Origin: Chthoniobacter flavus Ellin428
GTDB lineage: Bacteria; Verrucomicrobiota; Verrucomicrobiia; Chthoniobacterales; Chthoniobacteraceae
DNA length: 64,000 nucleotides
Reading direction: 5' to 3'
Assembly (NCBI RefSeq): GCF_000173075.1
Contig: NZ_ABVL01000008.1
Location: 124,001 to 188,000, forward strand
Both the position numbers and the translations under genes were made by a program. The notes under the pieces are model-generated. The model was given only the letters and a program-made list of their open reading frames with translations, did not search any database and was not told the DNA's origin. Numbering within the stretch: the stretch's first letter is position 1; the number at the start of each line of letters is the position of its first letter. Positions 1-64,000 of this stretch are shown in pieces.

Positions 1-1
1 C

Positions 2-304
2 CACACCGGCCCGATGCTCAACTTCAGCAAGGGCGCCGCGCACGCCAATGGCAAGACGCTGACCACCTTTCCCGCCAACATCTGGGTCCACGTGGAAATC
101 ACGGCTAAACTCGGTCCCGACAGCGACTCCACCTGGGATTGCACGCTGACGATGCCCGGCAAAGAGCCGCAGCATTTCGACGGCCTGAAATTCGAGAAAG
201 CCGACATGAAGATCTTGAAGTGGCTCGGTTTCTCCTCTCCCGGTCGCGCCGCGGCAAAGTGCTGGATCGACGAGATCGAGATCGAAAACAAGCCGGTCAA
301 ATGA
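2..304 (+). CDS. C-terminal end of a protein starting before the window
   Basis: The reading frame is open from the first bases of the window and ends at a TGA at 302-304, so only the last 100 or so residues are visible. The chain alternates short beta-strand-like segments (WVHVEITAKLG, WDCTLTMPG, CWIDEIEIEN). The ending, in which a Gly-Phe-Ser-Ser-Pro-Gly turn is followed by a strand with Trp-Ile-Asp-Glu-Ile-Glu, resembles the last strand of concanavalin-like (LamG-type) jelly-roll domains common in secreted Verrucomicrobia proteins. The fold is inference and no catalytic residue can be assigned. An initiator ATG at 14 exists, but nothing suggests translation starts there. Confidence 0.6.
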   Translation, partial: HTGPMLNFSKGAAHANGKTLTTFPANIWVHVEITAKLGPDSDSTWDCTLTMPGKEPQHFDGLKFEKADMKILKWLGFSSPGRAAAKCWIDEIEIENKPVK

Positions 305-307
305 AAG

Positions 308-465
308 GCAGAACATCCAACATCCAACACCCAACGCCCAATTGCCCCCATGGCACCGCGGGCGTCTCGCAAAGCCTCGGCTTCCAATGGCGCAAGCGTG
401 TTGGCGTTCGCGCTATCTTGATTGGATGTTGGGTGTTGGATGTTGGGTGTTGGATGTTTATTCCT
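308..465. repeat. Inverted ATCCAACACCCA-type repeat element
   Basis: The left arm (about 311-342) is built from the units AACATCC and AACACCC. The right arm (about 421-458) is its reverse complement, made of TTGGATG and TTGGGTG units, with about 80 bases between them. Such heptamer-built palindromes recur between genes in Verrucomicrobia and related phyla. The right arm carries in-frame ATG codons directly before the downstream glycosyltransferase and confuses start-site choice. Confidence 0.75.
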
Positions 466-472
466 TCTCCCC

Positions 473-1504
473 GTGGCTAACGTCCTCGCCATCATCACCG
501 GCGAACGCGGCCAACGCGAAATCGTCCGCCCACTCGAAGCCGTCGACGTCACTTGTGCCGTGCTCGACTGGGAGGCCCTGCGCACCAGCGGCAACGCCCA
601 CGTCCGCTTCCTTCCCGAGGTCTGGAAGCTCGTCCGCACCCATCCCGACGCCGTTGTCTTCACCGACATGAGCTCAGTCTTCCTCGGCCTCATTCTCCTC
701 GTGGCCAAGATGCACGGCGCACGCGTCTTCCTGCGCCTGCGCGGCGACCCCTTTGCCGAAACACGCGACCAACTCCGCTTCCATTGGGAGCAACGCGAAT
801 GGCCTCAACTCCTGCGTTCTGTGGTGTCGTGGCTGCTCGATCGCCCGCTCTTCGCCGCGGTGGATCACTTCGTGCCAGTCTCCGATTGGATCGTCCGGCG
901 CCTGCAGATCCGCGATCGCGCTTCCATCGTCCGCATCCCGGTGGCCATCGAACATTTTCCGCCGCGTGCTCATCACCCGGCCTCACCGCTGCGTTTGCTC
1001 TCAGTGACGAATTTCAATTACCCACAGAAAGTCGCCGCGCTCGGGCGCTTTCTCGATCGTTACGGCGATTTCCTCGTCGCCAATGGGATGACCATCACCA
1101 TCGCCGGTGCGGGCATTGCGTGGGAGACCTTTCGCGCGCGCCACGCTGGGCACGCCCAATTTCCCGGCTTCGTCCGCGACGTCGCCGGCCTCTATGCCGA
1201 ACACGATGTGTTCGTGCACTTTTCCGACCTCGACGCTTTTCCCTACGTCGTCCTCGAAGCCCAAGCCGCCGGCCTGCCCGTGATCGTCAACCCCTCCTGC
1301 GGCATGCTGGAACAGGTGGAGGAAAATCGAAACGGCTTCCTCCTCGAACTCGAAGATCGCCCCGCCGTCGAATCCCTCCTTCTCCGCCTCCGCGATTCCG
1401 TCGACCTCCGCACCCAACTCGGCGCCCAAGCCCGCCATAGCGTCCGCGAACGCTACGCGCTTACGGTCATCGGTGAGCAGTTGCGCCGCGTGTTGACCTC
1501 CTGA
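473..1504 (+). CDS. Glycosyltransferase family 4 (GT-B fold)
   Basis: This is a predicted cytoplasmic sugar transferase of about 343 aa that should add a hexose from a nucleotide sugar to the growing surface glycan. The N-terminal half begins with a Rossmann strand (NVLAIITGERG). The C-terminal half has the GT4 donor-site signature, an acidic residue before a Pro-Tyr-Val-Val-Leu-Glu-Ala segment and then AAGLPVIVNPSCG. The start is taken as GTG at 473, because the in-frame ATGs at 422 and after lie inside the palindromic repeat; no clear ribosome binding site is visible, so the start is uncertain. The gene is on the plus strand, followed by a methyltransferase gene, and converges on the main polysaccharide operon. 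Acceptor and sugar cannot be told. Confidence 0.85.
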   Translation: MANVLAIITGERGQREIVRPLEAVDVTCAVLDWEALRTSGNAHVRFLPEVWKLVRTHPDAVVFTDMSSVFLGLILLVAKMHGARVFLRLRGDPFAETRDQLRFHWEQREWPQLLRSVVSWLLDRPLFAAVDHFVPVSDWIVRRLQIRDRASIVRIPVAIEHFPPRAHHPASPLRLLSVTNFNYPQKVAALGRFLDRYGDFLVANGMTITIAGAGIAWETFRARHAGHAQFPGFVRDVAGLYAEHDVFVHFSDLDAFPYVVLEAQAAGLPVIVNPSCGMLEQVEENRNGFLLELEDRPAVESLLLRLRDSVDLRTQLGAQARHSVRERYALTVIGEQLRRVLTS

Positions 1505-1640
1505 GATAGACGGCTCCTGGCCGCCTGCTTTTCTCTTGCCTTACCATGGCGGCATCCATAGGAACGGGCGTCTCAGCGCCGCTGACGAACGCCCCTTTCA
1601 TGATCGATACGAATTTCCAGGAATCCCTCGTGGATGTGAG

Positions 1641-2492
1641 ATGGTGAAGGCGCTCCAGCAGTTCAAACGAAAGGTCCTGGAAGGGCTCATCTGGCGTCTG
1701 CAAAAGGGCGATTGGGCCGGCGAAGACGAGCCGCGGAAACTGAGCGCGACCCAGGAATTATTTTGCCAGTGGAACGCCGAGCAGCTCGGCATCACCCTCG
1801 AGGAAAGCCGTAATCGCTACCTTGCCTCGTGGCATTCCATCCGCCATGGACACGGCGGCAACGAATTCCGCGAATTCTGCGATCTCTCCTATCGCCTCTA
1901 TCGCGTCTTTCACGATGACCGGCTGCAGGAGTCGTTCGCCTCCTACGAGTTTCACGGGCCGATGCATCTGCTGCGAATGCTCTCCTATTACGAGCCGCCC
2001 TGGCCCGACGAACATCCGGTCGTGCAGAATCTCGCCTCGTCCTCCACGGTGCGCATCCTCGATTTCGGCTGTGGCCTGGCGCACGTCTCGCGCAGCCTCG
2101 CCCTCAAACTGCGGGAGCAGAAGAAAGAGGTGCACCTGACGCTCGTGGACATCCCCACCGTTCGCAAGACGTTCCTCGTCTGGCTCTGCGAGAAGACCGG
2201 CCTTCCCGTCACTTTCCTGAATTGCACGCCGATCGCGCCCATTCCGCCACTCACGCCTTGCGAAGTGTGTGTGGCCACCGAGGTGTTTGAGCATTTGCAC
2301 GAGCCGCTGCCTTACCTGCAGGCCATGCATGCGGTGCTTCAGCCCGGGGGATTCCTGCGGACGAATGTCGCCGATCACCCCGCGGAATATGGCCACGTGA
2401 GCACGAACCTCGAGCCTCTCCGCCGCCAACTCCGCGAGTGGGGCTACGAGGAGCTTCAGCCCAACCGCGTTTTCCGCAAACCCCGCGCCTGA
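1641..2492 (+). CDS. SAM-dependent methyltransferase (class I)
   Basis: A soluble methyltransferase of about 283 aa. The SAM-binding motif I (ILDFGCGLAHVS) lies near the middle, after an alpha-helical N-terminal region of about 130 residues. A motif-II acidic strand (LTLVDIP) and the post-motif Val-Ala-Thr-Glu-Val-Phe-Glu-His-Leu, typical of Methyltransf_11/23 proteins, follow. The start is ATG 1641 (MVKALQQ), preceded by a GGATGTGAG stretch; the open frame extends upstream to 1536 but that part looks non-coding. It probably O- or N-methylates a sugar of the neighbouring glycan. It ends 7 bp before the convergent GT2 gene. The substrate is unknown. Confidence 0.82.
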   Translation: MVKALQQFKRKVLEGLIWRLQKGDWAGEDEPRKLSATQELFCQWNAEQLGITLEESRNRYLASWHSIRHGHGGNEFREFCDLSYRLYRVFHDDRLQESFASYEFHGPMHLLRMLSYYEPPWPDEHPVVQNLASSSTVRILDFGCGLAHVSRSLALKLREQKKEVHLTLVDIPTVRKTFLVWLCEKTGLPVTFLNCTPIAPIPPLTPCEVCVATEVFEHLHEPLPYLQAMHAVLQPGGFLRTNVADHPAEYGHVSTNLEPLRRQLREWGYEELQPNRVFRKPRA

Positions 2493-2499
2493 GGGCGCT

Positions 2500-3618
2500 C
2501 TACACCAATGCGCCCGCCGCTTTCGTGAGTCGGCGAACGAGCTTCCGCGCATTTTCTCCGAGCAAAAAGAGCGCGGCGATGCGCACCCACGGCAGCATCC
2601 CTCCCAGCCCCGGATAAAGCTCCAGCGCGCGCCGGAACAACTCGAGCGCCTTCCATCGGGCCACCGGCAACGTGCGATAAGCCAGTTCCGCATGTTGCAT
2701 CCCTACGACCCGCCGATACTCCGCCGGTACCACCTCCGCACCGAAATTCCCCGGACGAAATTTCAACGCCAGCAATTTCTCGAGCACCTCGAGAAAAGCA
2801 TTCACCGACGCCGCATTGAAATCCCGCCGATAACTCGACAGCACCCGCGCTGCCCTCTCCTCGATGTCATTCAATTCGGCATTCGTCTCCCCGCCCAACA
2901 ACGCGCGCAAATTCTCCCGACGGATCGCGCCGGTCGCTTCCTCAAACCTCACCTCATCCGCCGCTGACATCGACTGCGTCACCGACGAAGAATGCTCGCG
3001 ATAAAGTAACAGCGGCTCCGGCAGATTCGCCGTCTCCCGCGACCGCGCAATGCGCGACCACAGCGCGTAATCCTCGGAATGAAACGACGGCGCATACCCG
3101 CCGAACACCTGGCGCACCACCTCGCGGCGAAACATCACTGAGCTGTGAATGAACGCGTTGTCGAAGCACAGATACCAGCGGATGTCCTCCGCGCCGTGCG
3201 GACGGAGCAACCGATACATCCGCCGCCCCTGCCCATCCGTCTGCGTCGCCTCGGTGCCGACGAGTACGCAACCCGCATGCGTTCGCAAATAATCTACCTG
3301 CTTCTGCAGCCGCTCCGGAAGACTGACGTCATCATGATCCTGCCGCGCCACGAACTCGCCGCGTGCCATCTCCAATCCACGGTTCAACGCCGGAACGAGC
3401 CCGATGTTTTGCGGATTCGTCACGACGCGTAATCGCGGATCCTGCACCGCGCTCAGGATCTCCGGCGTGCTGTCCGTCGAGCCATCATCGATGACCAGCA
3501 ATTCGAAGTCGCGAAACGTCTGCGCGAAGATGCTTTCCAGCGCGGCCGGCAGGTGTGCGCTGCCGTTGCGCACCGGCAGAAGGACTGTGACCAGAGGACT
3601 GGCAGCCGTCATCGACAT
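2500..3618 (-). CDS. Glycosyltransferase family 2 (GT-A)
   Basis: A 372-aa protein that opens with the canonical GT2 start: VTVLLPVRNG, then SIFAQTFRDFELLVIDDGSTD (the first nucleotide-sugar contact). It continues with ARGEFVARQDHDD, where the Asp-His-Asp-Asp is the metal-binding DxD-like site. The C-terminal 100 residues are helical and probably contact the acceptor or membrane. It is the last gene of the minus-strand operon. Its start codon overlaps the stop of the upstream GT4 gene (TAATG), indicating translational coupling. It likely transfers a hexose to a cytoplasmic lipid-linked glycan; the sugar is unknown. A second Met three codons downstream could also be the start. Confidence 0.9.
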   Translation of the reverse strand: MSMTAASPLVTVLLPVRNGSAHLPAALESIFAQTFRDFELLVIDDGSTDSTPEILSAVQDPRLRVVTNPQNIGLVPALNRGLEMARGEFVARQDHDDVSLPERLQKQVDYLRTHAGCVLVGTEATQTDGQGRRMYRLLRPHGAEDIRWYLCFDNAFIHSSVMFRREVVRQVFGGYAPSFHSEDYALWSRIARSRETANLPEPLLLYREHSSSVTQSMSAADEVRFEEATGAIRRENLRALLGGETNAELNDIEERAARVLSSYRRDFNAASVNAFLEVLEKLLALKFRPGNFGAEVVPAEYRRVVGMQHAELAYRTLPVARWKALELFRRALELYPGLGGMLPWVRIAALFLLGENARKLVRRLTKAAGALV

Positions 3619-4751
3619 TACGCCGCGGCGAGCATCTCAAACACCCGCCGATGTTGGGCCAGCCAATTCTCTTTCGAGAAACGCGTCACCGCCCGGACTC
3701 GCGCGGAGGCGCGATAGGACGGCCATAGGGTCATGATCATTTGCACCGCATCAGCCATGGCAGTCGCCGCCGGCCAGTAATTCTTTTCCCAGCTCTGCGG
3801 CACCTCGAGCAGCGTCCCTCCATCGTCCCCAACCAATTCAGGCATGCCACCGCTCGCCGAGCCGATGACCGGGACACCGCACGCCATCGCCTCGATCGGC
3901 ACCGTCGGACAAGGATCCTGGTATTTCGGATGCAAAAGAATGTGCGCCGACCGATAAATCGCCGGGGCCTCTTCCTGCTTGTAGGCCGGAATGCGTTGCA
4001 CGAGTTCCGCGATGCCGAGATCGCGTAGCGCTTGCGTCACTTCCGCTTCCGCGCCTGGCCACAAGAGCCGCCCAGCGAGATGCAAGCGCACCGGAAACTT
4101 GCGGCGCTGCAATTCCGCCACGGTCTCGAGAACCGACAGCACGCGATAGCTTTCGTGATGCGAGCCCGCGGCCAGCAACTGGCAGACCTTCGTGTCCGGC
4201 GCTTCCCCCTCCGGACGGAAGTGCGCCATATCCACGCAATTGAACGCGATCTCCGCTGGCGTGATCACCTTGCCGAGGAAACGCCCGGCGCAAGCCTCGC
4301 AAAAGGCGCTCTGGTTGAAGATGTAATCCGCCCGCTCACGCAGCGCTCGCATCGGCCCGTTGATTTCCTCACCGCGGTCTCCATACCAGGCAGGATAGGC
4401 CACGCCATTTTGATTCCAGACGAATTTCACGCCCTGCGCCTTCGCCCAATCCACCAACTCGATGGCGAACTTCGGCGGCGCGCTGCTCACGAGATAGAGC
4501 AGATTGAAATCGGCTCGGATCTCAGGAAATTCCTCGGCGAGATGCAGCAGCTTCACGCGTCCACCGTGCACGAGCCCGGCGCTATCCGGCGCCAGGGCAT
4601 CGCCATAATTCACCATCGGTTTTCCTCTCTGCGGCGAGAGCGTGAGACGGCTCAGTTGTTGCCGAAATCGTCTCCGCTCCGGGAATTCGAGCAAGCGCCA
4701 GAATTTCGAACGCACGCGAGCCGGCAAAATGGTGTCGAGCAGCGATGACAT
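3618..4751 (-). CDS. Glycosyltransferase family 4
   Basis: A 377-aa GT-B enzyme. The N-terminal domain holds the acceptor side (FNLLYLVSSAPPKF, then KFVWNQNGVAYP). The C-terminal domain has LHLAGRLLWPG and the donor loop HPKYQDPCPTVPIEAMACGVPVIGSASGGMPELV, where the Glu of IEAMACG is the conserved second Glu of the EX7E motif. It lies between a GT-D gene (2 bp gap) and a GT2 gene (1 bp overlap) in the polysaccharide operon, so it acts in the same assembly line. The full-length fold and motifs make the family call firm, but the sugar is not predictable. Confidence 0.9.
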   Translation of the reverse strand: MSSLLDTILPARVRSKFWRLLEFPERRRFRQQLSRLTLSPQRGKPMVNYGDALAPDSAGLVHGGRVKLLHLAEEFPEIRADFNLLYLVSSAPPKFAIELVDWAKAQGVKFVWNQNGVAYPAWYGDRGEEINGPMRALRERADYIFNQSAFCEACAGRFLGKVITPAEIAFNCVDMAHFRPEGEAPDTKVCQLLAAGSHHESYRVLSVLETVAELQRRKFPVRLHLAGRLLWPGAEAEVTQALRDLGIAELVQRIPAYKQEEAPAIYRSAHILLHPKYQDPCPTVPIEAMACGVPVIGSASGGMPELVGDDGGTLLEVPQSWEKNYWPAATAMADAVQMIMTLWPSYRASARVRAVTRFSKENWLAQHRRVFEMLAAA

Positions 4752-4753
4752 GG

Positions 4754-5500
4754 TCAGCGTTTTCTCAGGAATTCATCGTAGGCCGCGGTGAGGTGGCCGA
4801 TGTCGAGCGCCTGCGCTCCGCGCTCCGCCAGGTCCCACGCCAGCACACCTGCCGTCGGACCGGCGGCGATGAGGAAGAGCACATCCGGACGGGAACAATG
4901 CGCCGCGGTCCGCTCGAGCACGGACGCGTACTCGCGAAAAGCATTTTTCGCCGGGCAGAATTCGAAATTCACTCTGCCTGCGGTGCGAAACATCGGGTGC
5001 TCCGCGGTCGCCGTCGTGTGGTGCACGACCACGATCTCCCGCCCCGCCCAAACCGTCTGCCACGCTGCAAAATATTCGGCCGATTCCAGCCCGACGATGC
5101 TCGCCGGACGCGAGACGAAGGCGGAGTGATATTCCGCGCCGCGCCGCACCAGGTGCGAAAACATTCGCCGATAACGCTGCCAGCTTCCTTTGCGATCCTC
5201 GGTCTTGATCTGCAGCGCGTCGAAATTGGGAATGCCGATCAGGAAATTCGGTCGCGGCTCGCGCAGGATGCGGCGCAAGCGGCAGGCGAGCTCCGGAGCC
5301 TGTTCCTGAAAGGAGATCGCGCCGCCGATCATGATTTCCAGTTCACCATCGCCGTAACGCGCGATGGAAGCGCAGCGCTCGCGAATGGCGCGCAATGTTT
5401 CCGTCTCGCCGGCCACATCCAGCGGCGCACCGGGAATGCGCAGCGCGGCGAGGGCGCGCGTGCGGTAATTTCGGAACCGGTCCAATGGCGTGGTCCGCAT
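4754..5500 (-). CDS. GT-D fold glycosyltransferase (DUF1792-like)
   Basis: A 248-aa protein with the hallmark of the GT-D (formerly DUF1792) fold near residue 48: IARYGDGELEIM, whose Asp-Gly-Glu takes part in metal and nucleotide-sugar binding in the studied streptococcal enzyme dGT1. It continues with the family-typical PNFLIGIPN, an alternating strand/helix core (IVVVHHTT, DVLFLIAAGPTAGVLAWDL) and ends LDIGHLTAAYDEFL, matching the family's C-terminal pattern of a Gly-His followed by an aromatic residue. It sits between two GT4 genes. In Gram-positives the family extends glycans on serine-rich adhesins; here it is more likely used for the exported polysaccharide. The exact donor is unknown. 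Confidence 0.85.
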   Translation of the reverse strand: MRTTPLDRFRNYRTRALAALRIPGAPLDVAGETETLRAIRERCASIARYGDGELEIMIGGAISFQEQAPELACRLRRILREPRPNFLIGIPNFDALQIKTEDRKGSWQRYRRMFSHLVRRGAEYHSAFVSRPASIVGLESAEYFAAWQTVWAGREIVVVHHTTATAEHPMFRTAGRVNFEFCPAKNAFREYASVLERTAAHCSRPDVLFLIAAGPTAGVLAWDLAERGAQALDIGHLTAAYDEFLRKR

Positions 5501-5533
5501 GAGGTGGTCGTAACGGGAAGTCAGCCCGTTCTG

Positions 5534-6682
5534 TTAACAGAATGGAGGCGTCGTTCGAGAATTTCCTCTGCGACCGGTGGCCCGCTCGCATTGCTCAGCC
5601 ACACGGTCGGCGAAGCATTCGATATTGCCGGATTGCTCCACCGTCTCCCGCCCGGCGCGACCGAGGCGCTTGATCATTCGACCGTCCACGATCAACCCTT
5701 GAACCCGCGCCGCCAATTCCGCGCTATCGCCCGGCTGGACAAAGAGCACGTTGCGATCCTGGACCATCTGCTCCCGCGACCACAGGCCCTCGGTTTCGGT
5801 CAGCACCACCGGCGCTCCGCAGGCCATCGCTTGCAGGGTGACGCTTTGGCCGGACGGCTGATTGCTCGCTTGCAACGGTACCACCACCGCACGCGCGCGT
5901 TGGTAGAGTTCACGGACCCGCTCGTCCGCGAGTTCGGTCCCATGCCAGGAGCCGCGATGGTGAACGACATTGGGCGGCAGGGCATCCGGCAAAGGCAGCT
6001 TGGTGATGATGTGCACGGGGGCATCGATCTGCGCCGCCGCTTTCACCAGCGTGGCGAAATCACGCCGGCCATCATTCCCGATCGAAAAGACGATATCGCG
6101 CTTCACCGCCGGTTCGGGCCGCCAGAATTGCGTGTCCACACCAAAGAGATTCACCGAGATGCGGCTCTCCGGCAGATGGAAGAAGTCCCGCATCGGCAGC
6201 AATTCCGCCTCACCAAAGAGCAACGTGTGCATGCGGCTCAAGAGCGCCGCGGAAATCTCGCGCCGCAGATAGCCATGCTTGAAGTTCAGGACACCGCACT
6301 GAATGCCAATGATCGGACGGCGGATGACATCCAGGCGGGCCAGCGCCGCCAGCGCGAAGGCGATGTTCCCGCCCGTCGCCACCAGACAATCCGCGGCATT
6401 GAGCTGCGCGGCCAGGCTGTGCACCTGCGTGACCACGCTCGGGTCCATTTTCACCGGGCGCGCTCCGCGCGGCCACAGGCGACCGATCGCACGGTCGCCC
6501 AGCGTGGCCGGGCGGTCGAGATCGATCTCAAAATGCCGCACGTCAAATCCACGGCGCATCATTTCGATCGCACCGTAAAAGAATTCGGTCGGCGCCGCTC
6601 CCCGCTCCACATCGGGGAGACGAGCCAGCCGTCCTTTCATATAAAGAAAGGCGACCTTTACTGGCGGGCTAGTTAGCTCCAC
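5534..6682 (-). CDS. Glycosyltransferase family 4-like
   Basis: A GT-B enzyme of about 382 aa. It starts with the first Rossmann strand (VKVAFLYMKGRL), followed by an N-domain where CLVATGGNIAFALAALARL and IIGIQCGVLNFKHGYL are recognisable. The donor region reads VVPLQASNQPSGQSVTLQAMACGAPVVLTETEGLW, in which the usual first Glu of EX7E is replaced (Ser-Gly-Gln). The open frame runs upstream to 7000, but that part overlaps the neighbour's coding frame. GTG 6682 is therefore preferred (GGGAGG lies just before it), giving a 14-bp overlap with the upstream gene; Met at 6643 is an alternative. It is part of the same operon. Confidence 0.82.
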   Translation of the reverse strand: MELTSPPVKVAFLYMKGRLARLPDVERGAAPTEFFYGAIEMMRRGFDVRHFEIDLDRPATLGDRAIGRLWPRGARPVKMDPSVVTQVHSLAAQLNAADCLVATGGNIAFALAALARLDVIRRPIIGIQCGVLNFKHGYLRREISAALLSRMHTLLFGEAELLPMRDFFHLPESRISVNLFGVDTQFWRPEPAVKRDIVFSIGNDGRRDFATLVKAAAQIDAPVHIITKLPLPDALPPNVVHHRGSWHGTELADERVRELYQRARAVVVPLQASNQPSGQSVTLQAMACGAPVVLTETEGLWSREQMVQDRNVLFVQPGDSAELAARVQGLIVDGRMIKRLGRAGRETVEQSGNIECFADRVAEQCERATGRRGNSRTTPPFC

Positions 6683-7763
6683 AAACCTCCCGGACAAATT
6701 TCGCGTGCGCCGCGGCAACGACCGGCGTGCTGTAGTGCTTTTCCACCACGGCCCGCGACGCAGTCTCTTCCATTGCAAAATCAAATTGCCCGGAGAGCAC
6801 GCTCTCGAACGCCGCGGACCAATCGTCGTCGTCCTCACAGAGGCGCAACCCCAAACCGCCAGAGCGCTCCGAAACATCACGATAACTCGGCAGCGGACTT
6901 CCGAGAGCCACGCGACCACAGGCCATCGGCAGCGTGATTTTCCATTCAGTGTGACCCCAATTGTAGGAGTTATCGAGAAAGCGCGGGGAGATGAAAACAC
7001 CGCCGACTGCGGTGTAAAACTGCATGAGGCTTCGCACCGAACGAAACGGAACCACTTCGTGTTCGACGGCCTTCAGCAGATCCTGAAAACGGCTCTTCCA
7101 CGGATCGAACCAACGGTCGAGAGCCGCGAGTTCGTTGGTCACCATGATCACCCGGATGTGCGATGCGTATTTCCGCAGTGTCGCTTCGATCCGCAACAAC
7201 TCGAATAACTTCACCGATTCCCCGCTCCAGAGCAGGTTGAGTTTGCCGTCGCGCTTCCAGGGCGAGTAGCCCGCCAGCCGCGTGTCGACGTCGTCGGAAA
7301 TCCATTGCACACACGAGTGATGCTGGCCGCAGATTTTCGCGAGGTGGCTGGAGTCGGCGATCAGGGCATGGGAAAGCGCTGCCATGCGTTGCGCATTCGC
7401 CGTCTGCTCCGCGGTGGGCGCCATGCCGCGATAATAAAAAGTCCCTTCCGCAAGCGTGAAGTAGTCGACATTCACATCGAAAAAGATGCGCGTCCCTCGG
7501 GCCCGCAGCGATTCGGCGAGCCGCAGCGATTCGGCGTTCATCGACTTGAGGAAGATGACCGCGTCGTAACTTTTCCACGGCCGGTAGAGACTATAACGCA
7601 CCGGCGCCGCCGCATCCGCATGCAAGGCCTCCGCAATCCACCCGAAGCGCATCTCGCCGACGGCCGAATGACTCGGGCATCCCCGCACCCATTGCCACAC
7701 CCGCGGCCATCGCGGGAGCAGGCCGTCGATCACGAAACCCACCTCCAACATCCGCCTGCTCAC
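6669..7763 (-). CDS. Glycosyltransferase (GT4-like, GT-B)
   Basis: A protein of about 364 aa with a Rossmann-like start (LEVGFVIDGLLPRW), a central strand YDAVIFLKS, a RIFFDVNVDYFT strand, a mid-domain ALIADSSHLAKIC (the usual helix before the second domain in GT4 proteins) and a donor-side loop FLDNSYNWGHTEWKITLPMACGRVALGSPLPSYRDV. The helix with TLPMACG is GT4-like, with Lys-Ile-Thr in place of the usual Pro-x-x-x-Leu-Glu. The start is taken at GTG 7763, which overlaps the upstream stop in a GTGA and has AAAGGA 8 bases ahead; ATG 7751 is an alternative. The long upstream open frame is the antisense or wrong-frame shadow of the GT2 gene. Confidence 0.75.
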   Translation of the reverse strand: MSRRMLEVGFVIDGLLPRWPRVWQWVRGCPSHSAVGEMRFGWIAEALHADAAAPVRYSLYRPWKSYDAVIFLKSMNAESLRLAESLRARGTRIFFDVNVDYFTLAEGTFYYRGMAPTAEQTANAQRMAALSHALIADSSHLAKICGQHHSCVQWISDDVDTRLAGYSPWKRDGKLNLLWSGESVKLFELLRIEATLRKYASHIRVIMVTNELAALDRWFDPWKSRFQDLLKAVEHEVVPFRSVRSLMQFYTAVGGVFISPRFLDNSYNWGHTEWKITLPMACGRVALGSPLPSYRDVSERSGGLGLRLCEDDDDWSAAFESVLSGQFDFAMEETASRAVVEKHYSTPVVAAAHAKFVREVCGAN

Positions 7764-8576
7764 GCGCCCGTTCCTTTCGGAAAGAATGTGCTGACGTCCA
7801 CGGTCACGAGCGGACCGCGCGCATATTTTTCCATTTTCCAATCCGACACATTGGGTTTGCCCAGGAGACGGTTCAGGGCCTTGCGCAGCAACGTGGTTAC
7901 ACCCTTGCGGCGATTTTCGGAAACGTTGGGACGCGCCAATCCTGATCCCTGGTCCAGAGAGCTTCGCGGCACGAAGCAGGTGTGCAGACAACGATAGTGC
8001 GAGGCGTCCCAGGAGAATTGCTTGTGCAAATCCAGGCGGCGTGAAGCGTCGTGGCCCGGTTTGAATTTGATCGTGCCATTCGCCATCACATGCGTCACGG
8101 CGCCGTCCCAACTTTCAATCAAATGGAAATTGAAAAGCTTGGTCATGCTGCGGCACGGCGGCGCCAGGTAGCCGGTCGCTGTTGCGGCCAGGGAATCGAC
8201 CGCCGTGCAGTTCCAGGACATTCCCGAAGACGATCCACCAGTCATCGTAGTCGCCGCGGAGCAACTCTTCCCGCAAACGAGGCAGCCCAACGGGATCGTA
8301 AACCTCGTCTCCATCAACGGCAAAAATCCAGGTCTTCGAACCGGCAAAACCACTGATCAGGAAATGCGATTCGCGAGTGTCCGTAATGCGGTGCAGCTCG
8401 ATCTTGTTCGGAAATTCGGCGGCCAGTTTCGAGACGATCTCGAAGGTTTCATCCGTCGAATAGTTGTCCGCGATGATCAGGCGATCGCAGAAGTCGATGA
8501 CATTGCGTACCGCGCGCTCGACGAAGATGTCTTCATTGCGCACGAGAGTAATGCCGATGATTTTTGCGTCTGCCAT
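7760..8576 (-). pseudogene. Glycosyltransferase family 2, broken by a +1 frameshift
   Basis: The first 115 or so codons (from ATG 8576) encode a GT2 N-terminus: IIGITLVRNED, then IDFCDRLIIADNYSTDETFEIV and the metal site WIFAVDGDEVYD. Around 8213-8214 the frame changes. Removing one G of the minus-strand CTGGAAC restores a continuous protein that reads FGNVLNCTAVDSLAATATGYLAPPCRSMTKLFNF and ends ...STFFPKGTGA at 7760. The repaired product is about 271 aa and complete at both ends. The family is close to Glyco_tranf_2_4 enzymes. The break is one of seven similar G/C-run indels in the window and may be a sequence error. The gene overlaps its neighbours by 1 and 4 bp, as operon members do. Confidence 0.8.
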
Positions 8577-9583
8577 TACGAAGCCGCGCTCCTCTCCGCC
8601 AGCATGCGCTGCAAGATCTCCGCGTAGCTCAAGACCATCCGATCTCCGGAGGGAATCCGCTCCAGCACTTGCTCATGAAGCGCGGCATAACGATCGCGCG
8701 CAGACATCAGCGCCTCCGCAACATTCGCCCGAAAGCCGACGCCGTAACGCAGGCCGGCCTCGACCACTCCGCCGCCATCCTCGTGATACACCAGCGGCAG
8801 ACCGCATTGCGCGCCCTCGACATGGTGCATGCCGCAGGGCTCCCAACGCGTTCCGGTAAGATACAAATGACATTGCCGCAATTGCTCCGCGAGAGCGTGG
8901 CCGGCGAGCGGCGGAAACGTGCGCGCGCTCTTCCACTGAATGTGTTTCGGCCAGCGGCCAATGATCCACAACTCGAAGCCCAGCAGTTTCCCTTCCGTGA
9001 TCAGGCGGTCGACCTCTTCGTAAACGTCGAACCCCTTGAGCGGGTTATCCGACCAATGATGGGTGACGATGCGGAGCGGTTCACCCGCCTTCCAGGGACG
9101 CTGGCCGATGGGATGAAAGACGCCCGAGTCGGCGCCGTTGTAAATCACCGCATGCGGACGCTGCACATCAAACCACCGCTGCGCGTGGTAATCGCGCAAC
9201 CATTCGGCAATGAAGATGGTAAAGTCGACGTGCTCGCTCGCCTTCGCCAGCAAGGGATCCATGAAGCTCGTGCCCTTGCGCTGGTCGCATTCGTTCACCC
9301 GATGGACCACCCGCACATGCGGATATTTTTTCCGATGCTCGATGATCTCCGGCATCCCGAAAGCCTTGAGTTGCAGATCATCCCGTGGATCGATGAGAAA
9401 GATCGCATCGACCTCGGGACTGAGGCGATAGGTCACGCGCCATCCGCGCGCGCGCAGAAACGTCCGCAGTTGCGTGACGAACGTGCTGCTCCCGCCCCAC
9501 GGACCGGAGGTGGATCGCATGTTGATCGCCAGCGTTGCCACGGGCTTGGTCGGAATGAGCTTTTTTAAAATGCCGAGGTCCAT
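8576..9583 (-). CDS. Glycosyltransferase family 4
   Basis: A 335-aa GT-B enzyme. The N-domain contains a glycine-rich acceptor loop (TSGPWGGSSTFV) and VRVVHRVNECDQRKGT. After VIYNGADSGVFHP comes the donor domain with RIVTHHWSDNPLKGFDVYEE and the active-site segment CHLYLTGTRWEPCGMHHVEGAQCGLPLVYHEDGGGVVE. The Glu of HHVEGAQCGLPL matches the conserved GT4 Glu. The sequence family is common in proteobacterial and verrucomicrobial capsule loci. It is encoded between two GT2 genes; its stop overlaps the next start (TAATG). The sugar is unknown. Confidence 0.88.
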   Translation of the reverse strand: MDLGILKKLIPTKPVATLAINMRSTSGPWGGSSTFVTQLRTFLRARGWRVTYRLSPEVDAIFLIDPRDDLQLKAFGMPEIIEHRKKYPHVRVVHRVNECDQRKGTSFMDPLLAKASEHVDFTIFIAEWLRDYHAQRWFDVQRPHAVIYNGADSGVFHPIGQRPWKAGEPLRIVTHHWSDNPLKGFDVYEEVDRLITEGKLLGFELWIIGRWPKHIQWKSARTFPPLAGHALAEQLRQCHLYLTGTRWEPCGMHHVEGAQCGLPLVYHEDGGGVVEAGLRYGVGFRANVAEALMSARDRYAALHEQVLERIPSGDRMVLSYAEILQRMLAERSAAS

Positions 9584-9588
9584 GAGGT

Positions 9589-10465
9589 TCAGTGCAGTTG
9601 CGATGCGATCCGCCAGCCGCTTTCATCCCGCCTTCGCAGACAGAGCTTGCACGGATGCATCAGCCCCAACTTTCCAGCCACTGGGCGCAGGAAATCCGGG
9701 CAAAGCCGCGCTGCGGCCGAGCGCAAAGAGCTCTTCACGTAACCCGGCGTGGCGCCCCCGGCGCCGCGCAGAATGTCCATCGCCTCGCGCTGATATTCAT
9801 TCTTGAGCTGATTGGTTTTTTGATCCCCATGCTGGCGAAAGCCGGCCAGCGGAGTATCGACCGCGTACAATTCGGCGTGCTGGAAAAAGCGCATCCACAG
9901 CTCGAAATCCGCGGCGATTTTCCAACTGGTGTCGAGCCGGCTCCCCGCACGTTCCCACAGCGAGCGCCGCCAGAAAGTCGATTCCTGCTGCAGCCAACCC
10001 GGCGCGTACCACGCCCCCGTCGGCAGATTCTCGCCGGCCATATATGCCGTGCGGCTAAAGCCAGTCCGCCGCGAGCACCGGACGGCGCGGCCCTGGACGT
10101 CCCAACGCAGCGGAAAGAGCGTGGTCAGCCACTCGATCTCGGGGAACGTCTCGAAGATTTCCGCGACGATGGAAAGCGTCCACGGCGTATGTTTGTCATC
10201 GGAATTCAGCCACCCCATCACTTCACCCGTGGACCGCGCGAAGCCTTTGTTGATGGCATGGTACTGCCCCTCGTCCCGTTCGCTACACCAGTAAGCCAGG
10301 CGATCCCCGTGAGTCTCGAGAATCTCCACGGCTGTGATCCGTGAGCCGCCATCGATGACGATATACTCGAGCCTTGGGAAAGTCTTGCCCAATGACCGAT
10401 GCGATCGTCTCACCGAGGAAGCGCCCCCTGGTGAACGAAGGTGTGACTAATGAAATGAAGCTCAT
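9589..10465 (-). pseudogene. Glycosyltransferase family 2, N-terminus split off by a frameshift
   Basis: From ATG 10465 the protein starts ISLVTPSFTRGRFLGETIASVIGQDFPK. In the other frame it goes on LEYIVIDGGSRITAVEIL and, further on, VMGWLNSDD, the DxD-type metal site (Asn-Ser-Asp-Asp) of this GT2 subfamily. Deleting one base of the minus-strand AAGG at 10372-10373 joins both parts into a protein of about 291 aa that lines up with the two GT2 neighbours at 10467 and 16331. The C-terminal part has a helical region with FWRRSLWERAG and DFELWMRFF, as in those relatives. Because everything else is intact, a sequence error is as likely as genuine inactivation. It lies 5 bp from the GT4 gene on one side and 1 bp from a GT2 on the other. 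Confidence 0.82.
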
Positions 10466-10466
10466 T

Positions 10467-11390
10467 TCAGGTGGACGAAAACATCCCCGTGGCGCGCCGG
10501 AAAGTCTCTCGCGAAACTCCCGTGGGCAGTTGCCACAGGCCGGGCGTGAGCAACGCGCTCACTTGCGTCGCGTAGGGCACATGCCAGCGGCGCAACATCT
10601 GGTTCACGCGCTGGCGTCGCTCGAAGTCCGGGTACTTCGCCTCTGCGTATTCGTAGCTGCGAATCTGCGCTTCCGATCCGTGGCGCCGCACCACGCGCAG
10701 GATTTCTTCGCGCCGCGTCTTGCCGCCGGAGCCGGATTTATGCGCCGCGTGCCGACGATAGGCGGAAAGAATCCCCTCGTGCATGAGGAAGTCACAATGC
10801 CGCCGAGCGCGAATGTACCAGTCCCAGTCGAAACCGAAGTGCAGCTCCTCATCGAGCGGCCCATTCACCTCCCAGAGAGTCTTGGTCCAAAAGGAGCTGG
10901 GTTGGTAGATGCAATCCGTCTCCCGCAGCGTCTCCACGGAATGTGCGCGGGCGCGCAGGATGCGGGCCGAACCATCGGCCTCGCGAAAGTAGACGCAGCT
11001 CCCGAAAAGCAGCGCCGCCCGGCCCACCGAGCCCGCGAGGAGACGGCCGATCGTCCGCAACGTGCCGGGCAGGAAAAAATCGTCGCTATTGAGCCAGCAG
11101 AGAATGTCGCCCGTGGCGCGGGCGAAACCGCGGTTGATAGCGTCCGACTGCCCTTTGTCCCGAGCCGATTCCCAGTGCGCAATCTGGCTTTCGTAGCGTT
11201 GGATGATCTCCACGCTGCCATCATCACTGCCGCCATCCATGATGATGTACTCGAGATTGGGATAACATTGGCCGAGGACACTCAGAATGGTGGTTTCAAG
11301 AAACGGCGCCTGTCGATACGAAGGCGTGACGACCGATATTCTGGGCCAGACCTCACCGTTGTTAACCTCTGAAGGAACCGTGCAGGACAT
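10467..11390 (-). CDS. Glycosyltransferase family 2
   Basis: A protein of about 307 aa. It opens ISVVTPSYRQAPFLETTILSVLGQ, then [16 protein letters not shown], a DKGQSDAINRGFA helix and the metal site [16 protein letters not shown]. The second half has PSSFWTKTLWEVNGPLDEELHFGFDWDWYIRA, typical of this GT2 group's acceptor region. It is closely similar along its length to the gene at 16331-17227 (same DGGSx[13 protein letters not shown], HAxHKSGSGG and a Leu-Pro-x-Gly-Val near the end), so the two are paralogues. The start at ATG 11390 is chosen because the open frame further upstream runs into the acyltransferase gene. No good ribosome binding site is visible. Confidence 0.9.
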   Translation of the reverse strand: MSCTVPSEVNNGEVWPRISVVTPSYRQAPFLETTILSVLGQCYPNLEYIIMDGGSDDGSVEIIQRYESQIAHWESARDKGQSDAINRGFARATGDILCWLNSDDFFLPGTLRTIGRLLAGSVGRAALLFGSCVYFREADGSARILRARAHSVETLRETDCIYQPSSFWTKTLWEVNGPLDEELHFGFDWDWYIRARRHCDFLMHEGILSAYRRHAAHKSGSGGKTRREEILRVVRRHGSEAQIRSYEYAEAKYPDFERRQRVNQMLRRWHVPYATQVSALLTPGLWQLPTGVSRETFRRATGMFSST

Positions 11391-11428
11391 GAAGGAGAGA
11401 GACGGAATGGGCCTCGAAGGCGAAACGG

Positions 11429-12869
11429 TCAAAAACGGAAATAGATAAATTCGCTCTTCGCGAACCGCAATTCGACATTGCGGATCAAGAAAAGCGAAAG
11501 GCAAAAGAGCAGCGCCATCCCGATCGCTTCGGGCGTGCCCAATTTCCGGGTCTCGATCCAACGCTTTGTCGTGGGGGCGACGTTCACAAACAACAGCAAC
11601 CCCAACAAACCCGCCAGATGTTCCAACTGCAGGCCGGTCTTGAAATGATACAGCCGGAAATTGGAAAGATCCGTCATCTTGTGAAACAGATTTCCGGCTT
11701 CTTCGAGGCTGCTCGCTCGAAAAATGACCCATCCCAAAAGCACCGCCAGGAAGGTCAAGGAACGCCCACTCCACACGGGCAGCCGCCACGATGTCTTATG
11801 CCAAAGATGACAAATGGTCAGAAGCAATCCGTGAAAGGCCCCCCAGACCAAAAATGTCCACCCGGCACCATGCCAGAGGCCACCGATCGCCATCGTGACA
11901 AAGAGATTGAGATAGCGCCGGCCGGAGCCAAGCCGATTTCCTCCCAAGGGAATATAAAGATAGTCGCGGAGAAACCGGGAGAGTGTCATGTGCCACCGGC
12001 GCCAGAAATCCACGATGCTTTCCGCCCGGTAAGGTGCGTTGAAATTGTCCGGCAGACGGACATTGAACAAAAGGCTCAACCCGATCGCCATGTCACTATA
12101 GCCCGAAAAATCGAAATAGAGCTGCATGGAATAAGCCAGGGCGCCGGCCCACGCCTCCACCATGCTCGCTAACTCCGGCTTTCCAAAAACGGTGTTGGCC
12201 AGCGGCGCGCAGGCGTCCGCAATGACCACTTTCTTCAAAAGGCCGATACTTAACCAGGCGAGCGCAACGCTGACGTTGCCGAATTGCCAGCGCTTGGCGT
12301 CAGGCCGGGCGAATTGCGGCATGATCTCGCTGTGGTGCACGATTGGCCCGGGCGATCAGGTGTGGGAAAAACGACACGAACAGCGCATAGCGAGGAAAGC
12401 TCATCTCCGCAGCCAGGCCCCGGTAGGCATCCACGATGAAGGCTATCTGGGTAAACGTGTAGAAAGAGATGGCCAGCGGCAGAATCACCTGGGGAATGGA
12501 CAGGCTGGCATGGAGAGCATGGTCGGCCGTACGAATGGCAAAGCCGGCGTACTTATAGTAACCGAGCACCGCCAGGTTACCCGCCACGCCAGCCGCCAGC
12601 AGCCAAAGTCTGGGTCGCGCCTGCAAGCTCCGACCGACGAGATAATTTACGGTGGTACTGGCGCATAGTAACCAGACATAGCCAAACATCCTTTGTGGCG
12701 CCCCATGACCGTCGAAGGGTGCGTAGGCCCAGTAACCGTAAAAGACCAGAGACATCGCGACGAGCGAGATGTTGGCCGCTTGCGAACCCCAAAAGCGCGC
12801 AATGCCGAAGTAGAGCAAAAGCGCCACCGGCAGAAAGCCGAAAAGGAATATGAAACTGTTAAAAAGCAC
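11429..12869 (-). CDS. MBOAT O-acyltransferase (AlgI-like), frameshifted
   Basis: An integral membrane acyltransferase of about 479 aa once one extra base is removed. The N-terminal half (from ATG 12869) has several hydrophobic spans and ends LPLAISFYTFTQIAFIVDAYRG...SFFPHLIA, a signature of the AlgI/DltB group. The C-terminal half has YFDFSGYSDMAIG, NFNAPYRAESIVDFWRRWHMTLSRFLRDYLYIPLGGNR and GGLWHGAGWTFLVWG, in which the His of LWHGA is the predicted catalytic residue. A single extra C in the minus-strand GCCCGGGCC at about 12350-12352 separates them; removing it gives AGPIVHHSEIMPQF, the usual family sequence. It should move an acyl group, probably acetyl, across the membrane for glycan modification together with the SGNH protein encoded just upstream. 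Confidence 0.88.
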
Positions 12870-12870
12870 T

Positions 12871-14625
12871 TTATTGAGCTACCACGCGCCGGAGTTCTTC
12901 ATCCACATGCACCCCATCGTGGAAAGTATCACGCTGGACCACAATCCCCAGATTCGGGTCGACGACGCAGACCGCCAGATCTCCATCGGCCGTTGAATCC
13001 AGGATGGATTCTCTTTCCACCATGAGCCGCCGAGTGTCCGGATGATCCTCGGAAGCCGGCCAGGCGGCCGCCAGGTATTCCAAAGGCGCCGTTCGCGGCA
13101 ATCGGACGCGGGTGCTCCGTCTCACTTTGACGAACCCCGTCCCGCTGGCGATTCTTTTGATGCCGGAAAACGAACCTGTGCCAAGAATTGCTGCTCGCAT
13201 CGGCGCCTCATCGTTCAAAAACTTGGAAAAAGAAGCGGGAAGCTCCGAGGAAGAATTGGGCACCTTGGCGCCCCCGCAAATGGAAAGGAGAAAGATGTGC
13301 TGCGGGTACATTTTGACCCAATCGGCGAGGGTCGAAGTGTGTCGATTCTCCACCACGCTCTGCAACCCTTGAACTTGCAACATCGGGCCGATGCCCGAGT
13401 CATCGTAGTAAAATAAGGTTCCTTTCTGGACCATTTCCCGCACCTGCGCCGGAGTCATGCAGAGAGAATGCTGTAGCGGTGCCATCGAGAGGTAACGGCA
13501 AGCGGTAAACTCGAGTGAATCGTCTTTTGGCCCCGCTTTGCTGTAGGGGTCGCATAAAAGAAAAATTCCCGGTTTGCCAGGGGGACGCCCCTGGTTAAAA
13601 TGCGCCTGGAGTTCCTGCGCCAGTATCTCGGTATGCAATCGCCGGCCCACCTTATTGGTATGAAAACTCGTATCGAGAAACAATGCGCGAGGCATCTGCA
13701 CCACATCCGGATCTCCTAAAACCGTGAGATGATGAGCCTGATAAAAACTCCGAATCCTCTCGAAAACAGGGGCCGCGGCTTTCGGTCCCTTGGGCCCGCG
13801 CACCACCGGGGGGAATAAGCCGACCACTTGAATGTCCCGATGAGCGGCCCAGGAAAAGAAATCCTCGAGTAGTTGTGCAGAGGTCGAGCTGAGGCCGGGC
13901 GTGGATTCCAAGTAGATCTCTGCGATCGGCGCAGTGGGATGAACCTCTCCCCTAAAATCACCGCGAGGCCCAAGCTGAACGAAGGAATACTCTGTCCACA
14001 CCGCAGGTTCACTCCTTTCCAAACCACCCGAAAAGCGGAGGTTCCAAAGCTTCCAAGAGCGTACGTAATCCGAGGAAGGGATGCCATAAAGTTGCTGGCG
14101 CAGCGTAGTGAGAGGCAGATGAAAAAGTCGCCCCGGCTCGTATGTCCAACAGTAAGGCCTCTCGATATCGGTCAAAAGCGGTCCTGACGCGTATAATCCA
14201 TATTCGATATTGAGGAGGACAGTGTCTCCCGGTCGGGCCGCCTGCCGGGCGTCATCGAGGAGAAAGCGCAACCCGAGCCCCGCGTGCGAAGCCAGATTCA
14301 CGACCGGCCGCCGGAGTCTTTTCTCGAGCAGTTCCGCATCCACCCCAAACAACCCGCTGGAGCCGCCGGCGATCAAGATCCTTTCCTTGGAGCGAACCAT
14401 CTCCGCCATCTGGAATTTTCTGGTTCGAATCTCTTTGATCCAACGAAGTCCGCCGTCATTAAACCAATTAATCAGAAAACAAGTCGCCAGCGGGTAAAGG
14501 ATCAGGACCGCCATAACCACCGTGAAACACCAAACGACGACAAACCGCCGGCCTTCATTCGGGTGCGAAGTCTCAGCCTTGCCGGCTCTCGATAGGGGCT
14601 CGGAGAACGCCATCGTTATGCTCAC
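12871..14625 (-). CDS. SGNH-like membrane-anchored protein, partner of the MBOAT
   Basis: A 584-aa protein with one transmembrane helix near residues 28-52 (VVVWCFTVVMAVLILYPLA), which leaves the bulk outside. Its first domain (about 75-350) resembles SGNH hydrolases: Gly-Gly-Ser-Ser-Gly near residue 87 (nucleophile Ser region), a TVLLNIEY strand, and a late DTSFHTNKVGRRLHTEI motif giving the Asp and His. The rest (about 365-520) is a separate alpha/beta region (GIFLLCDPYSK, then STLADWVKMYPQHIFLLSICGGAK) that recalls ILEI/FAM3-type domains, a tentative resemblance. It sits 1 bp from the MBOAT gene, as AlgJ/AlgX sit beside AlgI, and probably completes O-acylation of the polysaccharide outside the cytoplasmic membrane. 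Starts at GTG 14625 or ATG 14613 are both possible. Confidence 0.68.
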   Translation of the reverse strand: MSITMAFSEPLSRAGKAETSHPNEGRRFVVVWCFTVVMAVLILYPLATCFLINWFNDGGLRWIKEIRTRKFQMAEMVRSKERILIAGGSSGLFGVDAELLEKRLRRPVVNLASHAGLGLRFLLDDARQAARPGDTVLLNIEYGLYASGPLLTDIERPYCWTYEPGRLFHLPLTTLRQQLYGIPSSDYVRSWKLWNLRFSGGLERSEPAVWTEYSFVQLGPRGDFRGEVHPTAPIAEIYLESTPGLSSTSAQLLEDFFSWAAHRDIQVVGLFPPVVRGPKGPKAAAPVFERIRSFYQAHHLTVLGDPDVVQMPRALFLDTSFHTNKVGRRLHTEILAQELQAHFNQGRPPGKPGIFLLCDPYSKAGPKDDSLEFTACRYLSMAPLQHSLCMTPAQVREMVQKGTLFYYDDSGIGPMLQVQGLQSVVENRHTSTLADWVKMYPQHIFLLSICGGAKVPNSSSELPASFSKFLNDEAPMRAAILGTGSFSGIKRIASGTGFVKVRRSTRVRLPRTAPLEYLAAAWPASEDHPDTRRLMVERESILDSTADGDLAVCVVDPNLGIVVQRDTFHDGVHVDEELRRVVAQ

Positions 14626-16329
14626 TTATCGCGAATCTATCTCGTTAGGCACGAGGGCGGAGCGATAGTAGACAGCCCTGGGACCGATATCGCGAACTTG
14701 GAATTTCACGAAACCATAACGCTCCGGCTCCTGTTCCAGTTGAAGGAAAAAAGGCGCCTGTTCCGCCCAAGTACGCGAGGCGCGAAACCCTCGGTCCAGG
14801 ATCAATATGTCAAATCTCCCAGCGGCAATGTCATTCGATTTGATACCATCCCAAGCGCTGACCCCCTCCGCTTCGCCACGAAAACCGTAAACAACGAGGG
14901 GCTCCGCCCAGAGCGCAGCGATCATCGGATGCGGCCGCACCAGGGGCGCGATGTCGCGCATGGCCCGCACAACGAGATTTTGTTTCTTGATAGACAGAAA
15001 GTTAGGCCAGCAGAACAGGACGAACGCCGCCGCGATGACTGCAAAATCGAACCGAGGCGAAGACACTCTCCTCATGATCGCATCGCAACACAGGGCGAGG
15101 AATAGATACAAGATGGGAACGATGGAGATCCAATAGCGAGGAGATCCAACGAGCATCACAATCGCGACTGAGGACGCCGAACATAGGAGGAGTAGAATGA
15201 CAACCTTTCTCGCCAAATCATAGCCGGAAGCGGGTGCCTCGCCTCCGCGATCCGCTTCTTTTCCGAGTCCGATTTCGCGACGCAGCAGTCGCGCAACAGC
15301 AAACCATCCGCCGAACAGCAAAACGCCATAAAGCAGCAACGAATGTGGCCGGGCGATCAAGGCCGCCGTCGATCCGCTGCGCGTGCTGAGCAACTCTTCC
15401 GGAATCCGCCGAAGATTCCTTAAGGTATTCAGCTTGAAGTAGCGCATCATCTCATGGGGGTTGTTTCGGATCGCATCCACCATGCTCTTGGGATTCCCAA
15501 ATGTGCGATCCAGTACGCCCTGATATTCCGTCATTGGATCGAAAACCTGCTCGGGATGCTCGGTTTTCGAAAAACTCGCGTAACATTGTCCCAGGCCCAA
15601 AAGCAGATAATTGTCGGCCTTCATCGCGAAAGGCCGTATTTTCGGCAGGAAAAGGGGAACGGCGCCTAACAAGATGAGGCCAGCTGCCAGGGTGCCGACG
15701 ATCTTGACTTTTTTGTTGAACCGTTCGTCGTTCGCAAACCAATTCCATGCCGCCTCGGCCAGGAGAAATAGCAGGATCAACAAGAAGGGCGCGATCCATT
15801 CCGGACGCAATGTCATCGCCAGGACGCTGAAGAGCGTAAAGCCGAGGAATCCGGCCACTCGTCTCTTGGAGAATAAAAAATAGATTCCCAGGAGCATGAC
15901 GGAGAATGAGAATCCATTGACGTTCGTAAACTGGACAATCGGCGCGCACAGGCGGGAGGCAATCCAGACGAAACAGGCAAAGAGAATCGCTTCGATCCTC
16001 AGAAAATCCGAAAAACGAGAAAGGACCAGGTAAAGGGAAACTGCCGTCAACAAGGAGACCAGAAAGCGCATGACGATGCTGGCCACCATCGGGTCCGGAG
16101 CAACAAAGGCCAGAATGAGGGTGTAGAGATCGTTGTAAGTATTTGGCGTTAGCGACAGGGGACTCGTGTGCGCCAGGGCGAGCTTGATTGGAATCGTATC
16201 CTCGCCGAAACCCACTTCGGCGTTCCAGATGCCGAGTGAAAAGAAGCAATGGCCGATGATGAGCAAAAGCAATGGATAGCGGCGAATCCATCGCAATGAC
16301 TTGGTCGAAAATGAATCGTCCAGACTCAT
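14626..16329 (-). CDS. Polytopic membrane protein, GT-C-like glycosyltransferase candidate
   Basis: A protein of about 567 aa with roughly ten hydrophobic segments, among them LLLLIIGHCFFSLGIW, VMRFLVSLLTAVSLYLVL, FSFSVMLLGIYFLF, FLLILLFLLAEAAW, VGTLAAGLILLGAVPLFL and IVPILYLFLALCCDA. The first outside loop is acidic (EVGFGEDTI), as in GT-C enzymes that use polyprenyl-phosphate sugars. A soluble C-terminal domain of about 110 residues follows the last helix. It has no match I can name with certainty. O-antigen ligase or flippase roles are alternatives, but the layout is unlike Wzx. Start ATG 16329 directly follows the neighbour's stop. Confidence 0.6.
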   Translation of the reverse strand: MSLDDSFSTKSLRWIRRYPLLLLIIGHCFFSLGIWNAEVGFGEDTIPIKLALAHTSPLSLTPNTYNDLYTLILAFVAPDPMVASIVMRFLVSLLTAVSLYLVLSRFSDFLRIEAILFACFVWIASRLCAPIVQFTNVNGFSFSVMLLGIYFLFSKRRVAGFLGFTLFSVLAMTLRPEWIAPFLLILLFLLAEAAWNWFANDERFNKKVKIVGTLAAGLILLGAVPLFLPKIRPFAMKADNYLLLGLGQCYASFSKTEHPEQVFDPMTEYQGVLDRTFGNPKSMVDAIRNNPHEMMRYFKLNTLRNLRRIPEELLSTRSGSTAALIARPHSLLLYGVLLFGGWFAVARLLRREIGLGKEADRGGEAPASGYDLARKVVILLLLCSASSVAIVMLVGSPRYWISIVPILYLFLALCCDAIMRRVSSPRFDFAVIAAAFVLFCWPNFLSIKKQNLVVRAMRDIAPLVRPHPMIAALWAEPLVVYGFRGEAEGVSAWDGIKSNDIAAGRFDILILDRGFRASRTWAEQAPFFLQLEQEPERYGFVKFQVRDIGPRAVYYRSALVPNEIDSR

Positions 16330-16330
16330 G

Positions 16331-17227
16331 TTACTGAATATCAGTGAGCATATATCGGCAAATCTCCAAGGTCGCATAGTCGACGCCCCTGGGCAGAGAA
16401 AGAAGCGGTGAAGTCATCGAACGAGCCCACCAGGAAGCGAACGGAACGCGTGCCCGTTGCAATGCTTTGGTCAATCGAAGGCACCTTTGGACTTGCTCCC
16501 AATGCGCGTGAGTGAAGTCGTAGGCACGCACTTGGGCCGGTGTGGAGTGCCGGCGGGCAACCTCGAGAATTTCGCGGCGGCGCCGCTCGCCGCCCGATCC
16601 GGACTTATGCCCGGCGTGCAAGCGATAGGCGGACAGGATGTTTTCGCTGCGCGTGAATTCGATTACCCTGGCCGCACGGAGAAACCATTCCCAGTCGAAG
16701 GCAAACGACAAGGCGGCGTCGAGCGGGCCGCAGGTTTGCCAAAGCGCTTTCGTCCAAAAGGTGCTGGCTTGCAGGATATAGTCCTGCAACCCGAGAAATT
16801 CGGCGTCGAACGGATGCGGCCGCGCGACCTTGGTATGGTTGCTATTCTCGCGAAAAAAGAGCGTCCCGCCGTAAACCAGCGCGGGTTTTTGCACCTCGGG
16901 CGCCAGCAATTCGCCGATGCGGCGCAGCGTGCCGGGCAGATAGAAATCATCGCTGTTCAGCCAGCACAGGATATCTCCCGTGGCGCGCGCAAACCCCGCG
17001 TTGATGGCCTCCGCCTGGCCGCCATCCTTTTGCGAGACCCAATAGGTGAGATGTTTCTCGTAACGCCGGATCACGTCTACGCTGCCGTCGTTACTGCCCC
17101 CATCCATGATGATATACTCGAGGTTCGGGTAGAACTGCCCGAGTACACTTTGGATCGTGGTCTCCAGAAAAGCCGCCTGGTTGTACGACGGGGTGACAAC
17201 CGTGATTTTGGGCAAGATTCCGCTCAT
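16331..17227 (-). CDS. Glycosyltransferase family 2 (paralogue of the 10467 gene)
   Basis: A 298-aa enzyme. Its motifs follow the GT2 order: [40 protein letters not shown], the helix [18 protein letters not shown], then [16 protein letters not shown] with the Asn-Ser-Asp-Asp metal site, and [28 protein letters not shown]. About half its residues match the gene at 10467-11390, including the HKSGSGG run and the C-terminal [11 protein letters not shown]. That fits duplication within the locus, with possible change of donor or acceptor. It is 1 bp upstream of the GT-C-like gene. Confidence 0.9.
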
Positions 17228-17236
17228 GAAGAAAGG

Positions 17237-18172
17237 TCAGCGACGGATTCCGCAGCGCAGCAGGCCTGCGCACCAGGCGCCGCGCAACTGCGTTTTGCGC
17301 GACCAAAACTCGAGTTCGTCCGCGGAGATCGCACGCCCATGCTCCCGGATCTGAAGTTCATGAATTTCCTCCCGCCCCGTGGACTTCTGTGCCTGCGTCT
17401 TCTGCGCACCGTGCACGCGGAAGCAGCCGAGAAAATAAGGCAGCCGGCAAATCGTCGCGCCGGCCCGGTGGAAGCGCAGGAGCAAATCCCAATCGAGCGC
17501 GAAATGAAATCGCGGGTTCACGCCGCCCGCTTTTTCCCAGAGCGACTTTCGCCAAAAGAGCGTTTCCTGGGGCACATAGTCGATCCGGCGTAACGTTTCG
17601 GCATCGTGCGGCGGCAAAATCCAGCGTCCGATCTCCCGTCCCAGTTCATCCACGAGGACGCGATGTCCGTAAATGACATCCACTTCCGGATGCGTCGCAA
17701 AGAATTCACCGACAAACTGCAAGGTGCCTGGCATTAGCAAATCGTCGGCGTTGAGCCACGCCATGATATCCCCAGCGACCTTGACGAAGCCTTTGACGAT
17801 GGCGTCGGCCTGCCCCCCGTCCGGCTGGGAAACGCAGCTCGATAATTGCGGGGCATATTTCTCCAGCACCGCGGCGGTGCCGTCCCGCGACCCGCCGTCC
17901 TGCACCGCCACGGTCAGGCGCGGGTAGCCCTGGGAAAAAATGGACTCCAGTGTGCAATCCAGGAAATCCGCCTGCTGATAAGACGGGACGACGATGGCCA
18001 GGCTCGGCAGACCCTCCGGGGCGAGCGCCGAGGGTGGAAATACTTCGCGCTTCAACTCCCTCGGCGGGTATTGGGCAAGGCGTCCCAGCCGCAGAATGCC
18101 GACGCGCTGCAAAGTGCGCCACAAAGGGTGAAGGAGCGCATCCCGAATCCGAATGACCAGTGGCAGAGACAT
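17237..18172 (-). CDS. Glycosyltransferase family 2
   Basis: A protein of about 311 aa. A short basic helical N-terminus (VIRIRDALLHPLWRTLQRVG) precedes the catalytic core: LAIVVPSYQQADFLDCTLESIFSQG, VAVQDGGSRDGTAAVL, DGGQADAIVKGF and the metal site MAWLNADDLLMPGTL. It then has DYVPQETLFWRKSLWEKAGG, shared with the other GT2 proteins of this locus. Start ATG 18172 is chosen over the in-frame upstream Met at 18298, which lies inside the preceding gene. The C-terminus is Cys/Arg-rich (AWCAGLLRCGIRR). It belongs to the same operon. Confidence 0.88.
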   Translation of the reverse strand: MSLPLVIRIRDALLHPLWRTLQRVGILRLGRLAQYPPRELKREVFPPSALAPEGLPSLAIVVPSYQQADFLDCTLESIFSQGYPRLTVAVQDGGSRDGTAAVLEKYAPQLSSCVSQPDGGQADAIVKGFVKVAGDIMAWLNADDLLMPGTLQFVGEFFATHPEVDVIYGHRVLVDELGREIGRWILPPHDAETLRRIDYVPQETLFWRKSLWEKAGGVNPRFHFALDWDLLLRFHRAGATICRLPYFLGCFRVHGAQKTQAQKSTGREEIHELQIREHGRAISADELEFWSRKTQLRGAWCAGLLRCGIRR

Positions 18173-18189
18173 CGAGAGAACCAGACCGC

Positions 18190-19398
18190 TCAGACACTGT
18201 GCGCAATGGCGAGGAATGTCTTTCCAAATTCGCGCAGATTCCGCGCGGCGTCGTCGCGCGCCTGGCGCTGGCTTTCCGAGTCGAGCGGCCATGCCCATTC
18301 CCGGTCGGCCTGCCGGAGCACCTTCGCCAGGCTTTTCGCCGAGGTCCGTTCGAATGTGACGCTCGCCGGCGGGTTCTGTTCGAGGTGGACGGGAAAGTCG
18401 GACAAAATCATCGGCCGACCCAAAGCACGGGCGTCCTCCACGACCGTGCTCCAGCCTTCGAAAAGCGAAGGCTGAATCACCGCGACCGCACCGCGCATGA
18501 GCTGAATCTGATCCGCCCGCGGCACCAGGCCCAGCAGCGCGACCTGCCCGGCAATGCCCAATTCATGCGCACGCTGGAGAACGACATTCACGTAGGCTTG
18601 ATCGCGAAAGTCCAGCGGGGATCCCGTGAAGACTACGAATGGCCTCACGCCCTCGCTGGCGAGCAGTTGTAGCGCTTCAAAAACCAACAGGTGGTTCTTG
18701 TGCCGCCACCATTGGTTGCTGACGAGAAAGAACCGCTCCGGAAGATGATACTTCGTTCGCGCAGCCTGCGGATCTCCTTCGTACCAGGCCGGCGACGGGC
18801 TCGTACAAAAACGCAGGACCTTGATCGCCGCTCGTGATTCCGGATAGAACCGGCGGAAATCGGCAGCGGCAGATTCGCTGCTGAAGACCAGAGCCCGGGC
18901 ATCGCGCGCCAAAATGGAAATGCCCTCCTCGCGGCGCGCCAGTTCTTCCGGGCGGAACAGCTCCGGCAAATACTTGTGCTGAAAATCGGGAATCCAGCCG
19001 ATCCACCGCGCAGTGAGGCCGGCATCGGTCAGCGGCAGCCTTACCCGGATATTGTAGTTGTTATCGTAGGTAATGGGGTAGAGAAGACCGATTCCCCACT
19101 CGCGGATCTGCCGTTTGAAATGGGCGTTATCCACCGGCCGGTGCAGCCCCAACCGCATGGCGACACGTTGCGTCAACGAGTCCGCGGGCCGCGTCTCCTC
19201 GAGAAAAAGAATTCCGTCCACGTGCGGCCGGAGGGCGTTCAGCAATTCCTCCTGCTGCGGCGAGCGCGCGATGAGAAACAACTCAAAGCTCTTTCTCTCT
19301 GACGCCGGCAGCGTCGCCACGGCCTGCACGAGATTTTTGACATATTCGCTGCCGCCGATCCAGGCGTCGCCGCCTTGCATGATCAATCCAATGCGCAT
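18190..19398 (-). CDS. Glycosyltransferase family 4
   Basis: A GT-B enzyme of about 402 aa. The N-domain starts RIGLIMQGGDAWIGGSEYVKNL, a glycine-rich loop that often binds the acceptor or donor phosphate. The second domain carries FFLVSNQWWRHKNHLLVFEAL and the GT4 signature VIQPSLFEGWSTVVEDARALGRPMILSDFPVH, with both Glu residues of the EX7E motif (F-Glu-Gly... and Val-Val-Glu-Asp). The start is set at ATG 19398, seven bp past the epimerase stop codon. It is a full-length member and acts in the same cytoplasmic assembly pathway. Confidence 0.9.
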   Translation of the reverse strand: MRIGLIMQGGDAWIGGSEYVKNLVQAVATLPASERKSFELFLIARSPQQEELLNALRPHVDGILFLEETRPADSLTQRVAMRLGLHRPVDNAHFKRQIREWGIGLLYPITYDNNYNIRVRLPLTDAGLTARWIGWIPDFQHKYLPELFRPEELARREEGISILARDARALVFSSESAAADFRRFYPESRAAIKVLRFCTSPSPAWYEGDPQAARTKYHLPERFFLVSNQWWRHKNHLLVFEALQLLASEGVRPFVVFTGSPLDFRDQAYVNVVLQRAHELGIAGQVALLGLVPRADQIQLMRGAVAVIQPSLFEGWSTVVEDARALGRPMILSDFPVHLEQNPPASVTFERTSAKSLAKVLRQADREWAWPLDSESQRQARDDAARNLREFGKTFLAIAHSV

Positions 19399-19405
19399 GG
19401 GAAAT

Positions 19406-20335
19406 CTATCGGGCCGCGAGTTCTGCTGCACACCACGCAGCCACGCCGCTCACACCTTGTTCGAAGGAGATTTCCGGGGCAAACCCCAGCGCGCGGATTT
19501 TCGTCAAATCGGCACACCATTTCAGGGGATTGCCCGGTGTGACCTGGCCGTCGAAACCCGGCACGGCGGAAGATTGCAACGCGTGCGCCACGATCGCGGC
19601 CAGTTCCCGCATCGACACTTCGCGTCCGCTCGCCAGGTTGTAAGTCTCCCCCCGGCCTGCCGCATCGGCCGTAGCCAGAAGACAAAGTCCGCGCGCCACG
19701 TCCTGCGCGTGGATGAAGTCCCGCGTTTCCTCGCCGGTCCCGCGCAACGACAAGCTGCCGGTGTTCAGCAAACGTTCGCAAACATCCCATACCACCTGGC
19801 GCCGCAAGCCGGGCCCGTAGGCGGAGAAAATCCGCGCGCTCACGGTGGGCAACCCGTACACGCGCGCAAACTCTTCGCAGAGAATCTCCGCCTGGCGTTT
19901 GTGGTAACCGTAGGGCGAGATTGGCTGCACGGCATGCGACTCGGTCACAGGGAGCGTGACCGGGTCGCCATAAACCGCCGCACTCGAGAGGAGCACGAAA
20001 CGGCAGGTCGGCGCGTGCCGGCGCAGAGCGTCGAGCATCTCGAAAGTCAGGACCGTGTTCGCTTGAAAATCCGCCGCTGGTTCCGAGAGCGAAAGCGGCA
20101 CCGAGGCCCTTCCCGCGCAATGCACGCAGGCACGCGGCGCCGCGCGTTTCAACAACTCCGGCAGCCGCCCATCCGGCAGACTCATCCGCTCGAAGCGCAT
20201 GCCCCGTCCCGCCGGCGCATTTTCCGGCGGAACATCGTCCACCGCGACGACTTCCCAGCCTTCGCGCAAAAATTGACGGACAATGTACCGGCCCAGGAAG
20301 CCCGCCGCCCCGGTGACGAGGATGGTATTGCTCAT
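19406..20335 (-). CDS. NAD-dependent sugar epimerase/dehydratase (extended SDR)
   Basis: A 309-aa extended short-chain dehydrogenase. The NAD-binding motif GAAGFLG is at residues 9-15, after ILVT. It has a LSSAAVYGD segment with the catalytic Ser, and the YGYHK catalytic Tyr/Lys pair in a region reading ISPYGYHKRQAE. The conserved RIFSAYGPG and RDFIHAQDVARG of the GalE/RmlB/RfbD-like group are present. It likely remodels a nucleotide sugar (4-epimerase, 4,6-dehydratase or reductase) as donor for this locus. It is the only nucleotide-sugar gene of this class visible here, so other precursors must be made elsewhere. It overlaps the methyltransferase gene by 4 bp. Confidence 0.88.
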   Translation of the reverse strand: MSNTILVTGAAGFLGRYIVRQFLREGWEVVAVDDVPPENAPAGRGMRFERMSLPDGRLPELLKRAAPRACVHCAGRASVPLSLSEPAADFQANTVLTFEMLDALRRHAPTCRFVLLSSAAVYGDPVTLPVTESHAVQPISPYGYHKRQAEILCEEFARVYGLPTVSARIFSAYGPGLRRQVVWDVCERLLNTGSLSLRGTGEETRDFIHAQDVARGLCLLATADAAGRGETYNLASGREVSMRELAAIVAHALQSSAVPGFDGQVTPGNPLKWCADLTKIRALGFAPEISFEQGVSGVAAWCAAELAAR

Positions 20336-21177
20336 ACGGGTTTGCTGCAGAGAAAGCTAAAGATGCGGCCTGGGGTGCGGTCCTGCCGTGTGACCATGGC
20401 AAGTTGCGCAGCACGAAAGGCCGGCGACCACGCGAGCAGCCTTCCGAGCCCGCGCCAGCGTCGCGCAGCGATTCGCCGCACCGTCTCCTGGCGGACCTGT
20501 TCGGTTCCCGGGAAAAAATTCAAGATCGACTCCAGCGGTCCCCATAACGCGCGCTGCACCAGCCCGGCGCCATGCAACGCTCCGAGATAGCGCTCGAGCG
20601 GATGGGCATTTTCACCACCATAGTGCGACTGGAGCGGATGCGCGCGCAGGAAACCGGCGAGTTGCTCCGCATCATCGGCCACATGCTCGCGGGTCGCGAG
20701 CAACAGACCGCCCGGCGCCAGCACGCGGGCCATCTGCGCCACCCCGGCGTCCAGGTCCTGGAGATGATGCAAAACCTGGCGCGCATGAATCGCCGCAAAG
20801 GCGCCATCGGGAAAGGGCAGCCTTTCACCCACTTCGCGTACTACGCGGATGGCCAACCCGCTCTCCGCTGCGAGGCGCTCGATCGCTTCCGCGCCCACTT
20901 CCGCGCTCGGGTCCGGCTCGAGCGCAGTCACGTTCCAACCATCGCGCGCGAGAGCGTAGCTGACGATGCCATTGCCCGCGCCAAGATCGAGGATCGCACG
21001 CCCGCCGCCCGGCCCGAGCAGCCGCCGGATCTCCGCGAACTCCTCACTCGCTGCATAGCGCTCCGCGGCGGTGCGGACCGGCAGATCGAAATAATTGTGG
21101 CGAATGGCGGCCTCGTTGCCGGGCTGGGCCCGGTACCAACGGACCGCTTCTTCCCACGTCATGGAGGCCGTGCTCAC
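20332..21177 (-). CDS. SAM-dependent methyltransferase
   Basis: A class I methyltransferase of about 281 aa. Motif I reads ILDLGAGNGIVSYALARDGW, followed by VTALEPDPSAEVG and the Methyltransf_11 pattern LPFPDGAFAAIHARQVLHHL, then LAPGGLLLATREH. A helical N-terminus (MTWEEAVRWYRAQPGNEAAIRHNYFD) precedes it. The start is placed at GTG 21177, which overlaps the next gene's stop (GTGA); ATG 21162, five codons in, is equally possible. Three methyltransferase genes follow one another here (20332-22633) with 4-bp overlaps, so they are translated together. Target atom and sugar are unknown. Confidence 0.85.
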   Translation of the reverse strand: MSTASMTWEEAVRWYRAQPGNEAAIRHNYFDLPVRTAAERYAASEEFAEIRRLLGPGGGRAILDLGAGNGIVSYALARDGWNVTALEPDPSAEVGAEAIERLAAESGLAIRVVREVGERLPFPDGAFAAIHARQVLHHLQDLDAGVAQMARVLAPGGLLLATREHVADDAEQLAGFLRAHPLQSHYGGENAHPLERYLGALHGAGLVQRALWGPLESILNFFPGTEQVRQETVRRIAARRWRGLGRLLAWSPAFRAAQLAMVTRQDRTPGRIFSFLCSKPV

Positions 21178-21959
21178 AAACGTTTGGCCGTAATGAAATA
21201 GCCCGCACCGGCATCGTCCTCCGCCGTCCATGCAAAATTTCCCAGGCGTCGCCACCACAGCCATTTCTTCAACCGCCCCATCCGCCGGAATTTGGTTACC
21301 AGCTCGCTCGGGCGCTGGCGCAGCGCGAGCCCGGAAAATTCACAGTCAAGCAGCGCGAGTTCCTGTGCGCTCCCGCGCACGAAATAACCGCGCACGCTTT
21401 CCACCGAAAACCCTGCATTCCGCAGCCGCTCCGCCCACTCCTCACGGGTCAGCGCATGGAAAAACGGCTGCCACTCGCGATAGCCCGTCCGCGACGCTTC
21501 GTCGCCCGGCCACCATTCGAAATAGCGGTGATTGAGCACATTGAACGCAAACGTGCCGCCCGGTTTCGTGACGCGGGCGATCTCGCGCAGCGCCGCATCG
21601 ACATCGGGAATGTGTTCCAGCGCGCTGTTGTTGAAGACCAGGTCGAAAGTCGCGTCCGCATAAGGCAGCCCCTTGGCCGCATCACATTCTTCCACGCTCT
21701 CATGACGCCCGCGCTTGCGGCATTGCTCCACTGCCCGTCCATCGATGTCGCAGCCCGCCGTGAATCGCCCCTGCGGCCAGGCGAGGCTGGCAAAAATGCC
21801 GTCGCCACAGCAGTGGTCCAGCGTCTTTCCGTCGAGCGGCAGCAGGGCGGCAAATTCCAGCTCCGGCACACGACACATGGCGATGCTCGGCGCCCCGGCA
21901 TAGAGGCGTTTGAGAGAGGGCCAGAAGCGACTGGCCTGGAGTTTAAGGGGATTGCTCAT
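21174..21959 (-). CDS. SAM-dependent methyltransferase
   Basis: A protein of about 261 aa with DHCCGDGIFASLAWPQG as motif I (a Cys-Cys-Gly-Asp variant of the usual acidic-Gly-x-Gly), AGCDIDGRAVEQC as motif II and LPYADATFDLVFNNSALEHIPDVDAALREIARVTKPGG as the Methyltransf_11 core. The C-terminal half is aromatic-rich (EWQPFF, KKWLWWRRLGNFAW), perhaps a lipid- or glycan-facing part. Start ATG 21959 overlaps the preceding stop codon (ATGA), in the same arrangement as its neighbours. It probably methylates the exported glycan or a precursor. Confidence 0.86.
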   Translation of the reverse strand: MSNPLKLQASRFWPSLKRLYAGAPSIAMCRVPELEFAALLPLDGKTLDHCCGDGIFASLAWPQGRFTAGCDIDGRAVEQCRKRGRHESVEECDAAKGLPYADATFDLVFNNSALEHIPDVDAALREIARVTKPGGTFAFNVLNHRYFEWWPGDEASRTGYREWQPFFHALTREEWAERLRNAGFSVESVRGYFVRGSAQELALLDCEFSGLALRQRPSELVTKFRRMGRLKKWLWWRRLGNFAWTAEDDAGAGYFITAKRL

Positions 21960-22633
21960 GAGTGTCCGCAGATGAACCATTTTCCGGTCGAGATCTGGTC
22001 AGACCAGCGTGAGTCGATGTCGTAAACCACACCGAAATGCTCGCGACATTTTTTCAACCACCATTCGACCGAGTTATTGTAATAGCTTTGATGCGGCGTG
22101 ATCCAGCCTTCATCCCGCCCACTGCGCGTCACCGGCACCATGTGCGCGGAAAATTGGCGCGTCAGTCGCGCGGCTTCCTTGAGAAAATCCGAGATCCCCT
22201 GCTCGGTGAAATGTTCGAGTGACCCGATCGAGTACGAATAGTCGAACATGCCGTCCGGATAGCCGGTCTGGGTGGCATCGCACACCCGGAGACGATCCGT
22301 CGGCAAACCACGCTGAATGGCTTTGCTGATCAGAAAATCGGAAATGTCGCACCCGTGCAGTTCCAAAGCGGGAAAGCGCTGACCGAGCGTCTGCATCGTC
22401 TTGCCGGTGCCACAGGCAATGTCGAGCACACGACCGCGCGTGGTCGCCAGGAGAAATTGAATTTCGTCCCAGGCATTGCCCTCTCCCCACGTTTCCAGAG
22501 CCTCCGCCATCGCGGGAGTCCAGTAGATATCCGTATCGGGCTTCGCTTCGGTGGAAGGAGGCACGGCGTTCCTCGGGGGCGGTTCAGCCGCCTGGGACAG
22601 CCCGCGCCATTTTTGAAAGAATTTGGCAATCAT
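21956..22633 (-). CDS. SAM-dependent methyltransferase
   Basis: A 225-aa class I methyltransferase. Motif I is VLDIACGTGKTMQTLGQRFP, motif II LHGCDISDFLISKA, and then VCDATQTGYPDGMFDYSYSIGSLEHFTEQG; the Ser-Leu-Glu-His-Phe is the family's acidic post-motif. The short N-terminal 35 residues are Pro/Ala-rich. It is 3 bp from the upstream GT gene and overlaps the next methyltransferase by 4 bp. The GSLEHFTEQG region is reminiscent of enzymes that methylate sugars on rhamnan-type glycans, but that is weak inference. Confidence 0.84.
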   Translation of the reverse strand: MIAKFFQKWRGLSQAAEPPPRNAVPPSTEAKPDTDIYWTPAMAEALETWGEGNAWDEIQFLLATTRGRVLDIACGTGKTMQTLGQRFPALELHGCDISDFLISKAIQRGLPTDRLRVCDATQTGYPDGMFDYSYSIGSLEHFTEQGISDFLKEAARLTRQFSAHMVPVTRSGRDEGWITPHQSYYNNSVEWWLKKCREHFGVVYDIDSRWSDQISTGKWFICGHS

Positions 22634-22636
22634 AGT

Positions 22637-23562
22637 TTATTTCATCCGCGTAAAGGTTCGGAATGACTTCTTCCAGCGCGTGAGAAAACTCGGCGGTGAA
22701 GGCTTGGCCGCGGAGCCCTGGAGCGCGCGGCGGACGGCTTCTCTAGCCGCCGCGGATTCCTGAAGCGGCGAGCGCATGACCCGAATGTCACCCCCCATTT
22801 TCATTCCCAAAGCGCTGATCCAGACTTTTACAGTTCGCGCCCACTGCCGTCGAAGCCGGTATTTTCCACGAGCGTTTGCCTGGGAAACAGAGCCAGCCCT
22901 CCGCGCAACAGGACGCTGGCGTACCACCGTACGGCCCAGGTTCGCAAAGTCCCCACTGCATTGGCGCGCAGTTGCCCTGCATAGTCGTATCCCTCTTCGA
23001 AATTGAATGTTCTGACCAAGCCGCGCTCCTCGAGTCCCGCCAGAAGTTTCCGTGCATCCGGTTCGAATTGCGTAAAGGCTCGGCGCCAGGTGGCCCAGCC
23101 CCAGCAACTGGTGAGCTGGAGAAAAAACGTTTCTGGAAGTTCCACGCTTACCGGGAACATGTAACCGGAGACGTGCATCACGTCCGCGTCGTTTTCGTAG
23201 CAGCGCAACGCCTCGTTCATGTAACACAGGAAGCCCGGCGCAAGCAGCAGGTCATCCTCCAGCACGATCACCGAACCATGACGGGTGAGGACGTCCTGCA
23301 CGCCTTGCACGATCGAATCCGCGAGGCCGCGATTGGTTTCCGATTCCACGATCGTCACACGCCCGCACCACTGTTTTTCGCGAATGACCTTGCGCACCTG
23401 GTTCACTCGTTCGCGTTCCTCCCCACCCGCTTGCGGTTTCGCTCCGTCGCAATGAATGTACAGCGGCGTTTCACCGGCCCCGGCGTTGGCCGCCAGGCTT
23501 TCCAGCGTGGCCCGGACGTGGTCGGGCCGATTGTAGGCAAATAGGACGACGGGCGCGAACAT
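22637..23562 (-). CDS. Glycosyltransferase (GT2-superfamily), two frameshifts
   Basis: The frame opens at ATG 23562: MFAPVVLFAYNRPDHVRATLESLAAN, the start of a nucleotide-sugar transferase subfamily with PLYIHCDGAK, ESETNRGLADSI, the DDD-like metal site VIVLEDDLLLAPGF, and SCWGWATWRRAF. It stops prematurely at Glu-Leu. Dropping one G of GTGGGCGCG (near 22837-22840) gives DGSGANCKSLDQRF. Dropping one G of the six-G run near 22794-22799 then carries the frame to EAVRRALQGSAAKPSPPSFLTRWKKSFRTFTRMK and a stop at 22637. The repaired protein is about 308 aa. Both changes are single extra bases in G runs. It is the sixth GT2-type enzyme of the operon counted from its 3' end and lies between asnB and the methyltransferases. 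Confidence 0.78.
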
Positions 23563-25391
23563 CACGAAACGGACGGTGCAGCCTTTTCCTTCACTCTCCG
23601 GTACCAAAGCTCGAGCACCAATGCTTTGAAGGAAAGCGGCGTGGCCAGGCCGCGCGGAAACGGACCTTTGGCCAGCGCGGTCGCGCCTTCCGGACTCAGG
23701 ATCTCCGCCTGCACCAGGTAGCCGTCGCGGAGCCACGATCCGTACTGCGCAAACAACGCCCGATGCCAGTCTCCCACCGGCGGGGTAAAGCCACGTTTGG
23801 GCCGGTCAAGGATTTCCTTCGGCAGCAAATCGCCGAGCGCTTCCGTGAACCACGCTTTGGACGGCGCGTAAAAATCGGTCCTCGTTTTGCGCAGGCCGAT
23901 GACCGTCTCAACCAGCCGGTAGTCGAGCAGTGGAAGCCGCAGTTCGATGGAAGATGCCATGCTCAACCGGTCGCCCTGCGTGATGCCGTTTTCGCGCAGG
24001 TAGGTATCGAAGATCAACCGCGTCACGCCGATGCCTTCCTGCCCGGGCACCTGCGGTGCATCGAATATGCGGCTCGCCCCGAAGCGGCGCGCTCCATCCC
24101 GCATCCGGCGCCCGTACACGCCCCGCACCGTCTTGCACGCGGTGCGGTAGTCGTGGGTCAAATCGTAAAAGCGCGTGCGCCGTCCACGCGGTGCCAGACG
24201 GCGCAACATGGCCAGAGGCCCTTTGCTCGAGAAGCGCTCGGCGGCAGCCACCGCTGCATCTTTCACCCACGGGTAACCCCAGAAAAGTTCATCGCCGCCC
24301 TGCCCCTGCAAGACCACCGGCACGCGGTGTTCGCGGGCCAGCTTCATCACGGAAAAATAGCCGAAGCCCGAAATGTCCGCGATCGGGTCATCGCGCCACC
24401 ACACCAGCTCGGGAAAGAGGCGCGTCATCTCCCCCGTCTCGAGTTCGATGTCGTGAAAAGGCACGCCGAGCCGGTCGGCAAACGCTTTCGCATCGGCGCG
24501 CTCATCGCTCGGCGGACGCCCCGGATAGCCGATGCTGAACGCGTGCAGCACTCCGGGATAGTGCCGGGCCGCCAAGGCGGCGATCGCCGCGGAATCCAGG
24601 CCACCACTGAGAGCGACACCGACCGGCACATCCGAGCGGATCGTGAGCCGCGCGGCGGTGTCCAGTTCCTGCCGGATGATTTCCGCCGGGTTGCCCTCGA
24701 TCGGCGGCGCATCTTCCATTCGCCAGTAAATCTTCTCGGTCACTTGCCATGGCGCGGTGTCGATCACCAGTAAATGCCCCGCATCCAGCTTCCGCACCCC
24801 TTTCAGCGGCGTGTGCGGCTCGGGCACATATTGGTAGTGAAAATACAGGTCGACGGCGTCTTCATCGAGCTCATGCCCCGGAACTCCTGACGCCAGCAGC
24901 GTTTTCAGTTCGGAGGCAAATACCACCCGCCCCTCGCTCTCGTGCAGATAGAGCGGCTTCTCGCCCAGGCGATCGCGCACGAGCAGGAGTCGACGCCGTT
25001 TTTCATCCCAAAGCGCAAAGGCATACATGCCGCGCAGGTGCTGCACGCAATCCACTCCGTACTCCTCGTAGAGATGGACGATCGTTTCGCAATCGCTGTG
25101 GGTTGCAAAAGTGTGGCCCCGCTTTTCCAGTTGCTCGCGCAACTCGAGGAAGTTGTAGACCTCGCCATTCGCCACCAGCGCAACACTCCGGTCTTCGTTG
25201 AACAGCGGCTGCCCACCACCCACGAGGTCGATGATACTCAACCGCCGCATCGCGATCACCACATTGGTGTTGCGATATTCGCCCTCCCCATCCGGCCCGC
25301 GATGAAACATCGCCCCCTTCATGGCCGCAATGCGCCCTCCCCACTCGTCACCGAGTGGTTCCCGCGCGACGACTCCGGCTATTCCGCACAT
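23562..25391 (-). CDS. asnB: Glutamine-hydrolysing asparagine synthase-like amidotransferase
   Basis: A 609-aa two-domain enzyme. The N-terminal class II glutaminase domain starts with the catalytic Cys2 (MCGIAGVV), and has HRGPDGEGEY, SIIDLVGGGQPLFNED and VANGEVYNF. The synthase domain begins near residue 240, with the PP-loop VALSGGLDSAAIAALA for ATP and later GQGGDELFWGYPW. It catalyses glutamine-dependent ATP-driven amidation; in polysaccharide loci such AsnB paralogues may amidate a uronic acid or peptide on the glycan, rather than make asparagine. The start ATG 25391 lies inside the end of the methyltransferase gene, and the stop overlaps the next start (TGATG). Confidence 0.92.
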   Translation of the reverse strand: MCGIAGVVAREPLGDEWGGRIAAMKGAMFHRGPDGEGEYRNTNVVIAMRRLSIIDLVGGGQPLFNEDRSVALVANGEVYNFLELREQLEKRGHTFATHSDCETIVHLYEEYGVDCVQHLRGMYAFALWDEKRRRLLLVRDRLGEKPLYLHESEGRVVFASELKTLLASGVPGHELDEDAVDLYFHYQYVPEPHTPLKGVRKLDAGHLLVIDTAPWQVTEKIYWRMEDAPPIEGNPAEIIRQELDTAARLTIRSDVPVGVALSGGLDSAAIAALAARHYPGVLHAFSIGYPGRPPSDERADAKAFADRLGVPFHDIELETGEMTRLFPELVWWRDDPIADISGFGYFSVMKLAREHRVPVVLQGQGGDELFWGYPWVKDAAVAAAERFSSKGPLAMLRRLAPRGRRTRFYDLTHDYRTACKTVRGVYGRRMRDGARRFGASRIFDAPQVPGQEGIGVTRLIFDTYLRENGITQGDRLSMASSIELRLPLLDYRLVETVIGLRKTRTDFYAPSKAWFTEALGDLLPKEILDRPKRGFTPPVGDWHRALFAQYGSWLRDGYLVQAEILSPEGATALAKGPFPRGLATPLSFKALVLELWYRRVKEKAAPSVS

Positions 25392-26038
25392 GGGCGAGAA
25401 CGATTCGGCTTCCGGGCATCCATAATCAGCGAGGTGTAATGCAACGGCCCGATACGAAAGGCTTCCTGGGTATCAAACGGCAACGAACGGCGGATCATCC
25501 CGTCGGCGGGATCCCACGCGGAATGATGAAACTGTTCGCTCGCGTCGAAGTATTCCAGTGGTGTCACCTGAAAACCCGCCTCCTCAAGCAAGCTTCGCAA
25601 GCTTTCCACGGTAAAAAGCATCTTGTGCCCATCCTTCGGCGGCGAAACTTCGGCGACGTAGGCCGAATCGCGGCGATGTCCATCCGGCACTGCGATCCGC
25701 AGCAGCCCGCCCGGCTTGAGATAGCGAAAGCATTCGCGAAAACTCTTCCGGCACTCCGCTTCGTCGAGATGCTCGTAGATATGCTCAGCGAGCAGACGAT
25801 CGATGCTATCTGTCCGGAAAAGACGCTTCCATGACTGCGGAAGCGTCACATCCAAGGATTCGAGATCCGTCGACACCCAGCCGGAAAATTCCGTCGAGCC
25901 GGCGCCAATCACCACCTGGAGCGGAGTGCTCTGGTGGCACCGCGCGCGAAACGCGCGAAAAGCAAGATGCTTGCGCAGACGGGCGCGCAAATCGAGCCGT
26001 GCCACGGTTCGCCAAAGATTTTCAATCGAGCGCCACAT
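25379..26038 (-). CDS. SAM-dependent methyltransferase
   Basis: A 219-aa small methyltransferase. Its N-terminal 35 residues are basic and helical (a possible membrane contact). Motif I is VVIGAGSTEFSGWVSTDLE, in the short form typical of small sugar-methylating enzymes. It has the SIDRLLAEHIYEHLDEAECRKSFRECFRYLKPGGLLRIAVPDGHR segment: Ala-Glu-His-Ile-Tyr-Glu-His-Leu is the post-I acidic region and LKPGGLLRI is motif III. The C-terminal end shares 13 bp with asnB. It is the fourth of the operon's methyltransferases from the 3' side. Confidence 0.82.
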   Translation of the reverse strand: MWRSIENLWRTVARLDLRARLRKHLAFRAFRARCHQSTPLQVVIGAGSTEFSGWVSTDLESLDVTLPQSWKRLFRTDSIDRLLAEHIYEHLDEAECRKSFRECFRYLKPGGLLRIAVPDGHRRDSAYVAEVSPPKDGHKMLFTVESLRSLLEEAGFQVTPLEYFDASEQFHHSAWDPADGMIRRSLPFDTQEAFRIGPLHYTSLIMDARKPNRSRPCAE

Positions 26039-27185
26039 TCTTTTCAGCCGCAGGGGAAAGATTCATGATTTGCAAAAGCGACGCCCGCTGTTTCTCCGAG
26101 CCAAAATGATCGCGCGCGCGCTGCCATGCGGCCTGGCTCATGCGTCGGCGTAGATCACAGTCAAAGGCGAGTTGCGCGATTCTTTCGCCCATCGCCCGGC
26201 TATCGCCTTCACGCACCAAATAGCCCGTTTCCCCTTCGGCAACTGCCTCCGGAATTCCGGCATGCAGGGTGGAAACAACCGGCAATCCGGCAGCCATCGC
26301 CTCGAGAATCGCCACCGGCAACCCCTCCGTCGCTCCCGCAGGATCGACCATGCTATGCTGCAGAAAGAGGTCGGCGCGGCCCATGTGCTTGAGCACCTCA
26401 CTGTGATGTTTTGCACCATGCAACGTGACGCGTTGCTCCAAGCCAAAAGCCCGCACAAATTGTTGCATCGCCGGGAACAGATCGCCCCGGCCGATGAAAT
26501 CGAAATGGAGCCCGGGGTGTTGTTCCGCTGCGCGACGAAAGGCGTCCAGCGTGAGAATGGGGGCTTTCTGCGCCGTCACCCCCACCGCGATGCACCGGAC
26601 GACTTGGGAATTCTCCTCCCGTCGGGGAAATTCCGCTGGCACGTCCACTCCGTAGGGCACCACATGAATCTTGTCTTCGCCGATCCCCACGGCATGGAGC
26701 GCTTGTTTGCTCAAACGGCTCATCGTGATGACACCGGCGCATTCGTTGAGCCGGGGGTAGCGCGACCGCCAATTGCTGTCCTGGAGATAAGCCGACACAT
26801 CGTAGCCGTGGGCGTGCGCGAAAAGCCGGATGTCGAGTTCGCGCGCCAATCGCAGCCAGCAAAGCGCGTGGTCAAGATACTCTACCAGCATCGTGTGCAC
26901 TCGATGTTCTTTGAGGAACTCCGCGACTGACGCCGACTGGAGCGACGTTTTGATCCAGCCGAGCTTCGACCCAAGGCCATGAAGCCATCGCTGGGGGCGG
27001 CCAGTCGCGAGTTGATCGAGCACGAGCGTCGGACAATTGACCGACCAATTTCCGGCGAAGGGCTGCTTGGTCGTTTGCGTGACCACGACTACCCCCTCGG
27101 GCAGGAGACGCTCGATGTGCCTGCGGATGAACGTTTCCGAAAATGTCCCGATCTGCGGCGTGAAAATGGCCAGTGGCCGGGTCAT
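26022..27185 (-). CDS. Glycosyltransferase family 4
   Basis: A 387-aa GT-B enzyme with PLAIFTPQIGTFSETFIRRHI at its N-terminus, which in this subgroup (WcaL/AmsK-like) ends the first strand with a Ser-Glu-Thr-Phe. LFAHAHGYDVSAYL is the acceptor-side His motif and VITMSRLSKQALHAVGIGEDKIHVVPYGVDV the linker. The donor side reads LFLQHSMVDPAGATEGLPVAILEAMAAGLPVVSTLHAGIPEAV, with Glu-Gly-Leu-Pro and Ala-Ile-Leu-Glu giving the EX7E pair. The stop lies inside the methyltransferase gene that follows (17-bp overlap). It is one of the best-matching GT4 proteins here. Confidence 0.93.
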   Translation of the reverse strand: MTRPLAIFTPQIGTFSETFIRRHIERLLPEGVVVVTQTTKQPFAGNWSVNCPTLVLDQLATGRPQRWLHGLGSKLGWIKTSLQSASVAEFLKEHRVHTMLVEYLDHALCWLRLARELDIRLFAHAHGYDVSAYLQDSNWRSRYPRLNECAGVITMSRLSKQALHAVGIGEDKIHVVPYGVDVPAEFPRREENSQVVRCIAVGVTAQKAPILTLDAFRRAAEQHPGLHFDFIGRGDLFPAMQQFVRAFGLEQRVTLHGAKHHSEVLKHMGRADLFLQHSMVDPAGATEGLPVAILEAMAAGLPVVSTLHAGIPEAVAEGETGYLVREGDSRAMGERIAQLAFDCDLRRRMSQAAWQRARDHFGSEKQRASLLQIMNLSPAAEKNVALD

Positions 27186-27901
27186 GCGAGCTTCACCGCG
27201 GTGCCCGCGAGGCCCGTCAGCATGGCGCCCTCGTGAAACTTTTTCGGCGGACGATCAATCGCGCGCAACAGCGCGAAAATCGGCAGGGCAAGCCGGCTCA
27301 ATATCCAGCGCAGCGGCGCCGGCATCGGCCGAGCCAAAACCCATTGCCCCAGAACCTGCGCCAGGCTCGCATCCCATCCACCCAGCGCGCGCAGCTCGAC
27401 ATCCGAAAAACCCGCCGCCTGAATGTGGCGTCGCAACGCGAAGGGCGTGTAGCGATACTCGTCGTGCGGCACGCAATGGAGCGGCCACAAAAACGGCACG
27501 GTGAAGAAAATGACCCCCCCCGGCTTGAGCACCCGGTACGCTTCGCGGAGGACCGCTTCAGGATCCGGGCAATGCTCAAGCAGTTCCGTCGCGATCGCAC
27601 AATCCACCGTGCCGGGTTCCAGGGGAATGGTCTGCCCATTCCACTCGATGTCCGGCTTCTGGTACAAATTGTCGGGCAAATCGAGACCGATGTACCGCTC
27701 CGCTTTGCTGGGCGCCGCCAGCAGCAGCCCGCGATACGGCATGTATCCGCAACCGATATCCAGCACCGTGCCACGGAAGCGGGGCAGCGTCGCTTTCAGT
27801 TGCCGAACGATCGCCGTGCGCGCGAGGAAATTGTAGAGATTGGAAGCGCTCAAAGGCGGTTCCAGGAAATGGGTGCGGATGTCCAACGGCGGCGGATTCA
27901 T
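27182..27901 (-). CDS. SAM-dependent methyltransferase
   Basis: A 239-aa class I methyltransferase. Motif I is VLDIGCGYMPYRGLLLAAPSKAERYIGLDLP. The acidic post-motif IATELLEHCPDPEAVLREAYRVLKPGGVIFFTVPFLWPLHCVPHDEYRYT includes Glu-Leu-Leu-Glu-His and a Pro-His-Asp-Glu-Tyr-Arg-Tyr-Thr motif seen in rhamnan/UbiE-like glycan methyltransferases. The Ala-rich C-terminus contains a helix that may sit at the membrane (RWILSRLALPIFALLRAI). It overlaps its neighbours on both sides by 4 bp (GT4 and another methyltransferase). Substrate unknown. Confidence 0.85.
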   Translation of the reverse strand: MNPPPLDIRTHFLEPPLSASNLYNFLARTAIVRQLKATLPRFRGTVLDIGCGYMPYRGLLLAAPSKAERYIGLDLPDNLYQKPDIEWNGQTIPLEPGTVDCAIATELLEHCPDPEAVLREAYRVLKPGGVIFFTVPFLWPLHCVPHDEYRYTPFALRRHIQAAGFSDVELRALGGWDASLAQVLGQWVLARPMPAPLRWILSRLALPIFALLRAIDRPPKKFHEGAMLTGLAGTAVKLA

Positions 27902-28674
27902 GAAGCGGTATACACGCCCTCCCCGAGGCGCGCCCGGACATAGGCCAGGCGTTTCTCCCGATCCGGCACCAAGGGAGCCGGCTTGCGCTGCAGAAGACGC
28001 GCGAGCAAGCCCGGAGGCCGCGGCTGTCGCACGCCTTTCCAGCCGGTCCTGACACCGGTGACGGCATGCGCATAGTCGCCCTCGTGCCAGACTCCCACCT
28101 CACGATAGAGCAGCAATTCCGACGCCGTGTCGCGCGCCAGCACTTGCAGGACATCGACGTCCACATCCTCATCGATCGGCTGGATGCATTCCGGCTCGTT
28201 GGCGCGCAGGTGGGCGAGGTGCCGAGGCGTAGGAAAGGCCAGCACGATGCGGCCTTCTGGACTGCGCAGTTCGCGCAGGATGGCATGCAAGGCGGGCCGT
28301 TCCGCCTGCGCGATGTGCTCGTAGACGTCCATGAGCACGATCAAATCAAATGGGCCATGCACTGTCCCCGGCTTGAGCTCTCCTTCCACGAAGCTCAGCT
28401 TCTCATCGCCAAACAAACGGCGGGCGGTTTCGATCGAACGCGCGCTGATGTCCAGGCCGACCACTTCGCTCTCCGGCCAGCGACGGCGCATGCGCCAGCA
28501 GATGTCTCCCACGCCACACCCGATCTCCAGGATGCGTTTCGGACGATTGGGCGCCCAGGCAGCAATGGTCTCCCAGGCGATTTCGACGCGCAGATTGCCT
28601 TCCACAAATCCGCGCAGCTTGTCGATCGTGTGCGCGTCGTAGTAGTCCTTTACGGAACTGGTGCTGACAGCCAT
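27898..28674 (-). CDS. SAM-dependent methyltransferase
   Basis: A protein of about 258 aa whose start is ATG 28674 (MAVSTSSVKDYYD), 5 bp past the TylF-like gene's stop; the longer open frame above it covers that gene. Motif I is ILEIGCGVGDICWRMRRRWPESEVVGLDIS, followed by a LFGDEKLSFVEGEL segment and GPFDLIVLMDVYEHIAQAERPALHAILRELRSPEGRIVLAFPTP. The Asp-Val-Tyr-Glu-His-Ile is the conserved acidic patch, as in Methyltransf_23. The last 60 residues are basic and Pro-rich. It is likely to methylate a sugar unit of the exported glycan. Confidence 0.85.
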   Translation of the reverse strand: MAVSTSSVKDYYDAHTIDKLRGFVEGNLRVEIAWETIAAWAPNRPKRILEIGCGVGDICWRMRRRWPESEVVGLDISARSIETARRLFGDEKLSFVEGELKPGTVHGPFDLIVLMDVYEHIAQAERPALHAILRELRSPEGRIVLAFPTPRHLAHLRANEPECIQPIDEDVDVDVLQVLARDTASELLLYREVGVWHEGDYAHAVTGVRTGWKGVRQPRPPGLLARLLQRKPAPLVPDREKRLAYVRARLGEGVYTAS

Positions 28675-28679
28675 GGAAT

Positions 28680-29360
28680 CTATTGGGTTCGATTGTGCTG
28701 CTTGCCTTTCACCCACCAGGCCTCGGTGTGGCCGCATCGCTCGAGCAGCGGCTTCAGGTTCCGCCGTCCGATGAAATCGTAAAACGCTTCGCGGCAGCCT
28801 TCCCAATGACCGAAGTCGTCGAGCACGATGACGCCCCCTTCGACCACGCGATCGTAGAATGTCTCGAGCGTGAGCATGACGCTGTCGTACCAATCGCAAT
28901 CCACGTGCAGGAAGGCCACCTTCTCCGGGAGCTCCTCGACGAAGGTCTTGTCAAACCAGCCTTTCCGAATGATGCAGTCCGCCTCGGGAAAACCGGCGAC
29001 GACAACCGCGGCGCGCACCTGTTCGACCGCACCGACGCACTTGCCATGATACGCCGCAGCGTCCGGCCCATCGATCGGCCGTGTTTCCGGCATGCCTTCA
29101 AAGGAATCGTAGAGCCACGCCTTCCGCCCGGAATCGGCGAATGCCAGGCAGATCGCCGCGGCCGAGCCACCGTTGCAAACGCCGCACTCGACAAAATCAC
29201 CAGGCACGCCCCGCCGTTGCACGTCTTTCGCCATGTCGTGCAGATTCTGCAAAACGGCGCGAGCCGACATGGAGAAAGTGAGGACTTGCTCGAACTTGGG
29301 GTCCTTGGGTGGCTGAGGCGCCGGAGGCGGTGCCAGGAGCTTGCGAATTTTGGTCAGCAT
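28680..29360 (-). CDS. TylF/MycF-type O-methyltransferase
   Basis: A protein of about 226 aa resembling macrocin-O-methyltransferase (TylF/MycF, PF05711), which methylates sugar hydroxyls in a metal- and SAM-dependent way. The SAM site is FVECGVCNGGSAAAICLAF, followed by WLYDSFEGMPETRPIDGPDA. The metal/catalytic region KVAFLHVDCDWYDSVMLTLETFYDRVVEGGVIVLDDFGHWEGC contains the three acidic residues expected in this family (Asp of HVDCDWY and the Asp-Asp of LDDF). The family's preference for sugars makes it the clearest sugar methyltransferase of the locus. Start ATG 29360 (MLTKIRK) overlaps the ABC ATPase stop by 7 bp. Confidence 0.9.
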   Translation of the reverse strand: MLTKIRKLLAPPPAPQPPKDPKFEQVLTFSMSARAVLQNLHDMAKDVQRRGVPGDFVECGVCNGGSAAAICLAFADSGRKAWLYDSFEGMPETRPIDGPDAAAYHGKCVGAVEQVRAAVVVAGFPEADCIIRKGWFDKTFVEELPEKVAFLHVDCDWYDSVMLTLETFYDRVVEGGVIVLDDFGHWEGCREAFYDFIGRRNLKPLLERCGHTEAWWVKGKQHNRTQ

Positions 29361-30616
29361 GAGGTCGTCCTTTCTGCAGCACTCCACGTGGCTTCCTCGA
29401 GATAGGCACAGGCGCCGGGTTGCCAGTCGATTTCGCGCGACTGACCGTACAAGACCACTTCAAACGCGCAAACACGCTCGACCATCTGCAAACGGCGGCT
29501 GCCAGCCACGAAGTGCAAAGTCAGCGTGTATTTTCCCATGTAGAGACGGAGCTTCGGCACCTTGCACACCAGCTCGACCGTCCCCGTCTCCTGGCACAAC
29601 GGCAGGCCGGAATCGAACACCCACAGGTGCATGACCGGCTGCTCATAGGCATTCATCACCTGGAACGAGATCGCAGCGTCCCGCATCGCACGCGGCACAT
29701 GTACCTTGAAACGCACTTCCATCGTTTTCCCGGTGCTCTGGATGTAGGCCGGCTCGGAAGTGACCACTTCTGCGCGCACGATGCGCGGCTCCTCGCCATC
29801 GGGCGGCGAAACGTAGACGTGTTCTTCCACCGCCCCTTCGCGCAAGTACTGGCCGATCGCCTGATCCGTCGGCCCATCGAAGGTGACTCGACCGTCGTTC
29901 ATGAGCAGGCATCGATGCGTCAAGGTGGAGACCGCCTGCATGTTGTGACTCACGAAGATCACCGTCCGCCCTTCGTTGTCGGCGACCTGCTCCATCTTGC
30001 CCATGCACCGTTTCTGGAAAGCCGCGTCACCCACGGCAAGCACTTCATCGACGATCAGGATTTCCGGCCTGAGGTGCGCTGCGACAGCAAACGCCAGGCG
30101 CACGTACATGCCGCTCGAGTATCGTTTCACCGGGGTATCGATGAATTTTTCGATCTCGGAAAATGCCACGATTTCATCAAACCGGGAGCGAACCTCCGCC
30201 TTTGTCATGCCCAGGATGGTCCCATTGAGAAAGACGTTTTCCCGGCCGGTCAGTTCCGGGTGAAAACCCGTGCCAACTTCAAGCAAGCTCGCCACGCGCC
30301 CTTTCAATTTCACAGCCCCGGATGTGGGTGCGGTGATTTCGGAGAGCACCTTGAGCAGCGTCGATTTCCCGGCGCCATTCCGGCCGATGATGCCGATCAC
30401 CTCGCCGGAAGTGATATCGAAGTTGACATCCCGCAGCGCCCAGAAAGTGTCATCGCCCTCCACGCGCGCGCCATTGTGCGAGACGGGGCGGTTCGGATCC
30501 TCCTTGCCGCGCAAGCGCGCCCATCCGCTCTGCAGATCCTGGTAAAGCATCCGTCGGTTGATGACACCCAGACGGTAGCGCTTGCTGATGTTTTCGGCTC
30601 GAATGACGACTGACAT
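29354..30616 (-). CDS. wzt: ABC transporter ATP-binding protein, Wzt-like with C-terminal glycan-binding domain
   Basis: A 420-aa ATPase of the polysaccharide-export class. Walker A is GIIGRNGAGKST, the Q-loop region LLEVGTGFHPELTGRENVFLNG, the ABC signature KRYSSGMYVRL, Walker B EILIVDEVLAVGD and the H-loop IFVSHNM. After residue 270 a beta-rich domain (about 150 residues, up to Cys at the end) follows. It resembles the Wzt C-terminal domain (PF14524) that recognises the chain terminus and gates export, so the chain end may be capped here by a methyl group or similar. Its start overlaps the permease stop (TAATG). The two form the export pump for a glycan completed in the cytoplasm. Confidence 0.93.
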   Translation of the reverse strand: MSVVIRAENISKRYRLGVINRRMLYQDLQSGWARLRGKEDPNRPVSHNGARVEGDDTFWALRDVNFDITSGEVIGIIGRNGAGKSTLLKVLSEITAPTSGAVKLKGRVASLLEVGTGFHPELTGRENVFLNGTILGMTKAEVRSRFDEIVAFSEIEKFIDTPVKRYSSGMYVRLAFAVAAHLRPEILIVDEVLAVGDAAFQKRCMGKMEQVADNEGRTVIFVSHNMQAVSTLTHRCLLMNDGRVTFDGPTDQAIGQYLREGAVEEHVYVSPPDGEEPRIVRAEVVTSEPAYIQSTGKTMEVRFKVHVPRAMRDAAISFQVMNAYEQPVMHLWVFDSGLPLCQETGTVELVCKVPKLRLYMGKYTLTLHFVAGSRRLQMVERVCAFEVVLYGQSREIDWQPGACAYLEEATWSAAERTTSC

Positions 30617-31482
30617 TAGACCGTGTCGGCGAAGGTTTTTTCCACGTGATTGAAGGTGACGATTCCCGCGAACAGAATCGCGAAACACATGGCGGCCCCG
30701 ATGCCAAGTTGCCAGACCTCCACGACTCCCGCGCCCAGGAAGGCAAATCGAAACGCCTCGATGATCGGCACCATGGGATTGAGCACGAAAAGCCAGCGCC
30801 ACTCGTGCGCGATATTCGACAGCGGATACACCACCGCACTGCCGTACATCCACAACTGCACGCCAAAACTGACGGCGACCGAAAGGTCACGATAACGCGT
30901 CGTCAACGCCGACACGAGGCATCCCGCGCCGAGCCCCAGCGCCGCCATGAGCACGATGAGCACCGGTAGTACGATGATGCGAAAATTGGGCGCCACCGGA
31001 GCGCCCTTGGCCATGAAGAAGCAAAGAAAGCCCAGGAACAGAGTGAACTGAATGGTGAACGTGAGCAGGTTGGTGATGACGACGGAGACCGGCACCACCA
31101 GGCGGGGAAAATAGACTTTGCCAAACAGCGCGGCGTTGTTGGCAAAGGTGTTCGAGGTCTTGTTCAGGCAATCGGCGAAGTATTGCCACATCACCAACCC
31201 GCCCAGATAAAACAGCGGCGCGGGAATCGCGTCCGTCGATATTTTCGCGATCCGACCGAAGACGATCGTGAAGATGATCGTCGTGAAAATCGGCTGCAGC
31301 AGGAACCAGATCGGACCGAGCACCGTTTGCTTGTAAGTCGCAATGAAGTCCCGGCGCACGAGGAGCCCTATGAGATCACGGTAATCCCAAAGTTCCTTCC
31401 AACGGATCTCCAGCCATCCTCGCTGGGGAGTGAGGACTTTGGACCATTCGGTGCGATCGTTTGATATTTCGGTAGCGGGCAT
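30616..31482 (-). CDS. wzm: ABC transporter permease, Wzm-like
   Basis: A 288-aa membrane protein of the ABC2_membrane family. Six helices can be drawn: TVLGPIWFLLQPIFTTIIFTIVF, FYLGGLVMWQYFADC, VVPVSVVITNLLTFTIQFTLFLGFLCFF, IIVLPVLIVLMAALGLGAGCLVSALTTRY, GVQLWMYGSAVVYPLS and GIGAAMCFAILFAGIVTFNHVEKTFADTV. The cytoplasmic N-terminus (about 30 residues) includes EIRWKELWDYRDLIGLLVRRDF, and the late VYPLSNIAHEWRWLFVLNPMVPIIEAFR segment is a family hallmark. It pairs with the downstream ATPase. About 160 bp without a gene separate it from the upstream regulator gene, the only sizeable gap near the operon head. Confidence 0.93.
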   Translation of the reverse strand: MPATEISNDRTEWSKVLTPQRGWLEIRWKELWDYRDLIGLLVRRDFIATYKQTVLGPIWFLLQPIFTTIIFTIVFGRIAKISTDAIPAPLFYLGGLVMWQYFADCLNKTSNTFANNAALFGKVYFPRLVVPVSVVITNLLTFTIQFTLFLGFLCFFMAKGAPVAPNFRIIVLPVLIVLMAALGLGAGCLVSALTTRYRDLSVAVSFGVQLWMYGSAVVYPLSNIAHEWRWLFVLNPMVPIIEAFRFAFLGAGVVEVWQLGIGAAMCFAILFAGIVTFNHVEKTFADTV

Positions 31483-31640
31483 TGGGCTATCTTGCGCTGC
31501 GGTTGGCGGGAAACGCGGGGCGGAATTTGATCAAGCTGCCGCCCTTGGTCGTTCGCCGGGATTTTCGTTCCCAGTGAGACCTTCCGAGCGCCTTTCTTGC
31601 GACAGGCTTTTCATGTAATTTACCAAGGCCGCCCTCGGCC

Positions 31641-32201
31641 TCAGACCAGCACGGCGGCTTCCTTGAAGACCGAGGTCAGACACAAGTCGACTTCCGTGGC
31701 TCCGCCTAAAACTTCGAGGAGCACCTTCACCCGCTCCCGCGCGGGCAGCAGTTGCTTCACCACGCCATTTTGTCCGCGAAAAGGTCCCTCCACGATTTCC
31801 ACGTCGTCCCCTTCGTCGATGTTGAACGACACGGTCTTCAGCTCCGCGTCTTCCATATACGCGCGCAAATCGTCGAGCGTCCCGGCCGGCACTTCCGGCA
31901 CATGATCGCCGAAGCGCACGATGCCGCTCACCCCCTGGCAGGAACGGACCAGCGCGTGCGACTGCACCCATTCAAAACGGGCAAAAAGGTAATTCGGAAA
32001 CAGCGCCTCGGTAAACCACACCAAACCACGCCGCGTGGAACGCTGGATCCGCACCCGCGGACAAAAGACCTGGATCTCCTCGCACTGCCGCAACCGGGCA
32101 GCGGCGATGTGCTCGTGCTTGGGCTGCGCCCGCAGACAATACCATTTCGCCTCCGGAATCTCCGCAGGAAGGAGGGTGGGAATGGAAGATTCCGGTCGCA
32201 T
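31641..32201 (-). CDS. NusG/RfaH/UpxY-like transcription antiterminator
   Basis: A 186-aa NusG paralogue. The NGN domain starts KWYCLRAQPKHEHIAAARLRQ and includes CPRVRIQRSTRRGLVWFTEALFPNYLFARFEW, with the basic/aromatic face that contacts RNA polymerase. The KOW part reads IDEGDDVEIVEGPFRGQNGVVKQLLP. Proteins of this type encoded at the head of a polysaccharide operon (UpxY in Bacteroides, RfaH in E. coli) keep RNA polymerase from terminating in long operons. Here the operon runs another 29 kb, which fits that role. It overlaps the regulator gene by one base (TGATG), so the two are produced together. Confidence 0.88.
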   Translation of the reverse strand: MRPESSIPTLLPAEIPEAKWYCLRAQPKHEHIAAARLRQCEEIQVFCPRVRIQRSTRRGLVWFTEALFPNYLFARFEWVQSHALVRSCQGVSGIVRFGDHVPEVPAGTLDDLRAYMEDAELKTVSFNIDEGDDVEIVEGPFRGQNGVVKQLLPARERVKVLLEVLGGATEVDLCLTSVFKEAAVLV

Positions 32202-32734
32202 CAGGAGACGAGGAATTTCAAAATCCAGGGCACCATGGCCTGCCCTTTTTCGTGCCAGTGACGCAGGCGGACCAGCCGATTTTCCGCGGTGTCGCGCTCG
32301 CCGGGCGTGAATTGTTGGATGAGATGCTCCATGCGCTTGATCCTCTCCAGCCCGCTATCGAGATGCGGTTGCAACTCGCCCTTGATGAAATTGGAAGCGA
32401 ACCGGCTCAGATCGAACTCGGCCACATAGTGATCCCGCCGGTCCCCGGCCACATACACCGTCTTCACCGCACCAAAGGATCGCAGCAGCTTCAGCCCCTG
32501 GCTCGCCGAGCCCTTGCTCATGTTCAGTCGGTCCATGAGGGTCTCCATCGGCAGCGGCGTCGGCGAAACGAAAAGCAGCCCGTAAAGCTCGCCCACCGAC
32601 TTCGGCATCCCGAGCAGCTTGATCAGGCCGATAAAGAGGTCGATGGCCTCGATCTCCAACTCGGAAAGCGTCGGCGCGGCTCCGGAAGCCGGAGCAGCAG
32701 GCGCATGCGAGTCGAGTTCGGTTTGGGCGCGCAT
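32201..32734 (-). CDS. GbsR/MarR-family transcriptional regulator
   Basis: A 177-aa winged-helix regulator. The DNA-binding region is at about residues 35-110: AIDLFIGLIKLLGMPKSVGELYGLLFVSPTPLPMETLMDRLNMSKGSASQGLKLLRSFGAV, with the recognition helix around SKGSASQGLKLL, as in GbsR proteins. A helical C-terminus (about 60 residues) probably dimerises. As the first gene of the operon it is likely to control it, perhaps by binding the palindromes in the region before it. Effector unknown. It starts at ATG 32734. Confidence 0.85.
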   Translation of the reverse strand: MRAQTELDSHAPAAPASGAAPTLSELEIEAIDLFIGLIKLLGMPKSVGELYGLLFVSPTPLPMETLMDRLNMSKGSASQGLKLLRSFGAVKTVYVAGDRRDHYVAEFDLSRFASNFIKGELQPHLDSGLERIKRMEHLIQQFTPGERDTAENRLVRLRHWHEKGQAMVPWILKFLVS

Positions 32735-32992
32735 TGGGGCGGGATTAGACGGTCATTTCAGACAAACTGTCCAGAAAAAAATGAACAAACCGGACGATTT
32801 GAGCAGGTCTTTCAGGGCATTTTCTCTGTAAACATCCGCAGTAACACGCAACACGAAGTGAATAACGCTACTCATTTGTAGCGTCTTATTCTACTTATCA
32901 ATAAATTTGTCATGCGCGGCTGGAGTTCCATGTTCCAGCCGATCAGCGATTAGGAGATGGCGACGCCCGGAAAGCATCGCCCCTTCCATCGC
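32735..32992 (-). promoter_or_regulatory. Promoter/operator region of the polysaccharide operon
   Basis: This 258-bp AT-rich stretch lies directly upstream of the regulator gene. It holds a GACA-AAC-TGTC palindrome (32761-32771), whose centre is about 30 bp from the start codon, and a perfect 7-bp inverted repeat ACGCTAC-TCATTT-GTAGCGT (32865-32884). The first is a plausible autoregulatory operator. A TTGATA on the minus strand at about 32898-32903 could be a -35, but no convincing -10 was found. All of this is inference from sequence alone. Confidence 0.5.
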
Positions 32993-33457
32993 TTACTGCG
33001 CGGCGTCCACCTTCAATCGGCCTTCATCGACATCGATGAATTCAAACATCGTCTGCACCGTCCCCGGCGGCAGACCGATCTCCGCCAGGCGCTCATTGAG
33101 CCGCTGCGTCCCCGCGTCGCGCCAGCCGCGCTTGAGCATGAAGGCATTCCACACCTCGATCTCTGTCTCGCTCGGCCTCCGCCCATGGGCAAACGCCCAC
33201 TCCAGCAATTCCGCATCGGATTTCCTGCCCTTCAGCGTCTCCGCCTCCAGCGCCGCGTAATCGAGCTGCAGAAATTCGCAGCACCGACCGTCGAAAGCCC
33301 CTTTCACCGCCCCGCGCATCGGCTGCCAGCCCTCCGGTAATTTTCCCGCCGCCGCGAGCCGGATTTTGTCCAGCATCCGCCCGAAATAAACGAGACCATT
33401 GACCTGCTCAGCCGGGCTCCGCAGCCCGGGAATAATCGTAGGGTAAGGTAGAGGCAT
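32993..33457 (-). CDS. DUF5069 family protein
   Basis: A protein of about 154 aa. The family pattern is clear: LRSPAEQVNGLVYFGRMLDKIRLAAAGKLPEGWQ, then GAFDGRCCEFLQLDYAALEAETLKGRKSDAELLEWAFAHGRRPSETEIEVWNAFMLKRGWRD. The double-Cys in GRCC and Trp-Asn-Ala-Phe-Met are characteristic. The function is unknown and the protein appears soluble. The frame is open further to 33655, but that stretch lacks the family sequence; ATG 33457 (MPLPYPTIIPGLRSP) is taken. It is divergent from the transposase and reads the same way as the polysaccharide operon, but ends 259 bp before that operon's first gene. Confidence 0.85.
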   Translation of the reverse strand: MPLPYPTIIPGLRSPAEQVNGLVYFGRMLDKIRLAAAGKLPEGWQPMRGAVKGAFDGRCCEFLQLDYAALEAETLKGRKSDAELLEWAFAHGRRPSETEIEVWNAFMLKRGWRDAGTQRLNERLAEIGLPPGTVQTMFEFIDVDEGRLKVDAAQ

Positions 33458-33680
33458 GACGGAAGAAAACACGTTCTGCCTTTCCCGACAACCCACCTGC
33501 GCGTCACAAGTCGAGCCACTGGCAGACAGCGCCATTGTGGGGCGACGATCCTGGCCGCCGATCAACTCTAAACAGAGGCAAGGGTGTTTCGGCTCAATTT
33601 GACGCGTTCGTGGCGTGAGGAAGCAAGCGATAGCCAAGTAGAGTGGAAGCGGCATCCTGTTGCTTCACGTTGAACGATTA

Positions 33681-35322
33681 GCGGCTGGAAGTTGCTGTCG
33701 GACTTAGGTTTATACTTGACTTTATTGATAAAAGATACATAAACGTATCATGGCGACGCGTTTTGTGAATATCGATCGAGAGACCCCGATGTTGCTGCCG
33801 CCGGACATGAAGGATTGGGTGGCCAAGGATGACTTGGTGAGATTCATCGTGGACGCGGTGGAGACGTGTGATGTGCGGCTGGCGCGGGTCAATGCACGTG
33901 GGTCGGGCGATCGGCAATACCCGCCCTCGATGATGTTGAGCCTATTGATCTATTGTTATGGACAGGGGCTGTTTTCGTCCCGGGCCATCGAGCGAGCGAC
34001 CTACAGCCATGTGAGCGTGCGTTACCTGTGTGCCAACGAGCATCCCGATCACGATACGATTGCCACCTTTCGACGGGAGAACGCGAGCTTGCTGGAGAGT
34101 TGTTTTGTGGCGGTGCTGCAACTGGCTCGGGAACTCAAAGCGTTTCATCGGCTGGGCACGGTCAGCGTGGATGGGACCAAACTGGGGGCGCGAGCCTCGC
34201 GGCGTTCGAACCGGCGGCGGAACGAATTGGAACAAGAACTGGCCGAGTTACAGACCCAGATCCAAGAGTTGCTGCAGCAAGCCGAAGCAGCCGATCGAGA
34301 GGAAACCAGAGCGCCGGGTGAAGCTCTGGCCAAAGAACTGCAAGACAAAGAGCAGCGCCAGGCGTTGTTGCGCGAGGCCAAGGCGCAATTGCAAGCGCGG
34401 CAGGAAGCCTGCAGGCGGCAGCGTCAGGAGCAAGCCAGAGGAGAAGATCCCGAAGATCCCAGCGCGCCGAGTTGCCGGGTGCGGGGAGCGACGAGCGCGG
34501 AGAAGACCGCGCAGACCATGGAGGAACCACCAGCCAAAAAGGATGCGCAACGCTGTATCAACTTGGTGGAACCCGAGAGCCGGCTGATGCGCGATGCCCA
34601 CGGAGTCTACCTGCAAGGCTACAACGCCCAACTGGTCGTGGAGGCTGGGGCCGAGAGCCGCAGCCAATTGATCGTCGGGGTGCATCTGAGCCAGGATGGC
34701 AACGACCGGCGGGCCTTGGGAGAGACCCTGGCCAAAGTGCCCGAAGCGCTGCGCGCAGAGATCACCCACGTGGTGGCCGACACGGGCTACGACAACACCG
34801 ATCTGATCTACGCGGTGGAAAAGAAATGGGCAGTGACAGTGCTCTGTCCCCCGCAGAGCGCGACCGCTCCAGAGCCCCCCACAACCTACCGGCTCAAGAA
34901 AGTGCAACAGCGGCGACGGCAAAGTGCCCAAGAGATGAGAGAGCGCCTCGAGCAACCGGAGAACCAGCGACTCTATGCCCGGCGGGCCGCGGCCAGTGAA
35001 CCCGTCTTCGGTGTCCTGAAAAACGTCCTTGGGTTCCGGCGGTTCCGGCTCTTTGGGTTGGCCAAAGCGAAGATCGAACTGCTGCTGCTGGCCACCGCCT
35101 ACAATCTGCGCCGCCTCGCTCAACAAGCGGCTTTGGCCCCGAGTTGAGGGACTCCCGTAAGGAAATGGCCCTCTTCGGCAGCCTTCCTACTCTGTGGCTA
35201 CGCAGCCCAAACGCGATCAGTCTCCCACATCTTCAAGAAAACGCGCCGTAACCTAAAAACGGCGACCCGCCACTCGCTCCATACCGACTGACTCCAAAGT
35301 CCGACAGCAACTGGATGCCGCT
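33681..35322 (+). mobile_element. IS1182-type insertion sequence
   Basis: A complete insertion sequence of about 1.64 kb. Its ends are inverted repeats: the left one at 33681-33710 and the right one at 35293-35322. Read inward, both begin AGCGGC, then have four differing bases, then AGTTGCTGTCGGACTT (16 identical). A single transposase gene runs between them. Flanking target duplications are not evident: the bases just outside (GAACGATT and GCCACTCT) do not match, and the exact outermost base is uncertain. Confidence 0.85.
33750..35147 (+). CDS. IS1182-family transposase
   Basis: A 465-aa DDE transposase. The N-terminal domain contains the family's VNIDRETPMLLPPDMKDWVAKDDLVRFIVDAVE and SRAIERATYSHVSVRYLCANEHPDHDTIATFRRE. 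The catalytic Asps are in SVDGTKLGA (near residue 140) and VVADTGYDN. The Glu is in RAAASEPVFGVLKNVLGFRRFRL near the C-terminus. Between the first and second Asp a charged coiled region (about 90 residues, RRNELEQELAELQTQIQELL onward) enlarges the protein, as is usual for IS1182. It catalyses cut-and-paste movement of the flanking repeats. The ORF is intact, so the element may be active. Start ATG 33750. Confidence 0.92.
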   Translation: MATRFVNIDRETPMLLPPDMKDWVAKDDLVRFIVDAVETCDVRLARVNARGSGDRQYPPSMMLSLLIYCYGQGLFSSRAIERATYSHVSVRYLCANEHPDHDTIATFRRENASLLESCFVAVLQLARELKAFHRLGTVSVDGTKLGARASRRSNRRRNELEQELAELQTQIQELLQQAEAADREETRAPGEALAKELQDKEQRQALLREAKAQLQARQEACRRQRQEQARGEDPEDPSAPSCRVRGATSAEKTAQTMEEPPAKKDAQRCINLVEPESRLMRDAHGVYLQGYNAQLVVEAGAESRSQLIVGVHLSQDGNDRRALGETLAKVPEALRAEITHVVADTGYDNTDLIYAVEKKWAVTVLCPPQSATAPEPPTTYRLKKVQQRRRQSAQEMRERLEQPENQRLYARRAAASEPVFGVLKNVLGFRRFRLFGLAKAKIELLLLATAYNLRRLAQQAALAPS

Positions 35323-35363
35323 GCCACTCTGATTTTCCGTGCGTCCGATTAAATTGGAATGTT

Positions 35364-38165
35364 CTACCTTAGCCGCTGAAAAACGTCCCGGACCGCGCTG
35401 GCCGGCAGCGCGTAGTTATAGATGCGGAAGTCCGCGATCCGTCCCTTGAACAAAGGATCGGGGAATTGGCTTTTGCCGATGTAACATTGCGTCTGCGTGA
35501 AGAACGGATGGAGAGTGATGGGTGCGCTACTCACCGCCTCGCCATCCACATAGAGCGTGCCAGTGTCGCCGCTCAAGGTGACGGCGACGTGCGCCCAGCG
35601 GCGCGGCTTCAGCGCCGGTGCCTCGAGACGGCCGGTGCCTTCATTGCCACGACTGGTGGTGATTTCGAATCGCATGACGTCACCGGCTTTCGGGGTCAGC
35701 ATCATATACTTTGTCACGTCGCCGCCGAAGTCGAAGATGCGCTCGTTGTTCTTCTCTCCGTCCCAATAAACCCAGGCCGCGATGGTGATGTCTTGATCGT
35801 TAGCCACGCCGACGGGCAGCGTGAGATAATCGTGAACGCCATCCAGTACGATGGCTTTTCCATTCCCCATGCCCAGCGTGTAGCTTGGGTGACCACTGGC
35901 GACGGCGTCCTGGTGACCGACGCCATCCTTGGTATTTCCGTCGAAATGATATTGCGTCACGAGCTTGTTCGCGACTTCCAACTCGGCACTCGTTTTGCCC
36001 TTCCACCCGCTGGAGCCATTGCTCGCCACCACATAGTAGTAAGTCGTTCCGGCGGTCACATTCGGGTCGATGAAGCTGGTATCTTTTTCCCCAACCGTGC
36101 CGATGGTTGTGTAAGGTCCGCCGCGCTGGGTTGCGCGCTGGATCTGGTATCCGTCGGCATGCGCCGATCCCCACCACGAGAGCGTGATCTCGTTCTCGCC
36201 CCAAAATCCGCGCAACCCGCTGGGCGGTGCATCTTCCTTCAGCGGATCGAGCGTGTAAGTCAGCGTACCGAAGCCGAGCCAGTCATAACCTGACGGATGA
36301 CCGGCCGGATTCGGTCCCGGTTCGGGACGCACTCTCTCGGCGGCCTCCTTCACATAGGGCGCGGCAATGCCTTTGCGGTTGGCATAGTGGTTGTAAACCA
36401 ACTCCCACATCGGGCCGAGGACAGACCCTTTCGCCACGGTCGCCTCCGTGTATTTCAAATCAGCCGTGCGATGCGGGACATAGGAAACTTCATATCCCAG
36501 ATTGTATTTGGCCACATACTCCCAGCCGCGCAGCAGTCGATTGTTATCGTAGCCGAAAAGGTCGACTCCCTGGTTCCAGGCGATCTGGCAGAACTTCGCC
36601 ATGAACTCCCATCCCGTGATATTGTGCGGTTGGTCGCGCCCCATCTCCTCCGTTTGTCCGAGGCCGTCCGCGAAGACATAACCCACGGCTCGCTCGACGC
36701 AGCCATTGCTCACTCCTTCGTAAAAGTAGTCGAGCGCTTCGTTGAAGGTTTCTTCGTCGTCAAGGAATACCCCAATGGCCAGCATCGATGCCATGTTACA
36801 AGTATCCCAGTTGAGCCGGTAATGCGTCCCGGGCGTGCCGTTGTGCTTTTGCAGAAAAACGCGATTCGCCTGCAGGAATAACTTCATCATTTCCTGGCAG
36901 GCGGCGAAATCGGCCGGCTTCCAGCCCGGATAGTCGCGCATCATTTCCGCCCCGCAGGCAAATTCGTAACCGACGATCCCAGCGCCGAGCGCATAGTTGC
37001 TATTCCCCGTCGGTGGCTTCTTCATCGTAGCCGACCACCGATTCAGCAACTCCACCGCTTTGTTAGCATAAGCCTTTTCGCCCGTGATTCGGTAACGCAG
37101 CGCGCATTGGTAAAGCGTCGCGGCGTCTTTCTGCGAGGGCGTGTAGTTATTCTGCCCGTTGATACCGCGAACGATTTGCGGCACTGGCCGAATGGGCGCC
37201 CCCAAACCGTGCGGACTCTTTTCGAGCAATTGCCAATCCTCAAACCACGGCTGCTGGTGGGCCTTCACCTTCGCGGCCATGCGCTCGAAATCCTCCTTGG
37301 TGTGCAGGGCGCCGGGATGGACAAAGCGGCCGGACTTGCGCACGGGATGCTGCGCGATCGCCGCCGTCGGTCCCTTGGAAATCGGCGCGGGCATGCTGGC
37401 CGTCGCGGTCGCCACCGGCGCCGCCGACTCGGGACGATTCATCTCCACCGTCGCGAAATCGAGCAGGTTGGTCGCGTCGATGGGAACGCGCGCGCCGCCA
37501 CCATTGTAAACCACGCCTGCAGTGCGCGGAGTCAGTTCCACGAGTTGCACCTCGGTGCCCACGGGAACTTTCACGGAACCGTAAACTTTCCCCTGCACCA
37601 CTGCCGGAAATTCGGTGGTCTTCAGCAGCGTGACCTCCTCCGGCCAGCGGTCTTTGTTGCGGAGCAACCAGGCGAGCGGATCGGGCGCAAGCTTCTGCGC
37701 ATCCACGAGGGGCGCGGCTGCCGCCTCGGGCGCCGGTGTCGCCATTACGGGTGCGGGAGCTGCCTCAGGCGGAGCGATGACTGGTAACGGCGTCCCATCT
37801 GGATGGATGACATGGACCGGTTGATCGCGCCAAACCCACTTGCGAACCAGCGGCATCCACTCCGCACGAAAGCCGTAACCGCATCCCGCCGCGGCGATCA
37901 GCAGCACGAACCAGAATATTCCCTTCCCGCCCGAGCGGCCGTCACCCCCGGTCACTGGCGGCGACGTCGCCCTCCGTGGTTGCACCACCGGTCGCACGGC
38001 AGCCGTGCGGGAATGCACCGTCGCCGCGGTCGACTGGCCCACCGATACCGGATTCAACTCCGGAAGCAAAAGCGCCCGCGCGCAAAGAGGACAGCTCATG
38101 ACGTCCCCGGCCAAGGCTTCATCCGCTTCGATCGTTCCCTGGCAATGAGGACAGTCGATCGTCAT
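35364..38165 (-). CDS. Multidomain membrane-anchored alginate lyase-like protein with LamG domain
   Basis: A 933-aa protein. The first 35 residues form a zinc-ribbon-like CPHC...CPLC motif, followed by one hydrophobic span (IFWFVLLIAAAGCGYGF near residues 80-100), so the N-terminus is predicted cytoplasmic and the rest exported. Next come a Pro/Ala-rich linker, an SH3-like strand region and an alginate lyase (PF05426-like) alpha-toroid at about 280-630: NNYTPSQKDAATLYQCALRYRITGEKAYANKAVELLNRWS and GIVGYEFACGAEMMRDYPGW. Then come a fibronectin-type III stretch and a C-terminal LamG domain (YHFDGNTKDGV..., AWVYWDGEKNNERIFDFGG). It is likely to depolymerise uronic-acid glycan at the cell surface. 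It starts at ATG 38165 (MTIDCPHCQG). Confidence 0.85.
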   Translation of the reverse strand: MTIDCPHCQGTIEADEALAGDVMSCPLCARALLLPELNPVSVGQSTAATVHSRTAAVRPVVQPRRATSPPVTGGDGRSGGKGIFWFVLLIAAAGCGYGFRAEWMPLVRKWVWRDQPVHVIHPDGTPLPVIAPPEAAPAPVMATPAPEAAAAPLVDAQKLAPDPLAWLLRNKDRWPEEVTLLKTTEFPAVVQGKVYGSVKVPVGTEVQLVELTPRTAGVVYNGGGARVPIDATNLLDFATVEMNRPESAAPVATATASMPAPISKGPTAAIAQHPVRKSGRFVHPGALHTKEDFERMAAKVKAHQQPWFEDWQLLEKSPHGLGAPIRPVPQIVRGINGQNNYTPSQKDAATLYQCALRYRITGEKAYANKAVELLNRWSATMKKPPTGNSNYALGAGIVGYEFACGAEMMRDYPGWKPADFAACQEMMKLFLQANRVFLQKHNGTPGTHYRLNWDTCNMASMLAIGVFLDDEETFNEALDYFYEGVSNGCVERAVGYVFADGLGQTEEMGRDQPHNITGWEFMAKFCQIAWNQGVDLFGYDNNRLLRGWEYVAKYNLGYEVSYVPHRTADLKYTEATVAKGSVLGPMWELVYNHYANRKGIAAPYVKEAAERVRPEPGPNPAGHPSGYDWLGFGTLTYTLDPLKEDAPPSGLRGFWGENEITLSWWGSAHADGYQIQRATQRGGPYTTIGTVGEKDTSFIDPNVTAGTTYYYVVASNGSSGWKGKTSAELEVANKLVTQYHFDGNTKDGVGHQDAVASGHPSYTLGMGNGKAIVLDGVHDYLTLPVGVANDQDITIAAWVYWDGEKNNERIFDFGGDVTKYMMLTPKAGDVMRFEITTSRGNEGTGRLEAPALKPRRWAHVAVTLSGDTGTLYVDGEAVSSAPITLHPFFTQTQCYIGKSQFPDPLFKGRIADFRIYNYALPASAVRDVFQRLR

Positions 38166-38249
38166 GGCTGGAGGCACAGTTGATCATCTCCATTCCTCCG
38201 GCGGAGGAATGGACCGTCCACCCAGAGCCGGGTGGTGAATGGCTTTGAA

Positions 38250-38277
38250 ACAAAAAGGGAGGGGATCACGAATCCCC
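38250..38277 (-). terminator. Terminator-like hairpin read on the minus strand
   Basis: On the minus strand GGGGAT-TCGTG-ATCCCC forms a perfect 6-bp stem (38261-38277), followed by TCCC and a TTTTTG run (down to about 38250). It lies upstream of the alginate lyase gene and could stop minus-strand transcription coming from the esterase gene, although that gene ends more than 600 bp away. It could instead be the leader of the lyase transcript. Confidence 0.4.
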
Positions 38278-38458
38278 ACCGTCGAGGAGTCACCAAAACC
38301 GTCGAGTCGCATCTCTGGGTGACAAACCTGCTGCGGCGCACGGTCCGCCGGGGCCACCACCCCAGGGCACGGATGGCCTAAAACTCTTCGCGTCTTTGCT
38401 TTCTTTTTCGCCGGCTTTTTTATAACAATCCTCCAACCCCACCACCCCTCCTAACACC

Positions 38459-38809
38459 ATGAAAAACCTCACCTTCCGGTTCCTCGTTCTTCTCTGCGCC
38501 TTCCTGGTCGTCGGCGCTCCACTCGGCTTCTCCGCGGCAGAAGACCGGCAAGCGCACATGGAAGCGGCGCTGAAAGCTCTGCAGGAAGCCAAAAAGTCGG
38601 ACACCCCCGCGGCATCGTTGAAGACCGCCAAAGAGGAGTTGCACAAGGCCCGGCATAACAAAGCCGGCGAGCGCCTCGAATCGATCCAGATGGTCGATGA
38701 AGCCCTCACCGAAGCTCAAGCCGGTCATCACGAAAAGATGATCCAAAAAATCGACGCCGCGATTGCCGATATCCACAACGGCATGGCCCACGCCCCCGGC
38801 CGTCGATAG
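38459..38809 (+). CDS. Small secreted helical protein
   Basis: A 116-aa protein with a signal peptide (KNLTFRFLVLLCAFLVVGAPLGFSAAE, cleavage probably after Ser-Ala-Ala). The mature part of about 90 residues is almost wholly helical and charged: HMEAALKALQEAKKSDTPAASLKTAKEELHKARHNKAGERLESIQMVDEALTEAQAGHHEKMIQKIDAAIADIHNGMAH. Its heptad-like pattern suggests a two- or three-helix bundle. Function unknown. It is divergently placed next to the lyase gene on its left and convergent with the esterase gene on its right. Confidence 0.75.
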   Translation: MKNLTFRFLVLLCAFLVVGAPLGFSAAEDRQAHMEAALKALQEAKKSDTPAASLKTAKEELHKARHNKAGERLESIQMVDEALTEAQAGHHEKMIQKIDAAIADIHNGMAHAPGRR

Positions 38810-38824
38810 GTCGGCGGTCCCGGG

Positions 38825-38893
38825 ATTACGGAATTTAGCCGGTGGCGAAGGCCACCGGAACCCGCCTCCACCACGATTCGCCCTGGAAGGGCG
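38825..38893. repeat. Palindromic repeat with GGAATTTAGCCGG core
   Basis: The sequence CGGAATTTAGCCGGTGG (from 38829) leads into a hairpin CCGGTGGC-GAAG-GCCACCGG (38839-38858). A second hairpin CGCCCT-GGA-AGGGCG follows at 38879-38893. The same GGAATTTAGCCGG core is found in both arms of the large inverted repeat at 53526-53787, so the two belong to one interspersed family. It lies between the convergent helical-protein and esterase genes, where it could act as a transcription stop. Confidence 0.75.
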
Positions 38894-38920
38894 GCGGAAA
38901 GAGCATGGCGCAGAGGAGAA

Positions 38921-40276
38921 TCAGAACCCACCTCTCGGCGCACCGCCTTCGACGATGACCAGTTTCTGAATGTAAACCGGCACGTCATTGGGCGCGTGGG
39001 CGAACGAACGGAAGATGCCTACAAAGGCCAGACTCGCTTCCGGCGGCACCGGACATCCCGCCATCACGATCCATTTCCAATTGTCCCGCGCAAAGAGACT
39101 CGAGCCGGTCACCTCATCGCTGGAGTTGGTAGTGAATTTCACCTGGATGTCCTGATCCGCCGCATCCGGCACATAACACAGCACCGCGATGCTCACTGTC
39201 TTCCCCCGCACCCGCGCCAGCGCGGCGCCGGTGATACTGATCTGCAGCCCGTCGTTTTGCGTCACCCCGCCCAGCGCCAGTGACCACGGTGCGCCGCGGA
39301 AGGTGTGTTCGGTATCCTTGCGCACGGTGGCGCCGTGGATGATTCGCCAATGCGTCGGCAGGTCCGCCGTCCAGTCGCGCAGATCGCCATTGGCGACCAG
39401 CGGTTGGTCCACCGGCAAGTTCGCCCAACAAGCCACCGGCACGCTTTCTTCCTGCGCTGCGGTCGACTCCCACGCGTGCGTGAGCTGTTGATAGATCAGT
39501 TCATAACCCGCCGCGCTGGGGTGGACATTGTCCTGATACAAATCGGCACGCTTCTTCTGCTCGAGAAATGGCGAATAGCCATCGACCAGCGTCAAAGCCG
39601 GCATGATAGCCGCGACGGCCAGCCACCAATCGCGGACGCGTTCGTAGCCATCGTTGTCCCTCCACGGGTTTTGAATGATGGCCGCCTGGGGAGTTCGCGG
39701 AAACTCCATCGCCACCCGCCCGATGGGCGCCAGAAAAGAGCCGCGTCCGTACGGAAAATCCTTCGGCGCGAGGGCGGCCTGATGGTTGTGCCCGTGGTTC
39801 CATAGGACGAGATCGGGCGCCTCATGATTCAGCGGCGCGAGCATGTTAGCCCAGCGAGAACCGTCGATCATCCGCTGGGCGAAAGCTCCCGGCAGCACGG
39901 CATTGAGCACCGTGAAAGTCGCCTTCGTCGTCCCCTCGGAAATGACAATGGGCTGTGCGCCATAGTTCTTCGGACCAGTCGGCGCACTCGTCACCCATTC
40001 CGCCCAGTACCATTCCAGGGTGCGATGAGACGGATACTGCGTTGCCAGCCAGCGAATGAAACGCCGGGTTGCGGAATCCTCCCGATATCCCGTGCTATCC
40101 GAGATGAGCAGCAGCGTCGCCGACTGTCCCGCGGCCAGCCTTTTCTTGAGGACGGAAAAGGCGTTGACCGGCGGCAGACCGGAGCCGCCGTGAGCGGGAG
40201 TCGATTGCGCAAAAAGACGGGAAGCCGTGCCGCAAGCGGCCAGACTGTAAGTGAGAAAAGTGCGTCGAGGGATCAC
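38921..40276 (-). CDS. Exported SGNH/GDSL hydrolase-like protein
   Basis: A 451-aa protein beginning MIPRRTFLTYSLAACGTASRLFAQ, a Tat-like or Sec signal with the Arg-Arg pair before the hydrophobic stretch. The SGNH block I is ATLLLISDSTGYRED (Asp-Ser: nucleophile Ser), block III LVLWNHGHNHQ and a late YQDNVHPSAAGYELIYQQL (Asp and His of the triad). The C-terminal 170 residues form a beta domain (WRIIHGATVRKDTEH..., DIQVKFTTNSSDE) like those of carbohydrate-binding modules. It may deacylate a polysaccharide or work on a plant-derived glycan. Its own operon contains nothing else. Confidence 0.82.
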   Translation of the reverse strand: MIPRRTFLTYSLAACGTASRLFAQSTPAHGGSGLPPVNAFSVLKKRLAAGQSATLLLISDSTGYREDSATRRFIRWLATQYPSHRTLEWYWAEWVTSAPTGPKNYGAQPIVISEGTTKATFTVLNAVLPGAFAQRMIDGSRWANMLAPLNHEAPDLVLWNHGHNHQAALAPKDFPYGRGSFLAPIGRVAMEFPRTPQAAIIQNPWRDNDGYERVRDWWLAVAAIMPALTLVDGYSPFLEQKKRADLYQDNVHPSAAGYELIYQQLTHAWESTAAQEESVPVACWANLPVDQPLVANGDLRDWTADLPTHWRIIHGATVRKDTEHTFRGAPWSLALGGVTQNDGLQISITGAALARVRGKTVSIAVLCYVPDAADQDIQVKFTTNSSDEVTGSSLFARDNWKWIVMAGCPVPPEASLAFVGIFRSFAHAPNDVPVYIQKLVIVEGGAPRGGF

Positions 40277-40317
40277 GGTGGGAAAGGAGACCGAAAGCGG
40301 TGTAACGGTTCATTCTC

Positions 40318-40395
40318 TGCCGTGCTATCTCCAAATCGTCGGTAGACACATAAGTCGCAAGCCACCGCATATCGCCTTCCAGGCTAACCTCCACG
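40318..40395 (-). pseudogene. Short remnant homologous to the lipoprotein gene at 47355
   Basis: In one minus-strand frame this stretch reads SLEGDMRWLATYVSTDDLEIARQ, matching KGDMPWITTYVSTDDQGISQ of the lipoprotein gene at 47355-47972, with closely similar codons as well. Nothing of the rest of that gene is present, so it looks like a leftover of a second copy or a shared module. It ends against the DUF3052 stop codon and could also be a functional non-coding motif. Confidence 0.5.
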
Positions 40396-40806
40396 CAGCT
40401 CTTTACGGACCACGAGCTTCAGGCCGCTCCACACCTCCGTAACCGCACAAACCTTGATATCGACCCACCCGAGGGGGAGCGCGAGTTCGCGAATGACTCC
40501 GTCGCTCACGGACGTCGGAACTCCCGACGCCTTTTTGGGCCACGAGATCCAGAGGCTGGCCTCGGGGTTCAATTTGTGGCGCAGGATCCCGAGTCGCTTC
40601 GCGAGTTCCTCTTTCCGCGTGACGAACACTTGCACGACATCGACCGTGGCATCCGCTTTCTTCACGAAGGTGACGCCGGCCGGCAGCGGCTCGAGAAGAG
40701 AAACATAATCTTCCGGCGCTGCGATCAACAGGACGCGATGCGACTCTTTGAGCCCCAGCTTTTTCACCAGCGGGGTATTCGAGTAACCAGGACTACGATT
40801 CTCCAT
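40384..40806 (-). CDS. DUF3052-family protein
   Basis: A protein of about 140 aa: GYSNTPLVKKLGLKESHRVLLIAAPEDYVSLLEPLPAGVTFVKKADATVDVVQVFVTRKEELAKRLGILRHKLNPEASLWISWPKKASGVPTSVSDGVIRELALPLGWVDIKVCAVTEVWSGLKLVVRK. The Gly-Tyr-Ser-x-Thr-Pro-Leu-x-Lys-Lys-Leu-Gly start and the WISWPKK stretch are family hallmarks; the function is unknown. Start ATG 40806 (MENRSPGYSN) is preferred over the upstream open frame, which is the wrong-frame end of the GNAT gene. It overlaps that gene by 14 bp, so the two are co-transcribed. Confidence 0.85.
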   Translation of the reverse strand: MENRSPGYSNTPLVKKLGLKESHRVLLIAAPEDYVSLLEPLPAGVTFVKKADATVDVVQVFVTRKEELAKRLGILRHKLNPEASLWISWPKKASGVPTSVSDGVIRELALPLGWVDIKVCAVTEVWSGLKLVVRKELRGG

Positions 40807-41362
40807 GGGCGAGAGAATGGGAAAGATCGGGACCGATTTCGGGATTGCGCTTCCGATAGAGAACATGCGGGCTGAGCGGAGATTCCTTCGGCAAGGATGG
40901 ATGGAGAAAGTCATCGCTCTCGTTTCGAGTGAACCCGAGCCGTTCCATCAAACGCCGTGAGCGGGTATTGAGGACCGCGGTGAAGGACACTAACTCCGGT
41001 AGTTTCAAGTGGTCGAAGGCGAAAGACTCCGCCTTCAAGGCCGCGGCGTAGGCGATCCCTCGCCCCCAATACTCGCGCCGCAATCTCCAGCCAATTTCCA
41101 CACAGGGCGTAAAGTGAGCCGCAAACCGGGGCTGACTCAGACCGGTGAACCCGGCGAAAGCGCCCTCCACCTCGACCGCCCACAGTCCCCAGCCCCGCTG
41201 CGCAAAGCTCGTGCAAATCGACTTCAGGAACTCCGCCGATTCGGCCGGAGAGAGAAGCTTCGGAAAGAATTCCATGACCTCTGCGTTCGCGTTCATCTCG
41301 GCAAAAGGTTTCAGGTCGTCGTCTCTCCACTCACGCAGTACGATTGAGCCGGCGATTTTCAT
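40793..41362 (-). CDS. GNAT N-acetyltransferase (RimJ/RimL type)
   Basis: A 189-aa acetyltransferase of the Acetyltransf_3 type. It begins IVLREWRDDDLKPFAEMNANAEVMEFFPKLLS. The acetyl-CoA site is the segment VEIGWRLRREYWGRGIAYAAALKAESFAFDHLKLPELVSFTAVLNTRSRRLMERLGFTR; the Arg/Gly-x-Gly-x-Ala loop and the Asn-x-x-Ser-x-x-x-Met-Glu pattern are typical. It may acetylate ribosomal proteins, antibiotics or small amines; the real substrate is not predictable. It shares 14 bp with the DUF3052 gene. Confidence 0.85.
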   Translation of the reverse strand: MKIAGSIVLREWRDDDLKPFAEMNANAEVMEFFPKLLSPAESAEFLKSICTSFAQRGWGLWAVEVEGAFAGFTGLSQPRFAAHFTPCVEIGWRLRREYWGRGIAYAAALKAESFAFDHLKLPELVSFTAVLNTRSRRLMERLGFTRNESDDFLHPSLPKESPLSPHVLYRKRNPEIGPDLSHSLAHGES

Positions 41363-41617
41363 TTAGGGGCGATCTTCAATTTCGGCGAGAGCGGCGAGGA
41401 GGCGATCGAGGAACGGACGCTCTTGTTCCAGGAAGGTGCGGAAGGCGTCGGCGCCGCATTTCCGAACCGCGCGTTTGGCCAGCGGCGTGGAGAGGCGGTC
41501 TCTCGTCGGACTTTCATAGGTTGGGTGGTTCGCGCGCAGAAAGTGCGTCGTTGATCTCAGAGAGTGTACCGAAAGTCGGACAAAAGGAATTTTGACCACG
41601 GATTTCTCGGACTTCAC
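41363..41617 (-). CDS. Small ORF, possibly a degraded gene
   Basis: An open frame of 84 codons with no recognisable family. Its last part (SPTRDRLSTPLAKRAVRKCGADAFRTFLEQERPFLDRLLAALAEIEDRP) is helical and looks protein-like, whereas the first codons lie inside the ACCACGGATT inverted repeat, so the natural 5' end is probably gone. It may be the tail of an old gene. It abuts the GNAT start but no ribosome binding site was noticed. Confidence 0.25.
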   Translation of the reverse strand: MKSEKSVVKIPFVRLSVHSLRSTTHFLRANHPTYESPTRDRLSTPLAKRAVRKCGADAFRTFLEQERPFLDRLLAALAEIEDRP

Positions 41618-41670
41618 GGATTAAAGAATCTGCGGCGGCCTCCAATCCGTGAAATCCGCAATCCGTGGTC
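41594..41670. repeat. Inverted ACCACGGATT repeat
   Basis: The left arm GACCACGGATT..CTTCACGGATTA (41594-41623) and the right arm (41644-41670) are reverse complements over about 26 bases, with a spacer of about 20 bases, so the transcript can fold into a long hairpin. Such CCACGGATTNCACGGATT units are scattered in Verrucomicrobia genomes. It sits between the response-regulator gene and the small ORF, downstream of the two-component system, and could stop transcription from it. Confidence 0.7.
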
Positions 41671-41705
41671 CTTCCTCCGCTCACATTGAATTTCGGTACA
41701 TCCTC

Positions 41706-42341
41706 TCAGTCCAGATGCACAATCCCGCGTTGGATCGCAATGGTCGCAGCATGGGTGCGATCTTTGGCGTTGAGCTTCTGCAGAAGGTGCGTCACATGGA
41801 TTTTTACGGCCGATTCCGTAATCTCCAGGCAGCATCCGATCTCCTTGTTGCTGCTCCCTTTCACGATCTCGAAGAGGACGGACTTTTCGCGCGGGGTCAA
41901 TTCCTCCCGTCGCATTCGCGCGGCCAGGATCGCCGAGATCTCCGGCGGAAAGTAGGGCGAACCGGCGTGGACCGTCCGAATCGCGGTGACGATTTCGGTG
42001 CGGCGCGCGTTCTTCAGCAAATACGACTCTGCCCCCGCCTGGACCGCGCGGAAGACGTCTTCCTCGCCGTTGAAGGCCGACAGAATGAGGATGCGCGCCG
42101 TTGCGTCCGCGGCGCGCAGGGCCTGTGTGACCTCGATGCCCGTCATATCGGGAAGGCGGCAATCCAGAAGCGCCACGTCCGGCCGATGATGCTGGTAAAA
42201 GGAAATCGCCTCCTTTCCGGTATCTGCCTCCGCGACGATCTCAAAGTCGGGCTCGAGCTTGAGCGAAGTCGCCAGGCCCATCCGAACCATAAAGTGGTCG
42301 TCGGCCAGCATGAGGCGGATGGGGCGTTGGATCATGCGCAT
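41706..42341 (-). CDS. NarL/FixJ-type response regulator
   Basis: A 211-aa regulator. The receiver domain (1-120) has IRLMLADDHFMVRMGLAT, the phospho-acceptor Asp60 in VALLDCRLPDMTG, then ILILSAFNGEEDV and YLLKN with the conserved Lys. The output domain is a LuxR-type HTH: ELTPREKSVLFEIVKGSSNKEIGCCLEITESAVKIHVTHLLQKLNAKDRTHAA. It overlaps its sensor kinase gene by 10 bp, so phosphorelay from that kinase is expected. Its target genes are unknown; nearby glycan-degradation genes are candidates. Confidence 0.93.
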   Translation of the reverse strand: MRMIQRPIRLMLADDHFMVRMGLATSLKLEPDFEIVAEADTGKEAISFYQHHRPDVALLDCRLPDMTGIEVTQALRAADATARILILSAFNGEEDVFRAVQAGAESYLLKNARRTEIVTAIRTVHAGSPYFPPEISAILAARMRREELTPREKSVLFEIVKGSSNKEIGCCLEITESAVKIHVTHLLQKLNAKDRTHAATIAIQRGIVHLD

Positions 42342-44494
42342 TGCGCCTCCGGAGAGGGCAGAGGTTTTGCGGTTGCTTCCACGGTTTGCCGCCAGGGAAT
42401 CCAGACGGATATCGTCGTGCCCGCGCCGGGTTCGCTTTCCAGGACGAGCTGGCCGCCGATTTTCTTGGCGCGTTCGAACATTCCTCTTAGTCCAAAGTGG
42501 GCGACCGGCAGTGCGCCTGGCGAGGGCACGCGAAATCCGGCTCCGTTGTCGTGGATCGTCACCATCAGGCCTTGAGCCCTAAAAAGGACTGCGATCTCGA
42601 TCTGCGTAGGGGACCCGTGCTGCAAGGCGTTTGCGGACGCCTCCTGCACGATTCTCAGCAGATGATTTTCGGCCCCGCCTCCGAGGCGCCGCACTTCCCC
42701 CTCCAGCGTCACTCGTAGCAGGGTTCCCCGTCTCTCCGTGAGCGGCTGCACCACTTCGTGAATCGCTGCGACCAATCCATCCCGCGCCAGCGTCGGCGAA
42801 CGCAGATCCCAGATGGCCAGCCGCGTCTGATCCATGCTGTGGGCAGCCATTTCGCGGGCGGTTTCCAGGAGTTGCTGAGTATCTCCCTCCTCCGTCTTGA
42901 GCCGCACCGCCACCGCATCGAGCTGGATGGTGATGCTCGCCAGATGCTGGGCCAGACTGTCGTGCAATTCCCGCGCAATGCGCGTGCGCTCCTCCGAGAC
43001 GGCCGCCCTTTCCAATTGCGAGCGGATGGTTTCCATCTGTTCGCGAACGCGTTTCCGCAGCAGATACACCCAGCCGAGCGCCGCCGCGCTGACCAATGCC
43101 GCCAGCCCGAGCGCAATCCCGATGCGCCGAACCGTCCACCAGGGCGCGGCTTTCAGCACGGTGAGATCCCCACTCGTCCGCAGCTGGATTTGATAACCAA
43201 CTCCCTGCTCTCCGAAACGTCCTGCCATGGGAGGATTCCGCAGGAGGATGCCCGTGATGCCTACTCTCGTCCCGGGCTCCAGCACCCGGACCGGCGCGCG
43301 GTCATTTCCCCTCGGTAACATCACCTGGACAAAACCAAATCCGGTCCGGACCAGCCAGGCAGCCTCGGAAAGGCCGCGAAAGGTCTCCACGATCTGTCCT
43401 TGCGTGACGATGAGATGCCCGTGGAAATCCTCCTTGAGGATATTGCGATCCGGGATGTGCAATCCGTCCACCGCCGGACCATGCGATAAAACGCGAAAGA
43501 TCGCATCTTGCAGGACCCGATAGCCATTGGCTCTCTCGACTACCCCCACCGTATCCACCCAGTCGCCCAAAGCCGGCGCACCCGGTTGGGCCGATTGCAC
43601 GAAGACCGTGCCGTGCACGTGATCCCCGGCGTACAAATTCAGAAAAAAGCCGTGTCCCTCGCGCGCAAGAGTGACCCGGCCCTGGACCCGGGTCGGTTCG
43701 CGGCGCGGAAGCGAGTCCCGGGAGAAGAGCCCCTCAAAGTGGGTCACCGGACATGATTCAAAGCGCTCGGCAAAGGCCGCCGGATCAATGCGGATCTCAC
43801 GAATGGACGGAACGTCGAGAGTGGTGCGAACCGCCCCGGTGCCGGGCGCCAGCGCGGTGCCGAGGACGCCTCTCGCCTCCACGGGAAAACCGATGAGATG
43901 CCGTGGCAGTCCCTCCAGCGAGGTGTAGCCGGGAATGAAGGCGCGCAGCCGGGCATCGCCCGAAACGAGTTCCACCGCGGCCCGATCCCCATCCAGGGTC
44001 ACCGACTCCACCCGGGCTTGGGTGGAAACCCATTGGGCATCGAAGGTCGCATCCCGCAGATCCTCCAATGCGACCGGCTTGGGGGTCGGCAGCGCGCCGT
44101 GACCGAGGAGGCGAATTCCCGCCCGGGACGCGGGATCCGTGACGATGATCCGCCCCACATCTCCCGCAGCCGTCTTGCCGCTGACTTCCACTACATCTCC
44201 CGGCCGCACCTTCGCGTACCATAGCGACACGTAAATGCCCGCCGTCTCGTCCTGAATGAAGCTGAGATATCGAGTGGGGTCGTGATAGGTGATGACCCCG
44301 CGGATGGTCGCCGGATGAGCCCGATCCGCTTCTGCCGCATCCATCTCACGAATCGTGCAGATCTCGGCGCGTGGAGGCGCTTCTCCCAAGCTCAACCGTG
44401 GAAGCGCGGTGGAAAAAACTCCAACGAGCGCGGCGAAGCATACGGGGGAAAGACGCACGGCCAGCAGCTTCGACGATGCCTCACGGACAAACAA
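42332..44494 (-). CDS. Sensor histidine kinase (HisKA_3/NarX-like) with OB-like sensor region
   Basis: A 720-aa membrane kinase. After an N-terminal signal or anchor (LLAVRLSPVCFAALVGVFSTALPRLS) comes a large extracytoplasmic part (about 40-450) with several OB-fold-like beta segments (VRPGDVVEVSGKTAAG, RVQGRVTLAREG, LVTQGQIVE, RVGITGILLRN). A membrane helix (RRIGIALGLAALVSAAALGWVYLL) follows. The cytoplasmic part has the dimerisation box RTRIARELHDSLAQHLASITIQLD with the phospho-His511, and the ATPase domain with HLLRIVQEASANALQHG and NGAGFRV. Such YpgR-like sensors are common in Verrucomicrobia, often near glycan-degradation genes. The signal is unknown. Confidence 0.9.
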   Translation of the reverse strand: MFVREASSKLLAVRLSPVCFAALVGVFSTALPRLSLGEAPPRAEICTIREMDAAEADRAHPATIRGVITYHDPTRYLSFIQDETAGIYVSLWYAKVRPGDVVEVSGKTAAGDVGRIIVTDPASRAGIRLLGHGALPTPKPVALEDLRDATFDAQWVSTQARVESVTLDGDRAAVELVSGDARLRAFIPGYTSLEGLPRHLIGFPVEARGVLGTALAPGTGAVRTTLDVPSIREIRIDPAAFAERFESCPVTHFEGLFSRDSLPRREPTRVQGRVTLAREGHGFFLNLYAGDHVHGTVFVQSAQPGAPALGDWVDTVGVVERANGYRVLQDAIFRVLSHGPAVDGLHIPDRNILKEDFHGHLIVTQGQIVETFRGLSEAAWLVRTGFGFVQVMLPRGNDRAPVRVLEPGTRVGITGILLRNPPMAGRFGEQGVGYQIQLRTSGDLTVLKAAPWWTVRRIGIALGLAALVSAAALGWVYLLRKRVREQMETIRSQLERAAVSEERTRIARELHDSLAQHLASITIQLDAVAVRLKTEEGDTQQLLETAREMAAHSMDQTRLAIWDLRSPTLARDGLVAAIHEVVQPLTERRGTLLRVTLEGEVRRLGGGAENHLLRIVQEASANALQHGSPTQIEIAVLFRAQGLMVTIHDNGAGFRVPSPGALPVAHFGLRGMFERAKKIGGQLVLESEPGAGTTISVWIPWRQTVEATAKPLPSPEAQCA

Positions 44495-44672
44495 GCCGGG
44501 ACTACCCTAGACTTAAGTACAGGTTCGGGCCTGCACCAATGCCAGCGTGACGACCCCTAAGGCACAGCCGCACGATCCGAGCTACCGGCTCCCGTGGTCT
44601 CGCTTCGTCCATGCGCCGCATGCACCCCGCGACTCCCTCGATGCCGGGTAACTCCATAACCCTCCGATAAAC

Positions 44673-47153
44673 ATGACTCGTCCCGAACATACGATATCTC
44701 GACTGAAATCTCCCTGCCTTCGCCGCTCCGGCGCGTTGCTGTTCACTCTTGCCGCCGGACTTTTCCTCCACGCGGATGCGCTAAATGCGGCCGCGCCCAC
44801 CATGGGGATCAATCTGACCAACGACCGCCTCTTTGCGGATGCCATGCGCGGAGCGCGTCCCAATTGGGACAGCCCCACCCATTACGGGGACGGCACTGGA
44901 GTCGTGGGCCTCGATGGCTGGCCGGCCGCCGATGCCTCCATCATGCTCTGGGAAGGAGTCGGCAACAACGACGGCAATTACTTCATTCAGTTCAATGGAA
45001 AGGCCAAGCTTGGCGCCAGCTTCGGCTATGCTTCTTTCTCGAATCAGATGTGGGATCCGGCCAGCAATACGACCACGGCGTGGATGACCGTCACCTCCAA
45101 CGGCGTGCAAAACTTTTCGCTCGTCTTCACCAATACCCAGCGGACGGCCTCCAGCGCGGTCGGCACCGGCGTCACCAATGTCAAAGTCATGCGCCCGCTA
45201 ACCGAAGGTTCCACCACTGCGCTCGCTGCGACCGAGATGTTTACCGACCAGGCGGAAAACTTGGTGAGCAAATTCAAGCTCATCCGGTTCATGGATCTGA
45301 CCGGGACGAATGGGAACACGCAAACTGCCTGGACCGATCGGATGCTGCCCTCGACGCGGAAGCAGAGCCCGCTCGCCTGGGAGCACGTCGTCCGGCTTTG
45401 CAACGATACCAACTGCGACGCCTATATCAATATCCCCGAGAGGGCGTCGGACGACTACATCACCAAGCTGGCCCAGCTCTTCAAGTATGGGAGCGACGGC
45501 GTCAATCCCTACACCTCCCCGCAGGCCAACCCCGTCTATCCCCCGCTGGCCAGCGGTCGCAAAATCTATATCGAAAATAGCAACGAGGTTTGGAACGGAA
45601 GATTCGGACAGTTCAACGACAACCTCAACGCGGTGAAGGCGGATATCGCGGCGAACAACGCGGAATACGCCATCCTGAATTTCGACAACCTGCCCATGAC
45701 CGGCCCGGACGCGAGTGGAAACTATCTCAACCAATACCCGCTCTGCTGGCGCCGGATCGCCAAACGCCTGGCCGATATCAGCAACCTCTGGCGCGGAGTT
45801 TGGGGCGATGGCGCCATGATGACCACCATCCGGCCGATCTTCGAGTTCCAGTACGCCAACGCGCAGAACACCGCCGTGGACGGCATGGATATCATGGACC
45901 GTTATTACGACAACGGTGATAACATCGCCCATGTGGCCGTCCCGCGGCCGGTCTCTTACTATTTCTGGGGCGCCGGTGGGGCCACTTACTTTGGTGCCGG
46001 AGATAACAACGCGACCACCATCGACGGGATCTTCGCCTCGGGAGTTCCCTACAGCAGCTTCGCCACTACCATCGCCGGGGAGACCATCTGGCCGAAAGCC
46101 TACGGTCTGCAGGCCATCGCTTACGAGGGCGGCTGGTCCGTGCAGCAGTCTGGTGGCAACGGCTACTCGAATCCGGCGGGCTCTCCCGCCTGCGAATCCA
46201 AGTACGATCCGCGCGCCAAACAGGCCGAAATCGACGCGCAGAACATCTTCAACCAGTGCGGCGGAGACGTGAATGTCTTCTACGCCTCCTCGGGAGTTCG
46301 CACATGGATCTGGGGCATGACCGATAACATCTTCACCCTGGCCTCGCCGCTCTACGACGCCATCGACGCGCTCAACGCCAGCACCCAGGCCGCGCCCACC
46401 GTCGGCGCGGCGGTGCCGGCCACGGGAATTTCCTCCGGCAATACCACCGGCCAATTCACCGGCCGCCGGAACTTCTTCATCCGCGCGACCGCTGACGGTT
46501 TGTATAATGTGACCGCGAACATCGCGGGCCCGACGACCGTGAAGGTCTACGTCGACGGACGGTGCATGGGCACCCGCAGCCTGACGAGCACCGGCACCAT
46601 CGCCCCGGTGGCCTGCGGTCTCACCGCGGGGTTGCATACCGTCTCCTTCCGCAATGTCTCCACCTACACCTCGGCGTTCACTTCGTTCGCGGTCAATTCC
46701 GGCGCGGCCGGTCTCACCATCCAATACGAAGCGGAGGATCTGGTGATTCCCTCCGAGACCAGCCCCGCCTGGCGGATCTTTTCCGACCCGGCGGCCAGCG
46801 CCGGCTATGCCACCGTCCTCGACGCCACTGCGCCCGGCGATTTCATGACCCTGCTGGTGCCCAATGTCGCTGCGACCGTCTATCGCATTAAACTCGGCAT
46901 CAAAGAATTCAGCAGCCGCGGAATTTCCCAGATGTCCATCGGCCGCGCGGATAACTTCGCGGGAACGGCCGCGAATGTCGGCGCGCCCTTCGATGAATAT
47001 CTCAACGGGATTTCCTTCACCGAAATCGACCTGGGCACATGGTCGCCGGGAACCACCAGCGACAAATGGTTCCAATTCAAGATCACCGGGAAAGATGCGG
47101 CCAGCGCCGGCTATTCCGCCGCGTTTGATTACATCAAACTGATCCCGCAGTAA
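44673..47153 (+). CDS. Secreted GH-A-like glycoside hydrolase, 826 aa
   Basis: A secreted protein: a signal peptide (SGALLFTLAAGLFLHADALNAAA) is followed by about 560 residues of catalytic (TIM-barrel-like) domain and two C-terminal beta domains. The first of these, near 575-670, resembles a carbohydrate-binding fold (FFIRATADGLYNVTANIAGPTTVKVYVDG). The other (about 680-826) starts IQYEAEDLVIPSE and contains GISFTEIDLGTW. Candidate catalytic residues are Glu305 in IYIENSNEVWN (acid/base, after Asn-Ser-Asn as in clan GH-A) and Glu485 in IAYEGGWSV (nucleophile). It is a paralogue of the 58291 gene. The exact glycoside hydrolase family and substrate are not known to me. Confidence 0.8.
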   Translation: MTRPEHTISRLKSPCLRRSGALLFTLAAGLFLHADALNAAAPTMGINLTNDRLFADAMRGARPNWDSPTHYGDGTGVVGLDGWPAADASIMLWEGVGNNDGNYFIQFNGKAKLGASFGYASFSNQMWDPASNTTTAWMTVTSNGVQNFSLVFTNTQRTASSAVGTGVTNVKVMRPLTEGSTTALAATEMFTDQAENLVSKFKLIRFMDLTGTNGNTQTAWTDRMLPSTRKQSPLAWEHVVRLCNDTNCDAYINIPERASDDYITKLAQLFKYGSDGVNPYTSPQANPVYPPLASGRKIYIENSNEVWNGRFGQFNDNLNAVKADIAANNAEYAILNFDNLPMTGPDASGNYLNQYPLCWRRIAKRLADISNLWRGVWGDGAMMTTIRPIFEFQYANAQNTAVDGMDIMDRYYDNGDNIAHVAVPRPVSYYFWGAGGATYFGAGDNNATTIDGIFASGVPYSSFATTIAGETIWPKAYGLQAIAYEGGWSVQQSGGNGYSNPAGSPACESKYDPRAKQAEIDAQNIFNQCGGDVNVFYASSGVRTWIWGMTDNIFTLASPLYDAIDALNASTQAAPTVGAAVPATGISSGNTTGQFTGRRNFFIRATADGLYNVTANIAGPTTVKVYVDGRCMGTRSLTSTGTIAPVACGLTAGLHTVSFRNVSTYTSAFTSFAVNSGAAGLTIQYEAEDLVIPSETSPAWRIFSDPAASAGYATVLDATAPGDFMTLLVPNVAATVYRIKLGIKEFSSRGISQMSIGRADNFAGTAANVGAPFDEYLNGISFTEIDLGTWSPGTTSDKWFQFKITGKDAASAGYSAAFDYIKLIPQ

Positions 47154-47179
47154 GCCTATCCAGTCGATCGCTCGACGAC

Positions 47180-47224
47180 AGCCAGGGCAATGCCCAGTGC
47201 ATTGCCCTGGCTTTGCGTTTTTTG
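47180..47224 (+). terminator. Rho-independent terminator
   Basis: A perfect 13-bp stem AGCCAGGGCAATG / CATTGCCCTGGCT with a seven-base loop (CCCAGTG) is followed by TTTGCGTTTTTTG. It begins 27 bp after the hydrolase stop codon on the same strand, as expected for its terminator. Confidence 0.9.
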
Positions 47225-47354
47225 TGCAGATGTTCGTCGATCGAATTCGCGACCGCTTCCGGAACAATTACCTGATGCCGCGATTATCTTTCCGGGACGA
47301 TTCCTTAATGACGACGATCGTCAGAACTTCACGTCTCGATCCATCGCCCCGCGC

Positions 47355-47972
47355 TTAATGTTGTTCGAAAATCTCCACGTTGGGCGGCGGGTGATAGAGG
47401 GTGCCGCCAACGGCGTAGTGCGTTTGGCGTTCGCGGCTGCGCTGGTCGAACTGCGTGGCCCGCGCCGTCTGCCCATCCTTCACCGTGATGCGCGTGAAGT
47501 AATACTTGAAATGGCTCACATATAATCGCTGGCTGATCCCCTGGTCGTCCGTGGACACATAAGTTGTAATCCACGGCATGTCACCCTTCAGGTAATACTC
47601 TCCGGCAGGTATTCCGCGGAAGGAGAAGTTACCGTCGCCATCCGTGTTCACGGCCCATTCGTATTGGCTCAGACGCTTGTCCGCGGCCCGGAGATTTTCC
47701 CCATTGATAAAGCGCCGTTGGACATTCTCCGTGGTGTAGGCATTCACCGGCACGAGAAGGATCTGCTGGAAATGCGGGTAAATCGTTCCGTGATTCTGCG
47801 TGTCCACCGAGACCTGCCCCGTGACGACTCCCGTCCCCTTGCGCGTCATGCCGCCGAAGTCCGCCGGATTGAAGGCCGTTTGCCGCCCCACCACGCAGCC
47901 GCTCCACATCCAGACCGTAGCACCAAGCAACAGAGAACAGATCGCCACCCGAGAGAGACGAGGCAGATTCAT
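47355..47972 (-). CDS. Lipoprotein, carboxypeptidase-regulatory-like
   Basis: A 205-aa probable lipoprotein: the signal MNLPRLSRVAICSLLLGATVWMWSGC has a lipobox (Trp-Ser-Gly-Cys) at residues 23-26. The mature protein contains one beta-sandwich-like region with GVVTGQVSVDTQNHG and WAVNTDGDGNFSFRGIPAGEYYLKGDMPWITTYVSTDD, in which the strand-loop GNFSFRGIPAGEYYL is the signature of carboxypeptidase regulatory-like/CNA-B-type folds. A fragment of the same module (GDMRWLATYVSTDD) remains at 40318-40395. It is probably anchored to a membrane. The short C-terminus ends YHPPPNVEIFEQH. Confidence 0.8.
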   Translation of the reverse strand: MNLPRLSRVAICSLLLGATVWMWSGCVVGRQTAFNPADFGGMTRKGTGVVTGQVSVDTQNHGTIYPHFQQILLVPVNAYTTENVQRRFINGENLRAADKRLSQYEWAVNTDGDGNFSFRGIPAGEYYLKGDMPWITTYVSTDDQGISQRLYVSHFKYYFTRITVKDGQTARATQFDQRSRERQTHYAVGGTLYHPPPNVEIFEQH

Positions 47973-48496
47973 AATTAAAGAATGTTTCCGCCCTTGGACG
48001 CCGAACCCGCCGCGGTTGTTCATCGCGGAAGGGTTGCTCTGAGATGGGTGATTAAGATAAAGCGCGGAGGCAAAACTCCGGGGAGCGCACTTGTCCCGAG
48101 TGCTGGCGAAGGCGTCCCCGCCTTCGCGGACTTTTCAGGGCATTGCGCGGAGGCTACCCGCCCCTTGGGTTCCAGAGACGGAAAAAGTTCGTTTCGGCGA
48201 GACGCCTCTTCGGCTTCGCTCAGGGCAGGCGAAACCAGCACTCGAGACCGAAGAGGCGGAGGGGAATAGCGGAGGCTGGTTGATGGGCGAGCGTGCGCTC
48301 CCCGAAAGTTCTGCCGCCATACGCTCACTGACATCCATCATCTCACGACTGACGGAGCAGCCTGGTACGCCGTGCGCGAACCCGATCACCGTGAGCAAAC
48401 AGGTCACCCAACCGTACCACGGAGTCACCCGATACCCCTGTTACGAAAGCCTCAATTTATTTCACGGTCTCTCAAACCCAGGCGTCTCCGCATCGA
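47973..48496. repeat. Gene-free region with repeat element
   Basis: No gene is supported in this 524-bp gap; codon-like frames here are shadows. From about 48175 to 48310 it carries an element that matches 57465-57535 in blocks (GGCGAGACGCC, ACCAGCACTCG, GAGTGCGCTCCCC). It also holds the block GAGGCGGAGGGGAAT with GATGGGCGAG (48248-48287), which recurs in both units of the tandem repeat at 62249-62684. The rest may be the promoter region of the lipoprotein gene. Confidence 0.65.
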
Positions 48497-48880
48497 TCAT
48501 GGCTCATAATAGCGATTCCCGGCGAAGTAGCATTCTTCGGTGTGAATCGCCACGGTCTGTTGCACTCCGGTATCATCCGGAAACGTAGCGTAGAGGATGA
48601 TCTGCAAGCGCAGCGTATCGCGGTAGCCGTGCCCCTGCGTCCAGATCCCTTCATATTGATGCGTCAACGAAAGATCGAGCGTTTGGGTGCTGAACGTATA
48701 GACCGGTTCCCCCGGACGGGCGATTTGCTTCGGGGTGAAATTCTGAACCGTGGCTTGCCGGTCGCCCAGTTTTTGAGTCACGGGATCGAAATCCCATTCG
48801 AATAGCCCGGTAACAGTGCAGTTCTCCGATTGAAAGAGCGTCGGCGATGCGGCGAAAATGACAGTCCTCGAGTTGTTCAT
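48497..48880 (-). CDS. Hypothetical protein
   Basis: A 127-aa protein without a signal peptide or known domain. Beta-strand-like segments dominate: NCTVTGLFEWDFDPVTQKLGDRQATVQNFTPKQ, VYTFSTQTLDLSLTHQYEGIWTQGHGYRDTLRLQIILYATFPDDTG and TVAIHTEECYFAGNRYYEP, which suggests a small beta-sandwich. The start ATG 48880 has an AGAGAGA stretch just upstream, and the sequence is of normal composition, so it is probably real. Its role is unknown. Confidence 0.7.
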   Translation of the reverse strand: MNNSRTVIFAASPTLFQSENCTVTGLFEWDFDPVTQKLGDRQATVQNFTPKQIARPGEPVYTFSTQTLDLSLTHQYEGIWTQGHGYRDTLRLQIILYATFPDDTGVQQTVAIHTEECYFAGNRYYEP

Positions 48881-48997
48881 AGCGCTCTCTCTTCTAACGT
48901 CTGCCCCCTTTTGCGGGCGAGAGTATTCAGCGGAGGCCTCCTTTGCCTACCCGCCATGTTAGAGTAAGGGCATAGGAGTCAGGCATCATGCCCTCGG

Positions 48998-50122
48998 TCA
49001 GCCGGCCTTGGCCGGCAAAGGATACGCGAGCGCTGGGAATGGCACGTGGCTCCGGCCACTTTCGGCCGCGGCTTGCGCGAGCAGCGTTGCCTGGGAGACA
49101 TGCAACGATTCCGCGGTCGTGCGCAGCGGGGCTTTGCCTTCGGTAAGCAAGGCGATGAAGTCCTTGAAGGGATGCGGCGATTCCGCCCGCAACCCCTTGG
49201 CGTCGAGATGACGCTCCGCCGCGCCGGAGGGCCGGAGCGTAAATCCCCCTTGATCGCCGAACACGGCGTCGCCCTTGGTGCCCACCACGTTGCATTTCCA
49301 ACCGCCCGGATGGCCGGCCGGCGAGAAGTAATCGACGTGGCCAAAAATCGGCGCCCCGCCCTGGAGTTGGAACATCGCGTCACCGGTGGTCTCAAACTCC
49401 GGTTGTTGCGGAAACCCGACCTTGGCGCGCGCGCCCGAGAGCACTTCGACATACGGCCGGCGGGTGATCCACTGGACGAAGTCCACCCCGTGGCCCATGA
49501 GATCGTTGATGATGCCGCCGTGCATGCCCGGCACGAAATACCATTTCGGCCGCCGTTCGTAGCTCAGCGAATGCGGGCCGGCAAAGCTGCAGCCGACGAT
49601 CTCGCCGATCTCCCCCTGCTGCAGCAACTCCGCGCCCTTTGCCCAAAAATGCCGAAGGCTGAAATCCACGTGCACCTCGAGATGCTTCGCGGCGGCGACC
49701 TTGGCGATCCGCTCCAGCTCCTCCCCGTGCGTGCATAGCGGCTTGTCGGAAAAGACGTGCTTGCCGGCCTCCAGCGCGGCGATCGCCGCCTCGCCGCGAC
49801 GCCCGTATTCCTCGGCCACCACGACCACGTCGAGCGGCTCCGCTTCGAGCATCTGGTGGTAATTGGCGTACTTCACCGGAATCCCGGAAATCCGTTCGCC
49901 CTCCTTGCGGTTCTGCTCATCGTCATCCGCGATGGCGGCGATGGTCACCCGAGGATCGGCGGCCGCCAGTTTCATGACCGCGTAGACATGGCCATGCTTG
50001 AGCCCGGAAAAGCCGATGCGCAGGCGCGTTTCCGGAGCGGCCGCGCCAAGGCAGGCGCCAGCCAGGGTGAGCGAGGAGCCGACGAGGAATTCGCGCCGGT
50101 GAAGGGAGGTGTGGGGAGTCAT
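48998..50122 (-). CDS. Tat-exported Gfo/Idh/MocA-family oxidoreductase
   Basis: A protein of about 374 aa. MTPHTSLHRREFLVGSSLTLAGACLGAAAPE is a twin-arginine signal (Arg-Arg-Glu-Phe-Leu). Next comes the NAD(P)-binding domain (RIGFSGLKHGHVYAVMKLAAADPRVTIAAIADDDEQ, Gly-x-x-x-Gly), then VVVAEEYGRRGEAAIAALEAGKHVFSDKPLCTHGEELERI with the conserved Glu-Lys-Pro-like motif as Asp-Lys-Pro, and a C-terminal alpha/beta domain containing GGIINDLMGHGVDFVQWI. It probably oxidises or epimerises a free sugar or inositol-like compound in the periplasm. It stands alone here. Confidence 0.88.
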   Translation of the reverse strand: MTPHTSLHRREFLVGSSLTLAGACLGAAAPETRLRIGFSGLKHGHVYAVMKLAAADPRVTIAAIADDDEQNRKEGERISGIPVKYANYHQMLEAEPLDVVVVAEEYGRRGEAAIAALEAGKHVFSDKPLCTHGEELERIAKVAAAKHLEVHVDFSLRHFWAKGAELLQQGEIGEIVGCSFAGPHSLSYERRPKWYFVPGMHGGIINDLMGHGVDFVQWITRRPYVEVLSGARAKVGFPQQPEFETTGDAMFQLQGGAPIFGHVDYFSPAGHPGGWKCNVVGTKGDAVFGDQGGFTLRPSGAAERHLDAKGLRAESPHPFKDFIALLTEGKAPLRTTAESLHVSQATLLAQAAAESGRSHVPFPALAYPLPAKAG

Positions 50123-50245
50123 GGGGGAAGTGGAATGGTCACTCAATCGGTGGCGGGCTCCAAGCCCGGATTCGGTGTTGTGATCCAGCATTACCAACTC
50201 GTCTATGCAACCCGGGCTGGTTTCTCGACGGCAACGAAAGACCGG

Positions 50246-51166
50246 CTACCGTTCGGAGGATGCGATTACGCAGCGGAAGCTGGTGCTGTCATATATCGAA
50301 ATAGGTTGTGTGCTGTAGCGACGGGACGACAGCAGATCCCCCCTTTCGCTGGTGTGCCAGCTGGCGCCGCGCAACACCCGGGCCGAACGACGTTCGTCGG
50401 CAAAATCTCCACACCATTCGACGACATTGCCGCCCAGATCAAAGAGGCCGAAGCGGTTCGCCAGGAAGGAGCCGACTGGCGCTGTCTCCACGAAATTATC
50501 CCGGTAACCCACCAGCGGATTCTTGATCCAGGCATATTTGCCGGCCGCTTTGACCGGTTGCAGCTCTTCACCGGCGAAATTGCCGGCCCTTGCCGGCGGG
50601 GGCCATTGGGTGCCCCACGGAAACGCATCGGTAAGCTTACGATCCTTTTCCATGGGCAGCTTAGCCGCATCCTCCCGCTCCCCGATGCCCACTGCGCAAC
50701 TCCATTCATGGTCACTGGGCAGGCGATAACACCAGCCCGTCGTGAGGCGGTGTGCCGCCAGTTCCCGGAGAGTCAGCCACTGGCAGAAAAGCGTTGCGTT
50801 AGTCCAGCTCACATTCACCGCCGGATGAGTCGGTCCTTGCTGGAAATCGGGCTTCATCCACGGAGTCTTAATCTCTTGGTGGTAGGCCTCGTAGTCCTCC
50901 ACGCGCGTATCCCACACGCTGAATAACACGAGCTGCCCATCGCTCGGCCCGCCTTGAATCGGCACGGGGACGAATTTCATACCCAAGGAGTTAACAAATG
51001 GCTTTTCCTTCGTCACAGGACCCAGCAGCCAGGCAGAACTAGCGGGCGGGCGATCTTTATGCGGTTCCCTTTTGTGCAAAATCAGCATTGCCCCCATGGC
51101 CAGCACGACGGCCGCCATCACAACTAACAAGACTGATTTCCTCGGCGGCGATGGTGTGGCCTGCAT
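50246..51166 (-). CDS. Formylglycine-generating enzyme-like (SUMF1/FGE-sulfatase) membrane protein
   Basis: A protein of about 306 aa anchored by an N-terminal hydrophobic helix (KSVLLVVMAAVVLAMGAMLILH). The FGE-sulfatase/sulfatase-modifying factor domain follows: NSLGMKFVPVP, VWDTRVEDYEAYHQE, HPAVNVSWTNATLFCQWLTLRE, YRLPSDHEWSCAVG and LFDLGGNVVEWCGDF, SARVLRGASWHTSE, SSRRYSTQ. The catalytic Cys pair of true FGEs is only partly visible, so it may be a binding or non-catalytic relative. No sulfatase gene is close by. Start ATG 51166 has AGAGGA 11 bases ahead; it is divergent from the Ser/Thr kinase. Confidence 0.8.
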   Translation of the reverse strand: MQATPSPPRKSVLLVVMAAVVLAMGAMLILHKREPHKDRPPASSAWLLGPVTKEKPFVNSLGMKFVPVPIQGGPSDGQLVLFSVWDTRVEDYEAYHQEIKTPWMKPDFQQGPTHPAVNVSWTNATLFCQWLTLRELAAHRLTTGWCYRLPSDHEWSCAVGIGEREDAAKLPMEKDRKLTDAFPWGTQWPPPARAGNFAGEELQPVKAAGKYAWIKNPLVGYRDNFVETAPVGSFLANRFGLFDLGGNVVEWCGDFADERRSARVLRGASWHTSERGDLLSSRRYSTQPISIYDSTSFRCVIASSER

Positions 51167-51393
51167 AAGCGTCAATTTCCTCTCGGCCCAAAGAAAGCCG
51201 GAGGGGCAATTTTGGTCAACATTTCGAGAACAGGGGCAGCCGGTATTTGTGCGACCCGGAATTGGACGGCGGCCCTCCATCTCTTCCTCGTTCGGGACCT
51301 GATGTAGCTCCGCGTCATTCCACATTCCACCCGCGCCGCGCCCGCCAAAAATGGTCGCGTTCCCGCCGTCGTTTTGCCTACCCTGCGCCTCCA

Positions 51394-53399
51394 ATGACCC
51401 TCGTCGGGCAAACACTGGGAGAATTCGAAATCCTTGAAGCCCTTGGCCACGGGGGCATGGGTGCCGTCTACAAGGCCAGGCAACTCTCCTTGAAGCGCCT
51501 GGTCGCTTTGAAAACTTTGCAGCCCGCCATGGCCAACGATGCGGCTTATATCGCCCGCTTTCAGCAGGAGGCGATCGCCGCAGCCAGCCTCAGCCATCCA
51601 ATCTCGTCCAGGTTTACTCGGCCGGTCAAAGCGAGGGTCTCTACTGGTTTTCCATGGAATATGTGGAAGGAGAATCGGCCCGGGCCAGGCTGCAAAGCGC
51701 CGGCCGCATCGAGCCGCAGGAAGCCATCACCATCGCCATCTGCGTGGCCACCGCGCTGCAATACGGCTCGCGCAAGGCTTCCCTAATCCACCGCGACATC
51801 AAACCGGACAACATCTTCCTGGCCCGCTCCGGTGAGGTGAAGCTCGGCGATCTCGGGCTGGCCAAAAGCGCCGCGGACAATCAGGGACTCACCTCCACCG
51901 GGCATTCGCTGGGCACGCTCTACTACATCAGCCCCGAACAGGCGCGCGACTCGAAGACCGTGGATTTCCGGGCGGATATCTACAGCCTCGGGTGCACCCT
52001 CTTCGAAATGGTCTCCGGGAGGCCGCCCTTCACTGGGTCCAACGCGGCCGCGATCCTGCTCAAGCATCTCACCGAGCCGGTGCCGAGTTTGCAAGCGGCG
52101 TGGTCGCAATGTCCGCCCGGCCTCTCCGATCTCGTCGGGAAAATGATGCAGAAAGATCCCGGCGATCGGCCGCAGGATTACGCCACGCTGATCAGTGAAT
52201 TGCGACACGCGTATGCCATGCCGGCTGAGCCCGCGCCCGCACCCCCGCCGGTGCGAACCGCACGGGCGGAAGCCGGGCCCGCAGCCGGGCCAGCCGCGTC
52301 ACCGCCAGTCCAGCCCGGATCGAATGAGGTCGGAAGGGCCACCTACGTGATCGACCTCGACCTGGAAGCGTCGGCCGCGCCCGCGCCCGCGTCGGCGCGA
52401 GCCGCGCAACCGCCAATCCAGCCCGGACCGACACCCGATTGCGAGACGCTGCCGGAAACCCGCAGCGAACCGCCACCCGTCACCACCACCGAGGTCGACC
52501 AAGACACACTGCCCGTGCAGCCCAGACCACCGACTGCTGCCGCACCGGCATCTGCCCCGCAGTCCCAGCCGGTCGACGTCAGTGATTTGCGACTCGTCAC
52601 TCCCATCGAGCTCCACCGCGAAACGTCCCCGTCGGCCAGCTCTCTCTTCATCCCCCCAGCGACCCCGGCGCGCCAATCACCCGACGCGGCCCCAACGCGA
52701 AAATCCCTTCCCTGGGGCAAAATCATCCTCGTTCTCCTTTTCCTGGCCACCGGCTGGTTCTACCTGACTCACCGCAGCCCAACGCCCTCCGCCTTCGACA
52801 CCGAAGACTCCGCAGATTCTCCGAACCCGAACAGTGTCTGGCGGGACTGGGTGCTGGAAAGTCACCGCAATGGCTATTTCCTCTACAATCGGGAATTTGC
52901 GGATCACACCGTCGGCAATCACACCGAAGTGGTCTTCCAGAAACGCGCCTCCGCCAATTCCCAGGATACCTTCCGCAACGGGAAAATCCGCGTGCGCTGC
53001 GTCATCCCGCCCCCAAAACTCCCGGCCCAATACGTGCAATTTTACGTGCGCATGGCCCCGGATGCCAAAGGGGTGCTCCGGCGTTACGAAGCCTATATCA
53101 CGCACGATGCTGTCGTCTTCGCGCTGAACGATTCGGCGCAGGGCGTCCACGAAATCACCCATTGGCCCGTGCCCGCGACCCCGGACCGGCCGCTCGACAT
53201 CGTCATGGAAATCGAGGCGAGAAACAATACCTTCACCGTCTCCCTCAACCGCATGGTGGTTGGCACCGTTCGGGATGACACCATCCCCGGTGCGGGAACC
53301 TTCGGCCTCGACGGCCCTGCCGAGACGCGCCTCTCCACCCTGGCCTTTCTCAATCTCGATCCCCCCGCTCTGCCCATCCCTTTCCCAGTGACGAAGTAA
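51394..53399 (+). CDS. Membrane Ser/Thr protein kinase with LamG-like sensor domain, frameshifted
   Basis: The kinase domain begins FEILEALGHGGMGAVYKARQLSLKRLVALKTLQPAM (Gly-rich loop and Lys of VALK). One missing base near 51598-51599, just after AASLSHP, shifts the frame; adding it gives LVQVYSAGQSEGLYWFSMEYVEGESARARL. The catalytic loop HRDIKPDN and LGDLGLAKSA (DLG instead of DFG) follow, then GTLYYISPEQARDSKTVDFRADIYSLG. A Pro/Ala-rich linker, one membrane helix (GKIILVLLFLATGWFYLTH) and a beta-rich C-terminal domain (about 210 residues, FYVRMAPDAKGVLRRYEAYI...) complete a protein of about 668 aa. It probably senses a ligand outside and phosphorylates cytoplasmic targets. Confidence 0.85.
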
Positions 53400-53525
53400 C
53401 CGGAGCGGTGAAAGCGGGGTCGACAGTTGCCGGTTAACAGGAGGAATGTCGGTCCATGTCAGGTATCAAGAGTCACCCCGAATATCGGGTGCTCTATGGC
53501 CAGCCAATGCTCGCCGCCGGCAAAG
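53400..53525. other. Short spacer after the kinase gene
   Basis: No gene or terminator is evident before the repeat that starts at 53526. The kinase stop codon at 53397-53399 is followed by GC-rich sequence with no poly-T. Confidence 0.4.
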
Positions 53526-53787
53526 GAAGTGGCAGGCTGTCCCGGAGGGACAAAGGAATTTAGCCGGGGGTAGAGCGAGCTTGCGAGCGACACCCCCGGA
53601 ACACGTTTCCAACACGAAAGCGCCCCGGAGGTGGCGCCGGAATTCTTCGCCAGCAGAAGATTCCTCCGCCCCTTCAGGGCGGGCCCGTGGAGGGACGCAA
53701 TTCCGGTGGCTGCGCCTGTTCGCCTGAAGCTCACAGGCTTGCACACCGGCTAAATTCCGTTGTCCCTCCGGGACAGCTTGCCGCTTC
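53526..53787. repeat. Long inverted repeat with GGAATTTAGCCGG core
   Basis: The left arm (53526-53567) and the reverse complement of the right arm (53746-53787) match at about 39 of 42 positions. Each holds a perfect TGTCCC-GGA-GGGACA palindrome followed by GGAATTTAGCCGG. Between the arms are about 178 bp of GC-rich filler with CGCCGGAATTCTTCGCC-like sub-repeats. The same GGAATTTAGCCGG core is in the 38825-38893 element. It could fold into a very large hairpin or be a mobile non-autonomous element. Confidence 0.8.
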
Positions 53788-53834
53788 GACCAGCCCAACT
53801 GAATCGATGCCAACTGAGATGCGCGTAAAGATCA

Positions 53835-53973
53835 GGGTCAGCGTCCCCAGCACGGTCGGGTAGGCGGTGATCGGCACGGTGTCCTGCTCGCGGGTGTCGA
53901 TGAGGATCGTCGGGGCGAATTCCGCGCTCATTTTTCGCAGGGATCGAGAGTTGATTTTGGGGTCCATCCCCAA
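53835..53973 (-). pseudogene. Remnant of an ERCC4-type nuclease gene
   Basis: On the minus strand this frame reads MSAEFAPTILIDTREQDTVPITAYPTVLGTLT, which has the Asp-Thr-Arg-Glu-Gln signature of ERCC4/XPF nuclease domains and a Tyr-Pro-Thr-Val-x-Gly-Thr-Leu run as in phage- or plasmid-type members. The usual following motif with the catalytic Glu-Arg-Lys is missing: the frame continues as unrelated sequence into the inverted repeat at 53526-53787. It appears to be a truncated gene whose 3' part was replaced by the repeat. Confidence 0.45.
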
Positions 53974-54018
53974 AGCCCGGGCAGACCCCGGTGAAGACCC
54001 CGAGGAGACAGGCGGTCC

Positions 54019-54056
54019 GTCCGACCGGCCCTATATAAATATAGGGGCGGTCAGAC
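54019..54056. promoter_or_regulatory. Imperfect 17-bp palindrome with a TATA centre
   Basis: GTCCGACCGGCCCTATA, a four-base spacer TAAA, and TATAGGGGCGGTCAGAC pair at 15 of 17 positions. It is about 105 bp upstream of the ERCC4-like remnant, and GTGAAGAC direct repeats lie beside it (three in 54097-54124 and one near 53990). It could be an old operator or phage-type repeat; no regulator that would bind it is visible. Confidence 0.4.
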
Positions 54057-54197
54057 GAACCTCTCCACTGTCTTTGCGCCCGTTCACGGGGGGGCGTGAA
54101 GACCGTGAAGACGGCCGTGAAGACCTCTCTTGGTGCCACGTCGAATAGGCTCTGTTCGTGCAGAGAGATGTGAACTTCTCTCGTTTTTAAAGTGTTC
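54057..54197. other. Gene-free spacer with GTGAAGAC direct repeats
   Basis: Three copies of GTGAAGAC with short spacers occur between 54097 and 54124. No gene is supported between here and the GH16 stop codon at 54198. Confidence 0.45.
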
Positions 54198-56132
54198 TCA
54201 TTTTGCCTTCGTCGGCGCTGCGAGAGTCGGTTCCGTCGATTTCACCCCGTCCGCCGCGGAGGCCAGATCCTTCCGCTGCCAGCACCGGACGTAGTCGATA
54301 ACGAACTCATCCGGAAGCTGCGCGTCATCCAGGTCGTTGTTATCCCATCCACCCATCACGTGGGTGAACATCAGGTCCGATGGCACATCGGAAATGCGCG
54401 GCGATTCCCAGCGCGCCACCACCGAGCCATTGCAGTAAATCACGGCCTTCCCCGGAGTCCATAGAAGGCCGGCCGTGATGAACCCATCCTGGTCCGCGCC
54501 GGTATAAATCGTCGAAGAGCCGGTCTGTTTGTGCTCCTTCTCGTAACCGTCCCAATGGAAAGCGATGTTGAAGCGGTGCACGCCCCAGCGCGAAAGGAAC
54601 TCCATCACATCGAACTCCATGGCGCCTTGTCCGGTGCTGGCCCGCAGCCCTTGCGCGCCGGAATCGAGGCCACGGTCCGGCATGAGCCACATGGCCGGCC
54701 ATAATCCGGGCGCTTTCGGCAGTTTCATCCGCGCCTCGAAATACCCATACCGTTGCACCCACTTTCCGTAGGTATCCAGGAAGCCGGTGGCATAATCCGT
54801 CTCTGCCCCATTGGGATCGTCGTTGTGCCGGCCACGCTTCTTCGCATAGCGCAGCTTCGCCAGGCCGTTTTCCACGATCACGTTTTCTTTGCTGAAATGG
54901 CTCGTCTTGTCCCAGTAGTTCGCCGTGTAGACGTTCCACTTGGTCAGGTCGATGTCGTGGCCATTGAATTCCTCGTCGAAAGTTTGTGTCCATTCGCCCT
55001 CCACCGGCGGGCGCTTGCCGAGCCAGTCGGGAACAGTCACCACCGGCGCTTCGGCCACGATCGATTCCACTTCAAACGATTGCGCCCCCGCAGCGGCATC
55101 GCCCGCCAGGGTCACGGCGGTCACCGCGTCGCTGATGAATTGCGTCCCAGAGCCCTTCGTTCCATTCCACTCCGTCTTCGCCGAATTTTGGATGCCAGTC
55201 CACGGCGTGGAAGGGATGAAAGACACCACGACCTCGCCGGAAGCACCGGGCGCGAGCGGCCCTGGCGTGGCCGCCTTTTCCGTGGAACCGGGCTCACTCT
55301 CCACCCACACCGTCAGGGCTCCCGGAGTGGCGCCGGTATTCTTCACCTTCACCCGCACTTGGGTCGCGTCGCGCAGGTCCCATTTCCCTCGCGCCGGTTT
55401 GATCCGCACCGACTGATCCTTGCCCGAAAAGCCGATCTTCCCGGTGCTGCCATCTTCGGCCACCGCTGATTCAGCCCCGTTTTGGGCGATCATCTGGGCT
55501 GCGGTCACTTTTACCGGAGGGCCGAAAAGAACGCCGTTTTCCGGCTTCACCCGGATGGATGCCGGGTCAACGGGCGGCTGTTCGCCAGCGGGTCCGGCAG
55601 CCAACAGGCTCTCGAGACGGAACGATTGCACCTCGGTGGATTTGGTCGCGAAGATGAGCACTTGCGTCACCGCCGCCGGCTGGAGCTTGTAGGCCGGCTT
55701 GTGCCCGTAGGCGTAGCCGAAGATGGTCTTCACCGTGATTGTTTCGCCAGGCTTCAGGTAGGCGATTTCCGTGTCGTTCCCACTCGCGTTATCGACGCGC
55801 AGATTGAGCGCCAGCGGCTTTTCCCCCAGATTCACCAAGCGCGCTTCGATGTGGCCCCACTGGGACAGATCGATGACGCCACCGGACGGCGGCTTGATGC
55901 TCACGCCCGGATACTCTTCCCGTCCCGGCTGGATCGTCACCACCACGCCGTTTTCCGTTCCTCGCGCTGTCGTCACCTGCCCCGAGCTCGGCCTCAGCTG
56001 TGACTCCACTCCCGCCTTCATCTCGAGCAAAGCCTTTGGCGCTTCATCCGCCAGAACCGCGGCGGCAAAAATCGAGAACAGGCACGTGAAAACCGCTGCG
56101 CCGCTGCAATAGGACTTCGAGTGGATCGACAT
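54198..56132 (-). CDS. Secreted family 16 glycoside hydrolase, 644 aa
   Basis: A signal peptide (MSIHSKSYCSGAAVFTCLFSIFAAAVLADEA) is followed by beta-rich regions (about 30-375), probably two carbohydrate-binding modules, and a C-terminal GH16 catalytic domain (about 380-620): WTQTFDEEFNGHDIDLTKWNVYTANYW, YATGFLDTYGKWVQRYGYFEARMKLP, then the active-site MEFDVMEFLSRWGVHRFNIAFHWDGYEK. In it, Glu506 and Glu511 with Asp508 form the family's Glu-x-Asp-x-x-Glu triad. It continues with GLLWTPGKAVIYCNGSVVARWE and FVIDYVRCWQRK. It likely cuts a beta-1,3 or beta-1,4 glucan, carrageenan-like or laminarin-type polysaccharide; the exact linkage is uncertain. Confidence 0.9.
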   Translation of the reverse strand: MSIHSKSYCSGAAVFTCLFSIFAAAVLADEAPKALLEMKAGVESQLRPSSGQVTTARGTENGVVVTIQPGREEYPGVSIKPPSGGVIDLSQWGHIEARLVNLGEKPLALNLRVDNASGNDTEIAYLKPGETITVKTIFGYAYGHKPAYKLQPAAVTQVLIFATKSTEVQSFRLESLLAAGPAGEQPPVDPASIRVKPENGVLFGPPVKVTAAQMIAQNGAESAVAEDGSTGKIGFSGKDQSVRIKPARGKWDLRDATQVRVKVKNTGATPGALTVWVESEPGSTEKAATPGPLAPGASGEVVVSFIPSTPWTGIQNSAKTEWNGTKGSGTQFISDAVTAVTLAGDAAAGAQSFEVESIVAEAPVVTVPDWLGKRPPVEGEWTQTFDEEFNGHDIDLTKWNVYTANYWDKTSHFSKENVIVENGLAKLRYAKKRGRHNDDPNGAETDYATGFLDTYGKWVQRYGYFEARMKLPKAPGLWPAMWLMPDRGLDSGAQGLRASTGQGAMEFDVMEFLSRWGVHRFNIAFHWDGYEKEHKQTGSSTIYTGADQDGFITAGLLWTPGKAVIYCNGSVVARWESPRISDVPSDLMFTHVMGGWDNNDLDDAQLPDEFVIDYVRCWQRKDLASAADGVKSTEPTLAAPTKAK

Positions 56133-56241
56133 TGGGTAAGGCTACACGCAAGGCCGGAATAGCAAGCCCTCAGAAGCCGTGCTGCTCTTTGTCTTTCTTT
56201 CTAAATCGCATGAGCTAACCTGCAGTATCTCCTCTCGGCTT

Positions 56242-56790
56242 ATGTCCTTCTGGTCCAACCTGAGAAACCTCTCTAAATCGAAATCGGATTGCGTGATCGG
56301 CGGCGTGTGTGGCGGACTTGGCGCCCACACCCCCATCCCCGCCTGGATGTGGGCGGGGCCGCCTTTCCTCGTCGCCCTGCTCGTCTTCGGCACCGGTGGA
56401 CTGGTTTACATCATCCTCTGGATCGCCTTGCCGGAAGAAAAGCCGCAGCCGCCCCCCCGCCGGAAGCGGGAAAGTGGATGGTTGAGACTGGAGCGAAGCG
56501 ACGGGTCCGCGGTGCCGTGGGGACAATTGATAGTTGATAGTCCGCCGCGCAGCCGCAGGAGCATCCGTTCCGCGGAGTTGTGCGAAGATTTGCTGCCAGC
56601 GCAGGCCGTTTTGGTATTTTCCTCTCGCTCCCGTGGGGGCTTTGGGAACGCCATTGCCGGGCAATTCCATTGCGTGGAAGGCGGCCGGATTCTCAGCTCT
56701 CGATCGCGAACGATCCTCCCCCATCCGCGAAACAGAGTTTCCCCGCTAAATGAGCATTCCCAAAGCCTCACTTTGGGAACGAGAGAATGA
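56242..56790 (+). CDS. PspC-domain membrane protein whose end runs into a repeat
   Basis: The N-terminal half is a classical PspC domain: SFWSNLRNLSKSKSDCVIGGVCGGLGAHTPIPAWMWAGPPFLVALLVFGTGGLVYIILWIALPEEK, with a single membrane pass. PspC proteins regulate the phage-shock/envelope stress response. After about residue 72 the coding frame enters the interspersed repeat at 56526-56787 and reads through to a TGA at 56788-56790, giving a low-complexity tail (residues about 95-182) that is likely not native. The gene may originally have ended earlier. Start ATG 56242, 182 aa. Confidence 0.6.
   Translation: MSFWSNLRNLSKSKSDCVIGGVCGGLGAHTPIPAWMWAGPPFLVALLVFGTGGLVYIILWIALPEEKPQPPPRRKRESGWLRLERSDGSAVPWGQLIVDSPPRSRRSIRSAELCEDLLPAQAVLVFSSRSRGGFGNAIAGQFHCVEGGRILSSRSRTILPHPRNRVSPLNEHSQSLTLGTRE
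56526..56787 (+). repeat. Interspersed repeat, family A, copy 1
   Basis: The block starts with short TTGATAG-type units (56527-56541). It goes on with CCGTTCCGCGGAGTTG (56566-56581), then a 'GCCAGCGCAGGC..TTGGTATT' part, and ends in CATTCCCAAAGCCTCACTTTG. The last part, TTCCCAAAG-CCTCA-CTTTGGGAA (56757-56779), is a perfect 9-bp hairpin. Copies 2 and 3 are at 57226-57446 and 58183-58246. The copy lies partly inside the PspC reading frame. Confidence 0.75.
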
Positions 56791-56843
56791 GAGAATTCCA
56801 ACGGCTTGACGCGGGACGGGGTCTCCGAGAGGTTGTTCCCAGG

Positions 56844-57182
56844 ATGAAGACCCTTCTCGCCGCCATTGCCCTCGTCCTGTGTCTGTGCTTTTCGGCCAAG
56901 GCCGAGACCAGTCCCAGGAATCACGATCTCTCGTATCACCATTACTCCCACGGTAACTACCACTACTATTCCACCCGCCACTACTGGCACGGACACTGGT
57001 ACGGCCCGGGATACTACGGACCCACTGTTTTTGTCGGCTCGTCTTACTACTGGAGCGGCTACGGACCGGGCGTCACTGTCGTCGCCCCGGGGCCGATCTA
57101 CTATCCGCCGGGCGGAGTTTGGCGGCACGGCCACTATTGGTATCACGGCCATTACTGGCACGGGACCTACCACCATCATTGA
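56844..57182 (+). CDS. Small secreted His/Tyr/Gly-rich protein
   Basis: A protein of about 112 aa: signal MKTLLAAIALVLCLCFSAKA, then a mature part made of His, Tyr, Gly, Trp and Ser: HHYSHGNYHYYSTRHYWHGHWYGPGYYGPTVFVGSSYYWSGYGPGVTVVAPGPIYYPPGGVWRHGHYWYHGHYWHGTYHHH. Roughly one residue in six is His, so it may bind metal ions or form part of an extracellular matrix or sheath. No family can be named. GAGAGG precedes ATG 56844 by 11 bases. It lies between two copies of a repeat. Confidence 0.75.
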   Translation: MKTLLAAIALVLCLCFSAKAETSPRNHDLSYHHYSHGNYHYYSTRHYWHGHWYGPGYYGPTVFVGSSYYWSGYGPGVTVVAPGPIYYPPGGVWRHGHYWYHGHYWHGTYHHH

Positions 57183-57225
57183 TACCGCTCCCGATATCCG
57201 TCGCGCGGCGGGTCAACGCCTGCTA

Positions 57226-57446
57226 GTTGAGGGTTGAGGGTTGAGAGTTGAGAGTCCACCGTGCGACCCCTTTTTTGTCCGCTCCGCGGAGTTGCGCGAG
57301 GGTTTGGCGCCAGCGCTGGCTATCTTGGTATTGACTTTCGCCCCGCTGAGGGCTGAACGAGCAACGTTCAGTCCTGCCTCAACCCGCGAAACGGAGTTTC
57401 CCCACAAAATGGGCATTCCCAAAGCCCCACTTTGGGAACGAGAGGA
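57226..57446 (+). repeat. Interspersed repeat, family A, copy 2
   Basis: After four GTTGAG(G/A) heptamers (57226-57256), the sequence repeats copy 1: CCGCTCCGCGGAGTTG (57279-57294), GCCAGCGCTGGC..TTGGTATT, CGCGAAACGGAGTTTCCCC and the hairpin TTCCCAAAG-CCCCA-CTTTGGGAA (57416-57438). About 60% of the bases align with copy 1. Confidence 0.75.
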
Positions 57447-57548
57447 GAAGGAGGGGCGGAGAAAGTTCGTCTCGGCGAGACGCCGAGACCAGCACTCGCG
57501 AGTGCGCTCCCCGGAAAGCTCCGCGCCACCCATCTCCCCGTCGGGAGA
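57447..57548. repeat. GAGACGCC-type element
   Basis: The stretch 57465-57535 has the blocks TTCGTCTCGGCGAGACGCCG, ACCAGCACTCGCGAGTGC and GCTCCCCGGAAAGCTCCG, matching blocks at about 48187-48300. TCTCGGCGAGA and CACTCGCGAGTG are small perfect palindromes. No gene is supported before the DUF3828-like gene's stop at 57549. Confidence 0.6.
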
Positions 57549-58079
57549 TCACTTAACGGGGTATTTCTTCCGATCCTTGGCCAGTTGGCGGAGCTCTTCC
57601 AATAAATTCCCCTTTTCGGAATTCCAGAAATTGATGAACACCCAGTGCCCGTTCACCGATTTCACCTCGGGGATGACTTGCGGCTTTTTGTCCTTTTTTC
57701 CGTCCAGGAAGTGATAGACCTCCACCCGGTAGGCGCCGTTTTTTTCCGTGACATTCCCGACCACGGAGCGGTCCACCGTCTCCTGGCTGTTGAGAAAGGG
57801 GTCAAAGTCGAGGCCCACGAGCTCGCCCGGGTTTTTCGCGGCCGCCGCGCTATCCTCCTTCAGCGCCTTCGTCAGCTCCGGGCTGAAATCCGCAGCTCTC
57901 TTTTTCAACGCCACATCGCTCGATGCCTCGTGCCGGTCATGTTTGCTCAAGGGCACATACCAATTGTAAAAATCCTGGACGAACTTGGCGGGCGAATCCG
58001 CGGCCTGAAGCGGAGCCGCACCCGCGCTCCAGGCAAAGAGCGCCAGTGCCGCAAGGAGGAGGATTTTCAAAGAGTTCAT
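57549..58079 (-). CDS. Secreted DUF3828-like protein
   Basis: A protein of about 176 aa. It has a signal peptide (MNSLKILLLAALALFAWSAGAAPLQA), then a mature part with PAKFVQDFYNWYVPL as first helix, and a beta-strand half with VGLDFDPFLNSQETVDRSVVGNVTEKNGAYRVEVYHFLDGKKDKKPQVIPEVKSVNGHWVFINFWN. The Asp-Pro-Phe-Leu-Asn-Ser-Gln segment and the alpha/beta layout resemble DUF3828 (a small exported family of unknown role). Start ATG 58079. It is between repeats and has no operon partners. Confidence 0.8.
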   Translation of the reverse strand: MNSLKILLLAALALFAWSAGAAPLQAADSPAKFVQDFYNWYVPLSKHDRHEASSDVALKKRAADFSPELTKALKEDSAAAAKNPGELVGLDFDPFLNSQETVDRSVVGNVTEKNGAYRVEVYHFLDGKKDKKPQVIPEVKSVNGHWVFINFWNSEKGNLLEELRQLAKDRKKYPVK

Positions 58080-58182
58080 AGTGATAAGAGGACCGTGGGA
58101 AGGATGACAGGCGCGCGCGTGTTTTACAACGATCATCGAAGAGCTTGCGTTCCGGACTGATCTCAAACAACCCACCCCGGTC

Positions 58183-58246
58183 CACGAAACGGAGTTTCCC
58201 CACAAAGCGGGCATTCCCAAAGCCTCACTTTGGGAACGAGAGAAAA
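58183..58246 (+). repeat. Interspersed repeat, family A, copy 3 (short)
   Basis: Only the terminal part of the family A repeat is present: ACGAAACGGAGTTTCCCC, then GGGCATTCCCAAAG-CCTCA-CTTTGGGAACGAG with the same perfect 9-bp hairpin (58214-58236). It is placed downstream of the large hydrolase gene's stop codon and may act as a terminator for it. Confidence 0.75.
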
Positions 58247-58290
58247 GGGAGACTGGAGTTCAGTCTCCCTTTTCGTTCGATGAGGTCGCG

Positions 58291-61200
58291 TTAGTGAACC
58301 ACGCCAGTGAGTTGGAAGTCAACGAGCTGGATCTCCTTGAACCCATACACATTGTCATAGAAGTAGATCCTAATTTCCGTCGGCTGCGTGATGTTGCTAT
58401 ACGCCGACGTGATCGGCACATAGTAAGTGAAGGTGGTCGGGCTTCCCAGGCCGGTTGGATATCGTGTCGAGGAGTCATAGACCGCCGAGCTCACGGCAGG
58501 CTGGGCAGGCAATCCACCCACACCCACAAACAAGGCCGTCTGGCGGGCCGACTGGCTGTTATTCAGCGGGTTCAGCGTCCATTGAATGGCCGCCCCCCGC
58601 AGATCGAGCGAGTGTCCGGTGGGCGGCGTGACCGTCACGGTCAGATACTGTTTTTGGGTAACGGCGTCCGACAGTAATTCCGGCGTCGCGCTATTCGGTG
58701 TCCCCGTCGAGGGATACGGATTCATGAGCGAGACGCGGTAGGCATTTGGATAATTCGCATCCGAAACGCGCGCATAAATGCCGGAATTGCTATGGATGAA
58801 TGTCCAACCCGTATACCCCAGCCCCGACGCCAGCGTGCTCGTCCACGTCCAGGGAGTTGGAGTGGTGAGAGGCGTCGCCACATTGTTGCCAGCACCCGCA
58901 AAGCTGGATTGCACAATCAACGTGTCGCTTCCCTTCGGACGGACCGCGATCTGAAAGGTATCCGAAGCCGATGCCCCCGAATTATCGGTCACCGAAACCG
59001 TGATCGTGTTGTTTCCCACCGGCAAAGAGGGGGAGATGGCATTGGCGGTCGTCGATTGGACCACTCCGTTGATGATCCATTGCGTCGAAACAATCGTGCC
59101 GTCGTAGTCCACCGATCCCGCCGTCGACAGGGGCACCACGACCGATCCCGCGCCGGTCGTATCCACCACCGCCTCCGGAACGTTGACGATCGCCCCGCCC
59201 GAGGTGCTCGTCACATCGAGCAGCGGCGGAATGTTCGAATCCGAATTCGGGAAGTTCGTTTGATACGTGACCAACGCATCGTACTTCGGATGGGTGGGCT
59301 GGTTGACATATTCGATGACGCCCCAGGAACCGTACTTACTCCATCCGCCGATATGGTCGAAGTTACAAAATTCCGCCACTCCGGCAGCCTGGAGTTCTCC
59401 CAGATACTCCGTATAGAGCGCTCCCATGGAAGGATCGCGATTGGCTGCCTCCAGGTCTCCGGTTAACGCGGTGTTGTTCACGTTGGCATAAGTAGCCACC
59501 AAACCCTGTCCACCCTCATAACAGTTGAGATTGACCCCGTGGGTATTTGCGATGGTTTTGAGACCGTTGATGGTGGTGAGGATATTGCCTTCCACATCGG
59601 CCCTCGCGTCGGCGATAATCTGGGGAGTGGTGGCCGTATTGACGGTGCCATCCGTGCTGACGTAGGTCGGCACGAGGGAATTCGCCACCGAGCCCCCAAA
59701 ATAGGGAGCGACCGCCAGAGCGTCGGGATATTGAGTCCGCGCTTCCGGGGCGAGAATGCCGGCGTTAAACGCCGACAGCCGGTTCGTGGCATTGCCCGTG
59801 GAAAACTGGCTGCCCATCACGCGCACCAAACGCTTGGTGGCGTCGGCGCCCCATTCGTCATAGAACCACTGCCAGACATTGGCCGATTGATACGACGCAT
59901 AGTAATCCCCGTATTTACCGGCAGGAAACCCAAGTGCCTGGCCGTGGCTCTGACACCAGTTATATTGCGCGCTAAACCCGCTATTCCAGGTTTCGTTCGA
60001 ATACTCGATATAGACCTTCAGGTTGGAATTGAGTCCCGGCCAGACCAGGCTGGAGAGAGGATCGACTCCCGGCCGGTAGGGCGTGCCGTCCGCTTTCGAG
60101 CCGTTGTGCAGGACGAGAGCCAGATTTTGCACATAATCCTGCGTCGCTTGATGCGGGACATTCACCCAGATGTTTTCATTCAACAGATTGGCGATCGCGA
60201 TTTGATATTCCAACGCCACGCCGGTCACCTGGCTTTGCGTGTAAGAAGTAGGCAACGTCCGGTCCGCCCAGTTCACGATGGGACTCCCGTTTGTCGCCCC
60301 CCAATCCATCATCCGCAAAGTGGCGAAATTATGGAGAGTCGCATAGAAATCAGGATTGAAAGGCGCCGTGATCCGATTGACGGTGTCCCCCCCGAATCCC
60401 GGAGTGAATGCCGAGGGGCTGAGAAACTCAATGTTTCGCAGATAATCTCCGGTCGAATTAGGATCGGAAGCATACAGCGCAAAATAGATATTCGATCCCG
60501 CCGAGGTCGCAGGATTGACAGTAATGGCAGGGCTGTCCCAGTAGCGCGTCACCCCGTCGGTGTCCAGGGGGAGGGAGGTGATGGCCGTTCCGGCAGGGTT
60601 ATTACTGCCCGGCACCGTTGGCCCAAAATAGGTCGTGAAAGCATTCGTCCCATCGGAATTGATGGCGTGAATGGAAAACGAGCCCGTTCCGCGGAATCTC
60701 AGCCGGTAGCGTCCCGATTCATAGGCGATAACAATGCTGTGAACGTATTGCTGGCTGGATATCGCGTTGGAGCTATACGCGGGACGTGGATCCGTTTGTG
60801 TTCCCGAGTAAGGCCCCGGAATCAGCGTTTGCGTGAAGGGCAACTTGGTCGGCCAGCCGTTGCTGTCGAGAGTCAGCCCGTAGCCGTTCAGCGCGGTGGC
60901 CCAAGGGCCGGAGTAAATGGTGTTCGAATTGGCCGTCAACCACGTACTCGTATATTTGAACACGTCGAGAAAGGGATGAGACGTGGTATAGTAGGAGACG
61001 CCTCCCAGATTCATGCTCAGTTTCATGACGGGCGTGCAATAAAGGCCGGTCGCGCTGAAAGTATCGAAGGCATACAAGCCCGTGTAATTGCGCGAGCCGC
61101 GCCCAATCCATCCTACCGCCTGCACATCGCCGAAGGTCTGCGCCGCGTAGACCAGCCCGCTCTGGGGGATATCAAAATTCGTGCCCGTCAGCGTGATGGG

Positions 61201-61833
61201 CGCCCAGCGAAAACCGGCGGTACTGTTGTTATTGAAATTGGTCAGGGTAAAGGTTCCCGTGGCCGCCGCTTTGGCTTCCGAAACGTAATAGGTCGAACCG
61301 TTCAGAATGATGAACCGCGTTTCCTCGGCATCGCCTCCCGTGATATGGCTGTCATCCGTGATATGCACCGAAAGCGTGCTGCTCGAGTCGAACGTGTCGC
61401 TGTACGAAGGTTGGTTGCCGGGGAAGTCACCTCGCTTCCACAGGTAGACCATATTGACGTTATTAATGTTGGTGCTGGACCCTGCATTGCTCATGACAAA
61501 AACCTTGGGCGCATTTGGCCATCCCGGAGGATTGTTGTTATGGATGCGGGCATAGGGTGCACTGCCGAGAGTGCCGACGCTGACCACATTAATGCCTCCA
61601 AAAATCTGGGCGGTGGTGGCCGTGGCGGGAACCAAAGGGGTAGTCAGGCTCGGATCAAAGTTCCACCGCCCGGTATTCGTCCCATTACTGTAGGAAATGG
61701 GCAGAGTTAGATAGGCTCCGCCATTGATCGTCGCGTTCGCCGCGTTAAAGTCGACGAACGTTGCCGGGGTTGCCGCCATAAGTGAAGCTACGGCCAGAAG
61801 CGACATGGCGAGTAGGGTAGCGAATTTGAGCAT
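58291..61833 (-). CDS. Secreted GH-A-like glycoside hydrolase, 1180 aa
   Basis: After a signal peptide (MLKFATLLAMSLLAVASLMAATPA) comes an N-terminal beta-rich region of about 350 residues. The catalytic domain, paralogous to the 44673 gene, is at about 540-870: NFATLRMMDWGATNGSPIVNWADRTLPTSYT, NIWVNVPHQATQDYVQNLALVL, VYIEYSNETWNSGF (Glu614, acid/base candidate), GGSVANSLVP and LNCYEGGQGLV (Glu773, nucleophile candidate). A PKD/He_PIG-like stretch (DYDGTIVSTQWIINGVVQSTTANA) follows near 920-1020, and a C-terminal jelly-roll-like module of about 170 residues ends the protein. ATG 61833 has AAAGGA at a good distance. It probably degrades a plant or microbial polysaccharide; the substrate is unknown. 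Confidence 0.82.
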   Translation of the reverse strand: MLKFATLLAMSLLAVASLMAATPATFVDFNAANATINGGAYLTLPISYSNGTNTGRWNFDPSLTTPLVPATATTAQIFGGINVVSVGTLGSAPYARIHNNNPPGWPNAPKVFVMSNAGSSTNINNVNMVYLWKRGDFPGNQPSYSDTFDSSSTLSVHITDDSHITGGDAEETRFIILNGSTYYVSEAKAAATGTFTLTNFNNNSTAGFRWAPITLTGTNFDIPQSGLVYAAQTFGDVQAVGWIGRGSRNYTGLYAFDTFSATGLYCTPVMKLSMNLGGVSYYTTSHPFLDVFKYTSTWLTANSNTIYSGPWATALNGYGLTLDSNGWPTKLPFTQTLIPGPYSGTQTDPRPAYSSNAISSQQYVHSIVIAYESGRYRLRFRGTGSFSIHAINSDGTNAFTTYFGPTVPGSNNPAGTAITSLPLDTDGVTRYWDSPAITVNPATSAGSNIYFALYASDPNSTGDYLRNIEFLSPSAFTPGFGGDTVNRITAPFNPDFYATLHNFATLRMMDWGATNGSPIVNWADRTLPTSYTQSQVTGVALEYQIAIANLLNENIWVNVPHQATQDYVQNLALVLHNGSKADGTPYRPGVDPLSSLVWPGLNSNLKVYIEYSNETWNSGFSAQYNWCQSHGQALGFPAGKYGDYYASYQSANVWQWFYDEWGADATKRLVRVMGSQFSTGNATNRLSAFNAGILAPEARTQYPDALAVAPYFGGSVANSLVPTYVSTDGTVNTATTPQIIADARADVEGNILTTINGLKTIANTHGVNLNCYEGGQGLVATYANVNNTALTGDLEAANRDPSMGALYTEYLGELQAAGVAEFCNFDHIGGWSKYGSWGVIEYVNQPTHPKYDALVTYQTNFPNSDSNIPPLLDVTSTSGGAIVNVPEAVVDTTGAGSVVVPLSTAGSVDYDGTIVSTQWIINGVVQSTTANAISPSLPVGNNTITVSVTDNSGASASDTFQIAVRPKGSDTLIVQSSFAGAGNNVATPLTTPTPWTWTSTLASGLGYTGWTFIHSNSGIYARVSDANYPNAYRVSLMNPYPSTGTPNSATPELLSDAVTQKQYLTVTVTPPTGHSLDLRGAAIQWTLNPLNNSQSARQTALFVGVGGLPAQPAVSSAVYDSSTRYPTGLGSPTTFTYYVPITSAYSNITQPTEIRIYFYDNVYGFKEIQLVDFQLTGVVH

Positions 61834-62248
61834 GGTTTTGATTCCTTTGGGGGTTAGAGGAGTTCCACTGATTGGTTCAACAGACGGAATCCGCCGCGGG
61901 AAGACTGGGGGGCGGCAGCGTCCGGCATTATCTTTATTTAGCCCGAGCGCCTTATATCCCACGGAAAATTTTTTGAGACCCACGGCTTGAATCACAAGGC
62001 GTTAAACGAGCGTTAGCGACGAGGGTCGACGGCCCGCGTAATGAAGTTGCCCCAAGGATGTAACCTCCACCATCTCCCACATCCAATGGCGCTACCACAC
62101 GTGCGCCGGCGCCGTCGAGTGTTAGATGGTTGAGTCTTGGTTACTCGCCCTGACACATTCGCCGTCGCTTCGCCCCGCCTTTTGGGCTGCCTGCGGCAAG
62201 CTATCTCCGCTTCGCTACAGTTCCTCGCTTACCCGAGGCGTCACTTCG
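61834..62248. other. Upstream region of the 1180-aa hydrolase gene
   Basis: No gene is supported here. The first 200 bp hold the hydrolase ribosome binding site (AAAGGA) and an AT-rich stretch with TTATCTTTATTTAG that may contain its promoter. The rest is simple GC-rich sequence leading to the tandem repeat. Confidence 0.4.
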
Positions 62249-62684
62249 GGGCATATCGCCCACCGAGGGAGGCGGAGGGGAATCGCGGAAGACTGGCGGA
62301 TGGGCGAGCAAGACCCCCGCCGGTCCATTGCCTTCACCCGCGGCTGTTGGTCTGGATGCAAGTTCTACGGCCTTCGCCCAGTTTGTGGGGACTCGTCTCC
62401 TGGGAGTAACTTTCGAAGCTCATTATCGCTCCGCGTGAAATGTGAAGAGTCGACCCCGAACAGACGCTTCACGGAATGTCGCCCAATGAGGAGGCGGACG
62501 GGAATCGCGGAAGGTTGGCGGACGGGCGAGTGAAGCCCCGCCGCTGTGTTGCCTTCATCTTCGACTGTTGGTCCGGATTCAAGCTCGTCGGTCTTCGCCC
62601 AATCTTGTGGGACTCGTCTGCTGGGAGTAACTTTGCGAAGCTCATTATCGCTCCGCGTGAAGTGTGAAGAGTCGCCCCCGAACG
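62249..62684. repeat. Tandem duplication, period 222 bp
   Basis: Unit 1 (62249-62462) and unit 2 (62471-62684) are aligned with a period of 222 bp. Shared blocks include GGGAATCGCGGAA, GGGCGAG, TCGTCT, TGGGAGTAACTTT and CTCATTATCGCTCCGCGTGA at matching distances. Each unit begins with GAGGCGGA(G/C)GGGAAT, the block also found at 48248. No CDS in it is supported. Confidence 0.8.
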
Positions 62685-62832
62685 CGCCCTCCGCACACCT
62701 CCTTTTCGCTTGCAAGGCGCCCTTTCGTCCCCTCAAATCGGCCGTGCAAATCCCCACGGAGAACATACGCTGATAGCTTCACTTCCTCCAGCTGGTCTAA
62801 TTAACTAATAGGCGACTTCCGCGCGCATTTCC

Positions 62833-63303
62833 ATGAAGAACGACCCACATAGGCAATTCTGCCGACGACAACATCGACTAGTGGCACATTATCTTGCCTT
62901 GCAGGCGTGGCTCCGAGGTCTTGAATGCATCGTGCTCAGCCGAGCCGACCTGATGCGCTTTTTCGGTCTCACACGATTCAAGAGTGCACGAATCAAATGG
63001 CTTCAGAGTGACATGAAGCCTTGGTTTCCACATCAAGAAGCCTACTACAAGACTTCTTCGCCATCATCGATTCATTCTCTGTTTCTCTCGCGTGTGCCCA
63101 TCGACCCGCACTTACCAAGGGGTTCTATGTCAACTGCTGACCGTATTCGTCGCATGGCTTCCAACTCTCCACGCACCGAACCCTTCATTGCATTTAGCGC
63201 TATGGCTGCGGCCCCGAACGAAGAAGAGATACTCCGTGAGCTTACATTCCTGACTACCGGACTCGCTACGCCGACGATTTATGAACCGGACGAAACCGCC
63301 TAA
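62833..63303 (+). CDS. Hypothetical protein
   Basis: A 156-aa protein of unknown family. It is basic in the first half (PHRQFCRRQHRLVAHYLALQAWLRGLECIVLSRADLMRFFGLTRFKSARIKWLQSDMKPWFPHQEAYYKTSS) and acidic at the end (APNEEEILRELTFLTTGLATPTIYEPDETA). The stretch with LSRADLMRFFGLTRFKSARIKWLQ could be a DNA-binding helical motif, which is only a guess. It is followed at 63304-63459 by a stretch where I see nothing. The ORF seems real by its composition, but no ribosome binding site is clear. Confidence 0.55.
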   Translation: MKNDPHRQFCRRQHRLVAHYLALQAWLRGLECIVLSRADLMRFFGLTRFKSARIKWLQSDMKPWFPHQEAYYKTSSPSSIHSLFLSRVPIDPHLPRGSMSTADRIRRMASNSPRTEPFIAFSAMAAAPNEEEILRELTFLTTGLATPTIYEPDETA

Positions 63304-63459
63304 CCAAGCATCGCGGCGAGCGGGACGGGTTACGCGCTGCTGCGTTCGGCGCGCCCATGAGTCCGTCGCTGAGGTTGGGGGTCGTAGGCCATTCCTCGCA
63401 CTTTTCACAAAATCTCTTTTCAGGGAATTGGCCCCGAATACACGGACTTAACCTATCTC

Positions 63460-64000
63460 TCAACGCTTTTTCCGGTTGCGGGGAACCGACAATAAAACGG
63501 GGGAATTGCTCGGTTTAATGACATCATCCGGCTTGATAGAATCAACTCGCTTGCTGCCTCCCTTTTCGCCGACAACCTCAATTTCTCCAGCCTGCATTAG
63601 TCGAACCAATGCCTGACGAACCATTTCATCGCTAGCCATTGTGCGGTTGCAGTATGTCTCGATGAATGCGCGGTAAGAAATTCCGCTGGCGTATCCGCGA
63701 GAATGTCTTCACCGATCTCGTCAGCCTTGGCGTCTAGTATCGCCCGAATTTGACCGGCTTGAATTGACCGCTCGCTGTAAATTCGCTGTTTGGCATTACC
63801 AACTTGGCGTTCACCCCAGCTCAAGACGCCCTTTTTGACTCCGTCTTCGACATCCACTGCAGAGTAAACGATGTCGTCGCTTGCCTCCGCCAAGAATGTT
63901 ATCGGATTGCGAGATCCAGCTGTGCCAGTTTTAGACCGAATGTTTTTAATCAGATCATCCTCGGAAGTAAAATAGCCGAGTTTCGAACGATCGTGCTGAT
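63460..64000 (-). CDS. dgt: dGTP triphosphohydrolase (C-terminal half), frameshifted and cut by the window edge
   Basis: The gene enters from the right edge in frame: DRSKLGYFTSEDDLIKNIRSKTGTAGSRNPITFLAEASDDIVYSAVDVEDGVKKG. The Arg-Asn-Pro-Ile-Thr-Phe-Leu-x-Glu-Ala-x-Asp-Asp-Ile stretch is the signature of dGTPases, HD-fold enzymes that cleave dGTP to deoxyguanosine and triphosphate. After ...GEDILA a G is missing (near 63695). Adding it continues with GYASGISYRAFIETYCNRTMASDEMVRQALVRLMQAGEIEVVGEKGG and ends ...LLSVPRNRKKR at 63460. The HD metal-binding region is outside the window. Confidence 0.75.

Follow-up and report, generated by a model that had tools for sequence, protein, structure and literature searches.

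Known glycanases of exopolysaccharide and a putative glycanase pair of C. flavus

The extracellular glycanases of exopolysaccharide (EPS) described so far include ExsH from Sinorhizobium and PlyA and PlyB from Rhizobium (PMC1403797). The promonan cluster of Sphingomonas encodes PrmN (GH10) and PrmQ (GH16), and loss of prmQ alters colony texture (PMC11340318). A different type of enzyme is represented by the GH148 protein EngU, with the motifs INNEN and VTEYN and an insertion after strand 4 of the barrel (PMC5725463).

Two genes of Chthoniobacter flavus, A and B, lie in a 64-kb window (the whole stretch of DNA that was analysed; Table 1). They probably (roughly 0.65) represent deeply separated subfamilies of a single, unnamed family of secreted glycanases that retain configuration, are clan GH-A-like in architecture and act on complex microbial polysaccharides. 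ExsH, PlyA and PlyB are secreted enzymes that cut the EPS of the producing cell, and some members of the present family likewise carry RTX tails and are encoded in EPS clusters. However, the catalytic domain of these enzymes, which are of the GH16 type, is unrelated to that of the family; one Paracoccus protein contains both. PrmN and PrmQ resemble the family as glycosyl hydrolases within a Sphingomonadaceae EPS cluster but belong to known families as annotated in PMC11340318, a comparison made by description. By analogy, ExsH, PlyA/PlyB and PrmQ would be the nearest functional counterparts, and none of them is known to be homologous in the catalytic region. GH148 is similar in that it is a GH-A family of glucanases whose barrel also carries an inserted domain, whereas the insertion in the present family is predicted after strand 1 and the motifs are ENSNE and YEGG; this separation is based on the published description of GH148.

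Table 1. Coordinates of genes A and B, their predicted parts and the neighbouring glycan-related features in the 64-kb window
Feature	Position	Strand	Basis
Surface-glycan biosynthesis cluster	2503..32201	-	five genes matched by profile, rest read from sequence
Alginate-lyase-like + LamG protein, beside glycan cluster	35367..38177	-	PF05426 E 1.1e-20, PF13385 E 2.4e-28
Gene A, putative secreted multi-domain glycanase, 826 aa, subfamily I	44673-47153	+	ORF and tree
A catalytic region, residues 41-568	44793..46376	+	alignment, AlphaFold model, Foldseek
A predicted acid/base Glu305 in IYIENSNEVWN, end of barrel strand 4	45585..45587	+	conservation
A predicted nucleophile Glu485 in AYEGG, barrel strand 7	46125..46127	+	conservation
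A C-terminal module, residues 696-824, like MiXBM	46758..47144	+	phmmer
GH16-domain protein between A and B	54198..56132	-	PF00722 E 1.1e-9, over cut-off
Gene B, putative secreted multi-domain glycanase, 1180 aa, subfamily II	58291-61833	-	ORF and tree
B C-terminal module, residues 966-1180	58294..58938	-	BLASTP
B PKD-like domain, residues 889-965	58939..59169	-	PDB sequence and Pfam matches
B catalytic region, residues 269-863, architecture as in A	59245..61029	-	alignment, profiles
B predicted nucleophile Glu773	59515..59517	-	conservation
B predicted acid/base Glu614	59992..59994	-	conservation
B N-terminal accessory module, residues about 23-268	61030..61767	-	extent inferred from core boundary

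Homology of A and B and the conserved residues

The open reading frames of A and B were both recovered at the coordinates given in the first-pass annotation. A BLASTP comparison of A with B identifies 37% identity over 126 aa (E 1e-19), and a profile-profile alignment of the two subfamilies extends over 451 columns (E 1.9e-75); the motifs that a first-pass annotation had recognized in both proteins are indeed present, and homology is confirmed. In an alignment with ten relatives, the homologous catalytic region amounts to about 530-600 aa. It starts at a GINL-like motif, upstream of the point marked earlier, and includes a region predicted to form a beta-sandwich; the flanking modules differ, as had been stated, outside this shared region. 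The two motifs first read as acid/base and nucleophile contain E305 and E485 in A and E614 and E773 in B. All 45 diverse relatives have Glu at the predicted acid/base, as do all 42 sequences that cover the predicted nucleophile (the other 3 of the 45 are gapped there); loss of these residues, named beforehand as the observation that would speak against the assignment, is not seen. N304, W307, E301, R205, N244 and Y439 (A numbering) are each conserved in 45/45 sequences. E301, four residues before the acid/base and equivalent to E610 in B, is a third invariant Glu.

The N-terminus of A is hydrophobic and looks, by eye, like a signal peptide. The listed open reading frame of B opens at GTG 61995, upstream of the ATG at 61833 that had been taken as the end of the gene; a start at this ATG gives a clear signal-peptide-like stretch. 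At the sequence level, only the accessory modules of A and B match PDB entries. The C-terminal module of A is similar to MiXBM, a module that binds xanthan (7EHG; E 1e-5 to 3e-6 with phmmer), and residues 889-965 of B are similar to PKD domains of collagenases (E 3e-5), with a further match to the Pfam K319L-like PKD domain that is below the cut-off (E 0.009). The N-terminal accessory module of B has no family match in Pfam, and its C-terminal module is weakly similar to the N-terminal module of one relative, L013 (BLASTP E 2e-4). In four other relatives (L002, L012, L046 and L047), the profile match is interrupted after the strand 6 region and resumes at strand 7, and in L002, L012 and L047 the break spans several hundred residues; these breaks suggest further barrel insertions of a second type.

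Predicted fold

An AlphaFold2 model of A built from ten sequences (pLDDT 67, pTM 0.73, that is, moderate confidence) shows a (beta/alpha)8 barrel. In this model, strand 1 starts at GINL and is followed by a beta-sandwich (about residues 88-173), placed between beta1 and beta2 by our own reading of the strand order, and then by strands 2-8; the NE motif follows strand 4, and YEGG is part of strand 7. N304-E305 is located just after model strand 258-262 and E485 within model strand 440-450 (model numbering plus 40 gives A numbering). Clan GH-A is defined by such a barrel together with Asn-Glu at the end of strand 4 and Glu on strand 7, and all these elements are found in the model, the residues being further supported by their conservation. 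A Foldseek search of the PDB started with the model of A retrieves mainly clan GH-A enzymes (GH10, GH51, GH1), with the best E of 2.7e-6; these families are the best structural matches, but identity to A is about 10% and the TM-scores are low, mostly 0.3-0.46 for the best matches, and the amylase SusA also appears in the list. These model-based matches support the GH-A-like architecture proposed in the first-pass annotation, as distinct from membership of any one family. The model of B predicts the same strand order with low confidence (pLDDT 48) and was left out of the fold search.

Distribution and phylogeny

Two copies are present in C. flavus, and carriers account for 4 of 57 genomes among its near relatives (C. 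flavus itself counted), 27/384 in its phylum, 26/250 in Sphingomonadaceae and 5/247 in the order of a Bacteroidales metagenome-assembled genome (MAG). The family is also found on alphaproteobacterial, cyanobacterial and Pseudoalteromonas plasmids and spans at least seven phyla (Verrucomicrobiota, Planctomycetota, Chlamydiota, Myxococcota, Bacteroidota, Pseudomonadota and Cyanobacteriota). The initial proposal of a new family "in this lineage" is thus not borne out, given that most near relatives of C. flavus lack it. The Phycisphaerales MAG of L003 (G434, 3.2 Mb) encodes nine copies, some of them in open frames of over 2000 aa.

A maximum-likelihood tree consists of two deep groups (split support 100/99): A groups with Planctomycetota, Chlamydiota and Myxococcota, and B with members from the same phylum and from alphaproteobacteria. 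Because A and B belong to separate deep groups, they are not recent paralogues, and local duplication as the origin of the pair is rejected. A phage origin was rejected as well (phage records give no match, viral contigs no confirmed one and PHROGs none), as was a role in anti-phage defence (no PADLOC match).

Genomic context and candidate substrates

In Sphingomonadaceae, 15 of the 31 copies are located within 25 kb of an EPS priming transferase (PF02397), versus 1.2 expected (P about 6e-14, which is too small a value given that related genomes are treated as independent). The corresponding count for Verrucomicrobiota is 0 of 26 copies, A and B among them. On plasmids of Roseobacter, Paracoccus and Thioclava, the gene is found among genes for glycosyltransferases, nucleotide-sugar enzymes or a flippase. 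RTX repeats are present in the copies from Roseobacter and Paracoccus. One Paracoccus plasmid protein of about 2300 aa (L018:10078-16986), encoded inside a glycan cluster, combines GH16, RTX repeats and the catalytic domain. Some of the neighbours at verrucomicrobial loci are sulfatases, and a GH106-like and a GH16 protein also occur there. In the window itself, the surface-glycan cluster encodes glycosyltransferases, asparagine synthase, a Wzt-type ABC ATPase and a NusG-like protein. Inspection by eye reveals GH16 within 10 kb of a copy at two verrucomicrobial loci (the 64-kb window and G154) in addition to the single Paracoccus fusion, too few cases to claim a linkage. The window also contains a DDE transposase (33750-35144, plus strand), in the interval that separates the glycan cluster from the hydrolase region, and a serine/threonine protein kinase gene (51247-53399, plus strand) split over two frames, with the N-terminal lobe in frame 51247-51786 and the remainder from 51654 in another frame; this gene is frameshifted in the assembly, either genuinely or through a sequencing error.

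Taken together, the EPS linkage, the glycan-related neighbours, and the glycan cluster, alginate-lyase-like gene and GH16 gene of the window favour the cutting of own or foreign microbial polysaccharides. A purely degradative function on plant or algal polysaccharides, without any role in the processing of self EPS, appears rather unlikely: the lack of EPS-transferase linkage in Verrucomicrobiota, the sulfatase and GH106-like neighbours, and the alginate-lyase-like gene and the GH16 gene close to A and B are all compatible with it, but the strong linkage in Sphingomonadaceae and the small number of Bacteroidales carriers are not what it predicts.

Placement among known families

For the catalytic region of A, B and 34 diverse members, Pfam and NCBIfam give no credible match, only single weak unrelated ones, and searches with 12- and 34-member alignments detect no characterised family in these libraries or among PDB sequences. 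Even the 34-member profile at E 10 finds no solved structure like this region among PDB sequences. The match to a characterised family that the first-pass annotation had named as speaking against its proposal is therefore lacking in these libraries, and "unnamed" is used here in the sense that searches of Pfam, NCBIfam and PDB sequences do not find the family. Neither GH5 (PF00150) nor GH10 (PF00331) is matched in Pfam, and hhalign comparison with profiles of sequences gathered from the same class gives probabilities of 0.3-0.5% for GH5 and 1-1.6% for GH10, versus 92% for the control comparison of GH5 with GH10. Given the absence of a profile tie to GH5 or GH10 despite the link between these two, the clan assignment rests on the moderate model and the motif order. 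Annotated relatives are labelled calcium-binding, cadherin-like or hypothetical, and the single one named as a family 16 glycosylhydrolase has a GH16 domain separate from the catalytic domain. A literature search found no report of the motif or of a new GH-A family of this kind.

Many recent GH families have no Pfam model, so that A and B could be divergent members of a CAZy family already named, for which neither a Pfam model nor a solved structure exists, in which case nothing here would be new. The lack of credible matches across 34 diverse members and the labels of the relatives, however, make this quite unlikely, and GH148 differs in motifs and insertion site (PMC5725463). Carbohydrate-binding barrels devoid of catalysis are highly improbable, because, although no member has a known activity, both Glu, together with the Arg, Asn, Tyr and Trp positions, have changed little or not at all among deeply diverged members.

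Proposed function

As secreted retaining glycanases, the family members most likely cleave a complex polysaccharide at internal linkages and retain the configuration. E305/E614, at the end of strand 4, would be the acid/base and E485/E773, on strand 7, the nucleophile, while the MiXBM-like module of A and the PKD-like module of B would anchor the protein to its polymer. A microbial exopolysaccharide or capsule is the most likely natural substrate. Sphingomonadaceae and several other alphaproteobacteria would use the enzymes to cut the polymer of the cell itself (matrix processing); in Verrucomicrobiota, foreign or environmental polymers are probably attacked (scavenging). Of this picture, the homology, the conserved residues, the distribution, the lack of matches in the libraries and the linkage to gene clusters are direct results, and the details of the fold, the retaining mechanism, the endo mode and the substrate are inferred from them. 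The signal-peptide-like N-termini count in favour of this assignment, and the profiles without a GH5/GH10 tie, the low TM-scores and the absence of linkage in Verrucomicrobiota count against it. A more specific scenario, unlikely in its full form, is that of a new clan GH-A family with a sandwich after strand 1, which first served to cut self EPS during export or matrix remodelling and was re-used in Verrucomicrobiota for feeding on the EPS of others.

Annotation based on Pfam and NCBIfam overlooks this widespread family of apparently secreted hydrolases, which is missing from both. The linkage to EPS clusters offers a testable entry to the question of how such polymers are trimmed, and the family is a possible source of matrix-degrading enzymes; its substrate, if found, would found a CAZy family.
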